IMG/VR virus record: IMGVR_UViG_3300027754_000065
Location: 22,815-86,814 of that record
Direction: 5' to 3' (one strand)
From: a virus
DNA: 64,000 bases
Shown here: positions 1 through 64,000 of the stretch, in pieces
How positions within the stretch are numbered: position 1 is the first letter of the stretch
Layout of the letters: each line of letters opens with the position of its first letter
Translations under genes and position numbers: made by a program
Notes under the pieces: model-generated
What the model was told of the DNA's origin: nothing
The model's database searches: none
The model's input: only the letters and a program-made list of their open reading frames with translations

Positions 1-277
1 ACATTGGAGTCTTTGCACAGGTTACCGCACCTGTGATACCCAAATTAAGGCTAGGGATGTGTGGAGTTTCTCTAGCGATAGTAGGACTTAGTTTAGGAGC
101 CTGTGTTTTAATTTTTTTAGCAACAGGCTTTAGCATTGCGTCCCATTTAGCTTTATTTTTTGCCCACTCTTGTTCTAATTCTCTAGCCTTGCGGGCTTCA
201 TCGGCATTACGGAATTTTTGTTTACCCTTGCGTTTTCCTAGGGAGGTAAGAGCAGGGTGTGCTAGATGCATAGTCAT
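1..277 (-). CDS. Conserved phage protein, 3' end cut by window edge
   Basis: An open frame starts at an ATG at 277 and runs off the left edge without a stop (92 codons visible). It begins MTMHLAHPALTS, is rich in Lys, Arg and Glu and has a helical stretch around residues 20-50. No catalytic motif is visible and I do not recognise a function. A sigma-70 promoter (307-335) lies directly upstream, so it probably heads its own transcript. An ORF on the other strand (33-305) is its shadow. Confidence 0.7.
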   Translation of the reverse strand, partial: MTMHLAHPALTSLGKRKGKQKFRNADEARKARELEQEWAKNKAKWDAMLKPVAKKIKTQAPKLSPTIARETPHIPSLNLGITGAVTCAKTPM

Positions 278-282
278 ACTGG

Positions 283-317
283 TATCATATAAGTTACGAT
301 ACTAGTAGTATATGATA
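283..317. promoter_or_regulatory. Inverted repeat over a promoter -10 box
   Basis: Perfect 8-base arms (283-290 TATCATAT, 310-317 ATATGATA) separated by 19 bases. The right arm overlaps the -10 box of the promoter at 307-335, so this could be an operator for the leftmost gene. This is inferred from position only. Confidence 0.35.
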
Positions 318-335
318 AAGTGGAATAAATGTCAA
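307..335 (-). promoter_or_regulatory. Sigma-70 promoter for leftmost gene
   Basis: On the minus strand, TTGACA (330-335), a 17-base spacer and TATACT (307-312) stand about 30 bases before the ATG at 277. Confidence 0.7.
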
Positions 336-338
336 CCG

Positions 339-731
339 TCACTTTTGAAGAATTGTCCACATCTTTTCTTTTTCTAGGATTTCTTTTTCCAAAGCACGAT
401 AGCGCTCGCCCAATTCTTTTAATTCTTCCCATCTACCTTCTAGTTTTGGGTTTGGATGTAATAAACCTAATCGTTTCTCTAAGCTTTCAATAGCGTCTAA
501 TAGACTTTTACCTTTAATAGTAACTTCACCCTCAAACTCAGCATCACCTTTCACTGTTAACTGGTTATTAGTAGTAGTGTTTGGCTGAATAGTCCAAATA
601 GGATTGCCTCCTATAGTATTTGGGGCGGTTGTATAATACCCATAATTTGGAACAGTATTTGGAGTGGTAATGGTAACGGTATTTGGAGTTGTGGTAGTGT
701 TAGTTATCATTGTGTTATTTTGTATGTACAT
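339..731 (-). CDS. Conserved phage protein with Thr/Asn repeats and coiled-coil tail
   Basis: 130 residues. The first ~55 are low-complexity, rich in Thr, Asn, Pro and Tyr, with a repeated TTPNTV-like unit. Residues ~58-75 (VKGDAEFEGEVTIKG) look like a short beta-repeat of the kind seen in phage fibre or baseplate proteins. The last 50 are a charged, probably coiled-coil helix. The ATG overlaps the stop of the AbrB-like gene by one base (TAATG), so the two are translationally coupled. A small virion component is plausible, but no family assignment can be made from the sequence alone. Confidence 0.7.
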   Translation of the reverse strand: MYIQNNTMITNTTTTPNTVTITTPNTVPNYGYYTTAPNTIGGNPIWTIQPNTTTNNQLTVKGDAEFEGEVTIKGKSLLDAIESLEKRLGLLHPNPKLEGRWEELKELGERYRALEKEILEKEKMWTILQK

Positions 732-910
732 TAAATCTTTTTCAAATAAATTTTGCCGTCTTTATCAAGACTAATATCAAGGGAGTCCCCTTCTTTCCAA
801 TTTAAGCGGTCTAGTACGGGTTGTGGAATAGGCAATATTAGATCCCCGGTACTCGGGTCTTCTTGTGTAATCACCTCGTATCTGGTAACGAGATCGGGTT
901 TTTTGGCCAT
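731..910 (-). CDS. AbrB/SpoVT-like small protein
   Basis: 59 residues starting MAKKPDLVTRYEV. The pattern of a short beta-strand, then DLILPIPQPVLDRLNWKEGD, then a Lys-rich strand ending IYLKKI matches the swapped-hairpin AbrB fold used by MazE-type antitoxins and transition-state regulators (x-hPxxhhxxLxWxxGDxL). In phages such proteins are usually stand-alone DNA-binding regulators. No toxin gene is adjacent, so a toxin-antitoxin role is not supported. Its stop overlaps the next start by one base. Confidence 0.6.
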   Translation of the reverse strand: MAKKPDLVTRYEVITQEDPSTGDLILPIPQPVLDRLNWKEGDSLDISLDKDGKIYLKKI

Positions 911-968
911 GTATTAATTTAGAAATTGTTTGTACAATATTTAGCATCTAGCACGGTGTATAAAAAAT

Positions 969-1661
969 TTACCATGCTCTACATGACCAATATCTAGCTT
1001 TCCAACGTGGTCCAGGGTTTTCACAACGATGACGGGCTCTAAATGATTTTCTGCGTCCGGGTATATTCTTTTTAATACGCATGTTTTTGTCACCAAAGTT
1101 AACTTTGACAACATTACCCTTTGGACCCTTTACATAGACTTTAGACTTGGCTACATCACCCTGCATTGGTTTACCTAATGGAACTTCACGGCCCTGATAT
1201 TTGGCCTCATCCATTTCATCTTCACCCATTTTAAATGATCCCGCACTAGAAGCATCCGACCCTGAACCTAGTACCATACCTTCTTGATACATATCGTCAT
1301 CATAGGCTTTTTGATCTGCCTGATCCGCATAATATGCTTCTGCATCATCGCTGTCTTGTGCGCGGTCCCATGCTTCTGCGTCATCTACTGCATCATAGTA
1401 ATCTTGATCACTATCATAACGATGTGGATTTGTAGATGGTCTGAAACGATTAGGAGCCTCACTTAATAGTTTTTTACTAGTAAGTAATTTAAATGTTTCT
1501 TCATCGGCTTCAAGTACTATCCCGTCTTTTGTAAATCCGATTACTCCGGTTTCTATTACAAAGTCTTCGGATAATTCAATATCAAAACTGTCATGAAGCT
1601 CAACATTGTCCTGCTCACTTAGTTCTTCTACAATGTTTAATAAATTTCTAAAGTCGCTCAT
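969..1661 (-). CDS. Acidic protein with capsid-targeting-like N-terminus and Cys-Trp tail
   Basis: 230 residues. The N-terminus (MSDFRNLLNIVEELSE) is hydrophobic/acidic and ends in L-S-E, like T4 head-targeting peptides. Residues ~75-150 are extremely acidic and rich in Asp, Tyr and Ala. The C-terminus is basic and carries an RHRCENPGPRWKARYWSC motif. Small Cys/Trp modules of this general type also occur in the large protein at 51474-53984. It sits immediately downstream of the HAD phosphatase (stop and start share base 1661). Head association is inferred from the N-terminus; no enzymatic motif is seen. Confidence 0.65.
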   Translation of the reverse strand: MSDFRNLLNIVEELSEQDNVELHDSFDIELSEDFVIETGVIGFTKDGIVLEADEETFKLLTSKKLLSEAPNRFRPSTNPHRYDSDQDYYDAVDDAEAWDRAQDSDDAEAYYADQADQKAYDDDMYQEGMVLGSGSDASSAGSFKMGEDEMDEAKYQGREVPLGKPMQGDVAKSKVYVKGPKGNVVKVNFGDKNMRIKKNIPGRRKSFRARHRCENPGPRWKARYWSCRAW

Positions 1662-2287
1662 TATATTCTCCGCATGTTTTCGTTGGTTCTCTGATACTCT
1701 CCTGCTTTACCATCTAAACTCACACTCCAAGCGTAAAACTTAGTATCAGGGTATTCTTTTTTAAGTGTGACAAAACTATCTAAATTTGGAATAGAATCAT
1801 CATACATAATCGCTTTGCTATAGTTACCGCTATCTAATAACTTTCTAATAATAATCTTTTTCTTTTCGTCAATCTTTATATTATCTTTATTATTTCCTGC
1901 ACGGTAGACATGTACTTTATTCATATCTACCCCATATTTTCTAAATGTATCTAAAAACAATTCTTTATCATCAAAATCTGACCTAGCAGTTACCATAACA
2001 ACTTTATTACCTGTAGCAATATCTTGTTTAAGTTGATCCATCATAGGAATAATTGGCTTAGCATTGTCAAAGAATTCTTTAGCATCAGTGAAATCTCCAA
2101 AATCAAACTTTTCACCGGGTTTCAATTTATAATGTGTAAACTCGTGGCTGTTTAGGCTACGAACTATTTTACCATCTTTGATAACATGGACTTTAGTTTG
2201 GGTATGCACAAGAGTATCGTCAATATCAAATATTACTAATTTTGATACATCATCTACATATTCTTTTAATATTTCAATTATCTTCAT
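1661..2287 (-). CDS. HAD-superfamily phosphatase
   Basis: 208 residues. HAD motif I is DIDDTLVHT (D21, D23), motif II is VTAR with T100, a Lys lies near residues 139-144, and motif IV is MYDDS (D163, D164), so the catalytic set looks complete. Relatives include the 3'-phosphatase domain of polynucleotide kinases and phage nucleotidases; the substrate cannot be told here. The first nine residues (MKIIEILKE) match the hydrophobic-x-Glu N-termini of the putative head-cargo proteins and precede the HAD core. The start overlaps the stop of 2284-2637 by four bases. Confidence 0.8.
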   Translation of the reverse strand: MKIIEILKEYVDDVSKLVIFDIDDTLVHTQTKVHVIKDGKIVRSLNSHEFTHYKLKPGEKFDFGDFTDAKEFFDNAKPIIPMMDQLKQDIATGNKVVMVTARSDFDDKELFLDTFRKYGVDMNKVHVYRAGNNKDNIKIDEKKKIIIRKLLDSGNYSKAIMYDDSIPNLDSFVTLKKEYPDTKFYAWSVSLDGKAGEYQRTNENMRRI

Positions 2288-2637
2288 TGGTCAGTCTCAG
2301 ATGTATTATTTATATCTTGTTTATTGAGTTTCTGTTTACCTAAGATTAATTCTGTTGGTTTTTTATTAATTAGTGTATGTGCAATATGATGTTCAGTATC
2401 CAATGCTGATTTTCGTAGTTGAGTTACTGTTTGAACTTTTTGATCTAACCTGATTAAATCATTATCTAATACACGAATTCTATCAATTAAAGCCACTAGT
2501 GTAGCACTTGCTTCACTAAGAACCGGTTTAATTTCTTTAGTCGCCCATGACCAAACATAGTAAGTCATGCCACCTAATCCTACTGCTGCTACAATAGGAA
2601 ATCCAAATCTATTAACCAAATCACTAATATTTTCCAT
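2284..2637 (-). CDS. Small membrane-anchored coiled-coil protein (holin-like candidate)
   Basis: 117 residues: a short amphipathic N-terminus, one membrane segment at about residues 12-32 (FPIVAAVGLGGMTYYVWSW), then a long heptad-like helix and a polar tail. It is a diverged paralogue of the next gene upstream, sharing the order 'RFGFPI / ELGFPI', membrane segment, helix. Size, topology and tandem arrangement fit phage holin or spanin-like proteins, but there is no diagnostic motif and no lysozyme gene nearby. Confidence 0.6.
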   Translation of the reverse strand: MENISDLVNRFGFPIVAAVGLGGMTYYVWSWATKEIKPVLSEASATLVALIDRIRVLDNDLIRLDQKVQTVTQLRKSALDTEHHIAHTLINKKPTELILGKQKLNKQDINNTSETDQ

Positions 2638-2638
2638 A

Positions 2639-2917
2639 TTAGTCTCTCCTATGATCTACTCGTTCTGCTCTAGCAATGCGTTCGTAATCAGGATCTAGTC
2701 CCAGTGATTGGCTAATCTTAACATCTAGTCTTTGTAATTCGTCAGTCATAGTATCAATTCTATCGTCCAATCCTTTAACAATAGCATTCATACTGTTAAC
2801 ACTACTAGTAACTCCTGCTAGAATAAACTTAATAGTGAGGAAAACAAAATATCCCGAGGCGCAGGAAGCTGCAATAGGAAATCCTAATTCGCTAATAAGT
2901 TGAAAGATATCGGGCAT
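2639..2917 (-). CDS. Small membrane-anchored coiled-coil protein, paralogue of its neighbour
   Basis: 92 residues with a membrane segment at ~12-35 (FPIAASCASGYFVFLTIKF) followed by a heptad-rich helix (DDRIDTMTDELQRLDVKI) and a charged end. It is probably co-transcribed with 2284-2637 (one-base gap). No Shine-Dalgarno is visible. Instead an AATAAATA box (2923-2930) ends only five bases before the ATG, which would give a leaderless late transcript. Confidence 0.6.
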   Translation of the reverse strand: MPDIFQLISELGFPIAASCASGYFVFLTIKFILAGVTSSVNSMNAIVKGLDDRIDTMTDELQRLDVKISQSLGLDPDYERIARAERVDHRRD

Positions 2918-2922
2918 ACATA

Positions 2923-2930
2923 TATTTATT
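2923..2930 (-). promoter_or_regulatory. T4-late-type promoter box, leaderless placement
   Basis: AATAAATA on the minus strand, five bases before the ATG at 2917. With T4 late spacing (box at about -13 to -6) transcription would begin at the A of the ATG. Confidence 0.45.
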
Positions 2931-2936
2931 GATTAA

Positions 2937-2944
2937 TATAAATA
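2937..2944 (+). promoter_or_regulatory. T4-late-type promoter box
   Basis: TATAAATA, an exact match to the T4 late consensus, 20 bases before the ATG at 2965, with AAGGAGG in between. It forms a divergent late pair with the box at 2923-2930. Confidence 0.6.
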
Positions 2945-2964
2945 ATATACAACAAGGAGGCTAT

Positions 2965-3510
2965 ATGGCAGAAGTTAAAAAAGAATCAAGATCAGAACGT
3001 GAAGCACATATTAAAGATAAAGCAGGATGGGTAATTACCGTATTAGCAGCATTACTTGCTATCAATACTTATATTGCAGGTAATAATTCTAGTAAGGTCC
3101 TAAACAATACCATTAAAGCCAATGACACTTGGGCTTTTTATCAAGCAAAAAGTATCAAACAGACACTTGCTGAAATGGCTAGAGATGATGCAGAATACAA
3201 AAAACAATTTGACAAGGCTACCAAACTTCAAGCTAAGATAGATCGTTATGAAAGCGACCCTGAAAAGGGAGAGGGTAAAAAAGAGTTAATGGCTAAAGCT
3301 CGGGCATTAGAAGCCGAGCGTGATGAAATTCGTAAAAGAAGTCCTTGGCTAACTTTTGCAGGTTCTGCATTCCAAATAGCAATAGTATTATTAACCGCTA
3401 GTATACTTGCAGTTAATATGATATTGTTTTGGGCCAGCATTGGTGTAGGAACTATTGCAGGAGTATTAATGACTCAGGGTATTTGGATGTGGATACCTTT
3501 TATGTCTTAG
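2965..3510 (+). CDS. DUF4337-like membrane protein
   Basis: 181 residues from the ATG at 2965, chosen because AAGGAGG sits six bases upstream; an in-frame start at 2929 lacks this. Layout: charged N-terminus, membrane segment ~22-40 (WVITVLAALLAINTYIAG), conserved NDTWAFYQAKSIKQT motif, a long charged coiled coil, then two close C-terminal membrane segments. This is the pattern of the DUF4337 family of unknown function. It is one of only five plus-strand genes and its 3' end overlaps the convergent gene 3500-3757 by 11 bases. Confidence 0.75.
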   Translation: MAEVKKESRSEREAHIKDKAGWVITVLAALLAINTYIAGNNSSKVLNNTIKANDTWAFYQAKSIKQTLAEMARDDAEYKKQFDKATKLQAKIDRYESDPEKGEGKKELMAKARALEAERDEIRKRSPWLTFAGSAFQIAIVLLTASILAVNMILFWASIGVGTIAGVLMTQGIWMWIPFMS

Positions 3511-3757
3511 TTTTTCGTTTTGGAAAATAATCTACATCGGGGATTGGTGTGCGGTCAAATTCAATAGGATCGCGGATCATTTCCCCGTATTTAATTACAA
3601 TATATCCTAGCATTTTCTCATCAGCATCATCTTCAAATCCCAGCATCATATGATGCCCCCAAGTAATTTTAAACTTGGTTTTAATAACACGGTCATTGGA
3701 CAATTCTGAAAAATCGTTGTTTATATCGTAAAAGGTATAGTATATCATTTCTGCCAC
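3500..3757 (-). CDS. Small conserved protein of unknown function
   Basis: 85 residues, mixed alpha/beta, with a TWGHHMMLGFEDD stretch. It resembles its upstream neighbour ([12 protein letters not shown]) in size and in the Trp-Gly-x-His-Met motif, so the two may be paralogues. The start overlaps the upstream stop by 13 bases. Confidence 0.55.
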   Translation of the reverse strand: MAEMIYYTFYDINNDFSELSNDRVIKTKFKITWGHHMMLGFEDDADEKMLGYIVIKYGEMIRDPIEFDRTPIPDVDYFPKRKTKT

Positions 3758-3951
3758 AGAATAAAGTTTATTTGATCAGATTGGTCTACAAAATGAAATT
3801 TATATAAGCCAGGTTTTTCACCTGATGGTGATACCATATGCCAGCCCCATTTGTCTTTGCAATTCGTTTTACACCATTCTAATAGTGGATTTAAAGAACC
3901 ATATGGTACAGTAATATCGGTTCTGAATGCATATTCAGTAACGGTTATCAT
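3745..3951 (-). CDS. Small conserved protein of unknown function
   Basis: 68 residues with two Cys and a [10 protein letters not shown] motif echoed in the downstream gene. The ATG overlaps the ferredoxin stop (3948-3951), so it is translated from the ferredoxin transcript. No function can be assigned. Confidence 0.55.
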
Positions 3952-4274
3952 TCTTCAAGTAAATTAATTTTATTAGGCTTGTCTTTCCATTCTTCTGCAT
4001 CTGGTGGAGGATCTTTTCGTTTAGTAATGCTAGGCCATTTTTCTGCAAGTCTTGTATTAAGGTCGTACCAAAACTTTACATTTTCTAAATTCTTATCAGT
4101 ATCCTCTACAATTGCGGAAACAGGGCACTCGGGTATGCATACGCCACAGTCAATACATTCATCAGGATTGATTACAAGAAAATTAGGACCTTCGTAAAAA
4201 CAATCTACAGGACAAACAGTAACACAATCTGTATGTTTGCATTTGATACAATTTTCAGTTACAAGGTGAGTCAT
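3948..4274 (-). CDS. fdxA: 7Fe ferredoxin, FdxA type
   Basis: 108 residues, the usual full length for bacterial [3Fe-4S][4Fe-4S] ferredoxins. Cluster ligands are visible as C9-x2-C12-x4-C17-x3-C21-P and C40-x2-C43-x2-C46-x3-C50-P, with the characteristic [22 protein letters not shown] core. It is a low-potential electron carrier in the cytoplasm. Inference: in this phage it could feed the radical-SAM enzyme QueE encoded at 34.9 kb, but nothing local proves the partner. It overlaps both neighbours by four bases, so it sits inside a phage operon and is not a stray host fragment. Confidence 0.9.
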
Positions 4275-4498
4275 TTAATATATCCCAACATTTCAATATG
4301 ATATTTGGCTGTTTCGTCACTTAAATTTTTTAAAAAGGTATCATTTAACTTAAACTTTTTACAAAAGGATTCTGCGAAACCAATACCCTTAAGTTTTTCA
4401 AAAACAAACTCTTTGCAAAATAGATCGTATTGCTTTTTACTTATCTGTTTACTATTGTTGCTAGTTAATTGTTCTAGACCTGCGGCGATGAAATTCAT
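4271..4498 (-). CDS. Small conserved protein of unknown function
   Basis: 75 residues if it starts at the ATG at 4498, one base after the stop of the upstream gene. An upstream in-frame start (4615) would bury it deep in that gene. Lys/Phe-rich, helical, with [20 protein letters not shown]. No recognisable domain. Confidence 0.55.
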
Positions 4499-4499
4499 T

Positions 4500-5036
4500 T
4501 TAATCCCACAAGTTTCTATAGTATTTTGCAAATAAGTCGATACCTTCTTGTATTCGTTTATTATGTAATTCCAAACCCTCATGATCAAACCAATGCTCGT
4601 CGGGATTTTTATCAACCATCTGAAAAGTAGTTTCCATCTTTCCTGTTACTGGGTTAAGCATTTTTGTACCACTTTTTTCCCATTTAAACTCTACCTTACC
4701 ATGATGGTATTTAGATTCATAATCTTCTATCGCAAGTTGCTGAAAACTCCAAATCATTTTATCAAGAACGGTATCCCATTCTAGAATTTTTTTGTTAAAC
4801 ATTTCAGCGTAATCTTCCCTGTAAAAGTCAAAGCATTCTTGGGAATTATAATCTTCACCACCGACTTCAGCAAATTCGTGGGGTACTCCGTGTTTTGTGG
4901 CTTTTAATTGTAATAGCATTGGGAGTATAATTAAAGCAAGGGTATGATCCATGCTATAAGTATCAAACTGCTCAATCTTTATGTCTATTTTTCGGTTATT
5001 GCCTTTTTTGGGATATTTGCCGATATTAATTTTCAT
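4500..5036 (-). CDS. Conserved T4-like phage protein
   Basis: 178 residues, starting MKINIGKYPKKG. Typical of a protein widespread in T4-like phages: a basic beta N-terminus, a conserved DTYSMDHTLALIILPML segment, then a long helical body with many aromatic and charged residues. The function is unknown to me. It shares base 5036 with the upstream stop. Confidence 0.65.
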   Translation of the reverse strand: MKINIGKYPKKGNNRKIDIKIEQFDTYSMDHTLALIILPMLLQLKATKHGVPHEFAEVGGEDYNSQECFDFYREDYAEMFNKKILEWDTVLDKMIWSFQQLAIEDYESKYHHGKVEFKWEKSGTKMLNPVTGKMETTFQMVDKNPDEHWFDHEGLELHNKRIQEGIDLFAKYYRNLWD

Positions 5037-5371
5037 TATGGTTTTGTAACCTTTCCTTCGATAAACATTAACACAGATGAATCATGTTCTACTATGGCAA
5101 GTTGAATTTGATTTTGTTTAAATATCTTTTTAGCTAATTCTTCAATTGATTTACCTTGGCAGACAAATGTATCTGTACCTTTTTCAAAAACATAAATCAT
5201 GTTATTATGAATTTCGGTAATTAGTTTAGGAACATTTTCTGTTTTTGTGTTTTTATCTTTGAGTATACCGTGTTCAATTAATTCTTTTTTGATTCGGTGT
5301 TTCGTCCATGATGAACCGATAATAAAACCTAAGGCAAAAATATATATTATAAAAAAATAATCGTCTGACAT
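5036..5371 (-). CDS. Membrane-anchored small protein
   Basis: 111 residues: one N-terminal membrane segment (residues 5-22, YFFIIYIFALGFIIGSSW), a basic helix and a cytoplasmic alpha/beta domain (IYVFEKGTDTFVCQGKSIEEL) common in phage small proteins of unknown role. Confidence 0.55.
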   Translation of the reverse strand: MSDDYFFIIYIFALGFIIGSSWTKHRIKKELIEHGILKDKNTKTENVPKLITEIHNNMIYVFEKGTDTFVCQGKSIEELAKKIFKQNQIQLAIVEHDSSVLMFIEGKVTKP

Positions 5372-5375
5372 GATA

Positions 5376-5654
5376 TTATTTAGTAAGTGTGATATTAGAC
5401 CAAGTTTTTAGTTTTTCAAATTTGGCTAGTTTGGCCTTTTCTATATTATGTTGGCTAACCACACCATTCATTTCTAATAGGGTAATCATTGCTACCAAAT
5501 CACCTAATTCTTCTTCTAAGTGTTCTTTGTTAGTTTTAGGCTTACCTGGTTTGTGGTTATCTAAACCAAACCTAAAACATTTGCTGATAGCCTGTGTAAC
5601 TTCAGCACATTCTTCTTGCATAATCAAGAGGATTTCGTTAACATTAGTATCCAT
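5376..5654 (-). CDS. MazG-like nucleotide pyrophosphohydrolase
   Basis: 92 residues with the all-alpha NTP-PPase signature EECAEVTQAISK followed by EELGDLVAMITLLE, giving the ExxE...ExxD metal site. The enzyme class cleaves NTP or dNTP to NMP and pyrophosphate, or acts on ppGpp-like signals. Phages use such proteins for nucleotide-pool control. Single-domain size matches phage MazG proteins. Confidence 0.8.
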   Translation of the reverse strand: MDTNVNEILLIMQEECAEVTQAISKCFRFGLDNHKPGKPKTNKEHLEEELGDLVAMITLLEMNGVVSQHNIEKAKLAKFEKLKTWSNITLTK

Positions 5655-5664
5655 AATTTATTCT

Positions 5665-6441
5665 TTAAATATCCAAATCATATAATTGAAAATCGTATGT
5701 GCTAGCCTCATAGCCAACATAACCACGAGGATTGCAAACTACTCTAGTAGAACCAATGCGGTATTCAAAAAAGTCATGGACATGACCATGACACCAAACC
5801 TTAATCTGTGGATGATCCAATATAAATTCACTTAGGTCACTTGCATAAGCACCGCTCATATGATGATTATGACTATATCTTTCATGGATACTTTGATATG
5901 ATGGGGCATGATGAGTAATAACTACTACATCACGATCCTGATATTCAGCCAATGTATTTTTAAAATAGTCTATAGTGTTTTTATGTAATTTGTAGGTATA
6001 ATCAGGTGTTAATTTATGGTATAAATTTTTGTCGGCATAATAGTTTTGTATCGCCCTATAATCATTCATTCCGTCCTTAACTGTCATCTCAGTAACAGGA
6101 TCATTCTGATTAAGGTCAGTCCACATAGTAGCGCCCATGAACACTATATTGTTATAGTCTACAGTTTCATTTTCTAATAGTGTTACATTGCTGGGCAATA
6201 TTGCTTTAAAGTCTTCGTGGGTTTTATCTAGTCTGTGATGATAAGATTCATGGTTACCACTAACCATAAACACTTGTGCATATTTGGCACATTCTTTCTC
6301 AAAGAAATCAGTAACAAATGATTTTCTTTTTTTAAAGGTACGGTATTCGCAAATATCACCAGCAAGGATCAATACATCACCACCAAGCAATTCTAATGGA
6401 CCAAATTCTAAATGTAGGTCACTTGCTAGTTCTATTTTCAT
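5665..6441 (-). CDS. Calcineurin-like metallophosphoesterase
   Basis: 258 residues with all five metal motifs: SDLHLE (D8, H10), AGD (D29), SGNHE, THHAPS and CHGHVH. This is a di-metal phosphoesterase of the YkuE/MPPE type; the substrate is unknown (cyclic nucleotide, phosphoprotein or nucleic-acid end are all possible). A diverged relative without the metal ligands lies at 11191-11871. The start overlaps the next gene upstream by 23 bases. Confidence 0.85.
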   Translation of the reverse strand: MKIELASDLHLEFGPLELLGGDVLILAGDICEYRTFKKRKSFVTDFFEKECAKYAQVFMVSGNHESYHHRLDKTHEDFKAILPSNVTLLENETVDYNNIVFMGATMWTDLNQNDPVTEMTVKDGMNDYRAIQNYYADKNLYHKLTPDYTYKLHKNTIDYFKNTLAEYQDRDVVVITHHAPSYQSIHERYSHNHHMSGAYASDLSEFILDHPQIKVWCHGHVHDFFEYRIGSTRVVCNPRGYVGYEASTYDFQLYDLDI

Positions 6442-6622
6442 TTTTATTCAACCTTAATTTTCTGCATTCATTCCTCATTTCAGGGGTGAAATCAATGCTT
6501 ATCTCAGCTAAGTCACAGATATATACTTTTTCATGCACTGATGATACCAAGAATTGCGAAATACAATATCCCAGTGCTAAAGACACTCCTATAATAACTA
6601 ACTGTTTAAGTAATGCTTTCAT
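6419..6622 (-). CDS. Single-span membrane protein of unknown function
   Basis: 67 residues: one membrane segment at ~7-27 and a basic C-terminal tail. The start shares base 6622 with the stop of the SWIM protein gene. Confidence 0.5.
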   Translation of the reverse strand: MKALLKQLVIIGVSLALGYCISQFLVSSVHEKVYICDLAEISIDFTPEMRNECRKLRLNKNENRTSK

Positions 6623-6939
6623 TATAGTTTAATGTGTTTACAATTGCCTCTGAAGTTAAATCCTTGGCATGTGCAAGTTTTAGCATCAGGGTCAACATAG
6701 TACTTATCACCCTTGCTACCAACAACTTCAATTAGGCTACTTTTAATAACCTTAAAAGGGTTTGTTTTAAGAGCAATAAATTTACGCCCACGCTTGTCAA
6801 TGCGTAGCGGGTTTTGAAAATAAAAAGGAGTTGTCTCACCTTGCTTGATGTAAGCAACAGCCTTATCACCGTCAAACAGATAAGTATGATTGGGATGGAC
6901 ACTACCATCCCAAACTGTCAATTCCTGCATTGCTAGCAT
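6622..6939 (-). CDS. SWIM zinc-finger protein
   Basis: 105 residues ending in the SWIM motif C-T-C-(x7)-C-K-H ([17 protein letters not shown]), a zinc fold that binds nucleic acid or protein. The upstream ~75 residues form a small beta-rich domain with no recognised family. The start shares base 6939 with the stop of the next gene. Confidence 0.75.
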
Positions 6940-7385
6940 TATGCCGCTTCCTTGACAAGGACCTCGCTTAACAATTCAAACCCATTACCTTGGTCAACAT
7001 ACCATTGACCGTCTTTACGAAGAATATATTCATATTCCTCTGTTTGGTGATTAGCGGCATAGTCTTCAAAATTATCAAAGTACTTGGCCTGAGTATCGTT
7101 CTCATCACGGTCACGACCATAGAAGGTACACATGTCACGATACAGGTTAGCATACTCATCCTGTGTCATTTTTGCTTCAAACATACTGAAGGGGTGCTTT
7201 ATACCAATTTGAGTACGCAAGGTAGACAAGTCACCGAGATCGATCAGGTCACGCAACTTGAACGGGTCGCTGTAATTCTCCAACAGAATCGTACCGTTGT
7301 GACTCAGGTAACCATCCCAGTGACAATAGACCTGACCAACGGTGTCATCAGCAAATTCTAGAGCGATTGTAGAGCGAGTAGCCAT
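6939..7385 (-). CDS. Conserved '[10 protein letters not shown]' protein of unknown function
   Basis: 148 residues. The opening [14 protein letters not shown] followed by [13 protein letters not shown] defines a family found in phages and bacterial accessory regions, function unknown. The Trp-Asp-Gly-Tyr core and acidic C-terminus are intact. A perfect sigma-70 promoter (7419-7447) and a 24-base repeated leader element stand immediately upstream, so it leads the 7385-to-leftward transcript. Confidence 0.75.
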
Positions 7386-7418
7386 TTCCTAGTCCTTTAA
7401 TTAACTGTCTAAGATTCT

Positions 7419-7447
7419 ATTATACGCCCAAACTCATTTATTGTCAA
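7419..7447 (-). promoter_or_regulatory. Perfect sigma-70 promoter with repeated leader
   Basis: TTGACA (7442-7447), 17 bases beginning ATAAAT, TATAAT (7419-7424). The -10 box and the downstream stretch 7401-7424 recur almost exactly at 7976-7999 and 21132-21154. Confidence 0.9.
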
Positions 7448-7677
7448 ACTTTCTCCAAGTTTTGGGCCAAGGATTTGATCCGTTCTTCGTATTCAAGACG
7501 GGAAAGGATAATAGTGTATACCATATACAACAGTCCACCAATTAACCCAAATTCAATTAGGGTGATAACGGTTTCCTTAGAGATATATGTTGTAACCAAG
7601 TTCAGCAATAAGGCAACGGTAAGGCTTGTCGCCAAAATTCCAACCAATTGCAAAAAAGCTTTAAGTTTAAGTGACAT
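7444..7677 (-). CDS. Two-span membrane protein
   Basis: 77 residues with membrane segments at ~10-32 and ~36-58 and a charged C-terminal helix. The stop lies within the -35 region of the promoter for the next gene. Size and topology would suit a holin or small envelope protein; this is not proven. Confidence 0.55.
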   Translation of the reverse strand: MSLKLKAFLQLVGILATSLTVALLLNLVTTYISKETVITLIEFGLIGGLLYMVYTIILSRLEYEERIKSLAQNLEKV

Positions 7678-7702
7678 AGTAATTTCCTTTTAAGTTAAGA
7701 CC

Positions 7703-7960
7703 TTAAATAAGGTCGATTTGAATTTGCTTACCACGGATTGTAGTACCAAGCCCTACAATGGTTTTCATATATTTGCGCTCAGAAACCAACATCTCAAGGG
7801 CTTCATAACACAATGAGCGGGCGTTGGTCGTAGCAAACATTTCAGACATTTGCTTTACCGTCATGTAAAGTCCAACGTCATTTTCAGAGCCATCGCCCTT
7901 GAAAATCACACGGAATTTTTGAGAGTTTTTCAGACCGTTGATGATAGTTGGTGTACGCAT
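7703..7960 (-). CDS. Small conserved protein of unknown function
   Basis: 85 residues starting MRTPTIINGLKNSQKFRV, with a helix ending in RSLCYEALEML. No domain recognised. It has its own promoter (7994-8022) and a GGAGTTC ribosome site, and is one of four neighbouring genes each with a private copy of the same promoter. Confidence 0.6.
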   Translation of the reverse strand: MRTPTIINGLKNSQKFRVIFKGDGSENDVGLYMTVKQMSEMFATTNARSLCYEALEMLVSERKYMKTIVGLGTTIRGKQIQIDLI

Positions 7961-7993
7961 TTTGAACTCCGTTGTTTAACTGTCTAAGATTCT

Positions 7994-8022
7994 ATTATAC
8001 AGGGAACCTGATTTATTGTCAA
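7994..8022 (-). promoter_or_regulatory. Perfect sigma-70 promoter with repeated leader
   Basis: TTGACA (8017-8022), 17 bases beginning ATAAAT, TATAAT (7994-7999). Followed by the same 24-base element (7976-7999) as the promoter at 7419-7447. Confidence 0.9.
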
Positions 8023-8040
8023 CCTTTGGTAATGTTGTTT

Positions 8041-8241
8041 TTACGCAACAACTTCCACTTTATCCATACAAATTGCCTGCAACATACAATAAGCATCGTA
8101 GTACTCGGTATCCGTCAAATCAATGGACCGTTGTCTAGGTGTTCCAAACCCAACTTCCAGTTGATAGTGATAGTCGGCCATTCTCCAAAGAATGGCTGAG
8201 TCACCGTTTTCAATGTAACCTTTAGCAATAAACTGTGTCAT
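8041..8241 (-). CDS. Small conserved protein of unknown function
   Basis: 66 residues from the ATG at 8241. The longer frame (to 8412) would start upstream of the promoter at 8272-8300, so it cannot be the transcribed gene. Aromatic/acidic, with WRMADYHYQLEV and DLTDTEYYDAYCML. Function unknown. Confidence 0.6.
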   Translation of the reverse strand: MTQFIAKGYIENGDSAILWRMADYHYQLEVGFGTPRQRSIDLTDTEYYDAYCMLQAICMDKVEVVA

Positions 8242-8271
8242 TTTGTGACCTTTTGTTGATTCAATACAAGT

Positions 8272-8300
8272 ATTATAGATCCAAAACCATTTATTGTCAA
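8272..8300 (-). promoter_or_regulatory. Perfect sigma-70 promoter
   Basis: TTGACA (8295-8300), 17 bases beginning ATAAAT, TATAAT (8272-8277). It fixes the start of the downstream gene at 8241. Confidence 0.88.
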
Positions 8301-8506
8301 GCGACAAAATCGAAGGCGAATTCTTCACCACACTTGCTGATGCGGACCTTGTTGACTCCGCCGAAGTTGTCACAAAGTGTGTGAAAAATACAACGGGCTG
8401 TGTCTTCGGCACAATTTACGAACAGTGTGCCATAACTGAAATCTACTTGCTCTCCTGAGCCCAGCAATGGTTTGATCGTGTTGACAACAATTGATTCAAA
8501 TTCCAT
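8297..8506 (-). CDS. Small conserved protein of unknown function
   Basis: 69 residues from the ATG at 8506, preceded by CGGAGAAAC. An ATG 33 bases further up (8539) lies inside the -10 box of the promoter at 8538-8566 and so is not on the transcript. Contains FVNCAEDTARCIFHTLCDNFGG; three Cys. Function unknown. Confidence 0.6.
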   Translation of the reverse strand: MEFESIVVNTIKPLLGSGEQVDFSYGTLFVNCAEDTARCIFHTLCDNFGGVNKVRISKCGEEFAFDFVA

Positions 8507-8537
8507 TTGTTTCTCCGTTTTCTTAGCGTATAATTTC

Positions 8538-8566
8538 ATTATACATCACTGCCCATTTATTGTCAA
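8538..8566 (-). promoter_or_regulatory. Perfect sigma-70 promoter
   Basis: TTGACA (8561-8566), 17 bases beginning ATAAAT, TATAAT (8538-8543). It rules out the upstream ATG at 8539 as start of the 8297-8506 gene. Confidence 0.9.
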
Positions 8567-8568
8567 AT

Positions 8569-9159
8569 TTACGGCCGCTTGTCAATGATACGGTCGGCTA
8601 GTCCATACTCAACCGCTTCTTCACCGGACATGAATCGGTCTCGTTCCATATCCCTAGTCAACTCCTCAAAAGTCTTTCCCTTTGAATTGTGTTTAACATA
8701 GATGTTGGTAAGATTACGCTTCATTTCAAGGATTTCTTTTACTTGAATTTCCATATCAGTAGCCTGACCACGTGCACCACCGCTTGGTTGATGAATCATA
8801 TGGCGAGCATTAGGTAAAATCAACCGTTTATTTTTAGCACCTGCTTGTGCTAACAAACTACCCATACTACATGCCTGTCCCATAACAATGGTTGAAACAT
8901 CAGGTGTAATAAATTGAATAGTATCATAGATAGCCATACCTGCGGTAACTGATCCACCCGGTGAGTTAATGTAAAGATTAATATCCTTATTGCTATCTTC
9001 ACTTTCAAGGTAAAGTAATTGAGCAACAATCAGATTTGCCATTTGGTCATGAACTTCCCCTTCTAGGAGAATTACACGGTCACGCAACAGCCGACTATAG
9101 ATATCATAACTGCGTTCGCCGCGGGATGTTTGCTCAAGTACAATTGGGACTAAACTCAT
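8569..9159 (-). CDS. clpP: ClpP protease subunit
   Basis: 196 residues, full length for mature ClpP. The catalytic triad is visible: S98 (GQACSMGS), H123 (MIHQPSGG) and D174 (ERDRFMS), with the oligomer handle helix in between. ClpP forms a tetradecameric chamber that degrades substrates fed by an AAA+ unfoldase. This phage also encodes ClpX (with the ClpP-docking IGFG loop), ClpS and Hsp20 within 6 kb, which points to a dedicated phage protease system. A private sigma-70 promoter (9185-9212) suggests early expression. No propeptide is evident. Confidence 0.95.
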
Positions 9160-9184
9160 AAAATTCCTTTGTAAAATAATAACT

Positions 9185-9212
9185 ATTATACAGGAATTTT
9201 ATTCTTTGTCAA
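9185..9212 (-). promoter_or_regulatory. Sigma-70 promoter for clpP
   Basis: TTGACA (9207-9212), 16-base spacer, TATAAT (9185-9190), 26 bases before the clpP ATG; the -35 box overlaps the end of the upstream gene. Confidence 0.85.
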
Positions 9213-10786
9213 CGTTTTTTACGCCCAACATCTCCTGATGGTTTAGGTTCTTTTGGCTCTCTTCTTTTTGGATTAACAATATCCATTGATGATGTAGACA
9301 AATCGGATACCGTACCTATAACACCATCATCAGGTTCGACGCCTGCCCCTAGTTCATCAGGCTCTTCCAAATCAGTTTTAGGTGCTGTATTGGCTAATTT
9401 AAAACTGAATCCACCTTTAGTTGGATCAGTTCCTCCTGATTTAGATTCTAATGTAATTTTTCCTTCAAGTTTAGCAGGCCATTGTGTAGCAAAGCTCATT
9501 ATTCTACTCTTAGGATCAAAGTCTGCGTATTGCTGAATGAAGTTCATATCTAAAATGGATAATACCACATCTTGGAATTCAGGAATAGCTTGGCCTTCGT
9601 TTACTGCATTCATCACTGCTAATTTAACTGCATGAGTTAACTTTCCACCGTCGCTACTTGGTTTTTGAAATTTAATGTCATTAAAAAATATATCATAGCC
9701 TGGCATCTTACCTGGATAAGAATTAGGCCTAGATGGCTGCACATTTTTTTTAAAATCTTCGATGCTTTGTTTTACATCTTTTGTAATTTTATTAACATCC
9801 CACGGTAACACTGATTTAAATTTCTGCGGGATAGATTCGGGTGCTACTTCATTTAATAAATTCATAGCAGCAAAGACGGAGCTAATAGTTCTAGGTGATG
9901 GTAAAGATATTTTAGCGGGAACCTTTTTAGTGCCATTATCACATAAATCAATGAAACCTACTGCACCAAGATAATCAGGATTATTTCTAATTTCATCAGG
10001 TACCTTTAATCCACTTACACTTGGAGGAGCACCGCCACCTTGACCTTTACTTGAAATATTAATTTTGTGATTTGTTTTATCGTTAGAAATGCTGGCATAG
10101 CTATCGGCTATGTTAGTATTAGCTTTACCTGGAAAATTAATAATTAACTCAGATACATCACTTCCTAGCCATTCAGTAAAACCCTTCTTTCTAGGGAAAC
10201 GGGAAGTACCCGATACTAGTGCCAACACACCTAAATACTCACCTGCGTAGTCAACAATACTATCTTTAATCTTGGAAGGAACATCTTTGGAGATAACTGG
10301 GTTCCCACCATTCATAATAGTTTCAGCCATTTCAATGACTAATCTTCCATAATCAGTAGATTGCAGCACACTGTTATTAATAATTGTTTCTCCTAATTGA
10401 CTAGCAGGAATGTCTTTGTCAGTGATTTTAATCTGAGAAGGTTTTAATAAAGCTGATTCTTTACCAGTTTCTTCACCCTCTTCACCTGTTTTAGCCTGTC
10501 CTCCTAAATCAGAGGTTTTTAACAATTGACTTAATAGAATTTGCCTACCATCTTCTAATTTAATTTTAAGAGTACCTGAAAATTTGCCATTATCATATAA
10601 TTGTTGGAAACGGTCTGCTTCGGAAGGGTCAGCAATCACCGATTCTTGATCAATAGTATAAAACGGCTGTTGATTAGCAATCATTGATATGAATTTTTCA
10701 AATCTACCGGTCCGATTTATAATCTCCGATGCACTCAGAGTGCTAGCTTCAGATAGGGTTTGGATGAGGTTTAGTAAATCACGCAT
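9209..10786 (-). CDS. Large protein with capsid-targeting-like N-terminus
   Basis: 525 residues; no enzyme motif recognised. The N-terminus MRDLLNLIQTLSE followed by Ala gives a hydrophobic-x-Glu-Ala site like those cut by T4 gp21. The middle is mixed alpha/beta with SELIINFPGKAN and Gly/Pro linkers, and the last ~70 residues are disordered and end in a basic KPSGDVGRKKR tail. This suggests a virion or head-interior protein. No Shine-Dalgarno is present; an AATAAATA box at 10794-10801 is so close that the mRNA would have about a two-base leader. Confidence 0.65.
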   Translation of the reverse strand: MRDLLNLIQTLSEASTLSASEIINRTGRFEKFISMIANQQPFYTIDQESVIADPSEADRFQQLYDNGKFSGTLKIKLEDGRQILLSQLLKTSDLGGQAKTGEEGEETGKESALLKPSQIKITDKDIPASQLGETIINNSVLQSTDYGRLVIEMAETIMNGGNPVISKDVPSKIKDSIVDYAGEYLGVLALVSGTSRFPRKKGFTEWLGSDVSELIINFPGKANTNIADSYASISNDKTNHKINISSKGQGGGAPPSVSGLKVPDEIRNNPDYLGAVGFIDLCDNGTKKVPAKISLPSPRTISSVFAAMNLLNEVAPESIPQKFKSVLPWDVNKITKDVKQSIEDFKKNVQPSRPNSYPGKMPGYDIFFNDIKFQKPSSDGGKLTHAVKLAVMNAVNEGQAIPEFQDVVLSILDMNFIQQYADFDPKSRIMSFATQWPAKLEGKITLESKSGGTDPTKGGFSFKLANTAPKTDLEEPDELGAGVEPDDGVIGTVSDLSTSSMDIVNPKRREPKEPKPSGDVGRKKR

Positions 10787-10793
10787 AGTTTAG

Positions 10794-10801
10794 TATTTAT
10801 T
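10794..10801 (-). promoter_or_regulatory. T4-late-type promoter box, near-leaderless
   Basis: AATAAATACT on the minus strand; seven bases separate the 8-mer from the ATG at 10786, predicting a leader of about two bases. Confidence 0.5.
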
Positions 10802-10843
10802 CTTCTTACCTAATTAAATAATATTAGATTTGGTAGAGGTTAT

Positions 10844-10851
10844 GTTAAATA
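10844..10851 (+). promoter_or_regulatory. Late-type promoter box (variant)
   Basis: GTTAAATACT on the plus strand, followed by AGGAG (10859-10863) and the ATG at 10868. Differs from TATAAATA at the first two bases, so tentative. Confidence 0.35.
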
Positions 10852-10867
10852 CTTGTTTAGGAGATAT

Positions 10868-11194
10868 ATGATGGAAGTAATTATTGTTTTGGTTGTAGTG
10901 ATAGGTATTATTGGATGCCTGTTATACTTTAGAAGCAGAGAAGCATCTAAGATTGCTCCAGTTGAAGAAGCTAATGCATGGCCTGTTACTGAACCTACTG
11001 TACCTGTTGCTACTGTTAGCGAGTCTGTAGTAGAAACTCCTGCCGTAGTAGAAACAGTAGAGCAACCTGAAGTAGTTGCTAAACCAAAAAGAACAAGAGC
11101 TAAAAAAGCTACGGTAGAATCTACAACTGCCGAACAGCCTAAACCTGCTGCTAAGCCTAGAGCAAAAAAACCTAAAATGACTGTAGCGAAGTGA
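10868..11194 (+). CDS. Membrane-anchored Pro/Ala/Lys-rich protein
   Basis: 108 residues from the ATG at 10868 (AGGAG five bases upstream; a second ATG follows directly). One N-terminal membrane segment (~2-21, VIIVLVVVIGIIGCLLYF), then a disordered region rich in Val, Glu, Pro and Thr and a C-terminal basic tail of KPKR/KKA repeats, reminiscent of histone-like or TonB-like linkers. The basic tail could bind nucleic acid. The last four bases overlap the start of the next gene (GTGA). Confidence 0.6.
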   Translation: MMEVIIVLVVVIGIIGCLLYFRSREASKIAPVEEANAWPVTEPTVPVATVSESVVETPAVVETVEQPEVVAKPKRTRAKKATVESTTAEQPKPAAKPRAKKPKMTVAK

Positions 11195-11871
11195 AGATAG
11201 GGTTTGATTTAATCAGTGATTTAAATCTTTCATCGGAAGATAGTTTTAATTGGGAAGATAAGGCTACTAGTCTATATTGCGTAGTAGCCGGTAATGTAAG
11301 TTCTGACATGGGTGTTTTATTAAACACCCTTAAATACCTATCAAACTTCTATCAAGGTATATTTTATATACCTGGTGCACTAGAATATGAGAATGCAGAA
11401 TCTATAGAAAAAAGAACACATGAAATAGCTAATATTTGTAATAAGATTACTAGTGTTGCGTTATTATACCATCATGTTGTGTTGATTGATGGTATTGCTA
11501 TATTGGGTGCTAATGGATGGCATACTGATTCGGTTACTGAATCAGTAGAGATCAACCGTTATAGTGATTTAGTATATCTAAAAAATTCAATACAAAAGTT
11601 ACAAAAACATTTGGATGTGAAAAAAATATTCGTGTTAACTAGTGCTGTGCCTAGTAATGATTTGTATTTTGGAGAAACCCCTAAAAATCTTAAAGGTGTT
11701 CCTGAGTTAGTAATTACACTATTAGCAGATATGGAATCTAAGGTTTCACATTGGGGATTTGGTACATATGGAAAAATAGTTGACACTACATTGAATAGTG
11801 TCAACTATTTTAATAATCCATATAATAATAGTAGCCCTTATTGGGCTAAAAGAATTGATATAGAAATTTAA
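11191..11871 (+). CDS. Degenerate metallophosphoesterase (predicted pseudoenzyme)
   Basis: 226 residues with a GTG start overlapping the upstream TGA. It follows the metallophosphoesterase layout but has lost most metal ligands: SDLN in place of SDLH (N12), AGN in place of AGD (N35), PGALE in place of SGNHE (62-65), TSAVPS in place of THHAPS and HWGFGTYG in place of CHGHVH. Length and order of strands match the intact enzyme at 5665-6441. The frame is open and full length, so this is a maintained non-catalytic protein, not a decaying gene. Possible roles are scaffold, decoy or virion part. Confidence 0.65.
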   Translation: MKIGFDLISDLNLSSEDSFNWEDKATSLYCVVAGNVSSDMGVLLNTLKYLSNFYQGIFYIPGALEYENAESIEKRTHEIANICNKITSVALLYHHVVLIDGIAILGANGWHTDSVTESVEINRYSDLVYLKNSIQKLQKHLDVKKIFVLTSAVPSNDLYFGETPKNLKGVPELVITLLADMESKVSHWGFGTYGKIVDTTLNSVNYFNNPYNNSSPYWAKRIDIEI

Positions 11872-12173
11872 GACTCAACCTCTACTTTGATTTGAAGAGG
11901 ATAACCATGTGTTCTTGCATCTAGTGTTACTTCAATGCCCTTTTGCTCTGCGATTTCATAGGGTAAAATAGCAACTACCGCACTACCATGTTCATGAATG
12001 CTATCTGTAATTGAAGCGGCAGATTCATTACTATAGTTAAAATAATCAACCAAAGAATTGATTACAAATTCCATAGATGTAACATCATCATTCATGTAAA
12101 TGATTTTGAAAAGGGGCGGTTCTTTAAGACCCAAGTTTGGTTTAATTTTGATTTTAGTATCGGCTTTGGACAT
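11868..12173 (-). CDS. clpS: ClpS-like Clp protease adaptor
   Basis: 101 residues from the ATG at 12173 (GAGA upstream); the longer frame to 12212 would start inside a hairpin. The ClpS core is clear: PPLFKIIYMNDDVTSMEFV, with the N-degron pocket Asn-Asp-Asp, then SIHEHGSAVVAILPYEIAE with the pocket His, and a C-terminal PLQIKVE strand. ClpS normally hands N-degron substrates to ClpA/ClpC, yet the unfoldase encoded beside it is ClpX. It could use host ClpA, or the pairing may be new. Confidence 0.85.
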   Translation of the reverse strand: MSKADTKIKIKPNLGLKEPPLFKIIYMNDDVTSMEFVINSLVDYFNYSNESAASITDSIHEHGSAVVAILPYEIAEQKGIEVTLDARTHGYPLQIKVEVES

Positions 12174-12190
12174 TTTAGTTCTCTCATAAA

Positions 12191-12216
12191 ATGTGTGCAG
12201 CGGATGCTGCACACAT
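12191..12216 (-). terminator. Strong hairpin between hsp20 and clpS
   Basis: Perfect 11-base arms (12191-12201 and 12206-12216) with a four-base loop; on the minus strand followed by TTTTA. Could be an attenuator or weak terminator after hsp20, or a processing/stabilising stem just before the clpS ribosome site. Confidence 0.55.
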
Positions 12217-12227
12217 ACGCTACTATA

Positions 12228-12674
12228 CTATTTAGTGTAGGTAATAGCAATCTTCTTGGGTTTTTGCTCTTCAGGAATTTGACGTTCTAAATTGATAGTC
12301 AACATACCATCAGATACAACAGCACCAGTTACTTCAACATGATCGGCTAGCGTCCAAGTTCTAATGAAATTACGGGCACTAATACCACGATGTAGATATT
12401 CAACTGTTTCATCCAAATTAACTGCTTTTTCACCCTTGACGGTTAGTTGATTCTTTTCTACAGTAACATCAATGTCACCATTTTTAAAACCAGCAACTGC
12501 CAATTCAATGGTAAACTTATCCTCACTATGTTTCACAACATTGTATGGTGGATAATTTGTTTGTTGTTGTGCGGAAGTTTGTCTCATAAGTTCATCAAAC
12601 ATTGTATCGAAACCGATACCAAACTTATGAAGTGACGGAATGTCAAGGGAACGAAGGGATAATGTATTTGTCAT
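12228..12674 (-). CDS. hsp20: Small heat-shock protein (Hsp20/IbpA class)
   Basis: 148 residues. Residues ~40-135 form the alpha-crystallin domain (YNVVKHSEDKFTIELAVAGF ... NQLTVKGEK ... LHRGISARNFIRTWTLADHVEV), followed by an extension with IPEE. An N-terminal segment of ~35 residues (MFDELMRQ) matches proteobacterial IbpA. It holds unfolding proteins in a soluble state for chaperones or proteases. T4-like cyanophages also carry Hsp20; here it adjoins clpS. A late-type box lies at 12738-12745, ~62 bases upstream, and AGGAGA supplies the ribosome site. Confidence 0.92.
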   Translation of the reverse strand: MTNTLSLRSLDIPSLHKFGIGFDTMFDELMRQTSAQQQTNYPPYNVVKHSEDKFTIELAVAGFKNGDIDVTVEKNQLTVKGEKAVNLDETVEYLHRGISARNFIRTWTLADHVEVTGAVVSDGMLTINLERQIPEEQKPKKIAITYTK

Positions 12675-12737
12675 TTGTTTTCTCCTTTAATAAGCAAGAT
12701 GACTGATTGTAGACCCGACTATCGGCATCTACAACAG

Positions 12738-12745
12738 TATTTATC
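12738..12745 (-). promoter_or_regulatory. T4-late-type promoter box upstream of hsp20
   Basis: GATAAATACT on the minus strand, 63 bases before the hsp20 ATG. Confidence 0.45.
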
Positions 12746-12780
12746 ATAAATAATTTTCGTAAAAAATTCTACTATTTTGG

Positions 12781-13002
12781 TTAAAAAAGTTTCTTAGGAA
12801 TTTCTTGACTATTTAAAAATCTTTTCCAACGTTTCTTTGCTTGGGCTTTAGCAACTTTTCTTTTTTCGGTTGGCTTATTATAAAATCTACGGTCTTGAAC
12901 TTCTTGGAGCAGGCCATCTTCGCTAATTTTCTTTTTAAATTTTCTTAGCGCCTTTTCTACATTACCGTCTTGTACTAATACTTTTCTGCCCTTTGAACTC
13001 AT
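12781..13002 (-). CDS. rpsU: Ribosomal protein bS21
   Basis: 73 residues with the bS21 pattern: VLVQDGNVEKALRKFKKK, then GLLQEVQDRRFYNKPTEKRK, then a basic helix. bS21 sits at the mRNA exit on the 30S subunit and helps Shine-Dalgarno recognition; phage copies are thought to compete with the host protein and bias initiation. Length and all basic blocks are normal, so it should be functional. Its ATG overlaps the clpX stop by four bases, coupling ribosome modification to Clp expression. Confidence 0.92.
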   Translation of the reverse strand: MSSKGRKVLVQDGNVEKALRKFKKKISEDGLLQEVQDRRFYNKPTEKRKVAKAQAKKRWKRFLNSQEIPKKLF

Positions 13003-14198
13003 ACTAATGGTTGTGGATTAATCACCATGTCCTGACTAATATTTATCACGGTTATACCATGATCATGGTATTTGCGAGCATTATACATATGTGGCATTAA
13101 GCACCGTTCAATTTCAGTATGTAGACCACGAGCACCTGTTTTAAGTTCTAGGCAATTATCTACTATTTGCTCTAATGCTTCGGTATCAAAATTCAAATCA
13201 ATATTATCTAGTGAAAATAGATATTGGTATTGGTTTATATAGTTATTTTTGATTTCTGTTAATACCTTAAGTAGTTCATCCCTATCTAAATCAGTTAGAA
13301 CAACTGATGTAGTAAATCTACCAATGAACTCAGGAATCATTCCAAACTTAGTTAAATCATCGGGCGAAACTAAATTTAGTTCAATATCTTCATGGTTGGC
13401 AATAACATTAGCACCGAAACCAATTCTAGTGCCCTTGACCCTTGATTTAATAATATCATATAGGCCTACAAATGCACCACCTGAAATGAATAAAATGTTT
13501 TTAGTATTAACTTCTAACATATCACCACCGGGATGTTTTCTACCACCACCTGCAGGAATACGACATATAGTACCCTCTACTAATTTAAGTAGTGCTTGTT
13601 GAACACCTTCCCCCGATACATCACGGGTAATGCTAGTAGATTCACCTTTACGGGCAATCTTATCAATTTCGTCAATGAATACAATACCGCGTTCTGCTTT
13701 TTTAACATCACCGCCGGCTGAATTAACTAACATACTAATCATACTTTCAACATCATCACCAACGTAACCTGCTTCTGTTAATGATGTAGCATCAGCAACT
13801 ACAAATGGTACATTCAAAAACTTTGCTACAGTTTTTGCTAGTAACGTTTTACCTGATCCAGTAGGACCAATTAGTAACACATTTCCCTTTTGGATTTCTA
13901 AATCTTCAGGAGGATGTGTAATTCGTTTAAAGTGATTTGCTATAGCAACACTGAGAATCATTTTAGCATCAGCTTGTCCTATGATATGCTGATCCAAATA
14001 CTCTTTAATTTGAATAGCATCATAGGTTTGATGTTCTATTTTTTCAGATTCAACTGAAGAATCATCATTGATTAGTTGATTACATAGTTCAATGCAATCA
14101 CTGCAAATTGCAACCGATTCGCTGACAATTAACTTTTTTACAACTTCTTTGTGGCTTCCACAAAAAGTGCAGTGGGTGATTTTATTTTCTAAGGTCAT
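12999..14198 (-). CDS. clpX: ClpX AAA+ unfoldase
   Basis: 399 residues from the ATG at 14198; an in-frame TTG at 14231 adds 11 unconserved residues. N-terminal Zn-binding domain with C10, C13, C32, C35; Walker A GPTGSGKT; GYVG pore loop; Walker B VFIDEIDK; RKH loop (GGGRKHPGG); IGFG loop for ClpP docking; sensor 2 GARG. It unfolds proteins and threads them into ClpP. All functional motifs are intact, and clpP, clpS and hsp20 are nearby. A non-canonical inverted repeat (14224-14243, TGACA/TGTCA) precedes it. Confidence 0.95.
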   Translation of the reverse strand: MTLENKITHCTFCGSHKEVVKKLIVSESVAICSDCIELCNQLINDDSSVESEKIEHQTYDAIQIKEYLDQHIIGQADAKMILSVAIANHFKRITHPPEDLEIQKGNVLLIGPTGSGKTLLAKTVAKFLNVPFVVADATSLTEAGYVGDDVESMISMLVNSAGGDVKKAERGIVFIDEIDKIARKGESTSITRDVSGEGVQQALLKLVEGTICRIPAGGGRKHPGGDMLEVNTKNILFISGGAFVGLYDIIKSRVKGTRIGFGANVIANHEDIELNLVSPDDLTKFGMIPEFIGRFTTSVVLTDLDRDELLKVLTEIKNNYINQYQYLFSLDNIDLNFDTEALEQIVDNCLELKTGARGLHTEIERCLMPHMYNARKYHDHGITVINISQDMVINPQPLV

Positions 14199-14223
14199 GA
14201 AGTATATATCTTGAAAGAATTTG

Positions 14224-14243
14224 TGACACAATAAATTATGTCA
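14224..14243. promoter_or_regulatory. TGACA/TGTCA inverted repeat upstream of clpX
   Basis: TGACA (14224-14228) and TGTCA (14239-14243) separated by 10 bases, between clpX and the upstream gene. A related TGTCAC/GTGACA pair precedes folE (37966-37983). Possible operator. Confidence 0.3.
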
Positions 14244-14276
14244 TAATTATTGGAAAAATTAAAGTTATTTGGTAAT

Positions 14277-15833
14277 TTATTTAGATGAACTTAGGTACGA
14301 TGCAATCTGTGCCTTTTCGTTATCAGATAATAAATCAACTTCATATTCTCCCGAATCTATTTTTGAAATTAAAAATTGAATATATGCTTGGTCATACAAG
14401 TATGAATCGGATAACTCTTTGTTTATCTCTATCCATTTGTTACCATCAAATTTGTATACCTTATTAGGTAATATATCTACTCTTACAAATACATCGCCCT
14501 TATTAGAGAACTTTGGAAATTGTGCTCCAAAGTTCGTACTAATCTGATTAGCCATATCGGCTTTGATAGTGAATAAATCAGGACGCATTTCTTTTAATGC
14601 TTCCTTACGAATGTGTTTTCCGTCACTAGTTAACACATAATCTTCATCAATTTCTCTATATGGTTTTTCTTTAGTCACCCCTGTAGTTTCAATTGTTATT
14701 GACTCTGCCTTAGGTTCTACTATTAGTTCAACTGATTCTTCCTCTTCAAAAGGACCATCTCTAACATCACACTTTAGATTTGGACAGAACAATCCAATAC
14801 CTGGGGCATTCATTAAAGTCGTTCCGCATTTGAAACAAGGGATTTCTTCAGGCTGTTCTTCAATCTTTTCTTCAGGTTTAGAGACTAATCCAACTGTAGA
14901 ACCAGATGTAAACCCTTTCCACGGCTTTTTCAAATAAGCGTACTCATCTATTACAGGTTTCTCTACCGTTTCTTCAACTTGTTCTATTTGCTCTTCGGTA
15001 AGTGGACCATCATCTGGTTCATACTCAGGTTCTTCTTCGGGTTTTTCTTCTACTTTAGGTTCTTCTCTATCCCACACCCTACTACCATTTGCCGCTAATA
15101 CAAGAGTTAGTGCTAATGGATCAAACACACTTACAATAAGAATAATTACCCATCGTACTGCTCTTTCAAGTAGGTTAGCATCAGGGTTATCACCGTAGAT
15201 AAGAGCGGCTATGTATTTGATTGGGCCAACTTCCGCTTCTACTTTGCGTATTTCGGCAGCAATGGGTGCCCTTTCTTCATTAAGACTACTAATTTTTTTC
15301 TGTTCGGCTTCAATTTCAGCAAGGAGACGCCCACGCTCTTTTTGTTGATTCCTACGTAGAGCCACGGCTTTATCGGCACCTTTCTCATCCGTACTTCGAC
15401 CCATAACTTGGTCCACTGATTCATCAAGTTGTTTAAGCGCCTTACGGTTAACATCTATATTTTCCCTTGCTGTTTTAATTTTTTCATCATAAATTGCTAT
15501 CTTAGCAGCCACGTCACCTGATACTAGGCCCTGATCACTATGTGCTTTACTTAAGAAGCCAAAGATTCCCATACTGGTTAAGAAAGCAAGTGCTATGACG
15601 GCAGCTACAAGATAGACACGCATAGTCCATTTTACTTTAGGCCAGTATTTGTGCAACCAAACAGTGGTAACAACCTTTGATATTTCTAGTGCGCTACCCA
15701 TTATAATAATGGGAATAACAGCAGCCGCAAAGATTGCTGTTAATCCTAGAATACTATACCAAGCTGCAATAGTGCTTAGTGTCAGCGCAGTTAATAGTGT
15801 GAGGTTGGTAAGAGTGAATATTCTTTTAAGCAT
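14277..15833 (-). CDS. Multi-span membrane protein with coiled coil and zinc ribbon
   Basis: 518 residues. Membrane segments at ~8-25, ~30-50 and ~72-92, a charged coiled coil at ~110-205, another membrane segment at ~225-250, then a cytoplasmic acidic/Pro-rich region and a CxxC...CxxxxC zinc ribbon (CFKCGTT ... CPNLKC) near residue 335. The N-terminal part (LTLLTALTLSTIAAWYSILGL) is a conserved phage membrane module of unknown function. An AATAAATA box 6 bases before the ATG and the lack of a Shine-Dalgarno predict a one-base leader, hence late expression. Confidence 0.65.
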   Translation of the reverse strand: MLKRIFTLTNLTLLTALTLSTIAAWYSILGLTAIFAAAVIPIIIMGSALEISKVVTTVWLHKYWPKVKWTMRVYLVAAVIALAFLTSMGIFGFLSKAHSDQGLVSGDVAAKIAIYDEKIKTARENIDVNRKALKQLDESVDQVMGRSTDEKGADKAVALRRNQQKERGRLLAEIEAEQKKISSLNEERAPIAAEIRKVEAEVGPIKYIAALIYGDNPDANLLERAVRWVIILIVSVFDPLALTLVLAANGSRVWDREEPKVEEKPEEEPEYEPDDGPLTEEQIEQVEETVEKPVIDEYAYLKKPWKGFTSGSTVGLVSKPEEKIEEQPEEIPCFKCGTTLMNAPGIGLFCPNLKCDVRDGPFEEEESVELIVEPKAESITIETTGVTKEKPYREIDEDYVLTSDGKHIRKEALKEMRPDLFTIKADMANQISTNFGAQFPKFSNKGDVFVRVDILPNKVYKFDGNKWIEINKELSDSYLYDQAYIQFLISKIDSGEYEVDLLSDNEKAQIASYLSSSK

Positions 15834-15839
15834 AGTAAG

Positions 15840-15847
15840 TATTTATT
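15840..15847 (-). promoter_or_regulatory. T4-late-type promoter box, near-leaderless
   Basis: AATAAATACT on the minus strand, six bases before the ATG at 15833; predicted leader one base. Confidence 0.5.
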
Positions 15848-15868
15848 GTTACTTAATGGTTTAAATTA

Positions 15869-16075
15869 TCACTTGTTATTGTCCTCACCTTTAAACAGAT
15901 ATCCATATGTGTTATTGAATTCATGTAATGACATAACTAACTTGCGAGGGACACCGGGTCCTTGCTTTGTTTGATATGTCACCCATTCTTCGTTACCGTC
16001 ACGAACCTTAACTTGAGTGACGGTGATGCTATCACCGTCAGGGAAAACATAAGACTTTCCTACAAAATCATGCAT
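15869..16075 (-). CDS. Small conserved protein of unknown function
   Basis: 68 residues from the ATG at 16075, which overlaps the upstream stop within ATGCATGA. Beta-rich (SYVFPDGDSITVTQVKV), then GPGVPRKLVMSLHEFNNTYGYLF, a small domain common in T4-like phage accessory genes. Function unknown. Confidence 0.6.
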   Translation of the reverse strand: MHDFVGKSYVFPDGDSITVTQVKVRDGNEEWVTYQTKQGPGVPRKLVMSLHEFNNTYGYLFKGEDNNK

Positions 16076-17378
16076 TATGATGAACCGAGAATTCGCTCCA
16101 TTGACCACGCCAGTTGTCTTTATGTGAGTCCATGCCCTCATCTTCAAGTTCATACCCGTCATACATCAACCGATGTACCACAGAACTTCCTTGAACATCC
16201 CAAGTTTTATAACTTAGTTTGCGTGGATCGAATTCTTTACCTTCAGTTTCAATTGAAGTCTGAATACAACTGCCCTTACCACCTTGAGTCCACATTACAA
16301 AGTAACCTGTACCCAAATCTTCAGTATATAATTCTTCCTCTTCTTCAGTGGCTTCCCAACGTGAAAATCTATCACCGTGTGCCTGATAAATGAAATCTTC
16401 TAGGGTACCGTCATAGATTTCCTCATTATCACTATTGGTGATAGTCATATGAGTATCATCTTCATCAAAACCCCAAAATGATTTTACATCTTGGTATTCA
16501 TAGTAGGCATGATTAAACCGAGCATTTTCAGGAGTTTCGTTTTCATCATAGTCATAACTTTCATTTAGTGCATCACTAAGATCATCCTCATGGTCTGAAT
16601 CACTCCAGTGTTCATACTGTTCTTTAGAGATAGTACCTACACCAATTTCACGGGTACGACCCCAAATACGAATAGCATACTCACCTGCAGGATAGTTAGG
16701 AAGTACTTCAACTTCAGGGAACGGCCACGCCGGCGCTACCAATTCTTCTTCTTCATCGGTGATTTCTTCTTGTTCATTAACGGCACTCAAACCTCCGTCA
16801 AGATCAATGTTTTCTTTTTCAACAGCCATTTCTTTTTCCTCTCTGGCTTTTGCCCATTTTTCTTTTTGTGCTTTGCGTTTTTCTTCTTCTGCTACACCTG
16901 CTTCGGTCAACTCAACTGAACTGTCACACATTGGGCATACATCACTGGTGTGATCCGATACTTCTTCAGTAGAGTGATAATTTTCAATTACTGTGCCGTC
17001 AACACGATGGTGCTGAGTGCGTGTTTCGTAGTTTTTACCAGTCCAACGACACTTAGTACATTTAGTTGTATCAGGTGCTTCCTCTGCAGGAGTATGCCAA
17101 CTTTTTTCGTTACCTAGTTCATAGGTAATATCATACCCACCCTTACGATCGGTCCACCAATCATCATATTGGCGATCCCATTCAATTTCTACATCATTGT
17201 CCCACGCTTCGTTAACAATTTCTTCAACGCTAACTTCGCCGGCTTCAATCTGTGCCATCATTGCTTCAATTTCTTCTTCCTCTAACTCAGGATAAATTTC
17301 GCTGAGTTTATCAGAGTCTAACTCAAAGGCAAATTGTGAATCAACTTGATGCCATTCATGTTTAACTAATGTTACCAT
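16068..17378 (-). CDS. Large acidic protein with zinc-ribbon cysteines
   Basis: 436 residues, unusually rich in Glu, Asp, Trp and Tyr. Two CxxC pairs (CTKC near residue 106 and CPMC near 147) probably form one zinc ribbon; the middle (~160-210) is a charged coiled coil. The C-terminal half repeats Trp/Asp-rich strands. Such acidity is typical of DNA-mimic or late accessory proteins, but nothing specific is recognised. ATGGTAAC start after GGAATTTAAA. Confidence 0.55.
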   Translation of the reverse strand: MVTLVKHEWHQVDSQFAFELDSDKLSEIYPELEEEEIEAMMAQIEAGEVSVEEIVNEAWDNDVEIEWDRQYDDWWTDRKGGYDITYELGNEKSWHTPAEEAPDTTKCTKCRWTGKNYETRTQHHRVDGTVIENYHSTEEVSDHTSDVCPMCDSSVELTEAGVAEEEKRKAQKEKWAKAREEKEMAVEKENIDLDGGLSAVNEQEEITDEEEELVAPAWPFPEVEVLPNYPAGEYAIRIWGRTREIGVGTISKEQYEHWSDSDHEDDLSDALNESYDYDENETPENARFNHAYYEYQDVKSFWGFDEDDTHMTITNSDNEEIYDGTLEDFIYQAHGDRFSRWEATEEEEELYTEDLGTGYFVMWTQGGKGSCIQTSIETEGKEFDPRKLSYKTWDVQGSSVVHRLMYDGYELEDEGMDSHKDNWRGQWSEFSVHHNA

Positions 17379-17379
17379 T

Positions 17380-17775
17380 TTAAATTCCTTTTAATGCTTT
17401 TAACAATGCCCGAGCAACTACTCGGTCTTTTTCTTTCTCTTCTTCAGGAAGTTGTGCATAACTCTGTTGTGCCAACTTATACCGTTTCAATTTCTTTTCA
17501 TCGGGTGTAGGAGTGTCTAGATCCAACTCACCGTTGTAATCTGCCATGGCAGTAATATTCCAACCATCGTGAATAGCATCGGCAATAACATCAACATCGG
17601 TAGCACCTTGTTGGATAAGTTTCAGTGCCGCTTTTGCTGATTCTAAATTAGCGAGCCATCCAAAGTTCTTGCCAGGAGTACTTCGTCCATAATGATAAAC
17701 ATCATCAAGTGCTTTATCACTAATGGTTGCTAATTGAATAAGGTCGAGTGATTCTGATAATTCGCTAATTTTCAT
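17380..17775 (-). CDS. Protein with RyR-like C-terminal segment and capsid-targeting-like N-terminus
   Basis: 131 residues. N-terminus MKISELSE fits the head-cargo pattern. From ~65, ADAIHDGWNITAM ... KLKRYKLAQQSYAQLPEEEKEKDR resembles the RyR domain consensus (IHexW ... yxxLpexeKexDR), found in phage and bacterial proteins acting around nucleotide signals. The RyR reading is tentative. The C-terminal Val-Ala-Arg helix closes the domain. The ATG overlaps the upstream stop. Confidence 0.55.
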   Translation of the reverse strand: MKISELSESLDLIQLATISDKALDDVYHYGRSTPGKNFGWLANLESAKAALKLIQQGATDVDVIADAIHDGWNITAMADYNGELDLDTPTPDEKKLKRYKLAQQSYAQLPEEEKEKDRVVARALLKALKGI

Positions 17776-17983
17776 TTGTAAAATTTCCTTTAATGTTTCC
17801 TGTATTGTAAATTACTTGGTCGTACTTGTCAAGTATGTCAAATTCCAAAACCTCAGGCCCAAGTGCCATTTTCAATGCTTCTATTGCCGAATCAGCAACT
17901 TGTCTGCCCTGACTGTTTTGTTTGAAAGCCACACGCATCCACTCTAATGCTTCTAGAGCCTCACGCATGGCTTCTTTACTCAT
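17765..17983 (-). CDS. Small helical protein of unknown function
   Basis: 72 residues, mostly helical (EAMREALEALEWMRVAF ... ADSAIEALKMAL), with a short beta tail. Its ATG overlaps the DNA ligase stop by four bases. Confidence 0.55.
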   Translation of the reverse strand: MSKEAMREALEALEWMRVAFKQNSQGRQVADSAIEALKMALGPEVLEFDILDKYDQVIYNTGNIKGNFTNEN

Positions 17984-19308
17984 TTATCATCCCTAAACCG
18001 AATAAAGCGTGGGAAACGCAAACTATATGTACCATCTTGGTTTTGTGTAATTACATCACACAAGATTTCACAAGTGCGACCAATGATAAAATTCCGATTA
18101 GTCCAATAATCATCTCTATCACCGTCGCTAAAGCCACTACCCACATTGACTGTGATAAATTTCCCATCATCTACGCCTGAGCAAACCAGTGCTCCAAGTC
18201 GTCCTACATTTCTTCCAGTACCCTCTTCAACACCGATCACCTCTAAATCAACTGTAATAGTTGGCTTCCACTTCATCCAAAATGTATTACGCTTGCATTC
18301 GTAAGGAGCACCAACATCCTTAATCATAATACCCTCGAACCCTGCATTGACTTGATCCTTAGCATAACGCATAAGTTGGTCTTTACCTTCACTGGTATCA
18401 AGGTCTACCATAATGTGCGGAAGCAACTCTACGTTGGGCAATACATCAATTACAGGACGCATGTATTCTAGCATCTCAATACGCTTTTCAAGTTGAGCGT
18501 TCCAATATCCTCGACGAAAATCATCAATTGGGATTATATCAAAAATGTTGAATACTGAATCAGTAGCTTGTACATTTTCTTTACGGCGAGCCTGACGCAT
18601 CAATTCTTGGAAAGAATTTCCAATAACCTCACCGTCAAGTACAAAACCCTTCATCAATGAACGGTTATGCCTAATCAATTTTGGTAAGTACTCACCAATC
18701 TGATTTTCAATATGGGTGAAGTTTTCAAACAGTTTACCATTACGACTATACGAAAATACTGCATTTCCCGTATCAGATACCATAACCATCATTAGTACCC
18801 TGACACCATCCAACTTAGGCTCAAGGCGTTTGACACCCTTCATTTCAGGGCGACCTTCGCTATTAGCAGCCAATTGGCAAGCAAAAACAGGGATTTCGTA
18901 ATCTGTTTTCTTACAGATTTTGTTAATCGTTTTTTCTGATACACCTGCACGAAGGTCTCGCCTAAGTACAGGAGCACAGAATGTATTCCATTCTTCGCTA
19001 TCAAACCTAAGGCTCATATCTTCAATAGCGTCCCTAGCAGCATTACCAGTTAGACCTCGTTGACCAAGATTGTGTAGAAGGTCATTAAACTCTTCCCAAG
19101 GATTTTCAGCACCAGTAATACCTTCTGTACTTGGGATTTGACGAACACCAAATGTTACATAAGGATTGTAGCAGACCTTAGTCAATGTCAAAAAATTAAC
19201 AGCATTAGTACTACCAAGGACACTTGCCTCGAGGGCTTGTCGAATAATATCTTCCTTGTACAGTCGGCTATCACTCTCATTCAGTTTGTTAATCCAACTT
19301 GCGCTCAT
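17980..19308 (-). CDS. ATP-dependent DNA ligase
   Basis: 442 residues, similar in length to T4 gp30. The adenylation Lys is K165 in EPKLDGVR (motif I KxDGxR); later motifs FVLDGEVIG, EGIMIKD and FWMKWKP match the nucleotidyltransferase core, and the C-terminal ~90 residues form the OB fold. It seals nicks at replication and recombination. The start (AAAGGAGAAAAAG before ATG) overlaps the upstream stop by four bases. Confidence 0.93.
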   Translation of the reverse strand: MSASWINKLNESDSRLYKEDIIRQALEASVLGSTNAVNFLTLTKVCYNPYVTFGVRQIPSTEGITGAENPWEEFNDLLHNLGQRGLTGNAARDAIEDMSLRFDSEEWNTFCAPVLRRDLRAGVSEKTINKICKKTDYEIPVFACQLAANSEGRPEMKGVKRLEPKLDGVRVLMMVMVSDTGNAVFSYSRNGKLFENFTHIENQIGEYLPKLIRHNRSLMKGFVLDGEVIGNSFQELMRQARRKENVQATDSVFNIFDIIPIDDFRRGYWNAQLEKRIEMLEYMRPVIDVLPNVELLPHIMVDLDTSEGKDQLMRYAKDQVNAGFEGIMIKDVGAPYECKRNTFWMKWKPTITVDLEVIGVEEGTGRNVGRLGALVCSGVDDGKFITVNVGSGFSDGDRDDYWTNRNFIIGRTCEILCDVITQNQDGTYSLRFPRFIRFRDDK

Positions 19309-19649
19309 TCTTTTTCTCCTTTAGTGATAATACTCACCAATTGGCGATTGCGTTCATCTTGTTCTTTGCGTTCACGGTTCTTGTCATGTTTTTGACCAAA
19401 CAACATTTGGTCATACTTGCGAGCCCATTGAATGCCATTCAACCAAATACGAATTTCACTTAATGAACCGCACATAACTTCAGCATCACGGCAGTAGATA
19501 GGTAGACTATCTGCGTCTTTGGGCTGAACCCCTGCGCGGTCACTCATGTCACTGCCCCAACCATGTTTAGGTGCCGTAAGCATAAGACCAATTTGATCTA
19601 ATTCTGATTCTAGTCTGCGAAGTTCTAGTATTGCGTTGTAGCCTGCCAT
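19305..19649 (-). CDS. Conserved protein of unknown function
   Basis: 114 residues from the ATG at 19649, two bases after the upstream stop (an in-frame TTG at 19658 is less likely). Starts MAGYNAILELRRLESELDQIGL, with GWGSDMSDRAGVQPKD in the middle and a highly charged C-terminal helix. No domain recognised. Confidence 0.55.
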   Translation of the reverse strand: MAGYNAILELRRLESELDQIGLMLTAPKHGWGSDMSDRAGVQPKDADSLPIYCRDAEVMCGSLSEIRIWLNGIQWARKYDQMLFGQKHDKNRERKEQDERNRQLVSIITKGEKE

Positions 19650-19651
19650 AA

Positions 19652-20056
19652 TTACCAACTTGAATTGTAAAAAACTCTCAACCCTAGGAACAATTCTGTC
19701 TTAGCATTGATACAGAATTCCAAATCCCGTTCGTAGTATACATCATCTGAGGGATTTCCAAAGAAAAAACCATTGGTAGAAGGAAGCATGCCGTGTTTAA
19801 CTGCCCGTTCAAGTGCGTCAACATCTTCCCAAGTCAGTTCAAGTTCAATTCCATTGAAATCGGAATCGTCATGCTTTCTTCCAGGTTTACCTTTGCTAAC
19901 CCAAAGTTGTTCCATCCAACCATGTAGATTAGGATGTTTACGCCAATATGCAATGTCACGGGGCTTATTAACAGTAGAATCCCTATCCAAACTCTTATAC
20001 CAATAATCGTCACGTTGTCCGGGGTTCCCAACATAAGCATACATATCAAGACCCAT
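19652..20056 (-). CDS. Conserved 'MGLDMYAY' protein of unknown function
   Basis: 134 residues from the ATG at 20056 (GAGGATAAA ribosome site); the frame's earlier start at 20089 is not supported. The opening MGLDMYAYVG and the later WRKHPNLHGWMEQLW and NGFFFG motifs define a family shared by phages and bacteria with no known function. Confidence 0.7.
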   Translation of the reverse strand: MGLDMYAYVGNPGQRDDYWYKSLDRDSTVNKPRDIAYWRKHPNLHGWMEQLWVSKGKPGRKHDDSDFNGIELELTWEDVDALERAVKHGMLPSTNGFFFGNPSDDVYYERDLEFCINAKTELFLGLRVFYNSSW

Positions 20057-20095
20057 TTTATCCTCTACTTGTTTGTGTTTGAATTTCACAAAAAA

Positions 20096-20103
20096 TATTT
20101 ATA
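20096..20103 (-). promoter_or_regulatory. T4-late-type promoter box (exact)
   Basis: TATAAATA on the minus strand, 39 bases before the ATG at 20056; overlaps the stop of the microgene 20099-20197. Confidence 0.55.
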
Positions 20104-20197
20104 TGCACTTACCAATATAATGATTTAGCAAGTAAGTGATAGAAATCACCATAGTGATGATTCCTACCAATTGAATTGTCCTTTCTAACTTAGACAA
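20099..20197 (-). CDS. Micro membrane protein, TTG start
   Basis: 32 residues, MSKLERTIQL then a membrane segment (VGIITMVISITYLL) and a short polar end. It starts at a TTG overlapping the upstream stop (GTC TAA). The basic N-terminus plus membrane segment argue it is real, but the rare start keeps confidence moderate. Confidence 0.45.
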   Translation of the reverse strand: MSKLERTIQLVGIITMVISITYLLNHYIGKCI

Positions 20198-20864
20198 GTT
20201 TCACCCGATTGAGTTGGGTAGTGTTATCACGGTGAGCCTTAACTGTACCCTGAGCAACAATTGTCTTGCCAGTTGGGATAGTTTCACGATAGCTGAAGAA
20301 CACCGGCTGATCGTCAGTAGTGATACCAGTGATAAAGAACACGTTCCACTGCTGGCTAAACACACTACGAATAACCTCAACAGTGAGTTTAACTTTATCA
20401 CCAACACGACCAACAAATCCACCCGACGCACTGTCAATCTTACGGTTAAGATTGTCACGCTTGACGGCCCGCTCATACGAAGCAGGGAGACTTGCGATCA
20501 CCGCAACATCATAGTTGGATTCGATAACATCGCGGTTAGAGATAACCATTGCGTTGTTGTCAAACTCCGACAACATCTTACCTTGAAGGATTTTGAAAGT
20601 AAACGCTTTGTAGTACTTACGAACAGCCTCAGCCTGAACACGGTCAGCATCGGTGATCAGACTCGGATCGGCAACCAAACGGTTGATAATATCGCGGTTG
20701 ATTTCTTTAGGAGGAGTCTGCTCAGACTCGGGAAGAATGTCCTCGTTAGTCACATAAGAGGTAACAGCCTTGACATACTCACCGTTGATACGTTGAGCCG
20801 CACAAGCAGCCGACCAAACAGTGTCAGCATCAAGATTCAGAACTGGGCGTTGATAGCGAGCCAT
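20190..20864 (-). CDS. Conserved phage protein with C-terminal OB-like domain
   Basis: 224 residues. The N-terminal half is helical (DTVWSAACAAQRINGEYV), the C-terminal ~90 are beta-rich (GFVGRVGDKVKLTVEVIRS ... VAQGTVKAHRDNTTQLNRVKL), a pattern common in phage proteins associated with replication or ssDNA. Function not established. A perfect sigma-70 promoter (20896-20924) indicates early expression. A 264-codon plus-strand ORF over this gene is antisense shadow. Confidence 0.65.
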   Translation of the reverse strand: MARYQRPVLNLDADTVWSAACAAQRINGEYVKAVTSYVTNEDILPESEQTPPKEINRDIINRLVADPSLITDADRVQAEAVRKYYKAFTFKILQGKMLSEFDNNAMVISNRDVIESNYDVAVIASLPASYERAVKRDNLNRKIDSASGGFVGRVGDKVKLTVEVIRSVFSQQWNVFFITGITTDDQPVFFSYRETIPTGKTIVAQGTVKAHRDNTTQLNRVKLV

Positions 20865-20895
20865 TTGTTACTCCGTTTTCTCAGTGTATGTGTAT

Positions 20896-20924
20896 ATTAT
20901 ATAGCCGAAACCAATTATTGTCAA
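20896..20924 (-). promoter_or_regulatory. Perfect sigma-70 promoter
   Basis: TTGACA (20919-20924), 17 bases beginning ATAATT, TATAAT (20896-20901); CGGAGTAAC ribosome site before the ATG at 20864. Confidence 0.88.
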
Positions 20925-21115
20925 ATCAGTGTATCGTCGTACCAGCCATTACCGGTGATAGCATCGAAGCCTGCAGCCTGTACCAATTCTCCACCGATGC
21001 CAATGTAACCTTCCCAGTTTCCCGTCGTATCATCCGACATTTCCATAGAAAAAGTGTCGGCTTCGAACAGGCTGAAGAAGTCTACCGAGTTTGTGTATTG
21101 TGCTTGGGTTACCAT
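20921..21115 (-). CDS. Small acidic protein of unknown function
   Basis: 64 residues, acidic and Gly-rich (MEMSDDTTGNWEGYIGIGGELV). It is a single gene between two promoters. No homologue recognised. Confidence 0.55.
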   Translation of the reverse strand: MVTQAQYTNSVDFFSLFEADTFSMEMSDDTTGNWEGYIGIGGELVQAAGFDAITGNGWYDDTLI

Positions 21116-21148
21116 TGCGTACTCCGTTATCTAACTGTCTAAGATTCT

Positions 21149-21177
21149 ATTATATAGCCGTGCCCAATTATTGTCAA
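21149..21177 (-). promoter_or_regulatory. Perfect sigma-70 promoter with repeated leader
   Basis: TTGACA (21172-21177), 17 bases beginning ATAATT, TATAAT (21149-21154), followed by the third copy of the shared leader element (21132-21154). Confidence 0.9.
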
Positions 21178-21194
21178 CCGTCAGGATCGGTCTG

Positions 21195-21278
21195 TTAGAC
21201 GATCCCCATGAGTATCATACACAACACTATAGCATATCCAAATAAAATAAAGCCCATTACATGTTTATCTGAAATCAT
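21195..21278 (-). CDS. Micro membrane protein
   Basis: 27 residues, MISDKHVMG then a membrane segment (FILFGYAIVLCMILMGIV) to the end. Its ATG overlaps the stop of the next microgene (ATGA), forming a three-gene coupled chain with 21275-21400 and 21393-21782. Confidence 0.5.
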   Translation of the reverse strand: MISDKHVMGFILFGYAIVLCMILMGIV

Positions 21279-21400
21279 GACATAGAATCCTTAATAATGT
21301 AGATTAAAGAAGCAATTAATATTAATGCGGTTATTCCAAATGCGGATAACATAATAATAGGATTATTTAAATATTTTAAAAACCCAATTGATTCATTCAT
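21275..21400 (-). CDS. Micro membrane protein
   Basis: 41 residues with a polar N-terminus (MNESIGFLKYLNNP) and one membrane segment (~15-36). It overlaps the upstream stop within ATGAATGA and the downstream start within ATGA, so coupling supports it as a real gene. Confidence 0.55.
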   Translation of the reverse strand: MNESIGFLKYLNNPIIMLSAFGITALILIASLIYIIKDSMS

Positions 21401-21782
21401 CAATCTCTTCCAATTCTAATGGACCATAGAACAAGTATTCAGTATTATCATTGATCCATCCATCACCTTCTAGGCCTTCAATATAATCCTCTTCACATAA
21501 TGCAAGAAATTGTTCTTGTTCCTCTTCATCCATATCCTCAGGGAAATCCCACTCAACCCAACAACCATCATCAAGATTGTCTAACTCCCAATCATAGTCG
21601 GAATTAGTAAGATCATACCCATTTTCATTGTCAAGGTCAATATTAGGCTGTTCATCACTTTCACAATAGAAGGTTCCCCAACGATAACCTTCTTCTCGGA
21701 TAATAGTGACACCCTCTTTAGTCCAATATTGCTTTTCTACAGCATTTTTCTTTGACGCGGTTGATAGTTTCCAAGTTGCCAT
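21393..21782 (-). CDS. Acidic conserved phage protein
   Basis: 129 residues, very acidic (DMDEEEQEQFLALCEED), starting MATWKLSTASKKNAVEKQYWTKEG. The WTKEGVTIIREEGYRWGTF segment is followed by an acidic C-terminal half. Function unknown. GGAGATAAC ribosome site. Confidence 0.6.
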   Translation of the reverse strand: MATWKLSTASKKNAVEKQYWTKEGVTIIREEGYRWGTFYCESDEQPNIDLDNENGYDLTNSDYDWELDNLDDGCWVEWDFPEDMDEEEQEQFLALCEEDYIEGLEGDGWINDNTEYLFYGPLELEEIDE

Positions 21783-21800
21783 TTGTTATCTCCTAAATAA

Positions 21801-22091
21801 TTATTTGTCAGTGTCTTTAGTTTTTAAACCGTTACTATGTTTATCAGTTTCTTTATCAATATCCTGAAACATGCGGCGTTCTTGCAATGTTAATTCATTA
21901 AAGGTTTTTCTAGGATTAGCGCACATTACACATTTTGGATTACCGCAATTTAATGCATGTTGTTTGGCAAATTTATGAGAGTCTTTGATAGGAACACCAT
22001 GTTCTTTGGCAATCTTAACTTGTTTTTTTACAGCATTTTCATCTTTAAGTAAACGTTTGGAATGCTTGAACTTATCTTCTTCGGTACTCAT
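21801..22091 (-). CDS. Small Cys-motif protein of unknown function
   Basis: 96 residues, basic, with HALNCGNPKCVMCANPRKTF in the middle (C-x4-C-x2-C plus His), a likely metal-binding knuckle conserved among phage proteins. The flanks are helical and charged. Both a sigma-70 promoter (22118-22146) and a TATAAATA box (22110-22117) lie upstream, suggesting early and late expression. Confidence 0.65.
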   Translation of the reverse strand: MSTEEDKFKHSKRLLKDENAVKKQVKIAKEHGVPIKDSHKFAKQHALNCGNPKCVMCANPRKTFNELTLQERRMFQDIDKETDKHSNGLKTKDTDK

Positions 22092-22109
22092 TATAAATCC
22101 CCTTTAGGA

Positions 22110-22117
22110 TATTTATA
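22110..22117 (-). promoter_or_regulatory. T4-late-type promoter box (exact)
   Basis: TATAAATA on the minus strand, 18 bases before the ATG at 22091, next to a sigma-70 promoter; AAAGGGG serves as ribosome site. Confidence 0.55.
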
Positions 22118-22146
22118 ATTGTAACACCATAAAAATTAATTGTCAA
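22118..22146 (-). promoter_or_regulatory. Sigma-70 promoter
   Basis: TTGACA (22141-22146), 17-base spacer, TACAAT (22118-22123). Confidence 0.8.
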
Positions 22147-22147
22147 G

Positions 22148-22173
22148 CCAAAAAAATACCCCCTTTCGGGGGC
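22148..22173 (-). terminator. Rho-independent terminator
   Basis: On the minus strand GCCCCC-GAAA-GGGGG followed by TATTTTTTT: arms 22159-22163 and 22168-22172, T-run 22150-22156. It ends the transcript of 22191-22457 just before the next promoter. Confidence 0.9.
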
Positions 22174-22190
22174 TTTGGGTTTATTTACCC

Positions 22191-22457
22191 TTACTTCTTA
22201 GCGCCTGCGTTAACGAAGGCATACATCTTTTCTGCCGTTGATAATACCTGCTCAAGTCCAGGAAACTGTGGCATACCAACTGTGGTAATAACAGTGCCTG
22301 ACTTTTCATCACGCTGTGCCGAGATTTCCCAACCGTGGAATTTAGCGTGGTATTCCTCCATCATAAGGCTTTTGGCCATATCGAGGATTTCTGTGCGGAT
22401 TTCATAACCATTGCGGTTAAATTTAACTTCGGGAAGTTTTGGTGTGTAGTCTGACAT
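22191..22457 (-). CDS. Conserved T4-like phage protein of unknown function
   Basis: 88 residues; VKFNRNGYEIRTEILDMAKSL followed by HGWEISAQRDE is a pattern conserved in T4-like marine and freshwater phages. Alpha/beta, soluble. GGAGAAAA ribosome site; a rho-independent terminator follows 18 bases after the stop. Confidence 0.65.
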   Translation of the reverse strand: MSDYTPKLPEVKFNRNGYEIRTEILDMAKSLMMEEYHAKFHGWEISAQRDEKSGTVITTVGMPQFPGLEQVLSTAEKMYAFVNAGAKK

Positions 22458-22499
22458 TTTTTTCTCCTATGTGTGTGTAATGTCGATCCATTAGGTGGA

Positions 22500-22751
22500 T
22501 TAGTCCTTCTTTGGAAAGTACCTCTCTGAAATACAATCCATAGAATATTTTCCAAGTTCAACAGTGTTAGAGACTAACATTTTGGCAAACTCGGTTTGGC
22601 TATTAATATAGTTATGAGCGGCCCTATTCATCTTAGGATCCGTGATCATTCTATTAGTTAGATCCCGTTTAACCCCTTGCAATGAATCAATAAAAAACTC
22701 TGGAGTTAATGATGTGGAAGGGGTAGTCCATGCTAGAAAGGGATTAATCAT
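22500..22751 (-). CDS. Small conserved phage protein
   Basis: 83 residues, helical, starting MINPFLAWTTPSTSLTPEFF. No motif recognised. It lacks a Shine-Dalgarno; a GATAAATA box seven bases before the ATG predicts a two-base leader and late expression, so a virion-linked role is plausible. Confidence 0.55.
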   Translation of the reverse strand: MINPFLAWTTPSTSLTPEFFIDSLQGVKRDLTNRMITDPKMNRAAHNYINSQTEFAKMLVSNTVELGKYSMDCISERYFPKKD

Positions 22752-22758
22752 AATGTAA

Positions 22759-22766
22759 TATTTATC
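22759..22766 (-). promoter_or_regulatory. T4-late-type promoter box, near-leaderless
   Basis: GATAAATA on the minus strand, seven bases before the ATG at 22751; predicted leader two bases. Confidence 0.45.
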
Positions 22767-22826
22767 TTATTTAAATTTCTCAGGGAAATTTAATTGTTCC
22801 CATTCTTCATCTGTAACGGGCCACAT
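22767..22826 (-). CDS. Microgene, 19 residues
   Basis: MWPVTDEEWEQLNFPEKFK. The ATG overlaps the stop of the next microgene (TAATG). Acidic/aromatic and short; supported only by coupling and by the packing of this 390-base interval. Confidence 0.35.
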   Translation of the reverse strand: MWPVTDEEWEQLNFPEKFK

Positions 22827-22903
22827 TACGGATGTACCTCAAAGTCTTTAGGATCAAACTTTAAAAAATGGCGTAATGCGATAATAAAGTTTATCATGTC
22901 CAT
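22826..22903 (-). CDS. Microgene, 25 residues
   Basis: MDMINFIIALRHFLKF then DPKDFEVHP. Amphipathic N-terminus. Stop and following start overlap (TAATG); the upstream microgene ends three bases before its ATG. Confidence 0.4.
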   Translation of the reverse strand: MDMINFIIALRHFLKFDPKDFEVHP

Positions 22904-22906
22904 AGT

Positions 22907-23002
22907 TTAATAGTAGTGATGAATGTTATTGCGTTTACGATAATTATAAACGACTTCGCTCCAAACGGCTAACCACTCATAAAATTTGTTGATGATTTTC
23001 AT
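22907..23002 (-). CDS. Microgene, 31 residues
   Basis: MKIINKFYEWLAVWSEVVYN then RKRNNIHHYY: an amphipathic helix with a basic/His end. It ends three bases before the next ATG and starts within one base of the upstream stop. Confidence 0.5.
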   Translation of the reverse strand: MKIINKFYEWLAVWSEVVYNYRKRNNIHHYY

Positions 23003-23003
23003 A

Positions 23004-23156
23004 TTAGGCCTTTCTTCCGTATGTGAATTGACGGATAAGATTATCTACATCACCACCGTGACATGGATTGTGTGCAATAATAAATCTTTCTAAATCTGTT
23101 TTATGTGAGGTAAACCGATCCAATAAATTAATAAACTTGTCAATTAGTGTTAACAT
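23004..23156 (-). CDS. Small protein of unknown function, 50 residues
   Basis: Starts MLTLIDKFINLLDRFTSH, helical, with AHNPCHGGDVDNLIRQFTYG at the C-terminus. AAAGGAAAC ribosome site. It heads a chain of four tightly packed microgenes (22767-23156). Confidence 0.55.
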   Translation of the reverse strand: MLTLIDKFINLLDRFTSHKTDLERFIIAHNPCHGGDVDNLIRQFTYGRKA

Positions 23157-23257
23157 TATATGTTTCCTTTTATTTAGTAGTCACTTATGGTTTCTACTAA
23201 TGTATTTAGTCCTAACATATTGCAGTGCAACAATTAGCTAGTTAAAAAATGGGGATA

Positions 23258-23440
23258 TTATCCCCATTTCGTATCGTACTTCCTAAGTGCTAAGTACCTA
23301 GATAATAGTAATCTGAATTTAATATATTCATCAAGTTCAGATACTATTATCTTTTTTGGTGTGATAATGTGTCGACGGTATCCTGATTGTAAGTCCAAGT
23401 CTTCAATAGTGATACCATCGCCATCATCATCTAAACAAAA
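23258..23440 (-). CDS. Probable small gene with unresolved start
   Basis: About 60 protein-like residues (DDDGDGITIEDLDLQSGYRR, then TPKKIIVSELDEYIKF and a basic end). The frame has no ATG or GTG before this domain; upstream it runs in a second frame through the Ala-rich gene, giving Leu/Gln-rich nonsense. The Ala-rich gene stops right at the join (AAG TAA TTT), and skipping one base there would fuse them. So either a +1 frameshift product or a gene with an unusual start. The Asp-rich DxDGDG resembles a calcium loop. Confidence 0.4.
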   Translation of the reverse strand, partial: FCLDDDGDGITIEDLDLQSGYRRHIITPKKIIVSELDEYIKFRLLLSRYLALRKYDTKWG

Positions 23441-23441
23441 A

Positions 23442-23654
23442 TTACTTACCTGCGGGCGCGGCAGCTGGCGTAGCAGCCTTTGCGTCTGCCTTGGCAGCAG
23501 GTGCACCTTCACTTTTTTTCTCGTCTTTCTTAGCTGGAAGCTTAATATCAGCAGCAGGAGCAGCAGCAGGAGCTGCGGCTGGGGCCTTAGCAGGCTCAGC
23601 AGCAAAAGCAGTAACAGCGAAAAGTCCAGCGATCAAAGTTGCGATTGTTTTCAT
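23442..23654 (-). CDS. Secreted Ala/Pro/Lys-rich protein
   Basis: 70 residues: a signal peptide (MKTIATLIAGLFAVTAFAAE, likely cut after AFA) and a mature part of Ala-Pro and Lys repeats without folded-domain features. It is unusual for a phage. Codons are GC-rich compared with neighbours (GCA/GCC runs). Possible roles are a periplasmic or surface protein; a recent acquisition from a host is possible. AAGGAAAT ribosome site; the leader contains a 7-base inverted repeat (23691-23707). Confidence 0.65.
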   Translation of the reverse strand: MKTIATLIAGLFAVTAFAAEPAKAPAAAPAAAPAADIKLPAKKDEKKSEGAPAAKADAKAATPAAAPAGK

Positions 23655-23690
23655 TTGTATTTCCTTTATAAGTTAAATGAAAGAGAGTTT

Positions 23691-23707
23691 AGATACATCG
23701 TGTATCT
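23691..23707. promoter_or_regulatory. Inverted repeat in the leader of the secreted protein gene
   Basis: AGATACA-TCG-TGTATCT, perfect 7-base arms. Possible operator or short RNA stem; no clear promoter was recognised here. Confidence 0.3.
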
Positions 23708-23750
23708 ATATCTATTAACGCTTGAGTTACAGATTTCGTTGACAATTATT

Positions 23751-23897
23751 TTATCGTCCACGCCCAGTTCTGCGAACTACGTTAGTTCCGCCAAACCCTT
23801 TCGTGTTTGGTTTAGGAATTTTGGGTTGATTAAACTGTGAGGTTTTTTTAACTGGCAAAGTGACAGTTGGTTTTTTTGGTTTGTTTTCTTCGGTCAT
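23751..23897 (-). CDS. Small basic disordered protein
   Basis: 48 residues, MTEENKPKKPTVTLPVKK ... ending in VVRRTGRGR. Pro/Lys/Arg-rich, probably unstructured and nucleic-acid binding. The ATG overlaps the stop of the upstream gene (23894-23897), which supports it. Confidence 0.55.
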   Translation of the reverse strand: MTEENKPKKPTVTLPVKKTSQFNQPKIPKPNTKGFGGTNVVRRTGRGR

Positions 23898-24298
23898 TGT
23901 CTCACCTTTATAGAATTTAAATATTCATGTAAGTTGCCATATAATCCTACCATCATAGCAACCTTACTGTCATACAGTCTGATGTAGGGAAGTTTTTTCG
24001 TTTCAGTTTTATTTACACCCAAGTAATATGGACATTTAATTTTTTTGTTTACTTCAAGTACAAAACTATGCCAACTTTGCCCTTCTTGTTTAAATTCATA
24101 ATCATAATGAGATATTTCAGCCAATTGAAATGCTACCATACCTTCATCAGTTAATCTTAGTCCTTCTTGTCTACCTGTCATCCACCACTTGAACATTAGG
24201 TCTTCAACTGGGATTTCATGGTAGATATGTAAATGTTGTGGTATTTCTTTTAATACCGTTTCTGTAATTATTTTTTTAGTAGTCTTATGCCTGATCAT
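23894..24298 (-). CDS. Conserved protein of unknown function
   Basis: 134 residues, alpha/beta, with MTGRQEGLRLTDEGMVAFQLAEIS and CPYYLGVNKTETKK. The 'LRLTDEGMVAF' segment resembles a winged-helix-like turn, but this is weak. The start overlaps the upstream stop by 14 bases. Confidence 0.6.
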   Translation of the reverse strand: MIRHKTTKKIITETVLKEIPQHLHIYHEIPVEDLMFKWWMTGRQEGLRLTDEGMVAFQLAEISHYDYEFKQEGQSWHSFVLEVNKKIKCPYYLGVNKTETKKLPYIRLYDSKVAMMVGLYGNLHEYLNSIKVRQ

Positions 24299-24584
24299 CA
24301 GGATAAACTGTTCTCCCGTTGTTCATAAACACAACGGTAAATTTGTCTGTTTTGAATTGTACATTCAATTTACGACAAAGGTTTCTTGCGTGACCTGGAT
24401 TACTAAAGCTAGTCTTTTTATACTTAGGAGTAGACTCACTATCCAAGTAGTGTTGTGACTTGAGATTAATTGGTTGTCCCTCGTAAAACACAGCCCAAAT
24501 ACCACTAGCTTCTACGATTTGGTCGCATTTGTAAGTTGTCTTATCTACTATTTCTAGCAAGACTTTGGGCTGTGTTCTACTCAT
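24285..24584 (-). CDS. Conserved protein of unknown function
   Basis: 99 residues, beta-rich (IWAVFYEGQPINLK) with SFSNPGHARNLCRKLN. Common in phages with an unknown role. The ATG overlaps the upstream stop by four bases. Confidence 0.55.
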   Translation of the reverse strand: MSRTQPKVLLEIVDKTTYKCDQIVEASGIWAVFYEGQPINLKSQHYLDSESTPKYKKTSFSNPGHARNLCRKLNVQFKTDKFTVVFMNNGRTVYPDDQA

Positions 24585-24787
24585 TTGAATGATCCAGCTT
24601 TTAATTCAATTTGTATTACTGGTTCATCAACTGGCTTTTTGTCAGTATTTTTTTCGTAATACTCTACTAAAATTTTAGCCAGTTCATCACGAAGGCCTCT
24701 AGCCTCAATGAGAGGCATAACAAAATCTTTATTTTGTTTGCTTTCTACTACAGACACTTTGTCAATGAACCTTTTAATATAAATCAT
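24581..24787 (-). CDS. Small helical protein of unknown function
   Basis: 68 residues, a central helix (LIEARGLRDELAKILVEYYE) flanked by basic segments. Overlaps neighbours by four bases on each side, so part of a tight operon. Confidence 0.5.
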   Translation of the reverse strand: MIYIKRFIDKVSVVESKQNKDFVMPLIEARGLRDELAKILVEYYEKNTDKKPVDEPVIQIELKAGSFK

Positions 24788-25242
24788 TGATTATTTATCT
24801 GGTGTTCAGCGTCCAATTTAGTTTTGAAGGGACCCATATATGGATACCGTTGTACAAAAATATACTTAGGACAAAATACTACTTCGTTTTCTCCTGTATG
24901 ATTTAGAACGAACCAACCGGCTGCATGAAAACACTTGCTTTTGGGCGTCTTAGTATAGATATGAAGTTTTCGCTTAATATCTAAAATAGAGTTGTAAATC
25001 TTTCCAGTTGTGGGATAGTTAGCGAAAGGAAGTTGGATTTTAGTTTTGTTAGATTTTAGTGTTTGGAATTCAATATTGGTTGTACGCTTGAGTTCAGTGG
25101 TAGTTTTGTAATGAGTCTGAGACCCATTCATTTTAACATCAAATCCTGAACCATTGGCGATCACATTACCAATTTTTTTATCACCATCAGTGATGACCCA
25201 ATATTGATCCTTAACAATAGGTTTAGCTACAATTTCAGACAT
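24784..25242 (-). CDS. Conserved protein of unknown function
   Basis: 152 residues, beta-rich N-terminus (WVITDGDKKIGNVIANGSGFDV) and a C-terminal CFHAAGWFVLNHTGENEVVFCPKYIF segment followed by an Arg/Tyr-rich end. A widespread phage family; function unknown to me. Confidence 0.6.
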   Translation of the reverse strand: MSEIVAKPIVKDQYWVITDGDKKIGNVIANGSGFDVKMNGSQTHYKTTTELKRTTNIEFQTLKSNKTKIQLPFANYPTTGKIYNSILDIKRKLHIYTKTPKSKCFHAAGWFVLNHTGENEVVFCPKYIFVQRYPYMGPFKTKLDAEHQINNQ

Positions 25243-25243
25243 G

Positions 25244-25489
25244 TTATTCCTTTTTATTAAGCATAAAAGCCTTTAGCACTTCATTTGCTTCTGTATAATC
25301 TTCATCGGTATCGCTTTCAGCAATTTCAATAAGCAAAAGCCAATACAACTGCTCTGCTAGTTCACGGTCATCGGTTGACAAGGTAGCTACCCAATCATTG
25401 AATTCTTCTTGGGAGCCCAGTCCCCACATGATATCTAGCATTGCTACTTGTTTGTCGGTAAGACCATTGATAGTGATTTCTTTACTCAT
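25244..25489 (-). CDS. Small acidic protein of unknown function
   Basis: 81 residues, acidic helical (TDKQVAMLDIMWGLGSQEEF). Family seen in phages; function unknown. It starts 13 bases after the exonuclease stop. Confidence 0.55.
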   Translation of the reverse strand: MSKEITINGLTDKQVAMLDIMWGLGSQEEFNDWVATLSTDDRELAEQLYWLLLIEIAESDTDEDYTEANEVLKAFMLNKKE

Positions 25490-25501
25490 TTTGAAAATTC
25501 C

Positions 25502-26506
25502 TTAGATTTGAGTGAGATGACCGTTGTAAGGCGAGTTTAACCACTTAGCATATGTTTCTGCTTGTTCACTAATTTTAGTCAATTCATACTTGCCACAAAA
25601 TTTCATAAAGTGAGCACCTACCTGAGAGGTTGTAGTAGTACGAACATCTTTTTTGATTCTATCATCAACCGATATTTTAATATCTTCGGGCTGTGCTGTC
25701 AAGTCAATTAGGGTACGATTACGTTCATAACAATCCCTAACCCGATTTTCAACACCCTCATGATCTACCCAACGTTGAAGCATCATGTTATTCCAATGAA
25801 ACCCTTGCTTTGTACGGTCGGCATATGCCTCAATCAATCCAACCTTATTTTTACTACCTTTAGTACGGACGCCGGGGTACGCTGAAAATACATTGTCGCT
25901 TGAATCACCTCGCATACATTTTTCAAATAGATGAAATTTAGGATCACCTAATAGTTTAGGTTCTTTTGTTTTCTTATCTATTACAAGACGTCCTTTCTCA
26001 TCATGGTATCCCTCGGTAGTGATAAGTTGGTTAGTGATACCGTTGTACTGATGTACGTTTTCACTAATAAGTTGGATATAATCAGTGTCAGAAGAAATAA
26101 TGTAATGCGTATCATCGGGATGTAAATGAACAAAACGGGCAATGATATCGTCAGCTTCAGCCCGTTCGTGCCTGAGTACACTGACATTAGTTTTTTCACG
26201 CATGAATGTAGTAAACATATCATACGTTTCCCAAAACATTTTGTTTTCGGCTACATCTGCTTCAGTCATAGCAGATTCATCTAACTTGCGATTAGCTTTA
26301 TAAGGTTTGTAGTAATCCTTACGCCAACTGCGACCTTCTAGACATACGACTACGTGGTCGATTTTAAATTTTTTAACGACCTGATTTACACTTGCTAATG
26401 TAAGATGCAGGGCCATACCCACTTTCTCCTCAACAGTACTATTGCGACTAGCAATATGCCGAGCACGGAAGAAGGTATTTGCGGTATCAATGAGTGCGTA
26501 ATTCAT
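25502..26506 (-). CDS. 5'-3' exonuclease / flap endonuclease (T4 RNase H type)
   Basis: 334 residues. ALIDTANTFFRARH at the N-terminus carries the first metal Asp; HVVVCLEGRSWRKDYYKPYKANR is the FEN arch region with the conserved Arg/Lys; AEADDIIARF and SSDTDYIQLI supply the acidic cluster; a helix-hairpin-helix follows the GDSSDNV motif. It removes RNA primers and flaps during lagging-strand synthesis. It is preceded by a sigma-70 promoter overlapping a 27-base palindrome (26519-26545). Confidence 0.88.
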   Translation of the reverse strand: MNYALIDTANTFFRARHIASRNSTVEEKVGMALHLTLASVNQVVKKFKIDHVVVCLEGRSWRKDYYKPYKANRKLDESAMTEADVAENKMFWETYDMFTTFMREKTNVSVLRHERAEADDIIARFVHLHPDDTHYIISSDTDYIQLISENVHQYNGITNQLITTEGYHDEKGRLVIDKKTKEPKLLGDPKFHLFEKCMRGDSSDNVFSAYPGVRTKGSKNKVGLIEAYADRTKQGFHWNNMMLQRWVDHEGVENRVRDCYERNRTLIDLTAQPEDIKISVDDRIKKDVRTTTTSQVGAHFMKFCGKYELTKISEQAETYAKWLNSPYNGHLTQI

Positions 26507-26518
26507 ATAGGTCCTTAA

Positions 26519-26545
26519 GTAGTCGTATAATAATTATACGACTAC
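26519..26545. promoter_or_regulatory. 27-base palindromic operator over the -10 box
   Basis: Perfect 13-base arms (26519-26531 and 26533-26545) around one central base. It covers the -10 box and the start site of the exonuclease promoter. The inner half-site CGTATAA recurs in the operator at 42684-42698. Very likely bound by a dimeric repressor. Confidence 0.7.
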
Positions 26546-26561
26546 CTGGTTTTATTGTCAA
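26533..26561 (-). promoter_or_regulatory. Perfect sigma-70 promoter under a palindromic operator
   Basis: TTGACA (26556-26561), 17 bases beginning ATAAAA, TATAAT (26533-26538); drives the exonuclease gene. Confidence 0.9.
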
Positions 26562-26983
26562 GAAATATCTTCTAGGTATTTATCCGGAAAGTTTTTTATT
26601 CCATCGACAATAGTTTTCATATTATAACGTGTAATGGGCAAGAAAACTTGCTTTACCCGTTTCATCTTAAGTGGATGACATTTGATCCTATCTTCAACTA
26701 TAAGACGCACATAGTCTGCGGTTATGTGTGTGTATTTAGGATCCACGTATTCACTTGGTTTATGATTACCTTGAGGATTTTCTAAGAAGGAAAATAGTTC
26801 CCTCATTAAATAACTCTCACAATTTTTTACATGTTCGTCGTAACCATCTACCGCAACATACAGATGATGAACTGTGGGGTTATTGTTTCCTTTATCATAT
26901 GAAATTATTCGGGATCTAGCTTTTTTAGTGATACCGGGTTTAATTTTACCGTACACCTCTGCAATATATAACATCATACTCAT
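26558..26983 (-). CDS. GIY-YIG-like (T5orf172-type) protein
   Basis: 141 residues. LYIAEVYGKIKPGITKKARSRIISYDKG fits the GIY-YIG core as found in T5orf172/MUG113 proteins (h-Y-I ... h-K-h-G-I-T ... R ... Y), followed by a conserved Glu (CESYLMRELF). Such domains are nucleases or degenerate relatives. The C-terminal 40 residues are basic. Tentative; the second Tyr of GIY-YIG is not obvious. Confidence 0.5.
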   Translation of the reverse strand: MSMMLYIAEVYGKIKPGITKKARSRIISYDKGNNNPTVHHLYVAVDGYDEHVKNCESYLMRELFSFLENPQGNHKPSEYVDPKYTHITADYVRLIVEDRIKCHPLKMKRVKQVFLPITRYNMKTIVDGIKNFPDKYLEDIS

Positions 26984-28185
26984 TTGAATTTTGCCTTTTG
27001 TGCAGGGGTAAGTTGTTTGAACATGTTAGAATTGTTTTCGCAGTATCGAGTATACAGGCTTTTAGGAACATATTGGTATGTTCCGCCTGCCTTAAGATAC
27101 AGTTGCATTAACAAAACTAGTGATGCATCTTTAGGGCACCCTGCAGGTATATCACCAAAAGCATCTTTATAATATGTTGGATACAACGATTGTGTAAGAT
27201 TCTTAAATTCAGGCCAACCTCCAGCAACTTCTTTAACCAAAGCATTCAAGTCACGCATGAATTCTTTGAATTCAGTAGTAGTAAAATCAGCACCTTCTTT
27301 GATAAGCTTCTTACGAAGTTCTTGGAAAGGCAACATTTCAATAGGGTCAAGAGGTTCTTGAGGCCAATATGTATAGTGATTCTCACCTAGGAAACGAACA
27401 TCATGTACATCTAATTTAGACAATAAGTTGCTGTGAACTACCGCACCTGCCTTAAAACGATCAGGACTGTCAGGGTGTACCGGAATAAGATTCCAACTTT
27501 CTAATTCAGTTTGAATACGATTAGCAAGTTCATACTTTTCTTGTGTTTCGTTGTCTGGTGAATCTAAGCGCTTGCCAAATACATGAATTTTGTGGTTTTC
27601 GAATGGAATGATAGGGAGTTTATCTTCGCCGTTGATTCCTAAGAAATGTTCACGGGCAAAACTAAAATCACTGGTCTCGACTACCTGACAGTTGACTTCA
27701 ATATCTAACCAATCCGCAGGATCAACATCAGGAAACATACCTAGTTTGGCACGTAAGGCAATTGCAAGCACCGTGTGCTGACCGTCGGTGATATAACATG
27801 TGTTGCTTTTAGGCAATTTGATAACATTGATTGTTGCAGGTCGGCGGCTATCCCAAGTTGTGATAATACGAACAAGGTGATCGAAATTAATTTTCCTTTG
27901 TACAGCAAGAGCCGATAACAAATGACGAATAGCAATTCGTTTCATTTTGGGCATTTGGCTGTATCGTTGAGGTTTGCCCTTACGACTGAGTTTAAACTCG
28001 GCTGTTTCTAAAAGTTGTTTGAGTTGGGTATACTCAGGACTATCAACAAAAAGTTGGGCTAATCCTTCAATGCTATGTTGGTCAATGTATCCGGGCTGTT
28101 TGTCCAACTCATTAATTGGACGATCTGTAACAGTGACTTGTTTTGAGTTAGGTACCCAGGCAAATTTAAAAGTAGGTGTTGTCAT
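26980..28185 (-). CDS. ParB/Srx-like (DGQHR-type) protein
   Basis: 401 residues. The segment ATINVIKLPKSNTCYITDGQHTVLAIALRA matches the ParB/sulfiredoxin fold with its DGQHR-like motif, used by DNA-binding and nuclease-like proteins in phages and DNA-modification islands (DndB-type). The C-terminal ~200 residues are helical and unassigned. It could be a DNA-binding regulator or partition-like factor. GGAGAAAAA ribosome site, sigma-70-like promoter 28243-28270. Confidence 0.6.
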   Translation of the reverse strand: MTTPTFKFAWVPNSKQVTVTDRPINELDKQPGYIDQHSIEGLAQLFVDSPEYTQLKQLLETAEFKLSRKGKPQRYSQMPKMKRIAIRHLLSALAVQRKINFDHLVRIITTWDSRRPATINVIKLPKSNTCYITDGQHTVLAIALRAKLGMFPDVDPADWLDIEVNCQVVETSDFSFAREHFLGINGEDKLPIIPFENHKIHVFGKRLDSPDNETQEKYELANRIQTELESWNLIPVHPDSPDRFKAGAVVHSNLLSKLDVHDVRFLGENHYTYWPQEPLDPIEMLPFQELRKKLIKEGADFTTTEFKEFMRDLNALVKEVAGGWPEFKNLTQSLYPTYYKDAFGDIPAGCPKDASLVLLMQLYLKAGGTYQYVPKSLYTRYCENNSNMFKQLTPAQKAKFK

Positions 28186-28242
28186 TTTTTTCTCCTTTGT
28201 GTTAAATGACTGTGCAAAGAATATTATTCAACGCACAAAGTA

Positions 28243-28270
28243 ATTATACACGAAAAAAATTTAAATGCAA
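28243..28270 (-). promoter_or_regulatory. Sigma-70-like promoter
   Basis: TTGCAT (28265-28270), 16-base spacer, TATAAT (28243-28248), upstream of the ParB-like gene. Confidence 0.6.
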
Positions 28271-28276
28271 GCCTTT

Positions 28277-28708
28277 TTACGCTACCTCGCTACGTCCGTT
28301 GCCCAAATCTTTACTTCTAATGTTACGCATATCTGCCATACCTCTCATGTCTGGATCGGCTTGTTGTTGTTCATAGACTTCTAGTGCAATATTTCGTGCT
28401 ACTGTTTGAAACCATCTATCTATAATCTCACTATCTTTATCATTTTCCTTAATTTTATAACCAGCCTTTATAAGATTTATAATGAATTTATCATTCCAAT
28501 CTAGTTCAAAACTACCATTACCAATATTGTTTGGATCTAGTTCAATACTAATGATACCAACATAAGGTTCACCATTTTTAGTTGCCAACTCTTTGGGAGT
28601 AAGTTTAACTTCTTCCTTAGGAGCACGAGGCTTAGGTTCTTTCTTAACTGGTTCTTGAACTTGTGGTTCGGGTTGTTTCTGAAATAATTTCTTTAATTTA
28701 TCAAGCAT
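28277..28708 (-). CDS. Conserved phage protein of unknown function
   Basis: 143 residues: a short amphipathic start (MLDKLKKLFQKQ), a Pro/Lys/Glu-rich linker to ~40, then an alpha/beta domain (PYVGIISIELDPNN ... FELDWNDKFIINLIKAGY) and a polar tail. It overlaps the uvsE stop by eight bases. No function recognised. Confidence 0.6.
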   Translation of the reverse strand: MLDKLKKLFQKQPEPQVQEPVKKEPKPRAPKEEVKLTPKELATKNGEPYVGIISIELDPNNIGNGSFELDWNDKFIINLIKAGYKIKENDKDSEIIDRWFQTVARNIALEVYEQQQADPDMRGMADMRNIRSKDLGNGRSEVA

Positions 28709-29774
28709 AACTTACCTTTTGTTTGTACCTATCAAGTAGTTTAAAACTAGCTAGATTTTTCGCCTTGCTCTCGCACATGATATCAAATTTATCATAGAAA
28801 GTCAATGCCCAATCGTTCACCGCATCATTCCAATAATAGTCGCTGTGAGCCCTGAGTTTTTGTTTATTACTACCAGACTCAATCAGTGCATGATGATTGG
28901 GTAGGGTGTCTGGGGCATGATTAATAAGATAGTCTTCACGGCTAACAGAGTAGTGAAGAGTAGGCCTAATACCGCGCCAGCTATCAATAATTTTTTGAAT
29001 ACGTGGATCATTTGCGTTAATATACTCGCCTGTTTTTACCCAATGATGATGTAGATCGAAAACCAAAGCACAGGTATCTACCAACTCTAGGCTAGCCTCG
29101 ATACCCCATGAGATTTCGTCGTTTTCAATGGTGATTGAATTTCTTGCTTCGGGGGATAAGCGTCCAACCACGTCCTTGATACCTTGGGGACCGCGTTTAC
29201 CCGAGATGTGTACGTTGATTTTAATGTCTTGGAATTCCTTGCCGTATCCCATACACCGAGCCATGTCAACATGATATTCAAATTCCTTTATAGAGTTATT
29301 TATGATTTCTTCACTAGCACTTGCAAGAACTGTAAACTGACCTGGATGAAAAGAAAGCCTAACATCATTATCCCTTGCCGTGTCACCAATTGGCGCAAAA
29401 AGTTCTTCCATTCGCCTACGAACATCACCTTGTTTGTAAAAGTATTCCCAATCACCATGTGTATATCCAGTCATCATATCACTAGTTAGCCTAACCATTC
29501 TTAGTGCAGGATCTAGTGTAGCAATACGTTTGACCAAATTATGAGTGTTGGTAATGTTCTTTTCCATTACATCCCACATCTTTTGTTCGGCTACTTCACG
29601 TTTTGCTTTTTTAAGAAAGGTAAGTGTAGTGCCACCTGTGTTAAGCCCTTCAACGCTAGAGATTTCTCCTTTCTTGTTGATTTCTGAGAATTTGCAGGCA
29701 AAGCCAATACGTTTAATAGATTGATTTGTCAAGTTAAAAGTCCAAAGTGATAAATAGTCTATGTAGTGTAACAC
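28701..29774 (-). CDS. uvsE: UV-damage endonuclease (UvsE/UvdE)
   Basis: Up to 357 residues; TIM-barrel UVDE signatures are clear: RIGFACKFSE near the start, MVRLTSDM, VRLSFHPGQFTVLAS, INVHISGKRG, ITIENDE and VFDLHHHW, which supply the metal ligands. It nicks 5' to UV photoproducts. The start is uncertain: the frame opens at a GTG (29774) that lies within 10 bases of a -10-like box, so a TTG at 29732, just before TNQSIKRIGFAC, is more likely. Confidence 0.88.
   Translation of the reverse strand: MLHYIDYLSLWTFNLTNQSIKRIGFACKFSEINKKGEISSVEGLNTGGTTLTFLKKAKREVAEQKMWDVMEKNITNTHNLVKRIATLDPALRMVRLTSDMMTGYTHGDWEYFYKQGDVRRRMEELFAPIGDTARDNDVRLSFHPGQFTVLASASEEIINNSIKEFEYHVDMARCMGYGKEFQDIKINVHISGKRGPQGIKDVVGRLSPEARNSITIENDEISWGIEASLELVDTCALVFDLHHHWVKTGEYINANDPRIQKIIDSWRGIRPTLHYSVSREDYLINHAPDTLPNHHALIESGSNKQKLRAHSDYYWNDAVNDWALTFYDKFDIMCESKAKNLASFKLLDRYKQKVSYA
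29749..29756 (+). promoter_or_regulatory. Late-type promoter box upstream of the GP88 gene
   Basis: GATAAATA on the plus strand, 57 bases before the ATG at 29814. Tentative. Confidence 0.35.
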
Positions 29775-29793
29775 CGTTGCACAATAAAGTCAA
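29765..29793 (-). promoter_or_regulatory. Sigma-70-like promoter for uvsE
   Basis: TTGACT (29788-29793), 17-base spacer, TACACT (29765-29770). Confidence 0.6.
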
Positions 29794-29813
29794 CTATTTA
29801 CGGAAAAATTATC

Positions 29814-31415
29814 ATGAATATTAAAGAATTATTTGAGGGAGTTGAACCAGAATTACCAGGTGCTCCTGAAGGTATCCAAATAATGACCCCTCAGCAATTT
29901 ATTGCTAAATCCGCACAAGGTGAGGAACCTGAACCCGAACAGGAAGTAGATGAAGATTTCAAGATGAAATCTGATTTTAGTAAAGAAACCGATGATGCTG
30001 TAGCAGACTTTTTAAATAAAGGTGGAAAGATTACACAATTACCGCCAAATCGTGTAAGAGTAAAACCTGGTCAAAGTTTAGCCAGTAAGCACATTGGTAG
30101 TAGAAGCGAAACCGGAAGAATAATAGGTAAAGATAGAAAAGTTTACGGAAATAAACCCGTAGTTAATGTGTCGGAAAGCAAGATGGCTGAGTTAGACATG
30201 GACCTTGATGATCCTGAATTATCTGATCGAGAATTTGAAAAAATATATGGCATGTCTAGAAGAGAAGCTAGAGAAGAATTTTCACAAACCAATAAATGGG
30301 ATTTTCCTGATGTTAGAGATCCTAACAAAAAACTACACGAACAAGGTGTGGCGGAAGCAACAGCACTACCTGCTAGCACCCGTGAATTAAAAGGTCAAGA
30401 GTTAACAGATTATCTAGACCGTATTCGTAATCAAGAAAAGAAGAAAACAGACAAATATAATTTACCTTATGTCCATCGTAGTTCAGTAGTTGGATACTAT
30501 AATGCTGACGGTAAAAAATATAATACTGACGCTATTAAAGCAGGGTTAAAGGAAAGACCAAAATCACTTCTTAAAAAGAATGAGAAGATGAAGCATAGTG
30601 ATGGAGCACAAGAACAATTTTTTAACATTGGATTTGCTGCTCTAGTTGGTATCGCACTAGATGAAAATACAAATGAGTTAATTGTTGTTAATACATGTCC
30701 AGGTGCTGGTAGTTGTAAAGTAGATTGCTTTGCTATGAAGGGCGGTAAAGTTCAATTCGCTGGTCCGTGGTTAAGCGATGGTCGTATACTTACATATCTA
30801 CTAAATCATCCTGATGAGTTCTTTGAACAACTAACACAAGAAATTAGTAAAGAAGAAGCAAAGGGTAAAAAAGGTGGTTATTCAGTAAGTATTCGTTGGC
30901 ATGATGCTGGAGACTTCTTTAGCCCTGAGTATATGGACATGGCATTTGACCTTGCAAACTCATTACCTGATGTTAAGTTTTATGCTTATACTAAAGTAGC
31001 AAAGGCTGCAATGGCTAGTAAGCCTAGCAACTTTATTATTAATTGGAGTGAAGGCGCAAGTACTAGCCAAGAAAAACAAATTAAGAGAAATGATCCAAAC
31101 TTAGACACAACTAAGAATAGTCGTATCGTTCCTAGTAGTTTGTTTTATGACCTATTAGTTAAGGATTCTAAAAAGAATTTAGTTAAAGGACCTGAAGGTC
31201 AATGGCAAGTAATACCTGATGAATTACCTGAACTAAAACAGCGCCTCGCCGATAAGTATGGTATAAGCAAAAATAGTATTCTAAGTTATGATGAATGGAA
31301 TACTAAGGGTAAAAATAATAAATCCATGAAGTGGAATGTTATTGTTGCCCCCGGGGAGCCTGATTTAACGGCAAATGACCCTGGTGTATTAGGCACTCTA
31401 TTATTGAAGCATTAA
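29814..31415 (+). CDS. GP88-domain protein with capsid-targeting-like N-terminus
   Basis: 533 residues. MNIKELFE followed by Gly is the head-cargo-type N-terminus. Residues ~10-180 are a linker with SESKMAE (to 126) and HEQGVAE (to 181), both hydrophobic-x-Glu sites. From ~182 a GP88-type domain follows: VVNTCPGAGSCKVDCFAMKGG, SIRWHDAGDFFSPEYM and KFYAYTKVAKAAM, with three Cys, His, Asp and Lys likely forming an active or metal site. The function of GP88 is unknown. Stop and next start share one base, so it is an operon with 31415-32773. Confidence 0.75.
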   Translation: MNIKELFEGVEPELPGAPEGIQIMTPQQFIAKSAQGEEPEPEQEVDEDFKMKSDFSKETDDAVADFLNKGGKITQLPPNRVRVKPGQSLASKHIGSRSETGRIIGKDRKVYGNKPVVNVSESKMAELDMDLDDPELSDREFEKIYGMSRREAREEFSQTNKWDFPDVRDPNKKLHEQGVAEATALPASTRELKGQELTDYLDRIRNQEKKKTDKYNLPYVHRSSVVGYYNADGKKYNTDAIKAGLKERPKSLLKKNEKMKHSDGAQEQFFNIGFAALVGIALDENTNELIVVNTCPGAGSCKVDCFAMKGGKVQFAGPWLSDGRILTYLLNHPDEFFEQLTQEISKEEAKGKKGGYSVSIRWHDAGDFFSPEYMDMAFDLANSLPDVKFYAYTKVAKAAMASKPSNFIINWSEGASTSQEKQIKRNDPNLDTTKNSRIVPSSLFYDLLVKDSKKNLVKGPEGQWQVIPDELPELKQRLADKYGISKNSILSYDEWNTKGKNNKSMKWNVIVAPGEPDLTANDPGVLGTLLLKH

Positions 31416-32773
31416 TGCGTATTAAAGAGTTATTAGAATCAGTTCAAGTACCCACCTATCTATATAAGTGGGTAGAAGGAAATCAATTTCAAAAGTATAT
31501 TGATTCTAAAAAATTACCAGTGAAAAGAGGTTATGCTCACTATATAGAATCAGAAGGGAAAATGATACCCGGTAATAGTTTTACTGATAAAGAACATATT
31601 AGTAGATGGACAGGAGATACATTAATTAGAATTAATGCTAGTAAAATATCTAATAAAATATATCCAATACCAGGACATAAAACTTTTATGCGAACAAAGG
31701 GTATGACTAGTGCTAACTATGATCCTAATGCGTGGAAGTATGAATCTGATGATATTGATGAGTATTGGATAGCAGGACCATTAGATTTATCAAGTGCAGA
31801 GATTGTCAAGCCATCAGAAAAAAATATAACAGAAAATACAGACAATAAACCAACTATTGGCATCAATGTCAGAAGTGATGGCAATACTGACTATGCTAGT
31901 TTAATTGTTGACGGCAAAAAGAAATACGAATCTAGAAAAACTGACAGTCTTAGACCATATGTTGGTAGAACGGTTGGTATTGTTAGAACTGGTAATGGCC
32001 CTGCAGTTGCGATTGGTCAAGTAACTATTGGGGAACCAATAGTAGTAGATGCTGAAAAGTTTGATAAACTTAGAAAACAACATCTAGTTCCACCGAGAAG
32101 TCTGTTTGATATCGGAGCCACCGATACCAAATACTTGTATCCAATGATTAACCCAGTTAGGTGGGATGAAGAGAAATTAATAAAGAATAAAGGTATCGTT
32201 GCTAGAAAAATTGAAGAGCAAGAATTAACCGAGTTTGACTATAATAAACATGTCAACATGCTTAATGATTATATGAATAAATTAGGCTATAGTTATATCG
32301 GTCATGGTACAGACGCACATGTTTTTGCTAAAGAAGAAGGTCCAGTAATTAAAGTATTAATACCTGAGAATGGCGATATCTCTACCGCTAAAAATCCATT
32401 CTTAGCATTTCTTAATTATTGCGAGAAAAATGCTAATAACCCACACTTACCTAAGTTTATAGAAACTACTAAACAACCAATTCAATTGGGAGTTGAAAAG
32501 TTTGATCAGGTAGTTATGGAACGATTAGAAGAATTAGATCCTGACTATGATGAAATGATTATAGATATGATGTATAGTATTGACGAAGGCAGTCCATTAG
32601 ATCCGCAATATCGTCAATATACTAATTTCTATAAAACACTTAAATCAGTTACAGCAACCGGTACTAAATTAGGATTTAGTAATGATATTATCGCACATGA
32701 TTATAGCAATGTAATGCAGAGAGATGATACTCTAGTAATTGCTGATCCTTGGGTCAGTGCAGGTTTAAAGTAA
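31415..32773 (+). CDS. Three-module protein: ART-like?, ASCH and kinase-like domains
   Basis: 452 residues. N-terminus MRIKELLE. Module 1 (~12-138): TYLYKWVEG ... GNSFTDKEHISRW ... DEYWIAGPLDLSS, loosely like ADP-ribosyltransferase folds (weak). Module 2 (~146-265): ASCH/PUA-like with VDGKKKYESRK and VAIGQVTIGE. Module 3 (~275-452): kinase-like with a Gly loop (GHGTDAHVFAKEE), VIKV Lys313, HDYSNVM (429-434 region) and DPW at 444-446 in the DFG position. Modules are separated at NITE140 and ELTE273. A multi-effector protein with T4 Alt-like packaging is inferred. Confidence 0.65.
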   Translation: MRIKELLESVQVPTYLYKWVEGNQFQKYIDSKKLPVKRGYAHYIESEGKMIPGNSFTDKEHISRWTGDTLIRINASKISNKIYPIPGHKTFMRTKGMTSANYDPNAWKYESDDIDEYWIAGPLDLSSAEIVKPSEKNITENTDNKPTIGINVRSDGNTDYASLIVDGKKKYESRKTDSLRPYVGRTVGIVRTGNGPAVAIGQVTIGEPIVVDAEKFDKLRKQHLVPPRSLFDIGATDTKYLYPMINPVRWDEEKLIKNKGIVARKIEEQELTEFDYNKHVNMLNDYMNKLGYSYIGHGTDAHVFAKEEGPVIKVLIPENGDISTAKNPFLAFLNYCEKNANNPHLPKFIETTKQPIQLGVEKFDQVVMERLEELDPDYDEMIIDMMYSIDEGSPLDPQYRQYTNFYKTLKSVTATGTKLGFSNDIIAHDYSNVMQRDDTLVIADPWVSAGLK

Positions 32774-32775
32774 AT

Positions 32776-33594
32776 TTAAATCTTTAGTAGTTGACCAATA
32801 TTATACAACTCATGCATGTAAGATGATGGGTTCTTAAGTACATAATGTTCAATATCACCCTTTCTACGAGGGCCTGTCTTCACATTGATTTTACAATTAT
32901 TAATACTTTCAAAGATAGTTACCATTTCTTTAACAGTATATCCTTTACCATGACCTAATGCTTCTGTTTGATTTGCTGGCCGTTCAATTGCCAATTTAAT
33001 AGAATTACAAATCTCATCTACATGAACATAATCTCTAACACAAGTGCCATCACTAGTATTATAATCACTACCATGTATAGTAAATTGACCAGTCGCCCGA
33101 GCTTTAATTAAATTGTAAAATAACCCATCTGGGTTAGTAGGATTAACTACTGTGCTACCAATGACATTATAAAATCTAAAGATAGTATAGTCCATACTAA
33201 CCATTTCAGAATACGACCTTACTACATCTTCTGCCGCTCGCTTACTAATACCATATGCACTTATACAGTCTTGTGCAGCACCGGTACTAGAAAAAATAAA
33301 GTTTTTAGTTTTTATCTTATTAACTACATTCATAGTACCATTTAGGTTAGTAATGTAGTATTGAATAGGTTGCTTTTCACTTTCTCCTACATTAACTAGA
33401 GCGGCTAAATGTACTACAGCATCAAACTCTTCATCTAAGTTAAACTGACGGTTAATGTCACAATGATAAAATGTATGTGGTGCTACTTGTGGTTCAACAC
33501 GATCAAGTCCATGTACTTCATATTCATCTTTTAATAGATTAGTAAGATGACTGCCAATGTATCCTGAACTACCTGTTATTAATACTTTTTTCAT
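32776..33594 (-). CDS. NAD-dependent sugar epimerase/dehydratase (GalE-like)
   Basis: 272 residues, extended SDR. Rossmann motif GSSGYIGSH (8-16), Ser103 and Y114-x3-K118 catalytic set, RFYNVIG substrate-loop motif, VRDYVHVDEI. The nearest functional class is UDP-glucose/GlcNAc 4-epimerase; the substrate is unknown. It lies downstream of a glycosyltransferase in the DNA-modification operon, so it may make the sugar donor. The start overlaps the upstream stop by four bases. It converges on the plus-strand module gene with only two bases between. Confidence 0.85.
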   Translation of the reverse strand: MKKVLITGSSGYIGSHLTNLLKDEYEVHGLDRVEPQVAPHTFYHCDINRQFNLDEEFDAVVHLAALVNVGESEKQPIQYYITNLNGTMNVVNKIKTKNFIFSSTGAAQDCISAYGISKRAAEDVVRSYSEMVSMDYTIFRFYNVIGSTVVNPTNPDGLFYNLIKARATGQFTIHGSDYNTSDGTCVRDYVHVDEICNSIKLAIERPANQTEALGHGKGYTVKEMVTIFESINNCKINVKTGPRRKGDIEHYVLKNPSSYMHELYNIGQLLKI

Positions 33595-34931
33595 AATCCT
33601 TCAAATAGGCTTAAGCCTGTTACTTCCTCTACTGGTTCAAATGTTGGATCTTTAGATAAGTATGTATCATTATCTGTGTATATTATACGGAATTTATGTT
33701 TGTTTGTCAATACAGATTTAATATCGTCAATACACAATAATCTACGACCTAAACTATTAGTAAAATCAATATACTTTACTGTAGTTTCTTCACATATTTT
33801 TGCGGTATTACTGTTTGATTGTTTACTAGTAAACTTGTTAAAACATTCATTCCATTTGTGAAATACATCATTCTCTTTACTCTGATACACTTCTAATATA
33901 TTATTAGCATACCATGTTTTAGCATCAGGAACATTGTTGTATAAATCTAATACAGTTTCAACCATGTTCTTTTTATTGACAGTAAAGAAATGATTTTTAT
34001 CAAAGTTATTAGTCCAACGTTGATTTTCTAAAACAACTGTAGGTAATTGAATATGTTGCTCATAGAAAGCCATACCATAACTTTCTACTGTACTAGGATT
34101 GAATGCTACTCTACAACTAGTAATGAAATCTACTTTTTCTTTACCAATAATACTAACAGCAATTTTATAATCAGTTACGCCTATCTTTTTAAAGCGTTCT
34201 TCAAACTTTTTTGCACCATTGGCATTAGTCATTACCCTCGCAGGTAACTTAGTTTTTTCAATCAACTCTAAATATGTTTCGGGATTTTTACCTTCTTCCC
34301 AACGACCAATAAACAATACACCTTCACGTGGTTTATGATGTTCTTCTAGTAACCCACGCTCAGTAATTGGAATAGGTAGATGCCATGCGCTATTGCTCAT
34401 TGAAATTTGATTGAATTTGCTTTGTGTTCCTACATACAATCCATTCATTTCTAATTGATTACGCATCATTTCATTGGTACTATGTAAGAAAGGATTTTTA
34501 GTATCCTTAAAGATTTGACTTTCTAAATGAGTATAGGCAATGATTTGAATTACATCTTCAAGACCCATTGTACTAGCAACTTGTATAGTTTCATATGTGT
34601 TACAAATTAATGCGTCATATAGGTTATTGGTTGTGGCTTTAATTATTGCGTTGCGAAAGTTAGCCATTCGTTCATAGCAAAAGGTATCACCATACATAAA
34701 GATATTACTATGATCTGTGTATGTGAATGACTCAGTAGGATAAACAATATTTGCTTTTAATGAGTTTACAAACTCATTATTTTTTGGTTCTTTGTCAGTA
34801 ATAATATCAACTTTAATATTATGACTATCCATCAATTCGCAGAAACTTTTAGCGAATTGTCCTATACCACCATGAGGTACTAGTGTTTGGAAACTAACTA
34901 AAAAACCAATTCGTTTATCATACGTCCTCAT
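33591..34931 (-). CDS. GT-B glycosyltransferase (group 1-like)
   Basis: 446 residues from the ATG at 34931 overlapping the queE stop (TGATG); an ATG 12 bases upstream is the alternative. N-terminal half begins FLVSFQTLVPHGGIGQFAK, the second half has FIGRWEEGKNPETYLELIE and a donor-site FNPSTVESYGMAFYEQ, typical of GT4-like enzymes. The C-terminal ~60 residues are a separate small domain. Situated between queE and an epimerase. Possible acceptors are the modified DNA base or the host envelope; not determined. Confidence 0.8.
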   Translation of the reverse strand: MRTYDKRIGFLVSFQTLVPHGGIGQFAKSFCELMDSHNIKVDIITDKEPKNNEFVNSLKANIVYPTESFTYTDHSNIFMYGDTFCYERMANFRNAIIKATTNNLYDALICNTYETIQVASTMGLEDVIQIIAYTHLESQIFKDTKNPFLHSTNEMMRNQLEMNGLYVGTQSKFNQISMSNSAWHLPIPITERGLLEEHHKPREGVLFIGRWEEGKNPETYLELIEKTKLPARVMTNANGAKKFEERFKKIGVTDYKIAVSIIGKEKVDFITSCRVAFNPSTVESYGMAFYEQHIQLPTVVLENQRWTNNFDKNHFFTVNKKNMVETVLDLYNNVPDAKTWYANNILEVYQSKENDVFHKWNECFNKFTSKQSNSNTAKICEETTVKYIDFTNSLGRRLLCIDDIKSVLTNKHKFRIIYTDNDTYLSKDPTFEPVEEVTGLSLFEGL

Positions 34932-35782
34932 CAAGTACCCCATTCGTTTTTGAACAGAGGTACCTGGAGTCTATCGCTGTATCTTAGTCCATGCTTCATT
35001 GCTAGCATGGCTACATTTTTATTATTCATAGAGTAAATACTTTCCACACCACCAATTGGCATTAGATATACATGTCCTTTAAATCCTGCACCACGAAATT
35101 CAGCAATAGCATTTTTGGCATCAGCAAAATCTTGTTCTGTAGCAATAACAAACTTTAGATAGGAAGTGCCATATTGTTCATATTCACATACTACCTTAGG
35201 TTTAATAGCATCTTCCCATATTTCACCGCTACAAGGCAGTTTGGCACTAACACTAAATGTAATTTCTCTATTGTACCATTTGCTCCATTCTTTTAATGCT
35301 GATTTAAATTCTGAAGTTAGTTTTTGAGTACCATTTGTTTCAAAAGTAATTTCTTTTAAACCATGCATTTTAAGATGATTTAATAGATCAGGATATTGTT
35401 TTTGCCAACCTAGCAATGGTTCTCCACCTGTAATAACCAAATGTTCATCACGCCATTCATTATATGGAAGAATTTCCATAATGCGATTAACGATAGCATC
35501 AGTAGTAAGTACAGGACTCAAATCTTTAAATGCTGGATCCCAACTTGCATAACTGTCACAACCTGTACTTACAAGGGGCAAATCTTTATAATTTTTATAA
35601 GGATTTCCTTCATGTAACAATCCAACTTGAATTCGTTCAATACTTGTTCCTCCGCGTGGCATACCAAAACCATCACAGGTAAAATTACAGCCAAATGTGC
35701 GAAGGAACACACTAGGCACCCCCATATAACGACCTTCTCCTTGTATGGAATAGAACAGTTCGCTTATCTTAATATTACTCAT
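34931..35782 (-). CDS. queE: QueE, 7-carboxy-7-deazaguanine synthase
   Basis: 283 residues. Radical-SAM enzyme converting CPH4 to CDG in 7-deazaguanine synthesis. Seen: ISELFYSIQGEGRYMGVPSVFLRT, GGEPLL (SAM binding) and cluster cysteines C32 and C36; the third ligand is displaced to C75 by an insertion (canonical short-spaced motifs put it much closer). With queD, folE and dpdA in the same operon it supplies the base for DNA modification. QueC, which would turn CDG into preQ0, is absent here. Confidence 0.9.
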   Translation of the reverse strand: MSNIKISELFYSIQGEGRYMGVPSVFLRTFGCNFTCDGFGMPRGGTSIERIQVGLLHEGNPYKNYKDLPLVSTGCDSYASWDPAFKDLSPVLTTDAIVNRIMEILPYNEWRDEHLVITGGEPLLGWQKQYPDLLNHLKMHGLKEITFETNGTQKLTSEFKSALKEWSKWYNREITFSVSAKLPCSGEIWEDAIKPKVVCEYEQYGTSYLKFVIATEQDFADAKNAIAEFRGAGFKGHVYLMPIGGVESIYSMNNKNVAMLAMKHGLRYSDRLQVPLFKNEWGT

Positions 35783-35963
35783 CTATATAATCTTTAAATA
35801 ATTGGATACGGGCTTTTTTACCTAACTCTTGGTCAAATATCGTTTTAACTGAAGTCAACATAGCACAGGCTAACATTAGCAAATCTTCCCTATTATCGCA
35901 CATCATAATTTGCTTGTCAATAGGTTCCATTAATTCTGCCATGCGATTTCTAACATCACTCAT
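35775..35963 (-). CDS. Small helical protein of unknown function
   Basis: 62 residues (MSDVRNRMAELMEPIDKQIM ... LACAMLTSVKTIFD). Overlaps the queE start by eight bases. A conserved short phage protein; function unknown. Confidence 0.55.
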   Translation of the reverse strand: MSDVRNRMAELMEPIDKQIMMCDNREDLLMLACAMLTSVKTIFDQELGKKARIQLFKDYIDE

Positions 35964-35981
35964 TTTAAATTCCTAAATTAA

Positions 35982-36164
35982 TTACCAATGTCGTATAATC
36001 CCTGCTATGATAAACATATTTGTAATTATATATGATATCACAATACAAGTTCTAACCAAAGCTATTAGGTCACTTTCTTGATCCGTGGCACCGGACTTTT
36101 CTCCCAATGCCTTGCTCCATAATCGCCAAAGTTTAACCCTCGTAGGTAGCTGAGTTGGCTCCAT
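35982..36164 (-). CDS. Small membrane protein
   Basis: 60 residues with a basic N-terminus and a C-terminal membrane segment (~38-57, RTCIVISYIITNMFIIAGII). It overlaps the 3' end of queD by 32 bases in another frame, so it may be translated by coupling. Confidence 0.45.
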   Translation of the reverse strand: MEPTQLPTRVKLWRLWSKALGEKSGATDQESDLIALVRTCIVISYIITNMFIIAGIIRHW

Positions 36165-36678
36165 GCTCGAAAACCTCGGCGCTTTTAATTCTTACATTAG
36201 GGTTAATGGGATATCGCATATTACCACCGTCTAACAACTCAGCCATTTTGTCATATGCCATTTTAGCAAACATCTCACAACCTACACCTTCTACAATGCG
36301 TAAATCACATAGAGAGCCTCTTTGGTATGGCTCGAAATTATTTCTATCAACTCGCATTTCATCTGGACCGGTTTCGGGCAAAGTCCAGTTTGTGTCAATC
36401 AATGCCATTTGCTTGAAAAATTCTAGATGAGGATCATCTTCAGCAATAATTAGTGTATGGTCAAACATATAATCAGCCCATGCTTTGAATTCTTTTAGTC
36501 CACCAAAGTCCATACACCAGTTTTTGTCATCCAATGTTTCGCATTCAAATACTAATTTAATACCAATACTGTATCCATGTAATGTACTACAATGACTGTG
36601 TTTAGCTCGCCATTGTCTAAAACAACAACTTAATCCTCTGTCATTACCATAAGTTTTGGTTGAATAAAACTTAGCCAT
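36133..36678 (-). CDS. queD: QueD-like 6-carboxytetrahydropterin synthase
   Basis: 181 residues from the ATG at 36678, one base after the upstream stop. T-fold motifs: CCFRQWRAKHSHCSTLHGYS (catalytic Cys and zinc His region), MDFGGLKEFKAWADYMFDHTLII and the late FAKMAYDKM and AEVFEHG with Glu. It makes CPH4 from the FolE product. The usual His-Gly-His is His-Gly-Tyr here, a variant to note. Longer than E. coli QueD because of a loop around 105-135. Confidence 0.85.
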   Translation of the reverse strand: MAKFYSTKTYGNDRGLSCCFRQWRAKHSHCSTLHGYSIGIKLVFECETLDDKNWCMDFGGLKEFKAWADYMFDHTLIIAEDDPHLEFFKQMALIDTNWTLPETGPDEMRVDRNNFEPYQRGSLCDLRIVEGVGCEMFAKMAYDKMAELLDGGNMRYPINPNVRIKSAEVFEHGANSATYEG

Positions 36679-36679
36679 A

Positions 36680-36883
36680 TTATTCAACCAAATTGGCTAC
36701 TAGAGTTTTAATTTCACTGTCAGTTAAGAAAAATTGATAGGTTGAAGTATCTACTACTTCACCTTTATCGTTTTTACTTTCTTGGATAAACTCAATATGA
36801 GTAAACTCTTGTGGTCTCAAACACCTATTTTTCTTAACTCTAACTGTGTATTGATGCATATCTTTAAGCACAAATTCTTTCAT
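36680..36883 (-). CDS. Small conserved protein of unknown function
   Basis: 67 residues, beta-rich (QYTVRVKKNRCLRPQEFTHIEFIQES) with an acidic helix at the end. Inside the deazaguanine operon, directly before queD. No function recognised. Confidence 0.55.
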   Translation of the reverse strand: MKEFVLKDMHQYTVRVKKNRCLRPQEFTHIEFIQESKNDKGEVVDTSTYQFFLTDSEIKTLVANLVE

Positions 36884-36887
36884 TTTA

Positions 36888-37124
36888 TTACCTTTTTAGT
36901 ATGTTGATCATTCTTTTTTGAGATTCTTCTTTTAAGAATTCCTCTTCGCCATTAAACGTACCAGATCGTTCAATTATATCATCTAAAAGAAACTTAATGT
37001 AATATAATTCTTTTTTGATTTCCCATTGTGTAAATCCATCGTTATATGGACTAGTTAGTTCTCTTCCAGCCGCGCTAATCTGATAAACGACTGTACTTAA
37101 TTCTAATGGTTTTTTAAATCCCAT
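36888..37124 (-). CDS. Small helical protein of unknown function
   Basis: 78 residues; YNDGFTQWEIKKELYYIKFLLDDI, charged, helical. Operon position between folE and queD. Confidence 0.55.
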   Translation of the reverse strand: MGFKKPLELSTVVYQISAAGRELTSPYNDGFTQWEIKKELYYIKFLLDDIIERSGTFNGEEEFLKEESQKRMINILKR

Positions 37125-37126
37125 CT

Positions 37127-37252
37127 TTATACCTTACATGTACAGTTGCGACCTTGATTGCAATTTCCATTGCAATTACTATTGATTGTAGTTTTAAAAA
37201 ACATAATATAAGTTATAGCAACAATTACAATCAAGGTCAATATAGTTAACAT
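37127..37252 (-). CDS. Micro membrane protein with Cys-rich tail
   Basis: 41 residues: membrane segment (MLTILTLIVIVAITYIMFF) and a tail with NSNCNGNCNQGRNCTCK, four Cys that could bind metal. The ATG overlaps the folE stop (TAATG). Confidence 0.55.
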   Translation of the reverse strand: MLTILTLIVIVAITYIMFFKTTINSNCNGNCNQGRNCTCKV

Positions 37253-37926
37253 TAACGCATCCTTGCAATCTGATAAAATTCATTACGAACTTCAGGATCA
37301 GATTTGAATCCACCGCCAAGCCTAGTAGTAACAGTACTACTACCTGTATCTTCTACACCTCGGCTTTTGACACAATAATGTTGGGCATCAATCATAACCG
37401 CAACATCATTTGTTTCAAGGATAAATTGTAGTGCATAGAAAATCTGTTCAGTCAACCGTTCTTGAATTTGTGGGCGCTTGCTAAAGTATTCTACAATGCG
37501 ATTAATTTTACTTAGACCTAATACCTTTCTTTTTGGTACATATGCTACAGTTGCTAATCCATCAATGATTACAAAATGATGTTCGCAGTTACTTTGAACG
37601 TTGATATTACGTTCAACCACCATTTCATTATAGTGCATTTTATTGTCTACTGTAGTACATTTTGGGAATGCTTCAAAATCGAGTCCCCAAAAAATTTCAT
37701 TTACATACATTTTAGCAACACGGTTAGGTGTTTCTATTAGACTATCATCAGTTAAGTCTAGGCCGAGAATCCCCATAATCTCACGAAAATGATTCTCAAT
37801 TTTATCAATCTTTTCTTTACGATCAATACCGTTTGAAATAACAGGAGTTTCAACTCCCATCTTTACTAGATATTCATGTACTAATAGTCCTAGTTCAGGA
37901 TCTGTTTTGGTTTTATTGTACGACAT
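37252..37926 (-). CDS. folE: GTP cyclohydrolase I (FolE)
   Basis: 224 residues from the ATG at 37926, preceded by GGAGGG; an in-frame start at 37971 overlaps a palindrome and lacks a ribosome site. Zinc and active-site motifs CEHHF, LGLSKINRIVEYFSKRPQIQERLT and HYCVKSRGV are intact. It converts GTP to dihydroneopterin triphosphate, the first step to 7-deazaguanine. A late-type box (37988-37995) and a TGTCAC/GTGACA inverted repeat (37966-37983) lie upstream. Confidence 0.93.
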   Translation of the reverse strand: MSYNKTKTDPELGLLVHEYLVKMGVETPVISNGIDRKEKIDKIENHFREIMGILGLDLTDDSLIETPNRVAKMYVNEIFWGLDFEAFPKCTTVDNKMHYNEMVVERNINVQSNCEHHFVIIDGLATVAYVPKRKVLGLSKINRIVEYFSKRPQIQERLTEQIFYALQFILETNDVAVMIDAQHYCVKSRGVEDTGSSTVTTRLGGGFKSDPEVRNEFYQIARMR

Positions 37927-37965
37927 TTGATAACCCTCCGTTGTGATGGTTTTGTTTTGACATTT

Positions 37966-37983
37966 TGTCACCTTTGTGTGACA
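37966..37983. promoter_or_regulatory. TGTCAC-N6-GTGACA inverted repeat upstream of folE
   Basis: Perfect 6-base arms. A second TGACA/TGTCA pair overlaps at 37958-37970. Related to the repeat upstream of clpX; possible operator. Confidence 0.35.
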
Positions 37984-37987
37984 TTAG

Positions 37988-37995
37988 TATTTATC
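37988..37995 (-). promoter_or_regulatory. T4-late-type promoter box upstream of folE
   Basis: GATAAATACT on the minus strand, 61 bases before the folE ATG. Confidence 0.4.
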
Positions 37996-39169
37996 AATAC
38001 TTATTTTCTCTGAGATATTTACGATAGTCAGTAGACATTCTCAACATACTATCACCTTTATCTTGTAGAATGTCACAAATACGGTCAATAGTACCATCAT
38101 TATATTTACTAATCTTACCAATATTAACGTGAGGTTTAGCCAACAATTTTTCTAGTTTTGCTAGTGCATCTTCTATTGACCAAGGTACATAAAGTCTTGT
38201 ATGGTCATTAGAAAAAGTCTCAGGGAAAGACCGATAAGCAGGGAATAAAACATTACACCCAAGACTATCTGCTTCACTGACTGTGTTGGAAACCCAATCT
38301 TGAAGGGCGCAATTAAAGACAACCCTACTATCATTAAGGATATTATAATAAGCATTTTTTTCTAAGTTTTCATAAACCGTTAGCAAACCTTTTTCTTGAA
38401 ATTTGCGAGTCCTACTCATGTAAGATTGGTTATTTGACTTAAGACTACCACCGCTACAGATAACAAATTCGGTATTATGATTTGGATGTGAGGCATGATA
38501 TGCTTCAATCAGATCCATATAAAAATCAGGTTGTTTTTCCTGATCCCAACGTGAACTGAACACTACACGCATACGCCGATCATTGAAGTTTTTAATTTGC
38601 TCAACACGGCTTTGTACTTCATCACGACCAAATGCAAGCCCTGAAATATTATAGATTGGAGCCCTCCAACCTGCTACCTTCATATGCATTACCATTTCTT
38701 CGTTAGTAGCAAGTACACCATCTACGAACGAGTCAACCATTTTTTCATAATGGCCCATCCACTCTGACATACCCCAGACATGAACAAAATCATCTGGATC
38801 AATAGACTGAGCAAGACAGCGAACAAAAATGCGAGGGCAATGCTCAGGACTGATTTGATTGAGGATATAGGGTAGACTCTCGATTCCTGGTTGAAACATG
38901 TCCTCAAAGTATATAACATCTTCATTACTGCATTCACCTGCCTTCATCAACTTAACTAGATTCATTAATTGGCTCATACCAAAGTATGTGCGACCATGTG
39001 CATCTAGGACCTGACCAGTAACAATAGATTGGTCAGTAGTTAGTGTTTCGCCGGGTACGATTACATAGTTAATCTTACGCCGCTTAAATACACGTTCATT
39101 CCATTCTTGTAGTTGTAGAGTGTATCGGGCCTTATACGGCTCAAGACCCATGTAAAATAGTTTACGCAT
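37994..39169 (-). CDS. GT-B glycosyltransferase
   Basis: 391 residues. VFSSRWDQEKQPDFYMDLIEAY, ILNDSRVVFNCALQDWVSNTVSEADSLG match the nucleotide-sugar half of GT4-like enzymes; the N-terminal acceptor half opens LFYMGLEPYKARYTLQLQEW. A second glycosyltransferase (33591-34931) lies in the same gene run, and both flank 7-deazaguanine genes. The role may be sugar addition to modified DNA or to cell-surface glycans. Confidence 0.75.
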   Translation of the reverse strand: MRKLFYMGLEPYKARYTLQLQEWNERVFKRRKINYVIVPGETLTTDQSIVTGQVLDAHGRTYFGMSQLMNLVKLMKAGECSNEDVIYFEDMFQPGIESLPYILNQISPEHCPRIFVRCLAQSIDPDDFVHVWGMSEWMGHYEKMVDSFVDGVLATNEEMVMHMKVAGWRAPIYNISGLAFGRDEVQSRVEQIKNFNDRRMRVVFSSRWDQEKQPDFYMDLIEAYHASHPNHNTEFVICSGGSLKSNNQSYMSRTRKFQEKGLLTVYENLEKNAYYNILNDSRVVFNCALQDWVSNTVSEADSLGCNVLFPAYRSFPETFSNDHTRLYVPWSIEDALAKLEKLLAKPHVNIGKISKYNDGTIDRICDILQDKGDSMLRMSTDYRKYLRENKY

Positions 39170-39378
39170 TAATTAGCCTTAGTATCAATATCCCATATAC
39201 TCTTTACAGTTTTACCTGAAAGATGTTTAGTGAATTGCCTATAGACGTAGCTTTTAGTGCTGTAGAGGTCTGCTTCATCAAATTTAAATCCATAATCTAC
39301 ACAAAATTCGCGGTACTTGTCAAGGTCATCGAAAATTGCATGAACACGGGGATTAGGTTGAAATTTAATTTTAGCCAT
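39169..39378 (-). CDS. Small conserved protein of unknown function
   Basis: 69 residues from the ATG at 39378 (AAAGGAAAT ribosome site). Basic start MAKIKFQPNPRVHAIFDDLD, then KYREFCVDYGFKFDEADLY. Stop shares base 39169 with the next start. Function unknown. Confidence 0.6.
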   Translation of the reverse strand: MAKIKFQPNPRVHAIFDDLDKYREFCVDYGFKFDEADLYSTKSYVYRQFTKHLSGKTVKSIWDIDTKAN

Positions 39379-39388
39379 TTTATTTCCT

Positions 39389-39838
39389 TTAAATAGCAAG
39401 TTGTTGATAAGGTTTAGTTGTATTATAGTAAATTGTGGCACCGTTCTCACCATCTTCTGAAATAGTGATATGAATGTCACGGTCGGGATAGCGATTAGCA
39501 ATAGACTGATAAAGGTCATCACTAATCATTTCACAACTTTTGTAATTTAGTTCAAGTGTGCCACGATAAAGGTTCTCTAACCATCGCTTAAACTGAATAA
39601 ATTCAATATCCCTGTCGTTGTGAAATACTTGAATCGCCACATTGAAATGAAAAATGTGACGATGCGGAGTTCCTAAAAAACTTACATCATATTCATCACC
39701 TGTTGCCAAATTAGCATCAATAGATGCAGAAGGGTAACAGTGAATACCTTCTTTTTGAAAAGTAACCCAAATCATGCGTTTAGCCTGATCTTTAATACGA
39801 TTACGCTTTTCTTGTTTTGCTAGCAATACTTGTTCCAT
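39389..39838 (-). CDS. T-fold protein related to QueD
   Basis: 149 residues. TPHRHIFHFNVAIQVFHNDRDIEFIQFKRWLENLY, then SCEMISDDLYQSI and VTISEDGENGA-like end (HITISEDGENGATIYY) follow the order of QueD/PTPS T-folds: metal His pair, EF-h-h-hK, late Glu. As a second T-fold gene next to dpdA it may act in the deazaguanine pathway or be structural for it. Assignment is moderate because overall identity is low. Confidence 0.5.
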   Translation of the reverse strand: MEQVLLAKQEKRNRIKDQAKRMIWVTFQKEGIHCYPSASIDANLATGDEYDVSFLGTPHRHIFHFNVAIQVFHNDRDIEFIQFKRWLENLYRGTLELNYKSCEMISDDLYQSIANRYPDRDIHITISEDGENGATIYYNTTKPYQQLAI

Positions 39839-40042
39839 TTAATGGTCATCCTCAAAGTTAACTCGGTCGTGTTCTTCTTCCCATTGCAATTTAGTAAGTT
39901 TGTTCAATTCAGTACTCAAAATAAGTACTTGACGCCGCATATCAAATACAGTTTCCGCATCATATTCATTGTATGAATAAATTCTAGATTCTAATAGTTT
40001 GATACTTTGTTTAATAGTTTCTATACGATTTTTATAAGGCAT
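39839..40042 (-). CDS. Small coiled-coil protein
   Basis: 67 residues, heptad-like (IETIKQSIKLLESRIYSY ... MRRQVLILSTELNKL) with an acidic tail. Lies one base from dpdA. Function unknown. Confidence 0.5.
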   Translation of the reverse strand: MPYKNRIETIKQSIKLLESRIYSYNEYDAETVFDMRRQVLILSTELNKLTKLQWEEEHDRVNFEDDH

Positions 40043-40043
40043 A

Positions 40044-41591
40044 TTAATCTCCTAGTACCTCAAGCATTAAGTCATCACTATCTTCAATTACTTCTTCTTT
40101 GGGTTCTTCAGTAGTAAACAATTGATCAAACATAGTTCTAGCGTTTACAGTTTTCTTACCACTAAACCCTTGACTACCACTTTGCATCTGCATCCAAAAT
40201 CTACTATGATAATCAATTAAGTCCAAACTCTTTTGGCGGTCGTTGAGAGAGAAAATTTCATCTACAATTTCACTAAAACGAATACGCTCAAAAGTTTCAT
40301 TCATAATCATCTTTGGAATCACACCCTGTTCATATCTGCGATTAGCCTCTTGTACAGCATAGATATGCTGGTATACATTATGAGATTGAAGTAGAGTATA
40401 ACTTAGAGTATCCCAACTAGTTTTTGTTTCTTTACCATGTTGACCAATGAATCCTTGACCCCTATAGCACAGATCCTTTAACAGCATTCTATCAGTTACA
40501 GGACTATCTGTAAACACTTTATGGATACCATCTTGTAATACCGCATCACGGAATTTGCGAGTATCATTAGCATAGGATTTTTTCTCTGCGGTTTTTTCCA
40601 TGCTATAGGACCATTTTTTATTATGCTCAATACTGGTATTGAAATATGCTAGTCCTTTAGCCGCACTGAAGAATGGGCTGGCACAGTCAAAAGTAATCTG
40701 TAGTTTTGGATTATGATATTTGCGAACCGCTCGTTGAATATCTGTAAACAATACAGCATATTCCAAGATACTTGTACCCAAACAGTGAATCAAATCATGT
40801 TTACCTTCTTGGAGAAGACCGTCATGAATAATGCCTACGATACGTTTGAGAGTAAGATGAATATCAATTTTATTTTGTCCCCCAAATGCCCAACCATTGA
40901 AATGATTCTCGGGATAGATATTTGGATCACAATATTTTTTCATCTCTTCATACCACTGATCACTTTGAGTATGAGTAAGACCCTGTAGAACATTTAAGAA
41001 CTTACAGTTACCATTACGGTTCTCAATAAAATATTTGTTATTGATATGTGTAGCATCAATAGCCTCTTGAATAGTACTGATGCCATGCAATGACTTACCT
41101 GTCTTTGGATCTTTTAAGTGAAATGTGCGTAGAGATTGCGAAGGAATATCAAGACACATACCATAGTCCATGTATGTGTCCATCCAATTAAGGACTGCCT
41201 TACGCTTAATCATTGCTTTGGGACAGTTAGGATCTTTCCAATCAGCAGGCCATTGACCTTTTAGAATTTGAAAGCCCCCACTGTCACCTAGCATGAAAGT
41301 ACCTGCTTCACGATCACGGATAATACTTTCGTTGAAGTCAACTTTAGTAGTATCTAAGTTAGCATGACCTGCACTATACAGGCCCCACTTGTAATAGTAC
41401 AATCCTTCTTTGCTATTAAGAAAATTAAGTTTTTCTACATCACCACCAAAACCTTTAGGAATTCTTGCTGAGTCAAAATACTGTTCGCCATTGCGTTGCT
41501 TACCTAAGCCAGCAATATAAAAACTACTAACTGCTGGTAAGAATAGTGCCCAATCGGGATTGTGTGATGTTGATAGATTTACTTGTTCCAT
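40044..41591 (-). CDS. dpdA: DpdA-like DNA 7-deazaguanine transglycosylase
   Basis: 515 residues. TGT-fold motifs: LGDSGGFQI with D103 (base-recognition/acid-base Asp), NVLQG, GWAFGG, and TFDCASPF with D302 (nucleophile position). tRNA-guanine transglycosylase relatives of this type (DpdA) swap guanine in DNA for a 7-deazaguanine, protecting phage DNA from restriction. Location in an operon with folE, queD and queE favours DNA over tRNA as the target. The acidic C-terminal tail (EEPKEEVIEDSDDLML) is an extension of the core. Confidence 0.85.
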   Translation of the reverse strand: MEQVNLSTSHNPDWALFLPAVSSFYIAGLGKQRNGEQYFDSARIPKGFGGDVEKLNFLNSKEGLYYYKWGLYSAGHANLDTTKVDFNESIIRDREAGTFMLGDSGGFQILKGQWPADWKDPNCPKAMIKRKAVLNWMDTYMDYGMCLDIPSQSLRTFHLKDPKTGKSLHGISTIQEAIDATHINNKYFIENRNGNCKFLNVLQGLTHTQSDQWYEEMKKYCDPNIYPENHFNGWAFGGQNKIDIHLTLKRIVGIIHDGLLQEGKHDLIHCLGTSILEYAVLFTDIQRAVRKYHNPKLQITFDCASPFFSAAKGLAYFNTSIEHNKKWSYSMEKTAEKKSYANDTRKFRDAVLQDGIHKVFTDSPVTDRMLLKDLCYRGQGFIGQHGKETKTSWDTLSYTLLQSHNVYQHIYAVQEANRRYEQGVIPKMIMNETFERIRFSEIVDEIFSLNDRQKSLDLIDYHSRFWMQMQSGSQGFSGKKTVNARTMFDQLFTTEEPKEEVIEDSDDLMLEVLGD

Positions 41592-41923
41592 TATGCTTTC
41601 AAGAGCGTTGTAACTACTTTAATCTGCTCTTTAGTGTAGTTGAGTTGGTCAACTAAATCTTTAAGAGTAGTATTTTCTTTTGCCAGCCTTTCTAGTTCGT
41701 GTTCTTCATGCATTTTTTCTCTAGCCCACCGCATAACCATCAGGTAGTCATGGTCAGCATTTAAATTTATTGAATTTTCAATATCTATCCAACTACCACC
41801 GCTGCTTACTTGAAATTTTTTACTATTACCGTTCCATTGAACAGCACCAGTTGAAGATGGTAAATTGTATGACGTATCATTTTGAAAAAACGGCACACCA
41901 CCTGAGTGGTTAATTCTAATCAT
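41591..41923 (-). CDS. Conserved small virion-like protein
   Basis: 110 residues: N-terminal beta repeat (IRINHSGGVPFFQNDTSYNLPSSTGAVQWN ... FQVSSGGSWIDIE, here in parts) as in phage structural proteins, then a C-terminal coiled coil (EKMHEEHELERLAKENTTLKD). Stop and start are shared with neighbours. Likely a minor structural or assembly protein; no direct evidence. Confidence 0.55.
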   Translation of the reverse strand: MIRINHSGGVPFFQNDTSYNLPSSTGAVQWNGNSKKFQVSSGGSWIDIENSINLNADHDYLMVMRWAREKMHEEHELERLAKENTTLKDLVDQLNYTKEQIKVVTTLLKA

Positions 41924-42651
41924 TTAATTTGAGCCGGTAAACGATAGTAGTATATAGCAAGTCCACTGTCAATGACAATTTCAGCTACACCTTGATCAGA
42001 AATTCTTACGGTTTTGTCACCTGGCAAGTCCATAATTGCCAAGAAAGTTTTAATAGGCCACATCATTGATCTAGCCAACGTTCCTGTTACTTGTGGATAA
42101 AATATAAAATTGCCTGAGTGAGTAGTTGGATCTCCAAAGTAAATTTTAAGATCACCATTTTCAACCTTAACCGTAAAAGTTTCTTCTTCACTATTGGCTT
42201 GATGCTGTTTTTTCAAACGTAAAATACCTGCTACTGTGGGCTCAAATTCTATGTTCCAAGTAGCACCTTTAAAAGAAACACTTTTAATTTTATCTTCTAC
42301 TACTGATTTCTTCATAAACCTATAATTATTTACGAAATCACTAGTTTTTGTTTCAAACAAAATAGCACTAGGCTGTACACCTTCATCAGTTTTTTGTGTA
42401 GAAACTGTAATGATAGCATTTTCATCATAATCTTCAAATCCCAAAATTGTTTTGAGTTTGCTTAAGTTTGGCATACCAAATGTGCCATCAAACTCAATAA
42501 TTGGAGTTTTAAAATTACCTGAAAATATAACGCTTTTGTCCTCAGACAATGCAAACATCTGTGTTGATGTTTTAGTACCCACGATTTTAATTAGGTCTAG
42601 CTTACCTAATCCATATGTATGTTCAACTAAATCTTGTAAATTATCTTTCAT
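41920..42651 (-). CDS. 45: Sliding clamp (T4 gp45-like)
   Basis: 243 residues, close to the ~228 of T4 gp45. Strand-rich repeats (KIVGTKTSTQMFALSEDKSVIF ... IIEFDGTFGMPNLSKLKTILGF) and the terminal GLAIYYYRLPAQIK fit a trimeric PCNA-type clamp. It tethers the polymerase and, in T4, activates late transcription with gp55/gp33. It precedes pol in the same direction and has its own palindrome-controlled promoter (42695-42723). Confidence 0.75.
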   Translation of the reverse strand: MKDNLQDLVEHTYGLGKLDLIKIVGTKTSTQMFALSEDKSVIFSGNFKTPIIEFDGTFGMPNLSKLKTILGFEDYDENAIITVSTQKTDEGVQPSAILFETKTSDFVNNYRFMKKSVVEDKIKSVSFKGATWNIEFEPTVAGILRLKKQHQANSEEETFTVKVENGDLKIYFGDPTTHSGNFIFYPQVTGTLARSMMWPIKTFLAIMDLPGDKTVRISDQGVAEIVIDSGLAIYYYRLPAQIK

Positions 42652-42683
42652 GTTTTTCCTTTATGTTTAAAATATTTAGGCAT

Positions 42684-42698
42684 TTATACGTCGTATAA
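42684..42698. promoter_or_regulatory. Palindromic operator at the clamp promoter
   Basis: TTATACG-T-CGTATAA, perfect 7-base arms, overlapping the -10 box. Shares the CGTATAA half-site with the operator at 26519-26545, in the opposite arrangement. Confidence 0.55.
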
Positions 42699-42723
42699 TA
42701 GTGGAATTTATTGCGAATGTCAA
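42695..42723 (-). promoter_or_regulatory. Sigma-70 promoter for the clamp
   Basis: TTGACA (42718-42723), 17-base spacer, TATTAT (42695-42700). Confidence 0.75.
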
Positions 42724-42730
42724 TACTAGT

Positions 42731-45445
42731 TTACCCAAATGTAAACAATTGGTCAAATGTTGAATTAGTATTAGTATTACTACGCAAATCCCAACCTAAT
42801 ACACCTAGCAAATTTTCTATTTTTTCATCTACTAATGTACGTTCCATTTCGTTATCATCAAATGGAAGTTCACAGAACCAAGCAGGTAACCTTAATTCAT
42901 CAGTTGGATATGCAATACTAGTGAACCCTAACGCATTTTGTTTTAGTTTACAAACGATAACCTTCATTCCATCAACGATTTTCATAGAATAATTGTCACC
43001 ATTAACTCTGCGTAAGTAGTTATAGTTCAATGCCGCTCTAACATGTCCTGGCATATTAGCACGACCAGTTTTACTGTTAGCTTCCAAGTCTCCATACGTT
43101 GTAAGTTTGTTTACACCTTTAGGAGATCCTTTAGTCCAACTGTCCTGTTCACTTAGTGTTTTCTTAAACTCTTTGATTTTTTCAATGACTTCTTCGCGGC
43201 TTTTACCCTCTTGCAATACCATACACAAGACGTCCATCAAAAAGTCTTGAATGTATTTAGGAGTATCCGCTCGTTTCAAATCAAGGCCCATAGCCTTAAC
43301 GTCACCCATTTTACCGTCTTTATCTTTGCGCTTACCTTCTTTGTCAAAGATATTGATAGCATAACGTTTCTTTGTGATAAACAGTGTACGATCACCAATC
43401 AATTCACGGCCAGCCTTGATGATTTCTCCATTCTTTCTTGGAGCATGAAATGCTCGTTCCATGAAAGCAGGAAATGAATCGTTAGCCTGATCGGCAATAC
43501 CATCATACAAGCCAATACAAGTTTCTTTATTCCACTCTAATTCACCACCTTTTATTTGTGGTTGCAAACTAGCATAAGCACTAAAGTAGCAACTGTCAGT
43601 ATCTCCATAGACAATCGCAGAACCATCGTGGTTATATTCACCAGTGATTGTTTCATTGATGGTACTCATCATATGCTTAACAATCTGTCTACCGCTTAGA
43701 GTAACACTTTGACCGATACGCTTGTCATAGAAACGACAATGCTCGTTTAATAGTGCGCCGTATGCTGAGTTAAGCAAAATCTTACGCACTAATTGACGCT
43801 TATCCCAATACTCTTTATCTTCGTCAGTAGTAGATTCTCTAAGTTTCTTTTGCATGACCTTACGATCACTATACCAACGTGATAGTAGACCAGGAATCAC
43901 ACCTTCTTGGTCATACTTAAATATAGTACCATTAGCACTAAGTATCCAAGGCTTGTGACTATCAAAGATTAATTTCCAAATCTCTGCCGCACTCATTTCT
44001 TCACTACGACCATCTTCATAGTCTAGTGTAAGCATTGTGCCGCGTTCTTGGTTCATAATAGCAGTATATTCTAGTGAGCCAAACAAGCCTTCCCATAGAA
44101 TACTACCAGTTACGGCATCGTCATCTTCTTTAGCACGTTTCTTTTCGTTGGCTAACCTTTTGCCTTTGTCTTGCATGTATTGGTTAGTGAGTGATTGCCT
44201 GACCTGACCGACAATGGTCTCAGGGGCCATGTTAAGAGCGCGGATTGCTGACGGGTAAAGACTGTTAATGTCAACTGCTCCGACCCATTCGTGAATGCCC
44301 CTTTTGGGCGTAGCAACATAGGCACCTGCCGCTTGTTGTTCATCATTACTTCCTTCCTTTCGTTTTTTATCAGGGACTACTAAACCACGCTCATGGGCTT
44401 CGTTCATGATTGCCATTTCAATCATTGCAACTGAACCCATCACTGTTGGCAATAGCACTGTGTTCTCATGTGCTAGAGCATTTGCTAAATCTAGAAATTT
44501 CAACTTGTTGTGAATCTTAACCAACAACATAGTATCCTGCCTGTTATACTCAAGGAACTTTTTAAAGTCCTTGTTATACAATTGGTCAAGAGTACCTTCA
44601 TATTGTGTTTTATTTTCACCAACTTCCATCTCACCGATAGAGTCTAGTTTATAGCTATGGCGACTTTCATAATTGTATTTTTTGTACAACTGTAGATAGT
44701 CCATGTGAATACGACCAACTAAGTCATATGTTTGCTCTTCTTTTCCAAACCTTTCATAAGTTCTTGGCTTAGGCATCTGACCCATCAAACAAAACTTACG
44801 GGTATCATCTTTACTCATTACCCTAGTAACACGATTGATCATGTAGGGTATGTCGTATCCTTCTGAGTTCCAACCAGTTAGAACATCGGCATTGTCAATC
44901 AACTGAAAGAACATATCAAACATTTCCTTTTCACTTTTAAAAAGGATAGTGTTATCAAATTCTCCTACAATTTCTTGTGCCGTTTCTTCGGACATATGTT
45001 TAGGAGCAATACATAGAGTAAACAATTGGTCTAGCCAATCCAAATACATACTAATTGCTGTTACAGGGTTGAATGGATCACTAGTGGGACTAAAGCCCTT
45101 TTCAGGATCAAAATCAACCTCAATGTCAAAGAAGCATGTATGCAACTTAGGAGGATCAATTTTCAGATAATTCTCTGAAAGGCAGCGAAAGACTACATTG
45201 ATATCACTTTCAAATAATTTCTTACCTGAATGAATCCTACGCTCCTTTTCAAACTCAGCACGTTTTCTTGTACTGAATTTGTTTACAGGATCGCCATAAA
45301 GACTACGATATTTGCCCTTAGGATCGCTGTAATAAAATGTATAGTTAGCAGGGTACTCTTTAAAAGTCCTTGTACCTTGGGTAGTCCGTTCTACGACAAA
45401 TATCTTGTCGCCATTGCGGTCATGTATAGCGTCTACATAACTCAT
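42731..45445 (-). CDS. 43: Family B DNA polymerase (T4 gp43-like)
   Basis: 904 residues, matching T4 gp43 length. 3'-5' exonuclease motifs FFDIEVDF, TGWNSEGYDIPYM and the late Asp region; polymerase motif A DINSLYPSAIR, motif B KILLNSAYGALLN, motif C YGDTDSCY. Replicative polymerase. It overlaps the DsbA-like gene by four bases and lies upstream of the clamp gene, forming the replication core. Confidence 0.96.
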   Translation of the reverse strand: MSYVDAIHDRNGDKIFVVERTTQGTRTFKEYPANYTFYYSDPKGKYRSLYGDPVNKFSTRKRAEFEKERRIHSGKKLFESDINVVFRCLSENYLKIDPPKLHTCFFDIEVDFDPEKGFSPTSDPFNPVTAISMYLDWLDQLFTLCIAPKHMSEETAQEIVGEFDNTILFKSEKEMFDMFFQLIDNADVLTGWNSEGYDIPYMINRVTRVMSKDDTRKFCLMGQMPKPRTYERFGKEEQTYDLVGRIHMDYLQLYKKYNYESRHSYKLDSIGEMEVGENKTQYEGTLDQLYNKDFKKFLEYNRQDTMLLVKIHNKLKFLDLANALAHENTVLLPTVMGSVAMIEMAIMNEAHERGLVVPDKKRKEGSNDEQQAAGAYVATPKRGIHEWVGAVDINSLYPSAIRALNMAPETIVGQVRQSLTNQYMQDKGKRLANEKKRAKEDDDAVTGSILWEGLFGSLEYTAIMNQERGTMLTLDYEDGRSEEMSAAEIWKLIFDSHKPWILSANGTIFKYDQEGVIPGLLSRWYSDRKVMQKKLRESTTDEDKEYWDKRQLVRKILLNSAYGALLNEHCRFYDKRIGQSVTLSGRQIVKHMMSTINETITGEYNHDGSAIVYGDTDSCYFSAYASLQPQIKGGELEWNKETCIGLYDGIADQANDSFPAFMERAFHAPRKNGEIIKAGRELIGDRTLFITKKRYAINIFDKEGKRKDKDGKMGDVKAMGLDLKRADTPKYIQDFLMDVLCMVLQEGKSREEVIEKIKEFKKTLSEQDSWTKGSPKGVNKLTTYGDLEANSKTGRANMPGHVRAALNYNYLRRVNGDNYSMKIVDGMKVIVCKLKQNALGFTSIAYPTDELRLPAWFCELPFDDNEMERTLVDEKIENLLGVLGWDLRSNTNTNSTFDQLFTFG

Positions 45446-45702
45446 AGGGTTTTGCCAACCGTCTCCAAAATCGTATTGAGTTCGTCATGGTCTTTGTTAG
45501 TCTGACCCAAACTAGCCTTATGAGCAATTTTTACTGCTTTCTTCAATGTGCTAGCCTTAATCTCTAGTTCTTCGGCTACTGCTTTAATGGTATCATTCAA
45601 GCCACCGTTTAGTGTATCAATTTCATGCATGGTAGCCATGCCTTCGTTGATCATTTGGGTAAGCTTAATTTTTGCTTCTGCGCTAAAAGTTCGTGCAGTC
45701 AT
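45442..45702 (-). CDS. DsbA-like dsDNA-binding protein
   Basis: 86 residues, all-helical: KLTQMINEGMATMHEIDTLNGGLNDTIKAVAEEL ... ILKKA-like basic helix (STLKKAVKIAHKASLG). Size and helix order match T4 DsbA, a late-gene dsDNA-binding protein; such proteins are conserved beside pol in T4-like phages. Recognition is by pattern, not by a catalytic motif. Promoter at 45726-45754. Confidence 0.6.
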   Translation of the reverse strand: MTARTFSAEAKIKLTQMINEGMATMHEIDTLNGGLNDTIKAVAEELEIKASTLKKAVKIAHKASLGQTNKDHDELNTILETVGKTL

Positions 45703-45725
45703 AGATTCTCCTTGTGAAGTAATTT

Positions 45726-45754
45726 AGTATACAGTATGTGCGTAACAAAGTCAA
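45726..45754 (-). promoter_or_regulatory. Sigma-70 promoter for dsbA-like and polymerase genes
   Basis: TTGACT (45749-45754), 17-base spacer, TATACT (45726-45731). Confidence 0.75.
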
Positions 45755-45778
45755 ACTTTTTGCGTAATTACGGGTCAA

Positions 45779-46396
45779 TTACGCTTTCATTAAGTTGTTG
45801 ACAAATGATAATAGTAGTTTATGATGGGCAAATTCATGCCAATATGATTGTAGATAGGGTCTGTCGTACCAACTTGGCATACTTTCAGGGTGGCACCCAA
45901 TCAAACCAATTCGTTTTTGGTAGATAGCCATTGGATCACCATTGGCATAGGTTGACACAATACTCATTTTATTTTGGTCACCTATCAATGCACACCCATC
46001 ATAAAAGTACATTGATTGTGGTTCATCATTCCATAATACATCTGCTATGGTTGCATAACTTCGTTTAATATCGCTTTTACGGCGTTTGATATATTGTACT
46101 GGTTCTACATCATCAAGCAACTTAAAATAGTATTTGCCTGCCCAGTATGCTCCCATGCAAATGCCCAAGTACCTACCACCGTTATGAATATATTCGGTTA
46201 CATCATCAGCACGGTTTTTAAGTAGATGTTCAAACGAATCGCTATCGCCAATACCACCAGGAAAGGCTACAATGTGATACTTCTTAAGTTTTTTTAATTT
46301 AACATCTTTAAACGGCAATATTTCTATATTAAAGTCACATGATAATGCTTCGTACATTCCAGAGCAACATAATACACTGCATTCTGGATGATTCAT
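45779..46396 (-). CDS. Class I glutamine-amidotransferase-like protein (BPL_N type)
   Basis: 205 residues. VAFPGGIGDSD, GGRYLGICMGAYWAG with nucleophile C80, and GLIGCHPES with the His-x-Glu complete the triad, as in the amidotransferase-like N-domain of biotin-protein-ligase relatives. It lies in the same reading frame as the tilS-like gene, separated only by that gene's TAA and eight codons (IKPSIALF) which would complete the first beta-strand, so the true product may begin upstream of the ATG or arise by readthrough. Confidence 0.8.
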   Translation of the reverse strand: MNHPECSVLCCSGMYEALSCDFNIEILPFKDVKLKKLKKYHIVAFPGGIGDSDSFEHLLKNRADDVTEYIHNGGRYLGICMGAYWAGKYYFKLLDDVEPVQYIKRRKSDIKRSYATIADVLWNDEPQSMYFYDGCALIGDQNKMSIVSTYANGDPMAIYQKRIGLIGCHPESMPSWYDRPYLQSYWHEFAHHKLLLSFVNNLMKA

Positions 46397-46420
46397 GAAT
46401 AATGCAATACTAGGTTTAAT

Positions 46421-47014
46421 TTAACCACCTCGCTCAACAATTTTTTTAACAGTAGTTCTTAATCCAGGATTAACCTTTAATGCATGTGGCATTAGTTCGT
46501 GTCTGATATAATTTCTAGTATAATTAGTGTCTTTATTGCTGATATCCTCACTCCATTTAACATGGTGTCGTTCACACCATGAAATGAATTCTGTTTTTGG
46601 AGTAGTTAAAAATGGTCGCATAACATTTCCACGGACATATCTATGTGGGAGTTTTGCTTTTCCGTGTAATGATGACCAAATATATGTTTCTACACAATCA
46701 TCTAAATGATGTGCTGTAATTACCGTGTCAAATCCACGAAGAAAATCGTAACGCTTATTTCTCCAAAACTCTTCTTGACTTAATTCTTTGGGTTTGGATT
46801 CGTTTAGTTTTCCAAAGAATAGTGGTAAATCATGTTCACTACAATAATTGGCTACAAATTGATATGCAGCATCGCTGTTAGGTGTACTATGATGATAAAA
46901 GGCCACAGTAACCTCATGATTTCTACGCAAGAAATCTAATACAGCCATACTATCTACACCGCCGCTACAAGCAACGGTCAATTTTTTGGGTAATGGAAAA
47001 AGTAATTTAAGCAT
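46421..47014 (-). CDS. tilS: TilS-like PP-loop ATPase
   Basis: 197 residues from the ATG at 47014 (an in-frame TTG at 47032 is possible but overlaps the promoter). PP-loop SGGVDSMA, TAHHLDDCVET, RPFLTTPKTE and EDISNKDTNYTRNYIRH are the TilS signature; the C-terminal tRNA-binding domains of cellular TilS are missing, giving a catalytic-core-only enzyme. TilS turns C34 of tRNA-Ile into lysidine. QueC is also a PP-loop ATPase, so a role in base modification deserves testing, although the motifs favour TilS. Confidence 0.8.
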   Translation of the reverse strand: MLKLLFPLPKKLTVACSGGVDSMAVLDFLRRNHEVTVAFYHHSTPNSDAAYQFVANYCSEHDLPLFFGKLNESKPKELSQEEFWRNKRYDFLRGFDTVITAHHLDDCVETYIWSSLHGKAKLPHRYVRGNVMRPFLTTPKTEFISWCERHHVKWSEDISNKDTNYTRNYIRHELMPHALKVNPGLRTTVKKIVERGG

Positions 47015-47020
47015 CTGTGT

Positions 47021-47049
47021 ATGATAACACAAGATGACTTAAAGATCAA
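47021..47049 (-). promoter_or_regulatory. Sigma-70-like promoter for tilS-like gene
   Basis: TTGATC (47044-47049), 17-base spacer, TATCAT (47021-47026). Confidence 0.45.
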
Positions 47050-47443
47050 GTATCATTACAGGGTTATTACCCGCCGTACCCACTACTTCAAACCCAAAAC
47101 CCTCATACCATTTTGTTAAATCAAATGGGTTATCTTCGTCGGTATCTGAGATTAATATAATGGCTTCTGCGCCGTTATTAGCAGCATCATCAATTGCGTT
47201 GCTTACTAAATCATTACCAATGCCTTGACCACGATAATCATCATCTACATACATGTTTCTTATTAACCCCAAAGTTTTATACCGTTTTGCGATATTGTCT
47301 ATTAACTCAGGTGTTGCACCTTGACTTTGTAAGTAGTTATTAATATTGGGTTTATCTGTAGACATAACATACCCTTCTAACGAACCACCTTCGGTATGTT
47401 GTGTGATTGATTTCTGTTCGGTAATAAATTCAAAATGTCTCAT
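47039..47443 (-). CDS. GNAT acetyltransferase with capsid-targeting-like N-terminus
   Basis: 134 residues. GNAT motif A: LGLIRNMYVDDDYRGQGIGNDLVSNAI, with RGQGIG as the acetyl-CoA pyrophosphate loop; motif B WYEGFGFEVVG. N-terminus MRHFEFITE is nearly identical in pattern to T4 internal protein targeting peptides (MK-x-x-x-EFI-x-E). Substrate unknown; if packaged it could modify host proteins on entry. Overlaps the metallopeptidase gene by four bases. Confidence 0.8.
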   Translation of the reverse strand: MRHFEFITEQKSITQHTEGGSLEGYVMSTDKPNINNYLQSQGATPELIDNIAKRYKTLGLIRNMYVDDDYRGQGIGNDLVSNAIDDAANNGAEAIILISDTDEDNPFDLTKWYEGFGFEVVGTAGNNPVMILDL

Positions 47444-48015
47444 TGGAAAATATGGTGATTCTTTTCACCGTATATCTTAATATACTTGCCAGCTAAACAA
47501 TCTGCCATGACTTCTATTGGGCTGCCAGGGTAACTAGATCCCGGTTTAATCATATTCAATTCACCTTGTCTGACATGAACCAATTCGTGAAATACCGTTC
47601 TTAGTATGTCAACCAAATTACGGTTTTTAGCATATACCCAAACACTGTTATCACCATCAGTATGGCTACCAGTATGATGATTAGTTTGTGCTTCTTCAGT
47701 ATCCATGCTTAGTTCAATTTTGGGAGTGGTTTGTAAATTCAACTTTTTAGCAGCCCAATCTACAAACTTTTCTACTTCTTGTTCTAAATCACATTCAACA
47801 TCAGATTCGTCTAATTTTCCTTTAACCCAACTATCAGGACTACGATTAAATTTTTTCACAAATAAATCATTCAATGCATCACTACTAAGTTCATGCTTTT
47901 GTGCAATTATCCGCATTAATTTATCAATGGTATTATAGTTGTGTTTGGATAGGCCAGGGAGTTTTTTATATAACTCCATAACCGCAGTTTCACCAACGAA
48001 TGATTCAGTTATCAT
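47440..48015 (-). CDS. HExxH metallopeptidase-like protein
   Basis: 191 residues. FHELVHVRQGEL gives HExxH, with a downstream Glu (GSPIEVMADCLAGKYIK) as probable third zinc ligand, as in gluzincin-type peptidases. The N-terminal ~90 residues are helical with an acidic segment. The start MITESFVGE fits the cargo pattern. No signal peptide or membrane anchor. Operon with two neighbours in the cargo block. Confidence 0.75.
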   Translation of the reverse strand: MITESFVGETAVMELYKKLPGLSKHNYNTIDKLMRIIAQKHELSSDALNDLFVKKFNRSPDSWVKGKLDESDVECDLEQEVEKFVDWAAKKLNLQTTPKIELSMDTEEAQTNHHTGSHTDGDNSVWVYAKNRNLVDILRTVFHELVHVRQGELNMIKPGSSYPGSPIEVMADCLAGKYIKIYGEKNHHIFQ

Positions 48016-48020
48016 TTATA

Positions 48021-48458
48021 TTAATTACACCAAGATTGTTTTGCTTCGCCAAAGTATGCTCTAGCATAATTATTTGTAATAAGTTGTTCACGTAAACTCT
48101 TACCATCAAGGATTACATCGCCTAATACACGCCCACCAAATTTATCCCAGTCCATGATAACAACTTGGCGTTTTTGTGCATGAGATACTAAATCTTTTGT
48201 AAATGCGGAAGCAGCCTGTCCTCTTTGATCTTCTTGTGGACATTTGGCTCTAAATCCTTTTTCAGGAGTATCTACACCAAATACTCTTATACTAAGTTCT
48301 TGTTTAAGTGGAGGTGGTAAAAATGTAGCCTGAAATGCTACTGTATCACCATCTAATACTCTAGTAATAGGGAAATCGTATATAACACCTTGTGGTGTTT
48401 TTTGTGCGTCAACCGTAGTTGATATTACCAATAATGCGATTGCTATAATTTTTTTCAT
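48021..48458 (-). CDS. Secreted SNase-like nuclease
   Basis: 145 residues: signal peptide (MKKIIAIALLVISTTVDA), then thermonuclease fold with VLDGDTVAF, RVFGVDTPE (Arg and Glu of the active site), GGRVLGDV (second Arg) and SLREQLITNNYARAYF. Calcium-dependent nuclease, predicted periplasmic or extracellular. Unlike its neighbours it has a Sec signal and AAAGGAG ribosome site. It could degrade host or rival DNA; a virion or lysis-stage role is open. Confidence 0.88.
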   Translation of the reverse strand: MKKIIAIALLVISTTVDAQKTPQGVIYDFPITRVLDGDTVAFQATFLPPPLKQELSIRVFGVDTPEKGFRAKCPQEDQRGQAASAFTKDLVSHAQKRQVVIMDWDKFGGRVLGDVILDGKSLREQLITNNYARAYFGEAKQSWCN

Positions 48459-48473
48459 AATATACTCCTTTTG

Positions 48474-50204
48474 TTATCCATTTACCACATGACGGAGAAC
48501 AAACCTATTAGGATCTAGCGAACTAGCACTATTTCTAGCCATGCGGCGATAATCATCTAAACGACTCAACGCGGCTTCATCATCGTATGCCTGAAAAAGT
48601 TCATATTCTTCACCAGTTCTACTGTCATAAATTTGATATTCAGGCATCCTACTTGGTGGTTGACCAAATGCAGGTTCAGCAGGGCCAGCACTTACTTTTG
48701 CTTGAATAGGCTGAATAGGTTTTTGTATACCTCTTGCTCTTTTAAGTAAAGTTATTAAGTCTTGTTTCTGTAATTGTCCAGATGAATACTTGGCAAAAAC
48801 ATCAAGTGCATCGCCTTTAGTTGTAGGTTTTAATAATTTATATAATTTTTTAAGATATTCTGTACGATATTTTTGTGGGTCACAAGCGGCATCTAATGCT
48901 ACTACAAATCTTAATAGTGTATTTTCTAATTTAGGTATATCTTCATTTAACCAATCGCCACCTGGGCTGCGAAATTCAATATAACCCTCTTTAGTATTAA
49001 TACTAACATATTTGCTAGTATTTCCACTATGAATAAGTTTTGCTGCCTCTACACTTAAACCCTTTCTCATTTCATCAAAAAAGGTAAGTAACTCCGGTTC
49101 ACTTTGCATATAAGTGGCTCTAGACTGTAAACTACTCATTGCACTTTTTGCGAAACTATTTGCTGAACGACCAAATTGGTCTAATACATATTCATCACCT
49201 AATAATAGCGCAAGTTTTACATAGTCTAATTTTTCACGGCTGCACCCAGGTACACTTACATTCATGTGTAAACCTGTACTTCTATTAGTATAACAAATAT
49301 TTGTTCTAGCCCATTGAACTACTTCATTTAAACTATTGATCATTTCATCTAAGGGCAATGGATTACTTACAAATTCTAAACCTGAATCACTGGGTTCTTT
49401 CTTTGATGTAAGACTACCATCTGGCTCTATAGTGTAAGTATCATTTGGTTTACTACGGCCAATAGGTGTCCAATCGTTGCCTCCGCTTGACATATAATAA
49501 GAACCGTGGTAACTATCACTTACCGCTATGTTGTTAAGACCTAAGTCTGTCATAAACTGTAAAGCAACTTGTTTTATAGTTCTTTCACCTCCAACCTCTG
49601 GATATGTCCAATATGGCCAAGTAATGTCATAGCCTGATTCAATATCACTCATGAATCTAATGCCTGAATCTCTTAAAAACTCTCTTTCATTTGAGTCATC
49701 ATTCATATATTCTTCAAGCATAGATTCTCTAAAAGCCTCATCCGCTTGATCATATATTTCATTACCATGACCTTCTTCTACAGCCTTTTCAACTATTTTT
49801 TCAAGTTCATCTCTATCTTCATATTCAATATTTTCTTTTGCCCATTGATATACATGTTCGGTTGGAGAATGATCCCAATCTTCACTTATTTTTTCACTTA
49901 CCCATTCTGTATATTCTTCTTGTAATTTGCTATGTAATCTACCAACTTCAAATGGGCTATTCCACTCACCATCGGCTTCAAAAAATTCATATATTTGGTC
50001 AAGACTTCTTGCAGGTTGATCTTCATCATAATCAGGTTCTGGGCTTGAATCTTCATCTTCACCTCCTGCAACATCAGGCACATACATTTCAAATTCCATA
50101 CCTGCCATGGCACCGGTGCCTGCTGCTAACTGCTTTAATGAGCTTGGACTCATATCTATTTCGTCCAAGACTTGGGTTTCGTTTAAAAATTCTAATGCTC
50201 TCAT
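48474..50204 (-). CDS. Amidoligase-like protein with capsid-targeting-like N-terminus
   Basis: 576 residues. MRALEFLNE followed by Thr is the cargo N-terminus. GMEFEMYV (E37, E39), DGSLTSKK ... GLEFVSNPLPLDEM and NRSTGLHMNVSVPG match the order of the amidoligase/glutamine-synthetase-like superfamily (ExE, substrate Glu, His near a Gly). An acidic insertion (~50-190) interrupts the core. C-terminal ~60 residues (YQIYDSRTGEEYELFQAYDD) are a small separate module. Predicted ATP-dependent amide-bond formation; substrate unknown. Leaderless late placement. Confidence 0.6.
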   Translation of the reverse strand: MRALEFLNETQVLDEIDMSPSSLKQLAAGTGAMAGMEFEMYVPDVAGGEDEDSSPEPDYDEDQPARSLDQIYEFFEADGEWNSPFEVGRLHSKLQEEYTEWVSEKISEDWDHSPTEHVYQWAKENIEYEDRDELEKIVEKAVEEGHGNEIYDQADEAFRESMLEEYMNDDSNEREFLRDSGIRFMSDIESGYDITWPYWTYPEVGGERTIKQVALQFMTDLGLNNIAVSDSYHGSYYMSSGGNDWTPIGRSKPNDTYTIEPDGSLTSKKEPSDSGLEFVSNPLPLDEMINSLNEVVQWARTNICYTNRSTGLHMNVSVPGCSREKLDYVKLALLLGDEYVLDQFGRSANSFAKSAMSSLQSRATYMQSEPELLTFFDEMRKGLSVEAAKLIHSGNTSKYVSINTKEGYIEFRSPGGDWLNEDIPKLENTLLRFVVALDAACDPQKYRTEYLKKLYKLLKPTTKGDALDVFAKYSSGQLQKQDLITLLKRARGIQKPIQPIQAKVSAGPAEPAFGQPPSRMPEYQIYDSRTGEEYELFQAYDDEAALSRLDDYRRMARNSASSLDPNRFVLRHVVNG

Positions 50205-50209
50205 ATTAT

Positions 50210-50217
50210 TATTTAGT
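50210..50217 (-). promoter_or_regulatory. Late-type promoter box, leaderless placement
   Basis: ACTAAATA on the minus strand, five bases before the ATG at 50204; predicted start at the ATG itself. Weaker match to consensus. Confidence 0.35.
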
Positions 50218-50990
50218 TAATTACCCCAATTTGCTAACAATCCAACCTTGTATAAAAATGGAAGATTGTACACATCATTATAATAAATCTTTATTGAGTT
50301 ATTGATTGCTTTAAATTCTTTTTCACCAGCATGTACTGGGAACAAATACCAATGTTTATTAATCGCACGAGACAGTGTATTCGAAGGGCCTTTATTTACA
50401 CCTAAACTTTTTGCTCCTGCTTTTGTCATTGACTTTTCAAATTTCTTTTGAATTTTAACTAGTTCAGGATTACTATTAGCCTGTTCACTTACATTGACCC
50501 AACCCCACCCTGATATCATAACACCGGGTGTTTTACTTAAACTGATCCAATTTCTACGACCACCTACTGTTTGGCTTTCGCCTGCTATTAATTGTATTCC
50601 CTGATCTCTAAGTGCTATCTTATATAATAGATTACCGACACCCATGCCACGATATTCTTCTGCGACAGTAACGAACTCTACAGTATATGCAGGTTGTAAT
50701 GGAAAATCTTTTACTGGAGATAATACTAAGTCACCAATTATTCTATCAGTGTTATTAACTATAATAACATGATATTGACCAACGTCATCTTTTGGAATAA
50801 TACCATATCTTAAATCCTGATCATCAGGTACAGGCTTTAACTTTTTAAACATCGCACTTATTTGTGTGCTAGCCGCTCGTTCTAATTGACCGATATAATC
50901 ATCACCTTGACTGAATATTTCAGTCTGTGGTATTCTAACAATAGCATCTTGTACTATTTCTTCGTCAACCACAAATTCATTAAGTCTCAT
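50217..50990 (-). CDS. GNAT acetyltransferase with capsid-targeting-like N-terminus
   Basis: 257 residues. N-terminus MRLNEFVVDEE. GNAT core in the middle: YTVEFVTVAEEYRGMGVGNLLYKIAL (RGMGVG loop). A C-terminal ~120-residue domain (NWISLSKTPGVMISGWGWVNV ... INKHWYLFPVHAGEKEFKA) is unassigned. Stop and start shared with the dps gene at 50990. Substrate unknown. Confidence 0.75.
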   Translation of the reverse strand: MRLNEFVVDEEIVQDAIVRIPQTEIFSQGDDYIGQLERAASTQISAMFKKLKPVPDDQDLRYGIIPKDDVGQYHVIIVNNTDRIIGDLVLSPVKDFPLQPAYTVEFVTVAEEYRGMGVGNLLYKIALRDQGIQLIAGESQTVGGRRNWISLSKTPGVMISGWGWVNVSEQANSNPELVKIQKKFEKSMTKAGAKSLGVNKGPSNTLSRAINKHWYLFPVHAGEKEFKAINNSIKIYYNDVYNLPFLYKVGLLANWGN

Positions 50991-51457
50991 TACTCACGCT
51001 CAGTTTTAAGTGTGGAATTAATAAACCAAGCTTTTTTACCATACAAGTCTTGTAGTTCAGCCATGTAATTAGCAATGCCTTGTTGACGCTCATTTGTTGC
51101 TTCATCAAACATATTAACAACTAATTGGCTTAATGTGTGACAATCTTGTAATAATTCAGCAAACATTAATTGAGCACGAGGAATCTTTGTTTGGTCTTGA
51201 ATAATACTTAATTCAGCATATCTAGATAAACTGCCTGGTGTGTAATGACCTAGGATTCTAATATACTCGGCAATTGGATCTATGGTAGCATTTACATCTT
51301 CATATAATGTATTAAAGAATTCGTGATATTGTGGGAAATTACTGCCTTCAACATTCCAATGAAAGTTTTGTGACTTGATAGCAAACGCTTGTGTACTAGC
51401 TAACAGTACTTTTAAATTATCTACTAACATATCTTTGGGTATCCTTTTCTGTTCCAA
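50990..51457 (-). CDS. dps: Dps/ferritin-like DNA-protection protein
   Basis: 155 residues, full Dps length. LKVLLASTQAFAIKSQNFHWNVEGSNF-type ferroxidase region (here HWNVEG, then HEFFNTLYEDVNATIDPIAEYIRILG) supplies the inter-subunit iron site. Dodecameric Dps binds iron and DNA. In a phage it could protect or condense DNA. It is the only gene of this block without the cargo-type N-terminus apart from the secreted nuclease. Confidence 0.88.
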   Translation of the reverse strand: MEQKRIPKDMLVDNLKVLLASTQAFAIKSQNFHWNVEGSNFPQYHEFFNTLYEDVNATIDPIAEYIRILGHYTPGSLSRYAELSIIQDQTKIPRAQLMFAELLQDCHTLSQLVVNMFDEATNERQQGIANYMAELQDLYGKKAWFINSTLKTERE

Positions 51458-51473
51458 TAAAAATCATAATCTT

Positions 51474-53984
51474 TCATTTCTTTTTTCCTTGGCAATGAGC
51501 CTTTTGTGAAAATCCTTTTGGATTGTTACAATTAATACTTCTCTTATACTTATTACTCCACTTCTCATCTAATTCTTCTTGTTCAGTAGTAAGAGCCATA
51601 AGTTTCTGTTCACCTTTTCTAAGAAAAGGTTTATTTTCTTGTTCATACGAACCTGGCATTGGTAAGCCTTTTGTTTCACTTATTCCTTGAAGAATTGAAC
51701 TCTCGGAAGTTTTCTTTTTAGTAGCAACATTGATTGCTTTACCACTACGCTCGGGGTTTGGATCTTCTCTACGCTTTCTAGCAGCCGCACTAGCACGACC
51801 CTTCTTACCTAAATTCTGTGCTTTACTTTGTGGTAAACATTTTGGTTTACCCTCACTATCATCTCCTCTAGCACAATCACCGCGTATCTTGCCATCAGGA
51901 CCAAATCTTACCCACTTCTCTTTGAACCATTTATGTAAGTTTTCATCAGTTTGTTCTAGACCTTCTAATATAGAACTTTCATTTTTTGTGCTATTGCCCC
52001 AGTTGCTAGCACCTTTTTTGCGACACTTTACTAATGCACCACTGGCATACGCACTGGGCCATACTTTATAACGGCTCTTAACTTTATAGTAGCAAGCATC
52101 TTTCTTTTCGTTAATCATTTCTTCACTAAACATTGGACCACCGCATTCAGGACATTGTTGGTGGTCTTCATTAGTGTTCTTCACACAGTTAGGATAGCGT
52201 TTGCCAAACATGGTCTTCATGCCTTCTTTATGATAACCTTTCCAACATGCCTCATCAAGTTCTTCTAGTGTCATTGTTTGCTCCCATACTTGACTATCTT
52301 CTCCGCGATTTTTATCCCAAAAGTGTTTACCAGCTTTGGTTTGATCACTACTGCGACGAATAGTAAATCCAAGACTCTTTACATAATCGTAAATGGTTTT
52401 AGCGATGCCTTGACCACGAAACTCTTCATCTATAGCAAGATCAGCAGGTACTAGAGTACTACCATCACGGTCAAATACTGCATAACCAGCTTGATATCCA
52501 TCTACAGATGGACGAATGATTACCTCAGCTCCATCAGCCACAACATTTAATTGTATACCACCAATGTCAACATTAGTGCCTTCCGCCATACTTTCTCCTC
52601 CGCCGCCATCACCACCGCCTTCACCAGATTCTCCACTACCATAATAGCCATAGCCCGGGAAGAAATATCTGCCTAAGGATCTTGAAGTTTTTTTGTTTTT
52701 CTTTTTTCGGCCTTCCGCCACACCTTGCTCTGTTACTGTCTTTACAATAGTTACAGTTCCTCTATCATAATCAATTAAGTCAGTGAGTCCAGGGTAACGG
52801 GATTTTAGATGTATGTCAAATCTGTTGAAATCTTCAATAGCGTCATTGTCAAATGCTTGCAGTGCCTGTGAATCTTTTGGACTAATCGTCAAATTGGCCA
52901 TCACCCAATCAGTATGGTTAGGTGCATCTTGTTCTTCATCGAGTCCTTCGTCTTGTATAGTATTCCATACACTACGGCTTACTGGTTTCCAAGTCAAGTT
53001 GGGTATCTGAGACAAATAATTTTGGTCTGAGCCTTCCGCTACACCTTGTTTACGCAATGTATGCTTTTCTTGGCGAGCATCATAATCTGCACCTAACCGT
53101 TTATAAATGCTAACAGCGGCATTATTCGTATCTGTATCTGATGTTACATCATACTGTTTACTTAAACTTTTTAACAAATCTGTATAAAGACCTTTGCCTC
53201 TTAACTCTTCATCAAACACTTGAGAATATTCAACTACTAGTGAATCACCCGCTACATCTGCCCAAACACCAGCAACAGTCTTACCAGCAGGATCAGTTAC
53301 TCTAATAAATGTGTTTACATCTATATCTGTTTTAAAAGGCACTTCACGCCCTGCTTCAAACTTCCAAGTGTAACCTGAGTCAGTTTTTCCACTAGTTGAT
53401 ATCGCAGCACCTTCAGTCACCTCTTTGTCTTCAGGCTCTTTTTTCGGCGGAGGCATAATACGGTCTAGTTCTTTTTGAAACTTTTCTCTATCTGCTTTAT
53501 TTTCAGGACTATTTTGTTGTTTTTTTAAAGCACGATTAAAACGCAATTGTGCTGGACTAGGTCCGCCCCAGTATGATTCGTTTGTTTCTTTCTCTTCAGG
53601 TTCTTTTTTTGGTTCAGGATCTTGACCTAAATACTTTTTTGCTGCTTTTAATTGTCTAACTACACGCTCAGGTTCTGTTTCTTCATTCATTCTCCAACCT
53701 CTAACTGAGTTTGGAATCATTTTTTCACCCTGACCACGCTCATTAAATCTTTCTAAATTTTTAATGACTTCTCTAATCATTGCCCCAATATCACTAGTGC
53801 CTAATTCTTCTGCACCAGCGTGAAAAGATGCAACATCCATAGCCGCATCATGTAATACATCTTCTTCGTATTTTGTACTGATATCAGGATAGCGTGATTT
53901 TAACCGTTTAACTAAAATATCAGTTAAATGTTCTTGATCAATACCTTCTAATATGTATTGAAATTTTCTTAAAGTATTGGCCAT
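51474..53984 (-). CDS. Giant modular protein with two GNAT domains and serial cleavage-like sites
   Basis: 836 residues. Order: targeting-like start (LRKFQYILE13), helical region, GNAT-1 (~192-315, EELRGKGLYTDLL), Arg-rich module, Gly-rich linker (~450-468), GNAT-2 (~470-575, EEFRGQGIAKTIY), then Cys-rich modules (ACWKGYHKEG, CPECGG, DACYYKVKSRYKVWPSAYASG, GDCARGDDSEGKPKC) and a basic Cys tail. Hydrophobic-x-Glu-Gly occurs at E13, E191, E317, E424, E468 and E674, mostly at domain borders. I infer a head-packaged polyprotein; the individual substrates are unknown. Confidence 0.7.
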   Translation of the reverse strand: MANTLRKFQYILEGIDQEHLTDILVKRLKSRYPDISTKYEEDVLHDAAMDVASFHAGAEELGTSDIGAMIREVIKNLERFNERGQGEKMIPNSVRGWRMNEETEPERVVRQLKAAKKYLGQDPEPKKEPEEKETNESYWGGPSPAQLRFNRALKKQQNSPENKADREKFQKELDRIMPPPKKEPEDKEVTEGAAISTSGKTDSGYTWKFEAGREVPFKTDIDVNTFIRVTDPAGKTVAGVWADVAGDSLVVEYSQVFDEELRGKGLYTDLLKSLSKQYDVTSDTDTNNAAVSIYKRLGADYDARQEKHTLRKQGVAEGSDQNYLSQIPNLTWKPVSRSVWNTIQDEGLDEEQDAPNHTDWVMANLTISPKDSQALQAFDNDAIEDFNRFDIHLKSRYPGLTDLIDYDRGTVTIVKTVTEQGVAEGRKKKNKKTSRSLGRYFFPGYGYYGSGESGEGGGDGGGGESMAEGTNVDIGGIQLNVVADGAEVIIRPSVDGYQAGYAVFDRDGSTLVPADLAIDEEFRGQGIAKTIYDYVKSLGFTIRRSSDQTKAGKHFWDKNRGEDSQVWEQTMTLEELDEACWKGYHKEGMKTMFGKRYPNCVKNTNEDHQQCPECGGPMFSEEMINEKKDACYYKVKSRYKVWPSAYASGALVKCRKKGASNWGNSTKNESSILEGLEQTDENLHKWFKEKWVRFGPDGKIRGDCARGDDSEGKPKCLPQSKAQNLGKKGRASAAARKRREDPNPERSGKAINVATKKKTSESSILQGISETKGLPMPGSYEQENKPFLRKGEQKLMALTTEQEELDEKWSNKYKRSINCNNPKGFSQKAHCQGKKK

Positions 53985-53993
53985 AGTATCAAA

Positions 53994-55112
53994 TTATTTA
54001 GGGTACATCGGAGCAAGACCTGGTTTGAGACCTTGCATTGATCCATCTGCCTGTTGTTTAGCATTGGGCCAACGACTCAAATAGTCTTTAAGCCAAGCTT
54101 GATATGCTTCAGCCATAGCTTCTATTTCGTCCCTAGGCAATTCATGAATGTTTGGTAATCTATTAGGATTGATAAAATCACCTTTGGCATTTACAGGAAT
54201 ACCATATTCTAGTTTATGTCCTAATGAACTTTTTGTAATTGGACCATCTTTGCGATAGTCAATTTTTCCTGCTTGTTGAGCAGCATGTTGATTTATTGCT
54301 TGTTGTCCTGCAAATTGGGCGTTTGTAAATTCTTGAGCTTGGGCTGGTGTCAATCCTGCGGGAGGCAATGACATTCCACCTGCATGAGCACCGCCCCCGC
54401 CAAAAGCAGCAGCACCAGCAAGAGCGGCGCCTGCTAGTTTGCTTTTCCAACCTTCTTCAATATCTTGTTGTTTAATCTTTTTTGCTATATGATGACCTTT
54501 GACTATCGTACTCTTTTTCAAAGGTGGTTTGTCACCTGTTGATTTCATTGCTTGTGACATACCAACAGCATATGGATTTACTTTTTTAGTAGCACTTTCA
54601 CCTGCCATACCATTACCAATAACTCCACCAGTCATTTCATTTTGTATAGCCTGATGTTCGTAATATTCACGAATAGCAGTTAGATAGTCATTAGCCTTGA
54701 TAATCTTTTCTTGTACCCACCCTTCAAGACCTTCTTCTTCGGTTCTATTTTTTAGAAGCATATAAGTTTTTTTAGCATTCTTATATGCTTGATATAAGTC
54801 ACTTAATGCCATTTCAACTTCATGGTCAGTTCTATCTTCCGCTTTTGAAATTAGTCCTGGCTTGAATCTTTTGCTTTGTCCAGGAACTATAATTAAATCA
54901 TCTTCTTCCAGTTTTGCTTCTGCTACTTTACTTTCTGAAAGAGAGTTGCTATATGGACCTTTTTTCTTACCGTTAAGTTTATCTATTGGCTTTAGACCTT
55001 TTACCTCTGGGTATCTACTTTGTGTTTCTCCCATAGGTTTAGCAACAGTGGCTACCGATCCTGAACCAGTAGCACCAGCAGACGTTTCTAAGATAATTTG
55101 ATTAATTTTCAT
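53994..55112 (-). CDS. Modular protein with capsid-targeting-like N-terminus
   Basis: 372 residues. MKINQIILE9, then SNSLSE60, SKVAE65 and QQDIEE220 as hydrophobic/acidic Glu sites. Residues ~93-155 form a helical domain (HEVEMALSDLYQAYKNAKKTYMLL ... EGWVQEKI) that recurs in T4-like phage virion proteins, and ~226-246 is a Gly/Ala-rich stretch that could cross or disturb a membrane. The C-terminus ends PGLAPMYPK. The start codon lies in the arm of an 8-base inverted repeat (55110-55157). Confidence 0.6.
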   Translation of the reverse strand: MKINQIILETSAGATGSGSVATVAKPMGETQSRYPEVKGLKPIDKLNGKKKGPYSNSLSESKVAEAKLEEDDLIIVPGQSKRFKPGLISKAEDRTDHEVEMALSDLYQAYKNAKKTYMLLKNRTEEEGLEGWVQEKIIKANDYLTAIREYYEHQAIQNEMTGGVIGNGMAGESATKKVNPYAVGMSQAMKSTGDKPPLKKSTIVKGHHIAKKIKQQDIEEGWKSKLAGAALAGAAAFGGGGAHAGGMSLPPAGLTPAQAQEFTNAQFAGQQAINQHAAQQAGKIDYRKDGPITKSSLGHKLEYGIPVNAKGDFINPNRLPNIHELPRDEIEAMAEAYQAWLKDYLSRWPNAKQQADGSMQGLKPGLAPMYPK

Positions 55113-55157
55113 AACAGTATTCCGTACTAGATTAAGTATTTATCTTAACCTGTTATG
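55110..55157 (-). promoter_or_regulatory. Start-codon hairpin enclosing a late promoter box
   Basis: In the mRNA sense, CATAACAG (55150-55157) pairs with CTGTTATG (55110-55117), which contains the ATG. GATAAATACT (55135-55144) lies in the loop between the arms, itself flanked by TTAAG/CTTAA. Readthrough RNA could hide the ATG; RNA started at the late box would lack the first arm. Same logic as known T4 early/late translational switching. Confidence 0.5.
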
Positions 55158-55188
55158 AACGATACTTAGTTTACCAAGAACTAATTAT

Positions 55189-57183
55189 TTATTGTGTTGG
55201 GAACGCTGATGTTGGTGTTGTGATAGTGCGAGCAACGCCTTTGGTAATTCGTAAGTCTTGGAGATACCCGTTTAGTGCGCTTCCACCAACACGGTCTGCG
55301 CCAACATACAAAATGCTGGTTTGATTAAAATTGTCCGTTACAGCGCCGCCGCTGGTAGCGTCTGCCGTTCCGTTTAAATAGACCTTTAAGTTTTCGGTTG
55401 CGCTTCCAGACCGGACAACAGCAAAGTAATACCAAGTAGCCGAAGCTAATGAGGTAGCGCCGGTCAAGTTAGACGCGGTATAGCTAAACTGAAGTTTGTT
55501 GCCAGAAGTGACGTTGACAGACCACCCAGTTGACGCCGTGCCTTTACTAATAATCCCGTAAGCAACACCAGTTGCCGACAAATAAACCCAACCGTCAATT
55601 GTAAAATCTCCCGTACCAAGCTGAAGTTGCGGCCCGTCAATAGCCGTCAGCCAGTCGCCGGTTCCGTCAAACTTCATGCTCGTTGGCGACCACTTAGACT
55701 GTGTGGTGCTGGCCTGAGCATCCCCGATTGTAATCACGTTGTTCTGTACCGCAGCGTCGTAAATTCCTGCGTTGGTTCCATTGACAAGTAATGTGGCACT
55801 TGCACTGACTGGCGATGTGGGAACAGTTATTGTTGTCTGTGTTGGGTCATATACAGGCGTCCCACCAACAATAAAACGCAAATTAGAGACGTATCCATTG
55901 AGATATATTGATACTCCATTCCAGCCAATGCGATTTGCCGTAGATGAAACAAAATTAGTAGAGTTTGTTGCAGTTGCTACTCTTGTTCCATTTTTGAATA
56001 GTGACAGTGTTGTTCCAGACCTTGCTATAGCAATGTGATACCATTGCCCTGTAACTGCCGCAACAGTGTCATTCAAAAGATATGCTACATTTGATTGTCC
56101 AACTGAAAATTGACTGGATGCGTTTAATGCTGTAGAAACTCCGTTGATTGACCCGTCGTATATATTTCCTTGATTTAGTGCGTTAAAATACACCCAATAT
56201 TCAAGTGTGAAATTTCCCGTTCCGGGGTTTAATGTCGTTGAATTGGTCAACGACAGATAATCGCTTGACCCATTAAAATACACACTTCCACCATACGCCG
56301 CAGTGGTGTACGAAGCGGAGGGTGAAAACGGTTGGAATGCCTGGACTTTGGGAGTGCCGCTGAGTGTGATTGCAAGAGCATTGGCACTGTTGTCAATAAA
56401 ACGGTTAGATTGGCAGGTGAGAAGAGATGTGTTGGTGATTGCGGTAAGCGGGGTTGTCGGTGGCGTGAAGTTGGCGGTGTAAACTGCAGTTCCTTTTACA
56501 ATACGAACATTTGAAAGATATCCCGGAAAGTAATCATTAAAACCAGTTGGAAAATGCCCAAAAGTAATATTACCAGTGTTAGAAAATAGTGCCAAAGCAG
56601 AAGTTACTGTAGTTTTTGATACCCCATTAACATATACTGTAAATGTCGTTCCATTTCTTACAAGAGCAACATGGGCCCATGTATTAAGTAATGAAGCATT
56701 ACTAGTTATAATAGTGCCGCTCGCTATATTCCAAGAACTTCCTGTACTACTTAAATATAACACTAAATTTGTAGAATTACAAATTATTGAATGACTGTAA
56801 TTTGTAGTGTTAGTGTCGGCTGTATTATAAATTTCAGCAAGATTGCTCACGGTTGAATTTAAATACATCCAAAATTCAAAAGTAAAATCACCTGTGCCAA
56901 ACTGTAAAGCAGTAGTAGTAGGAACGCTTAAATAATCCGTGGTACCATTAAAATAATTACTCCACTGACCATTAGGCCAATACGGAGTCACAGAACCCTG
57001 CGTCGGAGTTCCGTTGCGAGTAATCGTGAAGTTATTTGTACTGTTATCTAAAAAAGTGTTATTTGTTTGAGTATTAGTGCTTGTTGTGTTCAATAATAAA
57101 GGAACATATGGAAAATATGGATCGCCAGCTACTGTAATTAATGCTCCACCTGTAACTGCTGCACCTGTAATTGTTATTGGCAT
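55189..57183 (-). CDS. Tail-fibre/adhesin with three LamG-like domains
   Basis: 664 residues. Three concanavalin/LamG repeats at ~75-240, ~295-455 and ~500-655, each opening FxGTxDYLSxxxxTxLxxGTGDFTxExWxY and holding the GTAVYTANF or similar strand. These are carbohydrate-binding folds used in phage receptor-binding fibres. N-terminus MPITITGAAVTGG resembles particle-attachment ends. GGAG ribosome site. First (in transcription, last) of five tandem fibre genes. Confidence 0.8.
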   Translation of the reverse strand: MPITITGAAVTGGALITVAGDPYFPYVPLLLNTTSTNTQTNNTFLDNSTNNFTITRNGTPTQGSVTPYWPNGQWSNYFNGTTDYLSVPTTTALQFGTGDFTFEFWMYLNSTVSNLAEIYNTADTNTTNYSHSIICNSTNLVLYLSSTGSSWNIASGTIITSNASLLNTWAHVALVRNGTTFTVYVNGVSKTTVTSALALFSNTGNITFGHFPTGFNDYFPGYLSNVRIVKGTAVYTANFTPPTTPLTAITNTSLLTCQSNRFIDNSANALAITLSGTPKVQAFQPFSPSASYTTAAYGGSVYFNGSSDYLSLTNSTTLNPGTGNFTLEYWVYFNALNQGNIYDGSINGVSTALNASSQFSVGQSNVAYLLNDTVAAVTGQWYHIAIARSGTTLSLFKNGTRVATATNSTNFVSSTANRIGWNGVSIYLNGYVSNLRFIVGGTPVYDPTQTTITVPTSPVSASATLLVNGTNAGIYDAAVQNNVITIGDAQASTTQSKWSPTSMKFDGTGDWLTAIDGPQLQLGTGDFTIDGWVYLSATGVAYGIISKGTASTGWSVNVTSGNKLQFSYTASNLTGATSLASATWYYFAVVRSGSATENLKVYLNGTADATSGGAVTDNFNQTSILYVGADRVGGSALNGYLQDLRITKGVARTITTPTSAFPTQ

Positions 57184-57215
57184 ATTGTATTTAACTCCAT
57201 CTGATGATTATTATT

Positions 57216-58640
57216 TTACCAAGTAATAGTACCAGTACCTTGTGTGAAACGATACACTCTATAACCTGATCTAGTGGGTTGGTCATAAGTTAAACCACCA
57301 GATATTGATACCGGCGCTGTATATGTATTAGGATAAGCAATAATAACTATACCAGAACCACCTGCACCCCCGCCCCCATTATTGCCTCCGCCACCTCCGC
57401 CACCTCCACCAGTGTTTGGTGTACCAGCAGATCCAGTGTTAAACTCTATTCCACCTGCTCCTCCACCACCACTACCACCAGCGCCAACAGTTCCAGAGAA
57501 TCTAACTCCACCTCCACCTCCACCTGCATAAGTAATTGACGATCCAGTAATAGATGATGCGCTACCGGCACCGCCTGCACCAGCAACATTGTCACCACTG
57601 TTTGCACCGACAGCACCTGCTCCGCCACCACCAGCACCAGTAGTGTTATAATAATAAACTCCTGTACCGCCGTTATTACCTTGAGATGGAGAAGTTGATG
57701 GTGTATTACCGGCACCACCTACTATATTGTTGTAGCCGTTGCCACCGCCACCTGATCCTCCGGCTGGGGGAGATGATCCATCACCACCTGTACTTCCATA
57801 GCCCCCACCTGTAGCAGTAATTGAAGAAAATACGGAATTTTGACCAATTTGACTAGCCCCACCACCGGCGCCAACTGTTATAGTATATGCGGTAGATACT
57901 GAAACAGATAAAGTTGAAGTTCTATAACCACCGGCTCCGCCTCCACCACCATGATTTCCGCCACCTCCTGCCCCACCAGCAACTACCAAGTATTCAACTG
58001 AAGTTGGTGTCGATGATTGTGTTGTTATTTGATTACTTGCACTACTATTAGCACTATTACCTATGGCATTTGTTGCGTACACTGTAAATGTATAAGAAGT
58101 ACTAGCGGTTAAGCCACTTACTGTAATTGTACCTGAACCTGCTTGATTTAATGTACCGGTAATATTTCCTGGGCTGCTAACCGCTGTATAACTAGTAATT
58201 GTACTACCTCCATTACTAGCAGGTGCAGTAAATGTGACTGTAGCAGTTGTTGGACCGGTAGTTGTAGCAGTACCAATAGTAGGTGCACCAGGTACTGTAA
58301 ATGTTGTGATACTATTGCTTGCGCTACTGTTTGTGCTATTTCCAATTCTATTAGTAGCATATACAGTAAATGTATAACTAGTATTTTGGGATAGTCCAGT
58401 AACAGTAATAGTGCCTGAACCGGCTTGACTTAATGTACCGGTAATATTTCCTGGACTACTAACTGCGGTGTAGCTAGTGATAGATGCACCACCGTTATAA
58501 GAAGGTGCAGTAAAAGATATTGTTGCTGTAGTTGAACCAGTGGCCGTTGCTGTGCCAATAGTGGGCGCATTAGGTACAGTTAACCCTTCAATAATTATTC
58601 CTGATCCTATTAATAGTCCAGATGTTAATGTCATGCCCAT
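57216..58640 (-). CDS. Tail-fibre protein: two FN3 domains plus glycine-rich domain
   Basis: 474 residues. FN3-type repeats ~20-115 and ~118-205 (PNAPTIGTATATGST ... YTFTVYATNRIGNS) with near-duplicate sequence, then a glycine-rich domain (VEYLVVAGGAGGGGNHGG ... IVIIAYPN), and a C-terminal YRVYRFTQGTGTITW. The Gly-rich polyGly helix-bundle type domain occurs in receptor-binding adhesins. FN3 repeats are common Ig-like phage virion add-ons that bind glycans weakly. Confidence 0.8.
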   Translation of the reverse strand: MGMTLTSGLLIGSGIIIEGLTVPNAPTIGTATATGSTTATISFTAPSYNGGASITSYTAVSSPGNITGTLSQAGSGTITVTGLSQNTSYTFTVYATNRIGNSTNSSASNSITTFTVPGAPTIGTATTTGPTTATVTFTAPASNGGSTITSYTAVSSPGNITGTLNQAGSGTITVSGLTASTSYTFTVYATNAIGNSANSSASNQITTQSSTPTSVEYLVVAGGAGGGGNHGGGGGAGGYRTSTLSVSVSTAYTITVGAGGGASQIGQNSVFSSITATGGGYGSTGGDGSSPPAGGSGGGGNGYNNIVGGAGNTPSTSPSQGNNGGTGVYYYNTTGAGGGGAGAVGANSGDNVAGAGGAGSASSITGSSITYAGGGGGGVRFSGTVGAGGSGGGGAGGIEFNTGSAGTPNTGGGGGGGGGNNGGGGAGGSGIVIIAYPNTYTAPVSISGGLTYDQPTRSGYRVYRFTQGTGTITW

Positions 58641-58647
58641 ATTATAT

Positions 58648-60363
58648 TTAACTCCACTTGATGATTACGATGCCGCTGCCACCGTTGCCACCGTTTGATC
58701 TATATGTACCGGTTGGTGTATAAGCGCCGGCACCTCCTCCCCCACCTAAATTAGCAGTACCATTACTACCAGTTGTTAATCCACTAGCAGAACCAGCACC
58801 ACCTCCACCTGATCCACCCGATCCGCCTGTACCACCGTTATATGTTCCGCCGCCGCCTCCACCAGCATATGTTACTGAAGTACCTGATAAAGATGATGCT
58901 GTGCCAGATCCACCTGCACCACCTACAGTTTCGGACCCATTACCACCAACAGAACCCGCACCGCCGCCTCCACCACCTCCGTAATTTGGGGCAGATGAAC
59001 TAGCAGTTCCGCTATTGTTTCCTTGAGATGGTGTTGTTGACGGTGTATTTCCTGCTCCAGCCGCTCCAGAAGTAATTGGACCACCACCAGAACCACCAGA
59101 CTTTCCAGCGTAATTTATGCTTGGGGAAGATATTTCTGATCCACCGCCACCTCCACCTGTTGATGTTATAGAACTAAAAATTGAATCATTTCCGCTGACC
59201 CCTGCGGCTTGAGATGTAGTTGCTCCATATCCACCTGTTCCGCCAGCACCAACAGTAACAGTATAAGAAGTACCGGCAGTAACAGAAAGTCCTGTTGCGG
59301 TACGATATCCACCTGCGCCACCACCACCTGATCCTGTTCCACCAGACCCACCACCTCCACCTCCAGCTACAACCAAGTATTCAACTGAGGTTGAACCTGC
59401 TGGTGCTACCCATATTCCAGAACTGTAGAAAATTACTGTATTAGGTGGTAAGTTTACTAAGTATGCGGGAGTTGTTGGCGCTAGTGTACCAGAAGAAGTG
59501 AATGTATGAATAACATAGCCACCTGTGCAAGTAACCGTTCCACCAGTAAAGTATTGAACAACTCCTGAATAGCGTATGACTACAATGCCTGAACCGCCAT
59601 TACCGCCTCGACCGTCACTCCCCGCACCACCACCAGCACCACCGCCTGTGTTTGCAGTTCCATAAACTGCGGCAGATGACCCGCCGCCCGTACCACCGCC
59701 TCCTACGCCACCTGCTCCCCCAGTAGCGTTAGCGCCGCCGCCACCACCGCCAGCATAAGTAGTAACAGTTCCAGATATGGCAGACGCTATTCCTGCACCG
59801 CCATTGCCACCTGTAGTTGTATTTGCTACTAAACCATTGGTTCCTGCACCGCCACCGCCACCGCCAGCACCAGCATAAGCACTTCCATTTGCACCAGCAT
59901 TTCCTTGTCCAGAGATGCCAGAAGCGCCCAAACCAGTAACATACTGCGTAGCGCCACCGCCACCAGAACCACCCGATGCGCCATTTCCACCCGGTGCTAT
60001 ACCGCCAACAGCGACTAAAGATGCACCAACTCCGCCACCCGTTGCAACAATTCGCCCTGTAAAAGCACCAGAAGTTGTAGAGTCAAAAACAGAATTTTCT
60101 CCATTTGTGCCTGTACTAGATTGCCCAGAAGTACCAGTACCACCAGCACCTACGGTCACAAAGTATGAAGTACCCAAAGTTATGCCTGCATAGCCAGCAA
60201 GCAATCCACCTGCGCCACCGCCGCCAGCTAATTGACTTCCCGCACCACCACCGCCAGCAACAATCAAATACTCTACTACAGTAGGAGGGACACCTGTCCA
60301 ATCACTATTTCTAATTGCTTGAGCAACTTGGCTCAGCGTCCACATTCCACTGTATGCTGGCAT
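58648..60363 (-). CDS. Tail-fibre protein with two glycine-rich domains
   Basis: 571 residues. Starts MPAYSGMWTLSQVAQAIRNS; Gly-rich domain 1 ~28-275 and domain 2 ~325-571, each opening VEYL(I/V)VAGGGG and closing GGSGIVVI(R/K). The two are internal duplicates. GGATAATAGAG ribosome site. The N-terminal ~25 residues probably dock to the fibre base. Confidence 0.8.
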   Translation of the reverse strand: MPAYSGMWTLSQVAQAIRNSDWTGVPPTVVEYLIVAGGGGAGSQLAGGGGAGGLLAGYAGITLGTSYFVTVGAGGTGTSGQSSTGTNGENSVFDSTTSGAFTGRIVATGGGVGASLVAVGGIAPGGNGASGGSGGGGATQYVTGLGASGISGQGNAGANGSAYAGAGGGGGGAGTNGLVANTTTGGNGGAGIASAISGTVTTYAGGGGGGANATGGAGGVGGGGTGGGSSAAVYGTANTGGGAGGGAGSDGRGGNGGSGIVVIRYSGVVQYFTGGTVTCTGGYVIHTFTSSGTLAPTTPAYLVNLPPNTVIFYSSGIWVAPAGSTSVEYLVVAGGGGGGSGGTGSGGGGAGGYRTATGLSVTAGTSYTVTVGAGGTGGYGATTSQAAGVSGNDSIFSSITSTGGGGGGSEISSPSINYAGKSGGSGGGPITSGAAGAGNTPSTTPSQGNNSGTASSSAPNYGGGGGGGAGSVGGNGSETVGGAGGSGTASSLSGTSVTYAGGGGGGTYNGGTGGSGGSGGGGAGSASGLTTGSNGTANLGGGGGAGAYTPTGTYRSNGGNGGSGIVIIKWS

Positions 60364-60374
60364 CTCTATTATCC

Positions 60375-60731
60375 TTATGCTGGTATTACGACTTCAGTCC
60401 AACTTGTTGTTTCTTCATCCCATGTATACATCTTACCATCTGATGGCATAGGTGTAGGTGGATTCCACAAACATGTTTCTTCATCTAATACCCAACTAGC
60501 ATATGGTTTAGGTGGAATAAAAGCATCACGTTCACTATCATAAGTGTACCCGATGCCTGCGTAATTCTTACGCAATGGTGTGCCACCTTGTGTATGTACT
60601 CCACCTTGTGTGTTATAACTGGTTTGAACCCAACTACTAGGATCACCCCAATGTCCTAATTCAAGAACATCACGCTCAATCACAATCACTTGAGTGACTA
60701 TGCCGTTTTCTACTTTTGCAAAATGTGCCAT
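60375..60731 (-). CDS. Fibre-associated conserved protein
   Basis: 118 residues: MAHFAKVENGIVTQVIVIERD, then GGVHTQGGTPLRKNYAGIGYTYDSERDAFIPPKPY and SWVLDE ... WDEETTSW. A family found beside fibre genes of T4-like phages; likely small virion or assembly protein. Located between two glycine-rich fibre genes. Confidence 0.7.
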   Translation of the reverse strand: MAHFAKVENGIVTQVIVIERDVLELGHWGDPSSWVQTSYNTQGGVHTQGGTPLRKNYAGIGYTYDSERDAFIPPKPYASWVLDEETCLWNPPTPMPSDGKMYTWDEETTSWTEVVIPA

Positions 60732-60748
60732 TTTATTTTCCTCTTATT

Positions 60749-61669
60749 TTAGAAAGTTATTGAACCACTACTGGTCCAAATATATATCTGATATCCATTG
60801 TTGTATAAAATTTGTGGATTGCCTGTTGTGCTTACAGGTGGTGCTAGATTTCTTGGATAACGAATGATGACTATGCCGGAACCGCCAGACCCGTTAGTTC
60901 CTGAGTTTGCCCCTCCACCTCCGCCGCCTGAGTTTGCCCCTCCATTACCACCTCTGCCACTAGCTACGCTATCTTGCCCATTGTTGGTTGATCTTGTAAT
61001 ACCACCAAGTCCTGCGCCATTTGTGCTAGAACCGCCACCGCCTCCTGCACCACCATTACCACCGCCCCAAGGATCACCAACATTACCAATATACGATCTA
61101 CCCCCGCCACCACCTGCGTAGAATATAGAAGTACCTGTTATAGATGAACATATTCCAGCACCGCCATTACCTTTGCAATAAACACCAGCAACAATACTTC
61201 CCCCAACAGAACCAGCACCACCTCCCCCGCCACCACCAAAGGCTTGAGTATTAGGATTGTATGCTGCTGGATTGCCTGTCCCACCAGCAAATCCTTGTCC
61301 TGATGTTCCAGCACCTCCAGTATAAGGCCCGGCAACACTATACCATTGCCCACCACCGCCTCCAGAACCGCCAGAACTTCCATTAGACTCTTGAGCACCA
61401 CCAGCACCACCGCCAATTGCAGTAATTGAACTAAATACCGAATTGCTCCCATTTGTCGCTGACGGTCCACCACTGCCAACAGTAATAGTTAACGCAGAAC
61501 CTGCCGCAACAGCAAAACCAGCCGCAGTTAATAATCCACCAGCACCTCCACCACCAGTTTGTGCCCCACCGCCACCAGCAACAACAAGGTATTCCACCGT
61601 GCTAGTCTTTTGATCCGTCATGGGATTAAATGTTGCGCTTAGAAAACCTCCTAATAAAGTTTGACTCAT
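60749..61669 (-). CDS. Glycine-rich tail-fibre protein
   Basis: 306 residues. A short N-terminus (MSQTLLGGFLSATFNP), one Gly-rich domain (~27-270, VEYLVVAGGGG ... GGSGIVIIRYP) and the tail YQIYIWTSSGSITF. Single-domain version of the neighbouring genes. Confidence 0.78.
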   Translation of the reverse strand: MSQTLLGGFLSATFNPMTDQKTSTVEYLVVAGGGGAQTGGGGAGGLLTAAGFAVAAGSALTITVGSGGPSATNGSNSVFSSITAIGGGAGGAQESNGSSGGSGGGGGQWYSVAGPYTGGAGTSGQGFAGGTGNPAAYNPNTQAFGGGGGGGAGSVGGSIVAGVYCKGNGGAGICSSITGTSIFYAGGGGGRSYIGNVGDPWGGGNGGAGGGGGSSTNGAGLGGITRSTNNGQDSVASGRGGNGGANSGGGGGGANSGTNGSGGSGIVIIRYPRNLAPPVSTTGNPQILYNNGYQIYIWTSSGSITF

Positions 61670-61679
61670 AATATTATCC

Positions 61680-63740
61680 TTAGAAGGTTATTGAACCGCT
61701 ACCCGTGTATGTGTACACACGGTTCTTGTATCCTAAACCAGTTGCGAATGGTGAGAGTTGATTCCATGCCACAGTTCCTGCTACTGATGCGGCGTAAGAG
61801 TTTGTAGACCCATCTGCTAAATAACCGCCGGAAACCGTATTCAAAAGCAATTGCGTATTTGTAACAGCAGTATAAGGCGTTGTGGTTGCAGTATAATTAG
61901 AGGTGTATAATCCAGTGCCTTTTATTACACGAATATTACTCATGTAACCTTGCAAGCCGTAGTTGTTATAATAACTCGACCCCATAAAAGACGGGCCAGT
62001 TGAGCCAACGGTGTAATTAGTGGTGTCTGCTCCGGAACTAACAAGACTTCCGTTTACAAACCAATACAATGTTCCGCTAACCCTAGATACCGCTATGTTT
62101 AACCAAGTGTTAATTGATGGCGTTCCGTAATTAGGATTAAGTCCTGATTGCGTAAATAATTGCAGTCCACCGCTGTTTTGAAAAATACCAAGTGAAGAAT
62201 TAGCCGGATTACTAGCGCCACGGAAATCTAAAAGATAACTCGTTCCACTAGCGCCGCTGGTCGTACTATAAAAATTAGTCCAAAACTCAATCGTAAAATC
62301 ACCAGTGCCAAAAGCAAACCCGGATTGAGCCGCGTAGTAGATCCAACTTGATGTGCTTCCCGGCAATAAACTCCCCGACCCGCTGGTGCTGACTGTTGGG
62401 CTACCAGTAGTTGCGGCTGCTCCAGCGTATATATCAGGGTAACTTAGGATGACAATACCGGAGCCACCTGATTTTGGACCTCCTGCGTATCCGCCGCCGC
62501 CACCTCCTCCTCTGTTTACTGTACCATCTGCATCACCATTGCCACCTCCACCTACACCACCTGTACCATTAGTCGGCCCACCTCCTCCACCTCCACCAGC
62601 ATAAGTTGTAATAGTTCCAGAAATAGCAGACGCAATTCCTGCACCACCATTTCCCGCGACTGTTGAAATTGCGTTTAATCCAACTGTTCCAGCACCTCCT
62701 CCACCCCCACCAGCATACGGACTTGCTGTTGCGCTACCTGCTCCACCAGTATTGCCTTGACCGAACGTACCCTGTTGTCCTGTTGAATTATTCCCGCCAC
62801 CTCCAGAGCCACCTGTACCACTAGCCGCTGCCCCGCCGCCAATGGCTACGATGCTTGAAAAAACTGAATTTTGTCCTTGTGTATAAGCACCGCCACCACC
62901 ACCAACTGTTACTGTGAGAGCAGAACCAGTCGTAACTGGTATAGATCCTTGAAGTAATCCTCCTGCACCACCGCCACCTTGTGACGCACCTCCACCACCA
63001 GCAACTACAAGGTAGTCTACTGCTGGGGGCGAGAGTCCATTAACTGGGATTGCCGTTGGCGATATAGTTGAAGTGGTCGCAGACCCAACGTTTGTAATTG
63101 TGGATGCGTTACTACTATTATCAACAATTGTAGCGTTTTGTAGAGTTAGTAACGAAGTGCCTGTTATATTTCTCAGTGGGGCTGATGGAATTGCAAAATT
63201 AGACGTATAAAGTGCGGTACCTTTTACGATACGGAAGTTACTAATGTAACCATTCACATACCAAATTGCTGTTTCTTGTGCACCAATGTAAACAGTCTTG
63301 CTAACCGATCCTATACTATTTGCATTAGTATAACTGCCAACGCTTGCACCATTCACATACAGTGTTATTGTTGACCCGCTTCTAACACCTGCAATATGAT
63401 ACCACACTCCAGTTGTTATAGTAGCCGAATAAAAACTTGTTCCAGCGGTTGTTAAAAATCTAATAGTATTATTGTTTTGAATTTGTATTAGCCACTCGTC
63501 TGAAGTTCCAGTAGTCCAAGTTCCAGCAAGAACATAGTAATTTACACTTAAAGAACTTAGGTTAATCCAGCCCTCAATAGTAAAATCACCAGTCCCAAAG
63601 TTAAACGCTGAACTATAAGGAACAGTCAAATACTGGCTAGTACCATTGAACACACCAGCAGAAGTGCCTGCGGGCGCAATCCAAGCCTTTTGAACTATGC
63701 CCTGTACTTGCTGTCTGAGAGTGAATAATCCTTGTGCCAT
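61680..63740 (-). CDS. Tail-fibre protein: LamG, glycine-rich and LamG domains
   Basis: 686 residues. N-terminus MAQGLFTLRQQVQGIVQKAW; LamG-like ~30-195, Gly-rich ~240-435 (VDYLVVAGGGGASQGG), LamG-like ~460-645, then the NRVYTYTGSGSITF tail. The mixed order shows module shuffling between adjacent fibre genes. Receptor-binding role inferred. Confidence 0.8.
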   Translation of the reverse strand: MAQGLFTLRQQVQGIVQKAWIAPAGTSAGVFNGTSQYLTVPYSSAFNFGTGDFTIEGWINLSSLSVNYYVLAGTWTTGTSDEWLIQIQNNNTIRFLTTAGTSFYSATITTGVWYHIAGVRSGSTITLYVNGASVGSYTNANSIGSVSKTVYIGAQETAIWYVNGYISNFRIVKGTALYTSNFAIPSAPLRNITGTSLLTLQNATIVDNSSNASTITNVGSATTSTISPTAIPVNGLSPPAVDYLVVAGGGGASQGGGGAGGLLQGSIPVTTGSALTVTVGGGGGAYTQGQNSVFSSIVAIGGGAAASGTGGSGGGGNNSTGQQGTFGQGNTGGAGSATASPYAGGGGGGAGTVGLNAISTVAGNGGAGIASAISGTITTYAGGGGGGGPTNGTGGVGGGGNGDADGTVNRGGGGGGGYAGGPKSGGSGIVILSYPDIYAGAAATTGSPTVSTSGSGSLLPGSTSSWIYYAAQSGFAFGTGDFTIEFWTNFYSTTSGASGTSYLLDFRGASNPANSSLGIFQNSGGLQLFTQSGLNPNYGTPSINTWLNIAVSRVSGTLYWFVNGSLVSSGADTTNYTVGSTGPSFMGSSYYNNYGLQGYMSNIRVIKGTGLYTSNYTATTTPYTAVTNTQLLLNTVSGGYLADGSTNSYAASVAGTVAWNQLSPFATGLGYKNRVYTYTGSGSITF

Positions 63741-63750
63741 TGTTATATTC

Positions 63751-64000
63751 TTAAAAAGTTATTGTACCACTACTTACCCATACATACACTCGCCAACTGC
63801 CATCTATGTATGTTTGTGGGCTTCCAGTCGTTGATGTTGCCGAGGCTAGATATGATGGGTAACGGATGATGACTATGCCAGAGCCTCCTGAGCCTGATGG
63901 TGCAGGGCCATTTGAACCCCCACCGCCACCACCACCTGTATTGGCTAAACCACCACCACCGAACGATGATGCTGAGTAGAGCGCACCATTACCACCCCCG
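63751..64000 (-). CDS. Glycine-rich tail-fibre protein, 5' end cut by window edge
   Basis: The last ~82 codons are visible: Gly-rich repeats, GGSGIVIIRYPSYLASA, and the tail WRVYVWVSSGTITF. It continues beyond the right edge and belongs to the same fibre family. Confidence 0.75.
   Translation of the reverse strand, partial: GGGNGALYSASSFGGGGLANTGGGGGGGSNGPAPSGSGGSGIVIIRYPSYLASATSTTGSPQTYIDGSWRVYVWVSSGTITF

Follow-up and report, generated by a model that had tools for sequence, protein, structure and literature searches.

Twelve genes in the window, by which we mean the whole 64,000-nucleotide stretch of DNA analysed here, encode products that begin with a short peptide ending in hydrophobic-x-Glu; each protein is named by its left end in the window, so that 53994 is protein 53994-55112. 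The first-pass annotation described these N-termini accurately, as all twelve lie in open frames and our gene caller picked the same start in 12/12 cases. A complete copy of the same phage (G001) is a 335,035-base contig with 99.98% identity over 86,814 bases, and the window, taken jointly with the reading developed below, is best explained as part of a jumbo T4-like phage. The T4-type targeting tags (CTS) and other features are listed here, with a slash after the last residue of the tag.

1614..1661, minus strand: CTS-like N-terminus of 969-1661, MSDFRNLLNIVEELSE/Q; weak
2261..2287, minus strand: CTS-like N-terminus of HAD-like 1661-2287, MKIIEILKE/Y; both stricter rules match
10748..10786, minus strand: CTS-like N-terminus of 9209-10786, MRDLLNLIQTLSE/A; weak
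17752..17775, minus strand: CTS-like N-terminus of RyR-like 17380-17775, MKISELSE/S; weak
29814..29837, plus strand: CTS-like N-terminus of GP88 protein 29814-31415, MNIKELFE/G; weak singly
30342..30359, plus strand: QGVAEA linker (CAA GGT GTG GCG GAA GCA) inside 29814-31415
31415..31438, plus strand: CTS-like N-terminus of ASCH/kinase-like 31415-32773, MRIKELLE/S; homologs mixed
47417..47443, minus strand: CTS of GNAT protein 47039-47443, MRHFEFITE/Q; Acetyltransf_7, E 1.4e-9
47989..48015, minus strand: CTS of HExxH protein 47440-48015, MITESFVGE/T; from homolog starts
50178..50204, minus strand: CTS of amidoligase-like 48474-50204, MRALEFLNE/T; homologs at 39-59% identity keep the tag
50961..50990, minus strand: CTS-like N-terminus of GNAT protein 50217-50990, MRLNEFVVDE; a distant relative begins MRANEFINE/G
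52710..52727, minus strand: QGVAEG linker 2 in 51474-53984, ahead of the Pfam-detected GNAT module
53031..53048, minus strand: QGVAEG linker 1 in 51474-53984, after the first GNAT-like module (by eye); homology switch
53946..53984, minus strand: CTS-like N-terminus of multi-module 51474-53984, MANTLRKFQYILE/G; weak, with other starts in homologs
55032..55085, minus strand: segment TSAGATGSGSVATVAKPM immediately following the tag of 53994, like the major capsid protein (MCP); motif search
55086..55112, minus strand: CTS of 53994-55112, MKINQIILE/T; homologs or look-alikes begin MKITHIISE, MRFNQIVEN and MRAAEFVKE

The bodies behind these N-termini had been called unrelated and given family names, and family searches support the name for the GNAT protein 47039, for 50217 (a weaker GNAT match) and for the GP88 protein 29814; the amidoligase match of 48474 is weak and just over the cutoff, and the matches of 1661 (Acid_phosphat_B/HAD), 17380 (RyR) and 31415 (ASCH, with a kinase-like PHROG) fall under it. 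The HExxH motif of 47440 was recognized by eye and the protein has no Pfam match. In protein 51474 Pfam finds a GNAT module and, narrowly below its cutoff, DUF5872, and a further GNAT-like module is seen by eye; no peptidase family was found in the family search of this protein, and its predicted fold has low confidence and is too poor for use. GNAT and DUF5872 are also combined in proteins of two related contigs (L008 and L010). The L010 protein contains two ART-candidate modules with matches under cutoff (PARP, E 0.0049; PTS_2-RNA, E 0.29), and comparison of such a module with RNA 2'-phosphotransferase chains gives E 0.018; the model of one of them is of low confidence (pLDDT 42.6). HExxH motifs are seen by eye in a 1447-aa protein of a second genome, G002.

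Many diverged homologs of the candidates retain a tag. Those of 48474 (39-59% identity) begin MRAKEFIIE, MRAIDFLIE, MRYREFELTE or MRFTEFGLITE, others being fusions or having a start called further in; the homolog in Atu_ph07, a phage for which virion proteomics exists (PMC6102473), has no clear tag. Homologs of 47440 begin MNTNEIIVE/S, MRYNEIIIE/T and MRASEFLNE/D (others are fused), and a homolog of 47039 begins MKSFEFITE/Q. Some homologs of the 31415 kinase module begin MRYHEIAQE, MRYNEITKE or MILADFLIE and others do not. In G002 a relative of 9209, 46% identical, starts with MRDLINILDDLLQE/A, and a protein of a related contig (L122) begins MNFKELHE/G with a continuation like that of 29814 (by eye). 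There is no clear tag in the one relative found of 1661 (which begins MRLLEVKQG) or in a relative of 969 (MRFHEMDQP). Taken one by one, the tags of 969, 9209, 17380, 29814 and 51474 are weak. The reading of the N-termini as T4-style tags is supported in part, by their conservation in many diverged homologs and by an excess over chance of the determinants known from T4.

The motif as first worded is present but loose: scored in a close version, [LIVFM]xE with the Glu at residue 7-18, it occurs in 42 of 124 proteins of the record (34%) versus 18% of internal windows, and about half of the matches are therefore chance. A rule using the determinants mapped in T4 IPIII (the IPIII-type rule) matches 22/369 proteins in G001 versus 6.2 expected (p = 5e-7), 15/432 in G002 versus 6.4, and 14/267 in T4 versus 6.05; five of the twelve match (1661, 47039, 47440, 48474 and 53994), as does ClpP (8569), a false positive. 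The M[KR] rule (^M[KR].{3,6}[LIVFM].E) matches seven of the twelve (1661, 17380, 31415, 47039, 48474, 50217 and 53994), with the sliding clamp (41920) as a false positive. When a single simple ORF caller is applied throughout, the rule is matched by 13/282 proteins in G001 versus 4/930 in contigs fetched with a control pattern; the rate in linker loci is 69/699 versus the same 4/930. In T4 it selects 7/267 ORFs, with ipII and ipIII the only known head proteins among them. A strict T4-derived regular expression finds 5/267 ORFs in T4, of which four are known head proteins, though not ipI; in G001 and G002 it finds 5/369 and 6/432 proteins, versus 0.19% of internal windows. A profile of the kind proposed by the first-pass annotation, trained on the twelve, does count 35/369 proteins in G001 (score cut-off 7) versus 5.9 expected, but we set it aside as evidence because the proteins it was trained on are the ones it should detect and because it did not work on PA5oct. 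Cluster representatives picked by tag, 74 in number, have the consensus MRxxEFxxE with a mean column identity of 5%, and enzyme bodies among them include GNAT, ADPrib_exo_Tox, PNP_UDP_1, GATase and methyltransferase (among 25/56 families listed, one member each). The first-pass annotation overlooked the tagged proteins outside the window, as well as the QGVAE linkers and the MCP-like segment of 53994. The box TATAAATA, which lies within 120 nt upstream of 1661, proved unhelpful as a marker of tagged genes (2/13 tagged versus 9/356 other genes in G001, p 0.053; 0/14 tagged genes in G002).

Published mass spectrometry of virions of the cultured relative S-CREM2 detected a SAM hydrolase, an APH-like kinase and a cytidylyltransferase (PMC10665884), and in this analysis we noted that all three carry CTS-like tags; the main text of that paper does not use terms such as targeting sequence, propeptide, cleavage or N-terminal. 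Three rules, all written before the S-CREM2 N-termini were seen, were tried on this phage: the M[KR] rule matches 5/52 virion-detected proteins versus 1/160 other genes (p 0.0037), and the two others give 0/52 versus 2/160 and 5/52 versus 5/160 (p 0.068). The IPIII-type rule gives 6/52 versus 4/160 (p 0.016). In PA5oct there is no separation of virion-detected from other proteins by the profile of the twelve at a score of 8 or more (1/93 versus 6/312) or by the IPIII-type rule (3/93 versus 9/312), and two other rules give 0/93 versus 0/312 and 0/93 versus 8/312; the M[KR] rule gives 6/93 versus 4/312 (p 0.012), having been chosen after PA5oct was seen. A homolog-based test is weak in both phages (PA5oct 6/56, the clamp included, versus 1/59, p 0.057; S-CREM2 2/18 versus 1/27). 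Virion proteomics also exists for S-SCSM1 and S-CREM1 (PMC9602691, PMC9964418). On the presence of tagged proteins in virions, S-CREM2 is supportive and PA5oct gives a mixed picture.

Packaging of tagged enzymes in the head is likely, and the twelve proteins themselves may be among those packaged. A full dozen was too firm a count, as several of the N-termini are singly indistinguishable from chance. We see an appreciable, if less than even, possibility that most of the twelve are ordinary proteins with chance tag-like N-termini and that only 48474, 47440, 47039, 53994 and 50217 are cargo: the background of the loose motif, the matches of the clamp and ClpP to stricter rules, the untagged relatives of 1661 and 969 and the negative profile test in PA5oct all fit this, whereas the tag enrichment in the complete genome, the tags kept by diverged homologs of several candidates, and the modules that 51474 has in common with cyanophage late-region genes argue against it.

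A gp21-type prohead protease, which the first-pass annotation had suggested seeking in the rest of the genome, is indeed encoded by G001 (PF03420, E 6.7e-29); none was found in the 86.8-kb record itself. A His and Ser pair is invariant among 15 sequences, one of them T4 gp21, for which cleavage after L/I-x-E has been described. PF03420 is present in 10/11 contigs of 100 kb or more with the tag pattern. Among linker contigs of that size 9/11 have no PF03420 match, and since eight of these nine also have no T4 portal match and the other has its portal at the edge, most look like fragments, though a few could come from different phages. The prohead protease is also missing from five linker contigs of smaller size.

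The QGVAE linkers are present in two of the twelve (29814 and 51474) and in dozens of proteins of related contigs, and the proteins that contain them are candidates for cargo polyproteins that the prohead protease would cut. The QGVAE frame is the longest open frame in 135/155 linker matches. The linker codons are GTG in 110/143 and GCG in 111/143 cases (baselines 9.5% and 7.7% in G001, 19.6% and 9.5% in linker loci), and conservation of the DNA extends to unfixed wobble positions and fades beyond about 18-20 bp (14/140 sites were dropped from this count, namely duplicates and a ...GGSRQGVAE... family that is excluded from the linker counts). Homology switches at the linker: 49/55 linker pairs with one common neighbour differ on the other side, a count from 141 sites with a few KAVAE or QAVAE sites still among them and no random-position control scored, and 333/1953 HSP boundaries lie within 12 residues of a linker versus 165 expected, although the boundaries are not independent. 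We rejected the idea that the linker is a widespread element of bacterial DNA, as its matches in the genome collection are 70 stretches with a single match apiece. The clamp's DQGVAE and the KAVAE found in the 45442 family of the window, a small protein with no relation to the cargo, are treated as look-alikes.

The wobble conservation, its limit at about 18-20 bp and the switching of homology are also features of a recombination scar, with GVAE an uncut flexible by-product and the proteins acting whole like polyvalent proteins, and the Val at P3 of QGVAE departs from the L/I-x-E of T4 gp21. We consider such a scar alone unlikely, as in six module families the linker Glu is aligned with the Glu that closes the tag of homologs standing alone, a register that a neutral scar does not predict, and Val at P3 is also seen in tags of this lineage (MRAAEFVTE, MRATEFVTE). 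Leaving out subjects that have their own linker near the start or align outside residues 6-22, [LIVFMT]xE coincides with the linker Glu (offset 0) in 23/50 comparisons and is found in at most 7 at any other offset, with 27/50 out of register; in a listing of linkers against tags 35/99 rows have no tag and are mostly KAVAE. The register of tags, linkers and predicted MCP sites is an indirect hint that cleavage in this phage may follow the Glu.

Behind its tag 53994 resembles the predicted mature N-terminus of the MCP. A motif made from this segment also matches five MCPs, and in all five hydrophobic-x-E immediately precedes the match (e.g. YLKE/NASAGSTASGNIATLN); the MCPs of T4 and S-CREM2 do not match. 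Together with the assembly role of IPIII described in T4 (PMC9026906), this resemblance would suit tagged proteins that serve as core or scaffold helpers (as do gp67, gp68 and in part IPIII), trimmed in assembly and mostly with no action on the host, an explanation that we find less plausible still in view of the enzyme bodies among the 74 tagged representatives and the enzymes detected in S-CREM2 virions. That the common N-terminus serves translation or folding (e.g. chaperone delivery) instead of packaging is hardly credible, as the first ten residues of T4 IPIII are described as sufficient for packaging (PMC9026906), tagged enzymes are virion-associated in S-CREM2, and the tag rate in control contigs is 4/930.

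Given the sequences and their conservation, the protease gene, the register of the Glu, the shuffling at the joint and the tagged enzymes in virions of a cultured relative, the best explanation of the whole is probably one of tagged enzyme cargo, prohead-protease cleavage, linker polyproteins and ejection. A diverse set of enzymes would be loaded into the prohead of a jumbo T4-like phage, the T4-type CTS at the start of each binding the scaffold core, and the phage's own gp21-type protease would cut after the hydrophobic-x-Glu that ends the tag. Some cargo, in this phage and its relatives, would be synthesized as one polyprotein whose modules are connected through QGVAE[G/A/D/E] linkers, which we read as further protease sites, so that one tag could import several modules that are then released; conserved as DNA, the linker would also be a joint for exchange of modules between phages. 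Once released, these modules (GNAT acetyltransferases, zincin-like, amidoligase-like, kinase-like, ART-like, and small Cys- or Lys-rich) may be ejected with the DNA to act on host targets at once. We give about even odds to a broader proposal, in which this cassette system is widespread in T4-like environmental phages, the 18-20 bp coding linker being at once recombination joint and prohead-protease site, one tag carrying an exchangeable, self-dismantling polyprotein arsenal, and one cargo family copying the mature N-terminus of the MCP, perhaps for docking on the inner shell. Should this hold, the injected proteins of many uncultured phages could be listed from sequence by means of a tag of nine residues and a linker of six, proteins with no assigned function would become predicted early effectors, the entry of enzymes into cyanophage virions would be explained, T4 internal proteins would be linked with polyvalent proteins, and there would be a mechanism for rapid swapping of counter-defence modules between phages.

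The proposed cargo resembles T4 IPI, IPII, IPIII and Alt in its tag of about ten residues with hydrophobic P4 and P3 and Glu at P1, in the unrelated bodies behind the tag and in the encoded gp21-family protease; it differs in that the set is larger, with a common tag form MRAxEF[ILV]xE, and is often multi-module with internal hydrophobic-x-Glu linkers. Short conserved DNA at module joints is familiar from mobile promoter cassettes (PeSL) and the conserved boundary sequences of phage module exchange. PeSL-type joints lie between genes, whereas the QGVAE joint is coding, in frame and inside cargo genes. SPN3US-type phages similarly have large heads and ejected proteins matured by a prohead protease, gp245, some with propeptides cut at multiple sites, but the gp245 motif differs (P4 Val or Ala, P1' Ser preferred), and short common tags or shuffled enzyme modules do not appear to be mentioned in that account (PMC10052503). 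Kinases and NMNAT-like enzymes of cyanophages such as S-CREM2 (PMC10665884) are likewise detected in T4-like virions and, as noted above, begin with a CTS-like peptide. Polyvalent proteins (Iyer et al. 2017, PMC5512222), which their authors liken to polyproteins, are also large phage proteins of several domains, with ART, GNAT and further effector types among them, and are thought to be injected; their release is ascribed to embedded peptidase domains, no such linker appearing to be named in that account, whereas here there are a tag and linkers suiting the prohead protease and a DNA-conserved joint. The system seems to join T4 internal proteins with polyvalent proteins.

The first-pass annotation assigned a T4-like capsid targeting N-terminus (the tag), ending in hydrophobic-x-Glu, to twelve window proteins named here by their left ends (969, 1661, 9209, 17380, 29814, 31415, 47039, 47440, 48474, 50217, 51474 and 53994), and such N-termini are present in 12 of 12; the motif as worded is loose, however, with 42 of 124 record proteins fitting a close version as against 18% of internal windows. 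Packaging of T4 IPIII is reported to need no more than the first 10 residues, with residues 4 and 7 acting in targeting and residues 8 and 10 in cutting, and gp21 to cleave after L/I-x-E (PMC9026906). An IPIII-type rule built on these positions (F/L/I/Y at P4, L/I/V/F/T at P3, and Glu at P1 at about residue 8-11), with expectations derived from internal windows and not from other N-termini, matches 14 of 267 T4 ORFs (6.05 expected), eight of the 14 being annotated head, core or virion proteins. It matches 22 of 369 proteins in G001, a complete genome of the same phage (6.2 expected, p 5e-7), 15 of 432 in the related G002 (6.4 expected, p 0.0025) and 10 of 212 in S-CREM2 (3.5 expected, p 0.003); the excess in PA5oct (12 of 405, 7.9 expected) is not significant. 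A stricter T4-derived regex finds five T4 ORFs (ipII, ipIII, alt, gene 24 and orf 61.1) and misses ipI. Within the window the tag rules yield false positives in the sliding clamp (41920) and ClpP (8569), and five of the twelve N-termini, taken singly, are not distinguishable from chance.

The ClpP gene lies in a region (8569-14231) with ClpX and, by eye, ClpS-like, Hsp20-like and S21-like genes, and in PA5oct a single cluster brings together ClpX, ClpS, S21 and heat shock genes. An untagged Dps/ferritin-like protein (50990-51457; Pfam Ferritin, E 6.8e-16) sits within the tagged gene run, and a small protein at 3948-4274 has two Cys clusters and appears ferredoxin-like by eye. Genes resembling those for QueE, QueD, FolE and a QueC/TilS-type enzyme (34931-37971 and 46421-47032, by eye) suggest deazaguanine DNA modification. 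A run of large proteins at 55189-63740 is tail-fibre-like by eye, and there the G+C content climbs to 0.46, compared with 0.33-0.41 in the rest of the window. Left of the window, L001:3074-4869 encodes two tandem paralogs of 293-298 aa (87% identity over 254 bases).

The tag recurs in homologs of several of the twelve. Those of 48474 (39-59% identity) start MRAKEFIIE, MRAIDFLIE, MRYREFELTE or MRFTEFGLITE, followed by the conserved module start; those of 47440 start MNTNEIIVE, MRYNEIIIE or MRASEFLNE; and a 53994 homolog starts MKITHIISE. Some homologs of the 31415 kinase module start MRYHEIAQE or MRYNEITKE and others do not, relatives of 969 and 1661 have starts without a clear tag, and further homologs either form part of larger fusion proteins or are called from a different start. 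A 1447-aa G002 protein unites the 47440 and 48474 modules. One codon-level tag form, MRAxEF[hydrophobic]xE, occurs in at least 120 stretches of viral_contigs. Two regexes collected 375 tagged proteins of at least 110 aa outside the G001 and G002 entries; these fall into 74 similarity clusters, whose representatives have only MRxxEFxxE in common and match 56 Pfam families, with one member each among the 25 listed. The families listed include GNAT, ADP-ribosyltransferase exoenzyme, phosphorylase, class-I amidotransferase, superoxide dismutase, SLT transglycosylase, M23 peptidase and methyltransferases; some members, thymidylate synthase for example, are likely there by chance. Tagged or tag-like proteins outside the window are as follows.

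L001:4930-5559, left of the window, tag-like N-terminus MRYHQLLVE
L001:1064-1597, left of the window, tag-like N-terminus MHNQKFLNE
L001:11284-11781, left of the window, tag-like N-terminus MHLGEINE
L002:1901-2470 (record 21901-22470), left of the window, superoxide dismutase-like by eye, possible start MRDIITLLEE
L037:14969-15729 (G001:74969-75729), two adjoining small tagged proteins, MRAREFITE and MRAHEFLTE

The adjoining pair are strong cargo candidates, and G002 holds similar small tagged proteins at 234156 and 234527. A TATAAATA box lies upstream of the superoxide dismutase-like gene, and the PA5oct homolog of its product carries an ESI-MS/MS mark.

A motif search of the first 70 residues identified a segment shared with major capsid proteins (MCPs). 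In all five MCPs found (G001, G002, PA5oct and two contigs) a segment resembling NASAGSTASGNIATLN comes after hydrophobic-x-Glu, and by analogy with T4 the MCP would be cut at this Glu. The same motif is present in ten non-MCP proteins, eight of which have it immediately after a tag-like Glu (marked by a slash), as in these three:

MKINQIILE/TSAGATGSGSVATVAKPM
MKVNEIME/NASAGGTSAGGVAPV
MKLRDIIVE/TTAGATASGSVASV

One of the ten, PA5oct 127321, has an ESI-MS/MS mark in its record. Past residue 70 there are 11 occurrences of the motif in a set of 1.05 million residues, and the MCPs of T4 and S-CREM2 lack it.

It had been proposed that the rest of the genome be searched for a gp21-type prohead protease, and one is present. 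G001 (335,035 bases; 99.98% identity to the record over its whole 86,814 bases) and G002 (340,172 bases; 48474 homolog ~45% identical) both encode a Peptidase_S77 protease. The window covers bases 22,815-86,814 of the record. The 86,814-base record itself has no Peptidase_S77 match, which fits a fragment missing the head region; the control genomes of that search likewise gave none. When 14 such proteases are aligned with T4 gp21, one His and a Ser pair prove invariant. The G001 gene order is T4-like (portal-like, small proteins, protease, scaffold-like, MCP), its head genes being named by position; in relatives, the portal and MCP were recognized from their resemblance to PA5oct proteins. PF03420 was found in 10 of 11 contigs of at least 100 kb retrieved with the tag pattern, a count that leaves out G002 itself and L084, a contig in both tag and linker lists.

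Virion proteomics of cultured relatives bears on packaging. Mass spectrometry of the T4-like cyanophage S-CREM2 lists 52 virion proteins, with contamination left open by its authors (PMC10665884). A rule (^M[KR].{3,6}[LIVFM].E) written before the S-CREM2 N-termini were seen, and one of three tried, matches 5 of 52 detected proteins compared with 1 of 160 other genes (p 0.0037): a SAM hydrolase (MKDFDSFLEE), ORF13 (MKDLHSFLTE), an APH-like kinase (MKRFDAFLTE), a cytidylyltransferase (MKNFSSFLTE) and ORF17, the last apparently a chance match. The other two rules gave 0/52 versus 2/160 and 5/52 versus 5/160 (p 0.068), and the IPIII-type rule 6/52 versus 4/160 (p 0.016). Outside the M[KR] rule, ORF136 (MQTFSMFFSE), ORF15 (MNFSEFNE) and a Cas9-like nuclease (RFASFMAE near residue 25) are tag-like by eye. 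The main text of PMC10665884 contains none of the terms targeting sequence, propeptide, cleavage, signal peptide, N-terminal and internal protein. In PA5oct, where detection means ESI-MS/MS notes in the record (93 genes), the M[KR] rule matches 6 of 93 detected versus 4 of 312 other genes (p 0.012), having been chosen after PA5oct was seen; the IPIII-type rule, the other two rules and a profile of the twelve give no separation. Detected homologs of tagged proteins include 126689, 130473 and 242891. Contamination is likely, since ribonucleotide reductase, ClpP and a clamp homolog are all among the PA5oct proteins detected. The M[KR] rule performs poorly in T4, where it matches 7 of 267 ORFs and just two of these, ipII and ipIII, are known head proteins.

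Inside some candidate cargo proteins a second element, the linker QGVAE[G/A/D/E], is a candidate protease site and point of module exchange. In the window it takes the form QGVAE followed by G or A:

51474, two linker sites
29814, one linker site

A CAAGGTGTNGCNGAAG scan of viral_contigs found at least 120 stretches with 155 matches among them, and in 135 of 155 the QGVAE frame is the longest of the six open frames; the reversed pattern gave 120 matches, one a stretch, scattered across all frames. At the pattern's two unfixed wobble positions, the Val codon is GTG at 110 of 143 sites (9.5% of Val codons in G001, 19.6% in linker loci) and the Ala codon GCG at 111 of 143 (7.7% and 9.5%). Outside the 14 pattern-fixed bases, more than slight conservation is confined to two bases before and two after. 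In the genome collection, a fuller form turned up in 70 stretches, once in each. Among 141 distinct sites, 32 pairs have a common upstream 40 residues, 29 a common downstream 40 and only six both, which gives a raw count of 49 in 55 pairs with a change of module at the linker. A small protein family at 45442-45702, found in many related contigs and not cargo as far as seen, contains an internal KAVAE resembling the linker. The gp21 match is absent from 9 of 11 long linker contigs, eight of which also lack the T4 portal, and a protease-alignment query that recovers the known positive L162 (E 6.6e-115) has no match in five smaller linker contigs (L075, L083, L118, L121 and L158). It matches 0 of 14 contigs of at least 57 kb fetched with the reversed pattern, a rough comparison since only three of these exceed 100 kb.

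Modules are also found alone, directly behind a tag instead of a linker:

QGVAE/DWQK and MRAREFINE/DWQK
QGVAE/NFADG and MRAAEFVTE/NFADG
QGVAE/EWSQKYK and MKTKEFTTE/GWSQKYK, with cyanophage MKSFKQFQE/SWSNKYK
QGVAE/EQHSCPHC and MNINDIITE/SQHTCPHC
QGVAE/ASGYIP and MKVSEITE/SSGHIP
QGVAE/AFDQPY and MRAQEFIVE/AFDQPY (called start 16 residues upstream)
QGVAE/EKVRLD and MKFKDFRTE/EKVRLD (Glu kept, P3 Arg)

Of 50 comparisons, 23 place [LIVFMT]xE opposite the linker Glu, and between offsets -6 and +6 no other position has it more than seven times. These comparisons are interdependent, and six module families carry the effect. From this register the linker Glu and tag Glu may be read as one predicted cleavage site in two settings. 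The linker P3 is Val, outside the T4 consensus.

Of the 365 phage records with matches to 51474 modules, 358 are named for Synechococcus, Prochlorococcus or cyanophage, and in the best 25 of 365 the matches lie within residues 517-836. Structure models of 51474 and of one module had too little confidence to be informative. S-SM2 and Bellamy have a multi-module gene between the terminase small and large subunit genes, after a small tagged protein; by eye, these multi-module proteins have no QGVAE. Among the open-licence papers listed, no title or abstract beginning mentions such a linker. Head-packaged ARTs are widely argued for, in passages that do not use the term prohead (PMC9503650). Polyvalent proteins have already been described (PMC5512222; PMC7824862), as have diverse T-even internal proteins conserved only in their capsid targeting sequence (PMC3012670).
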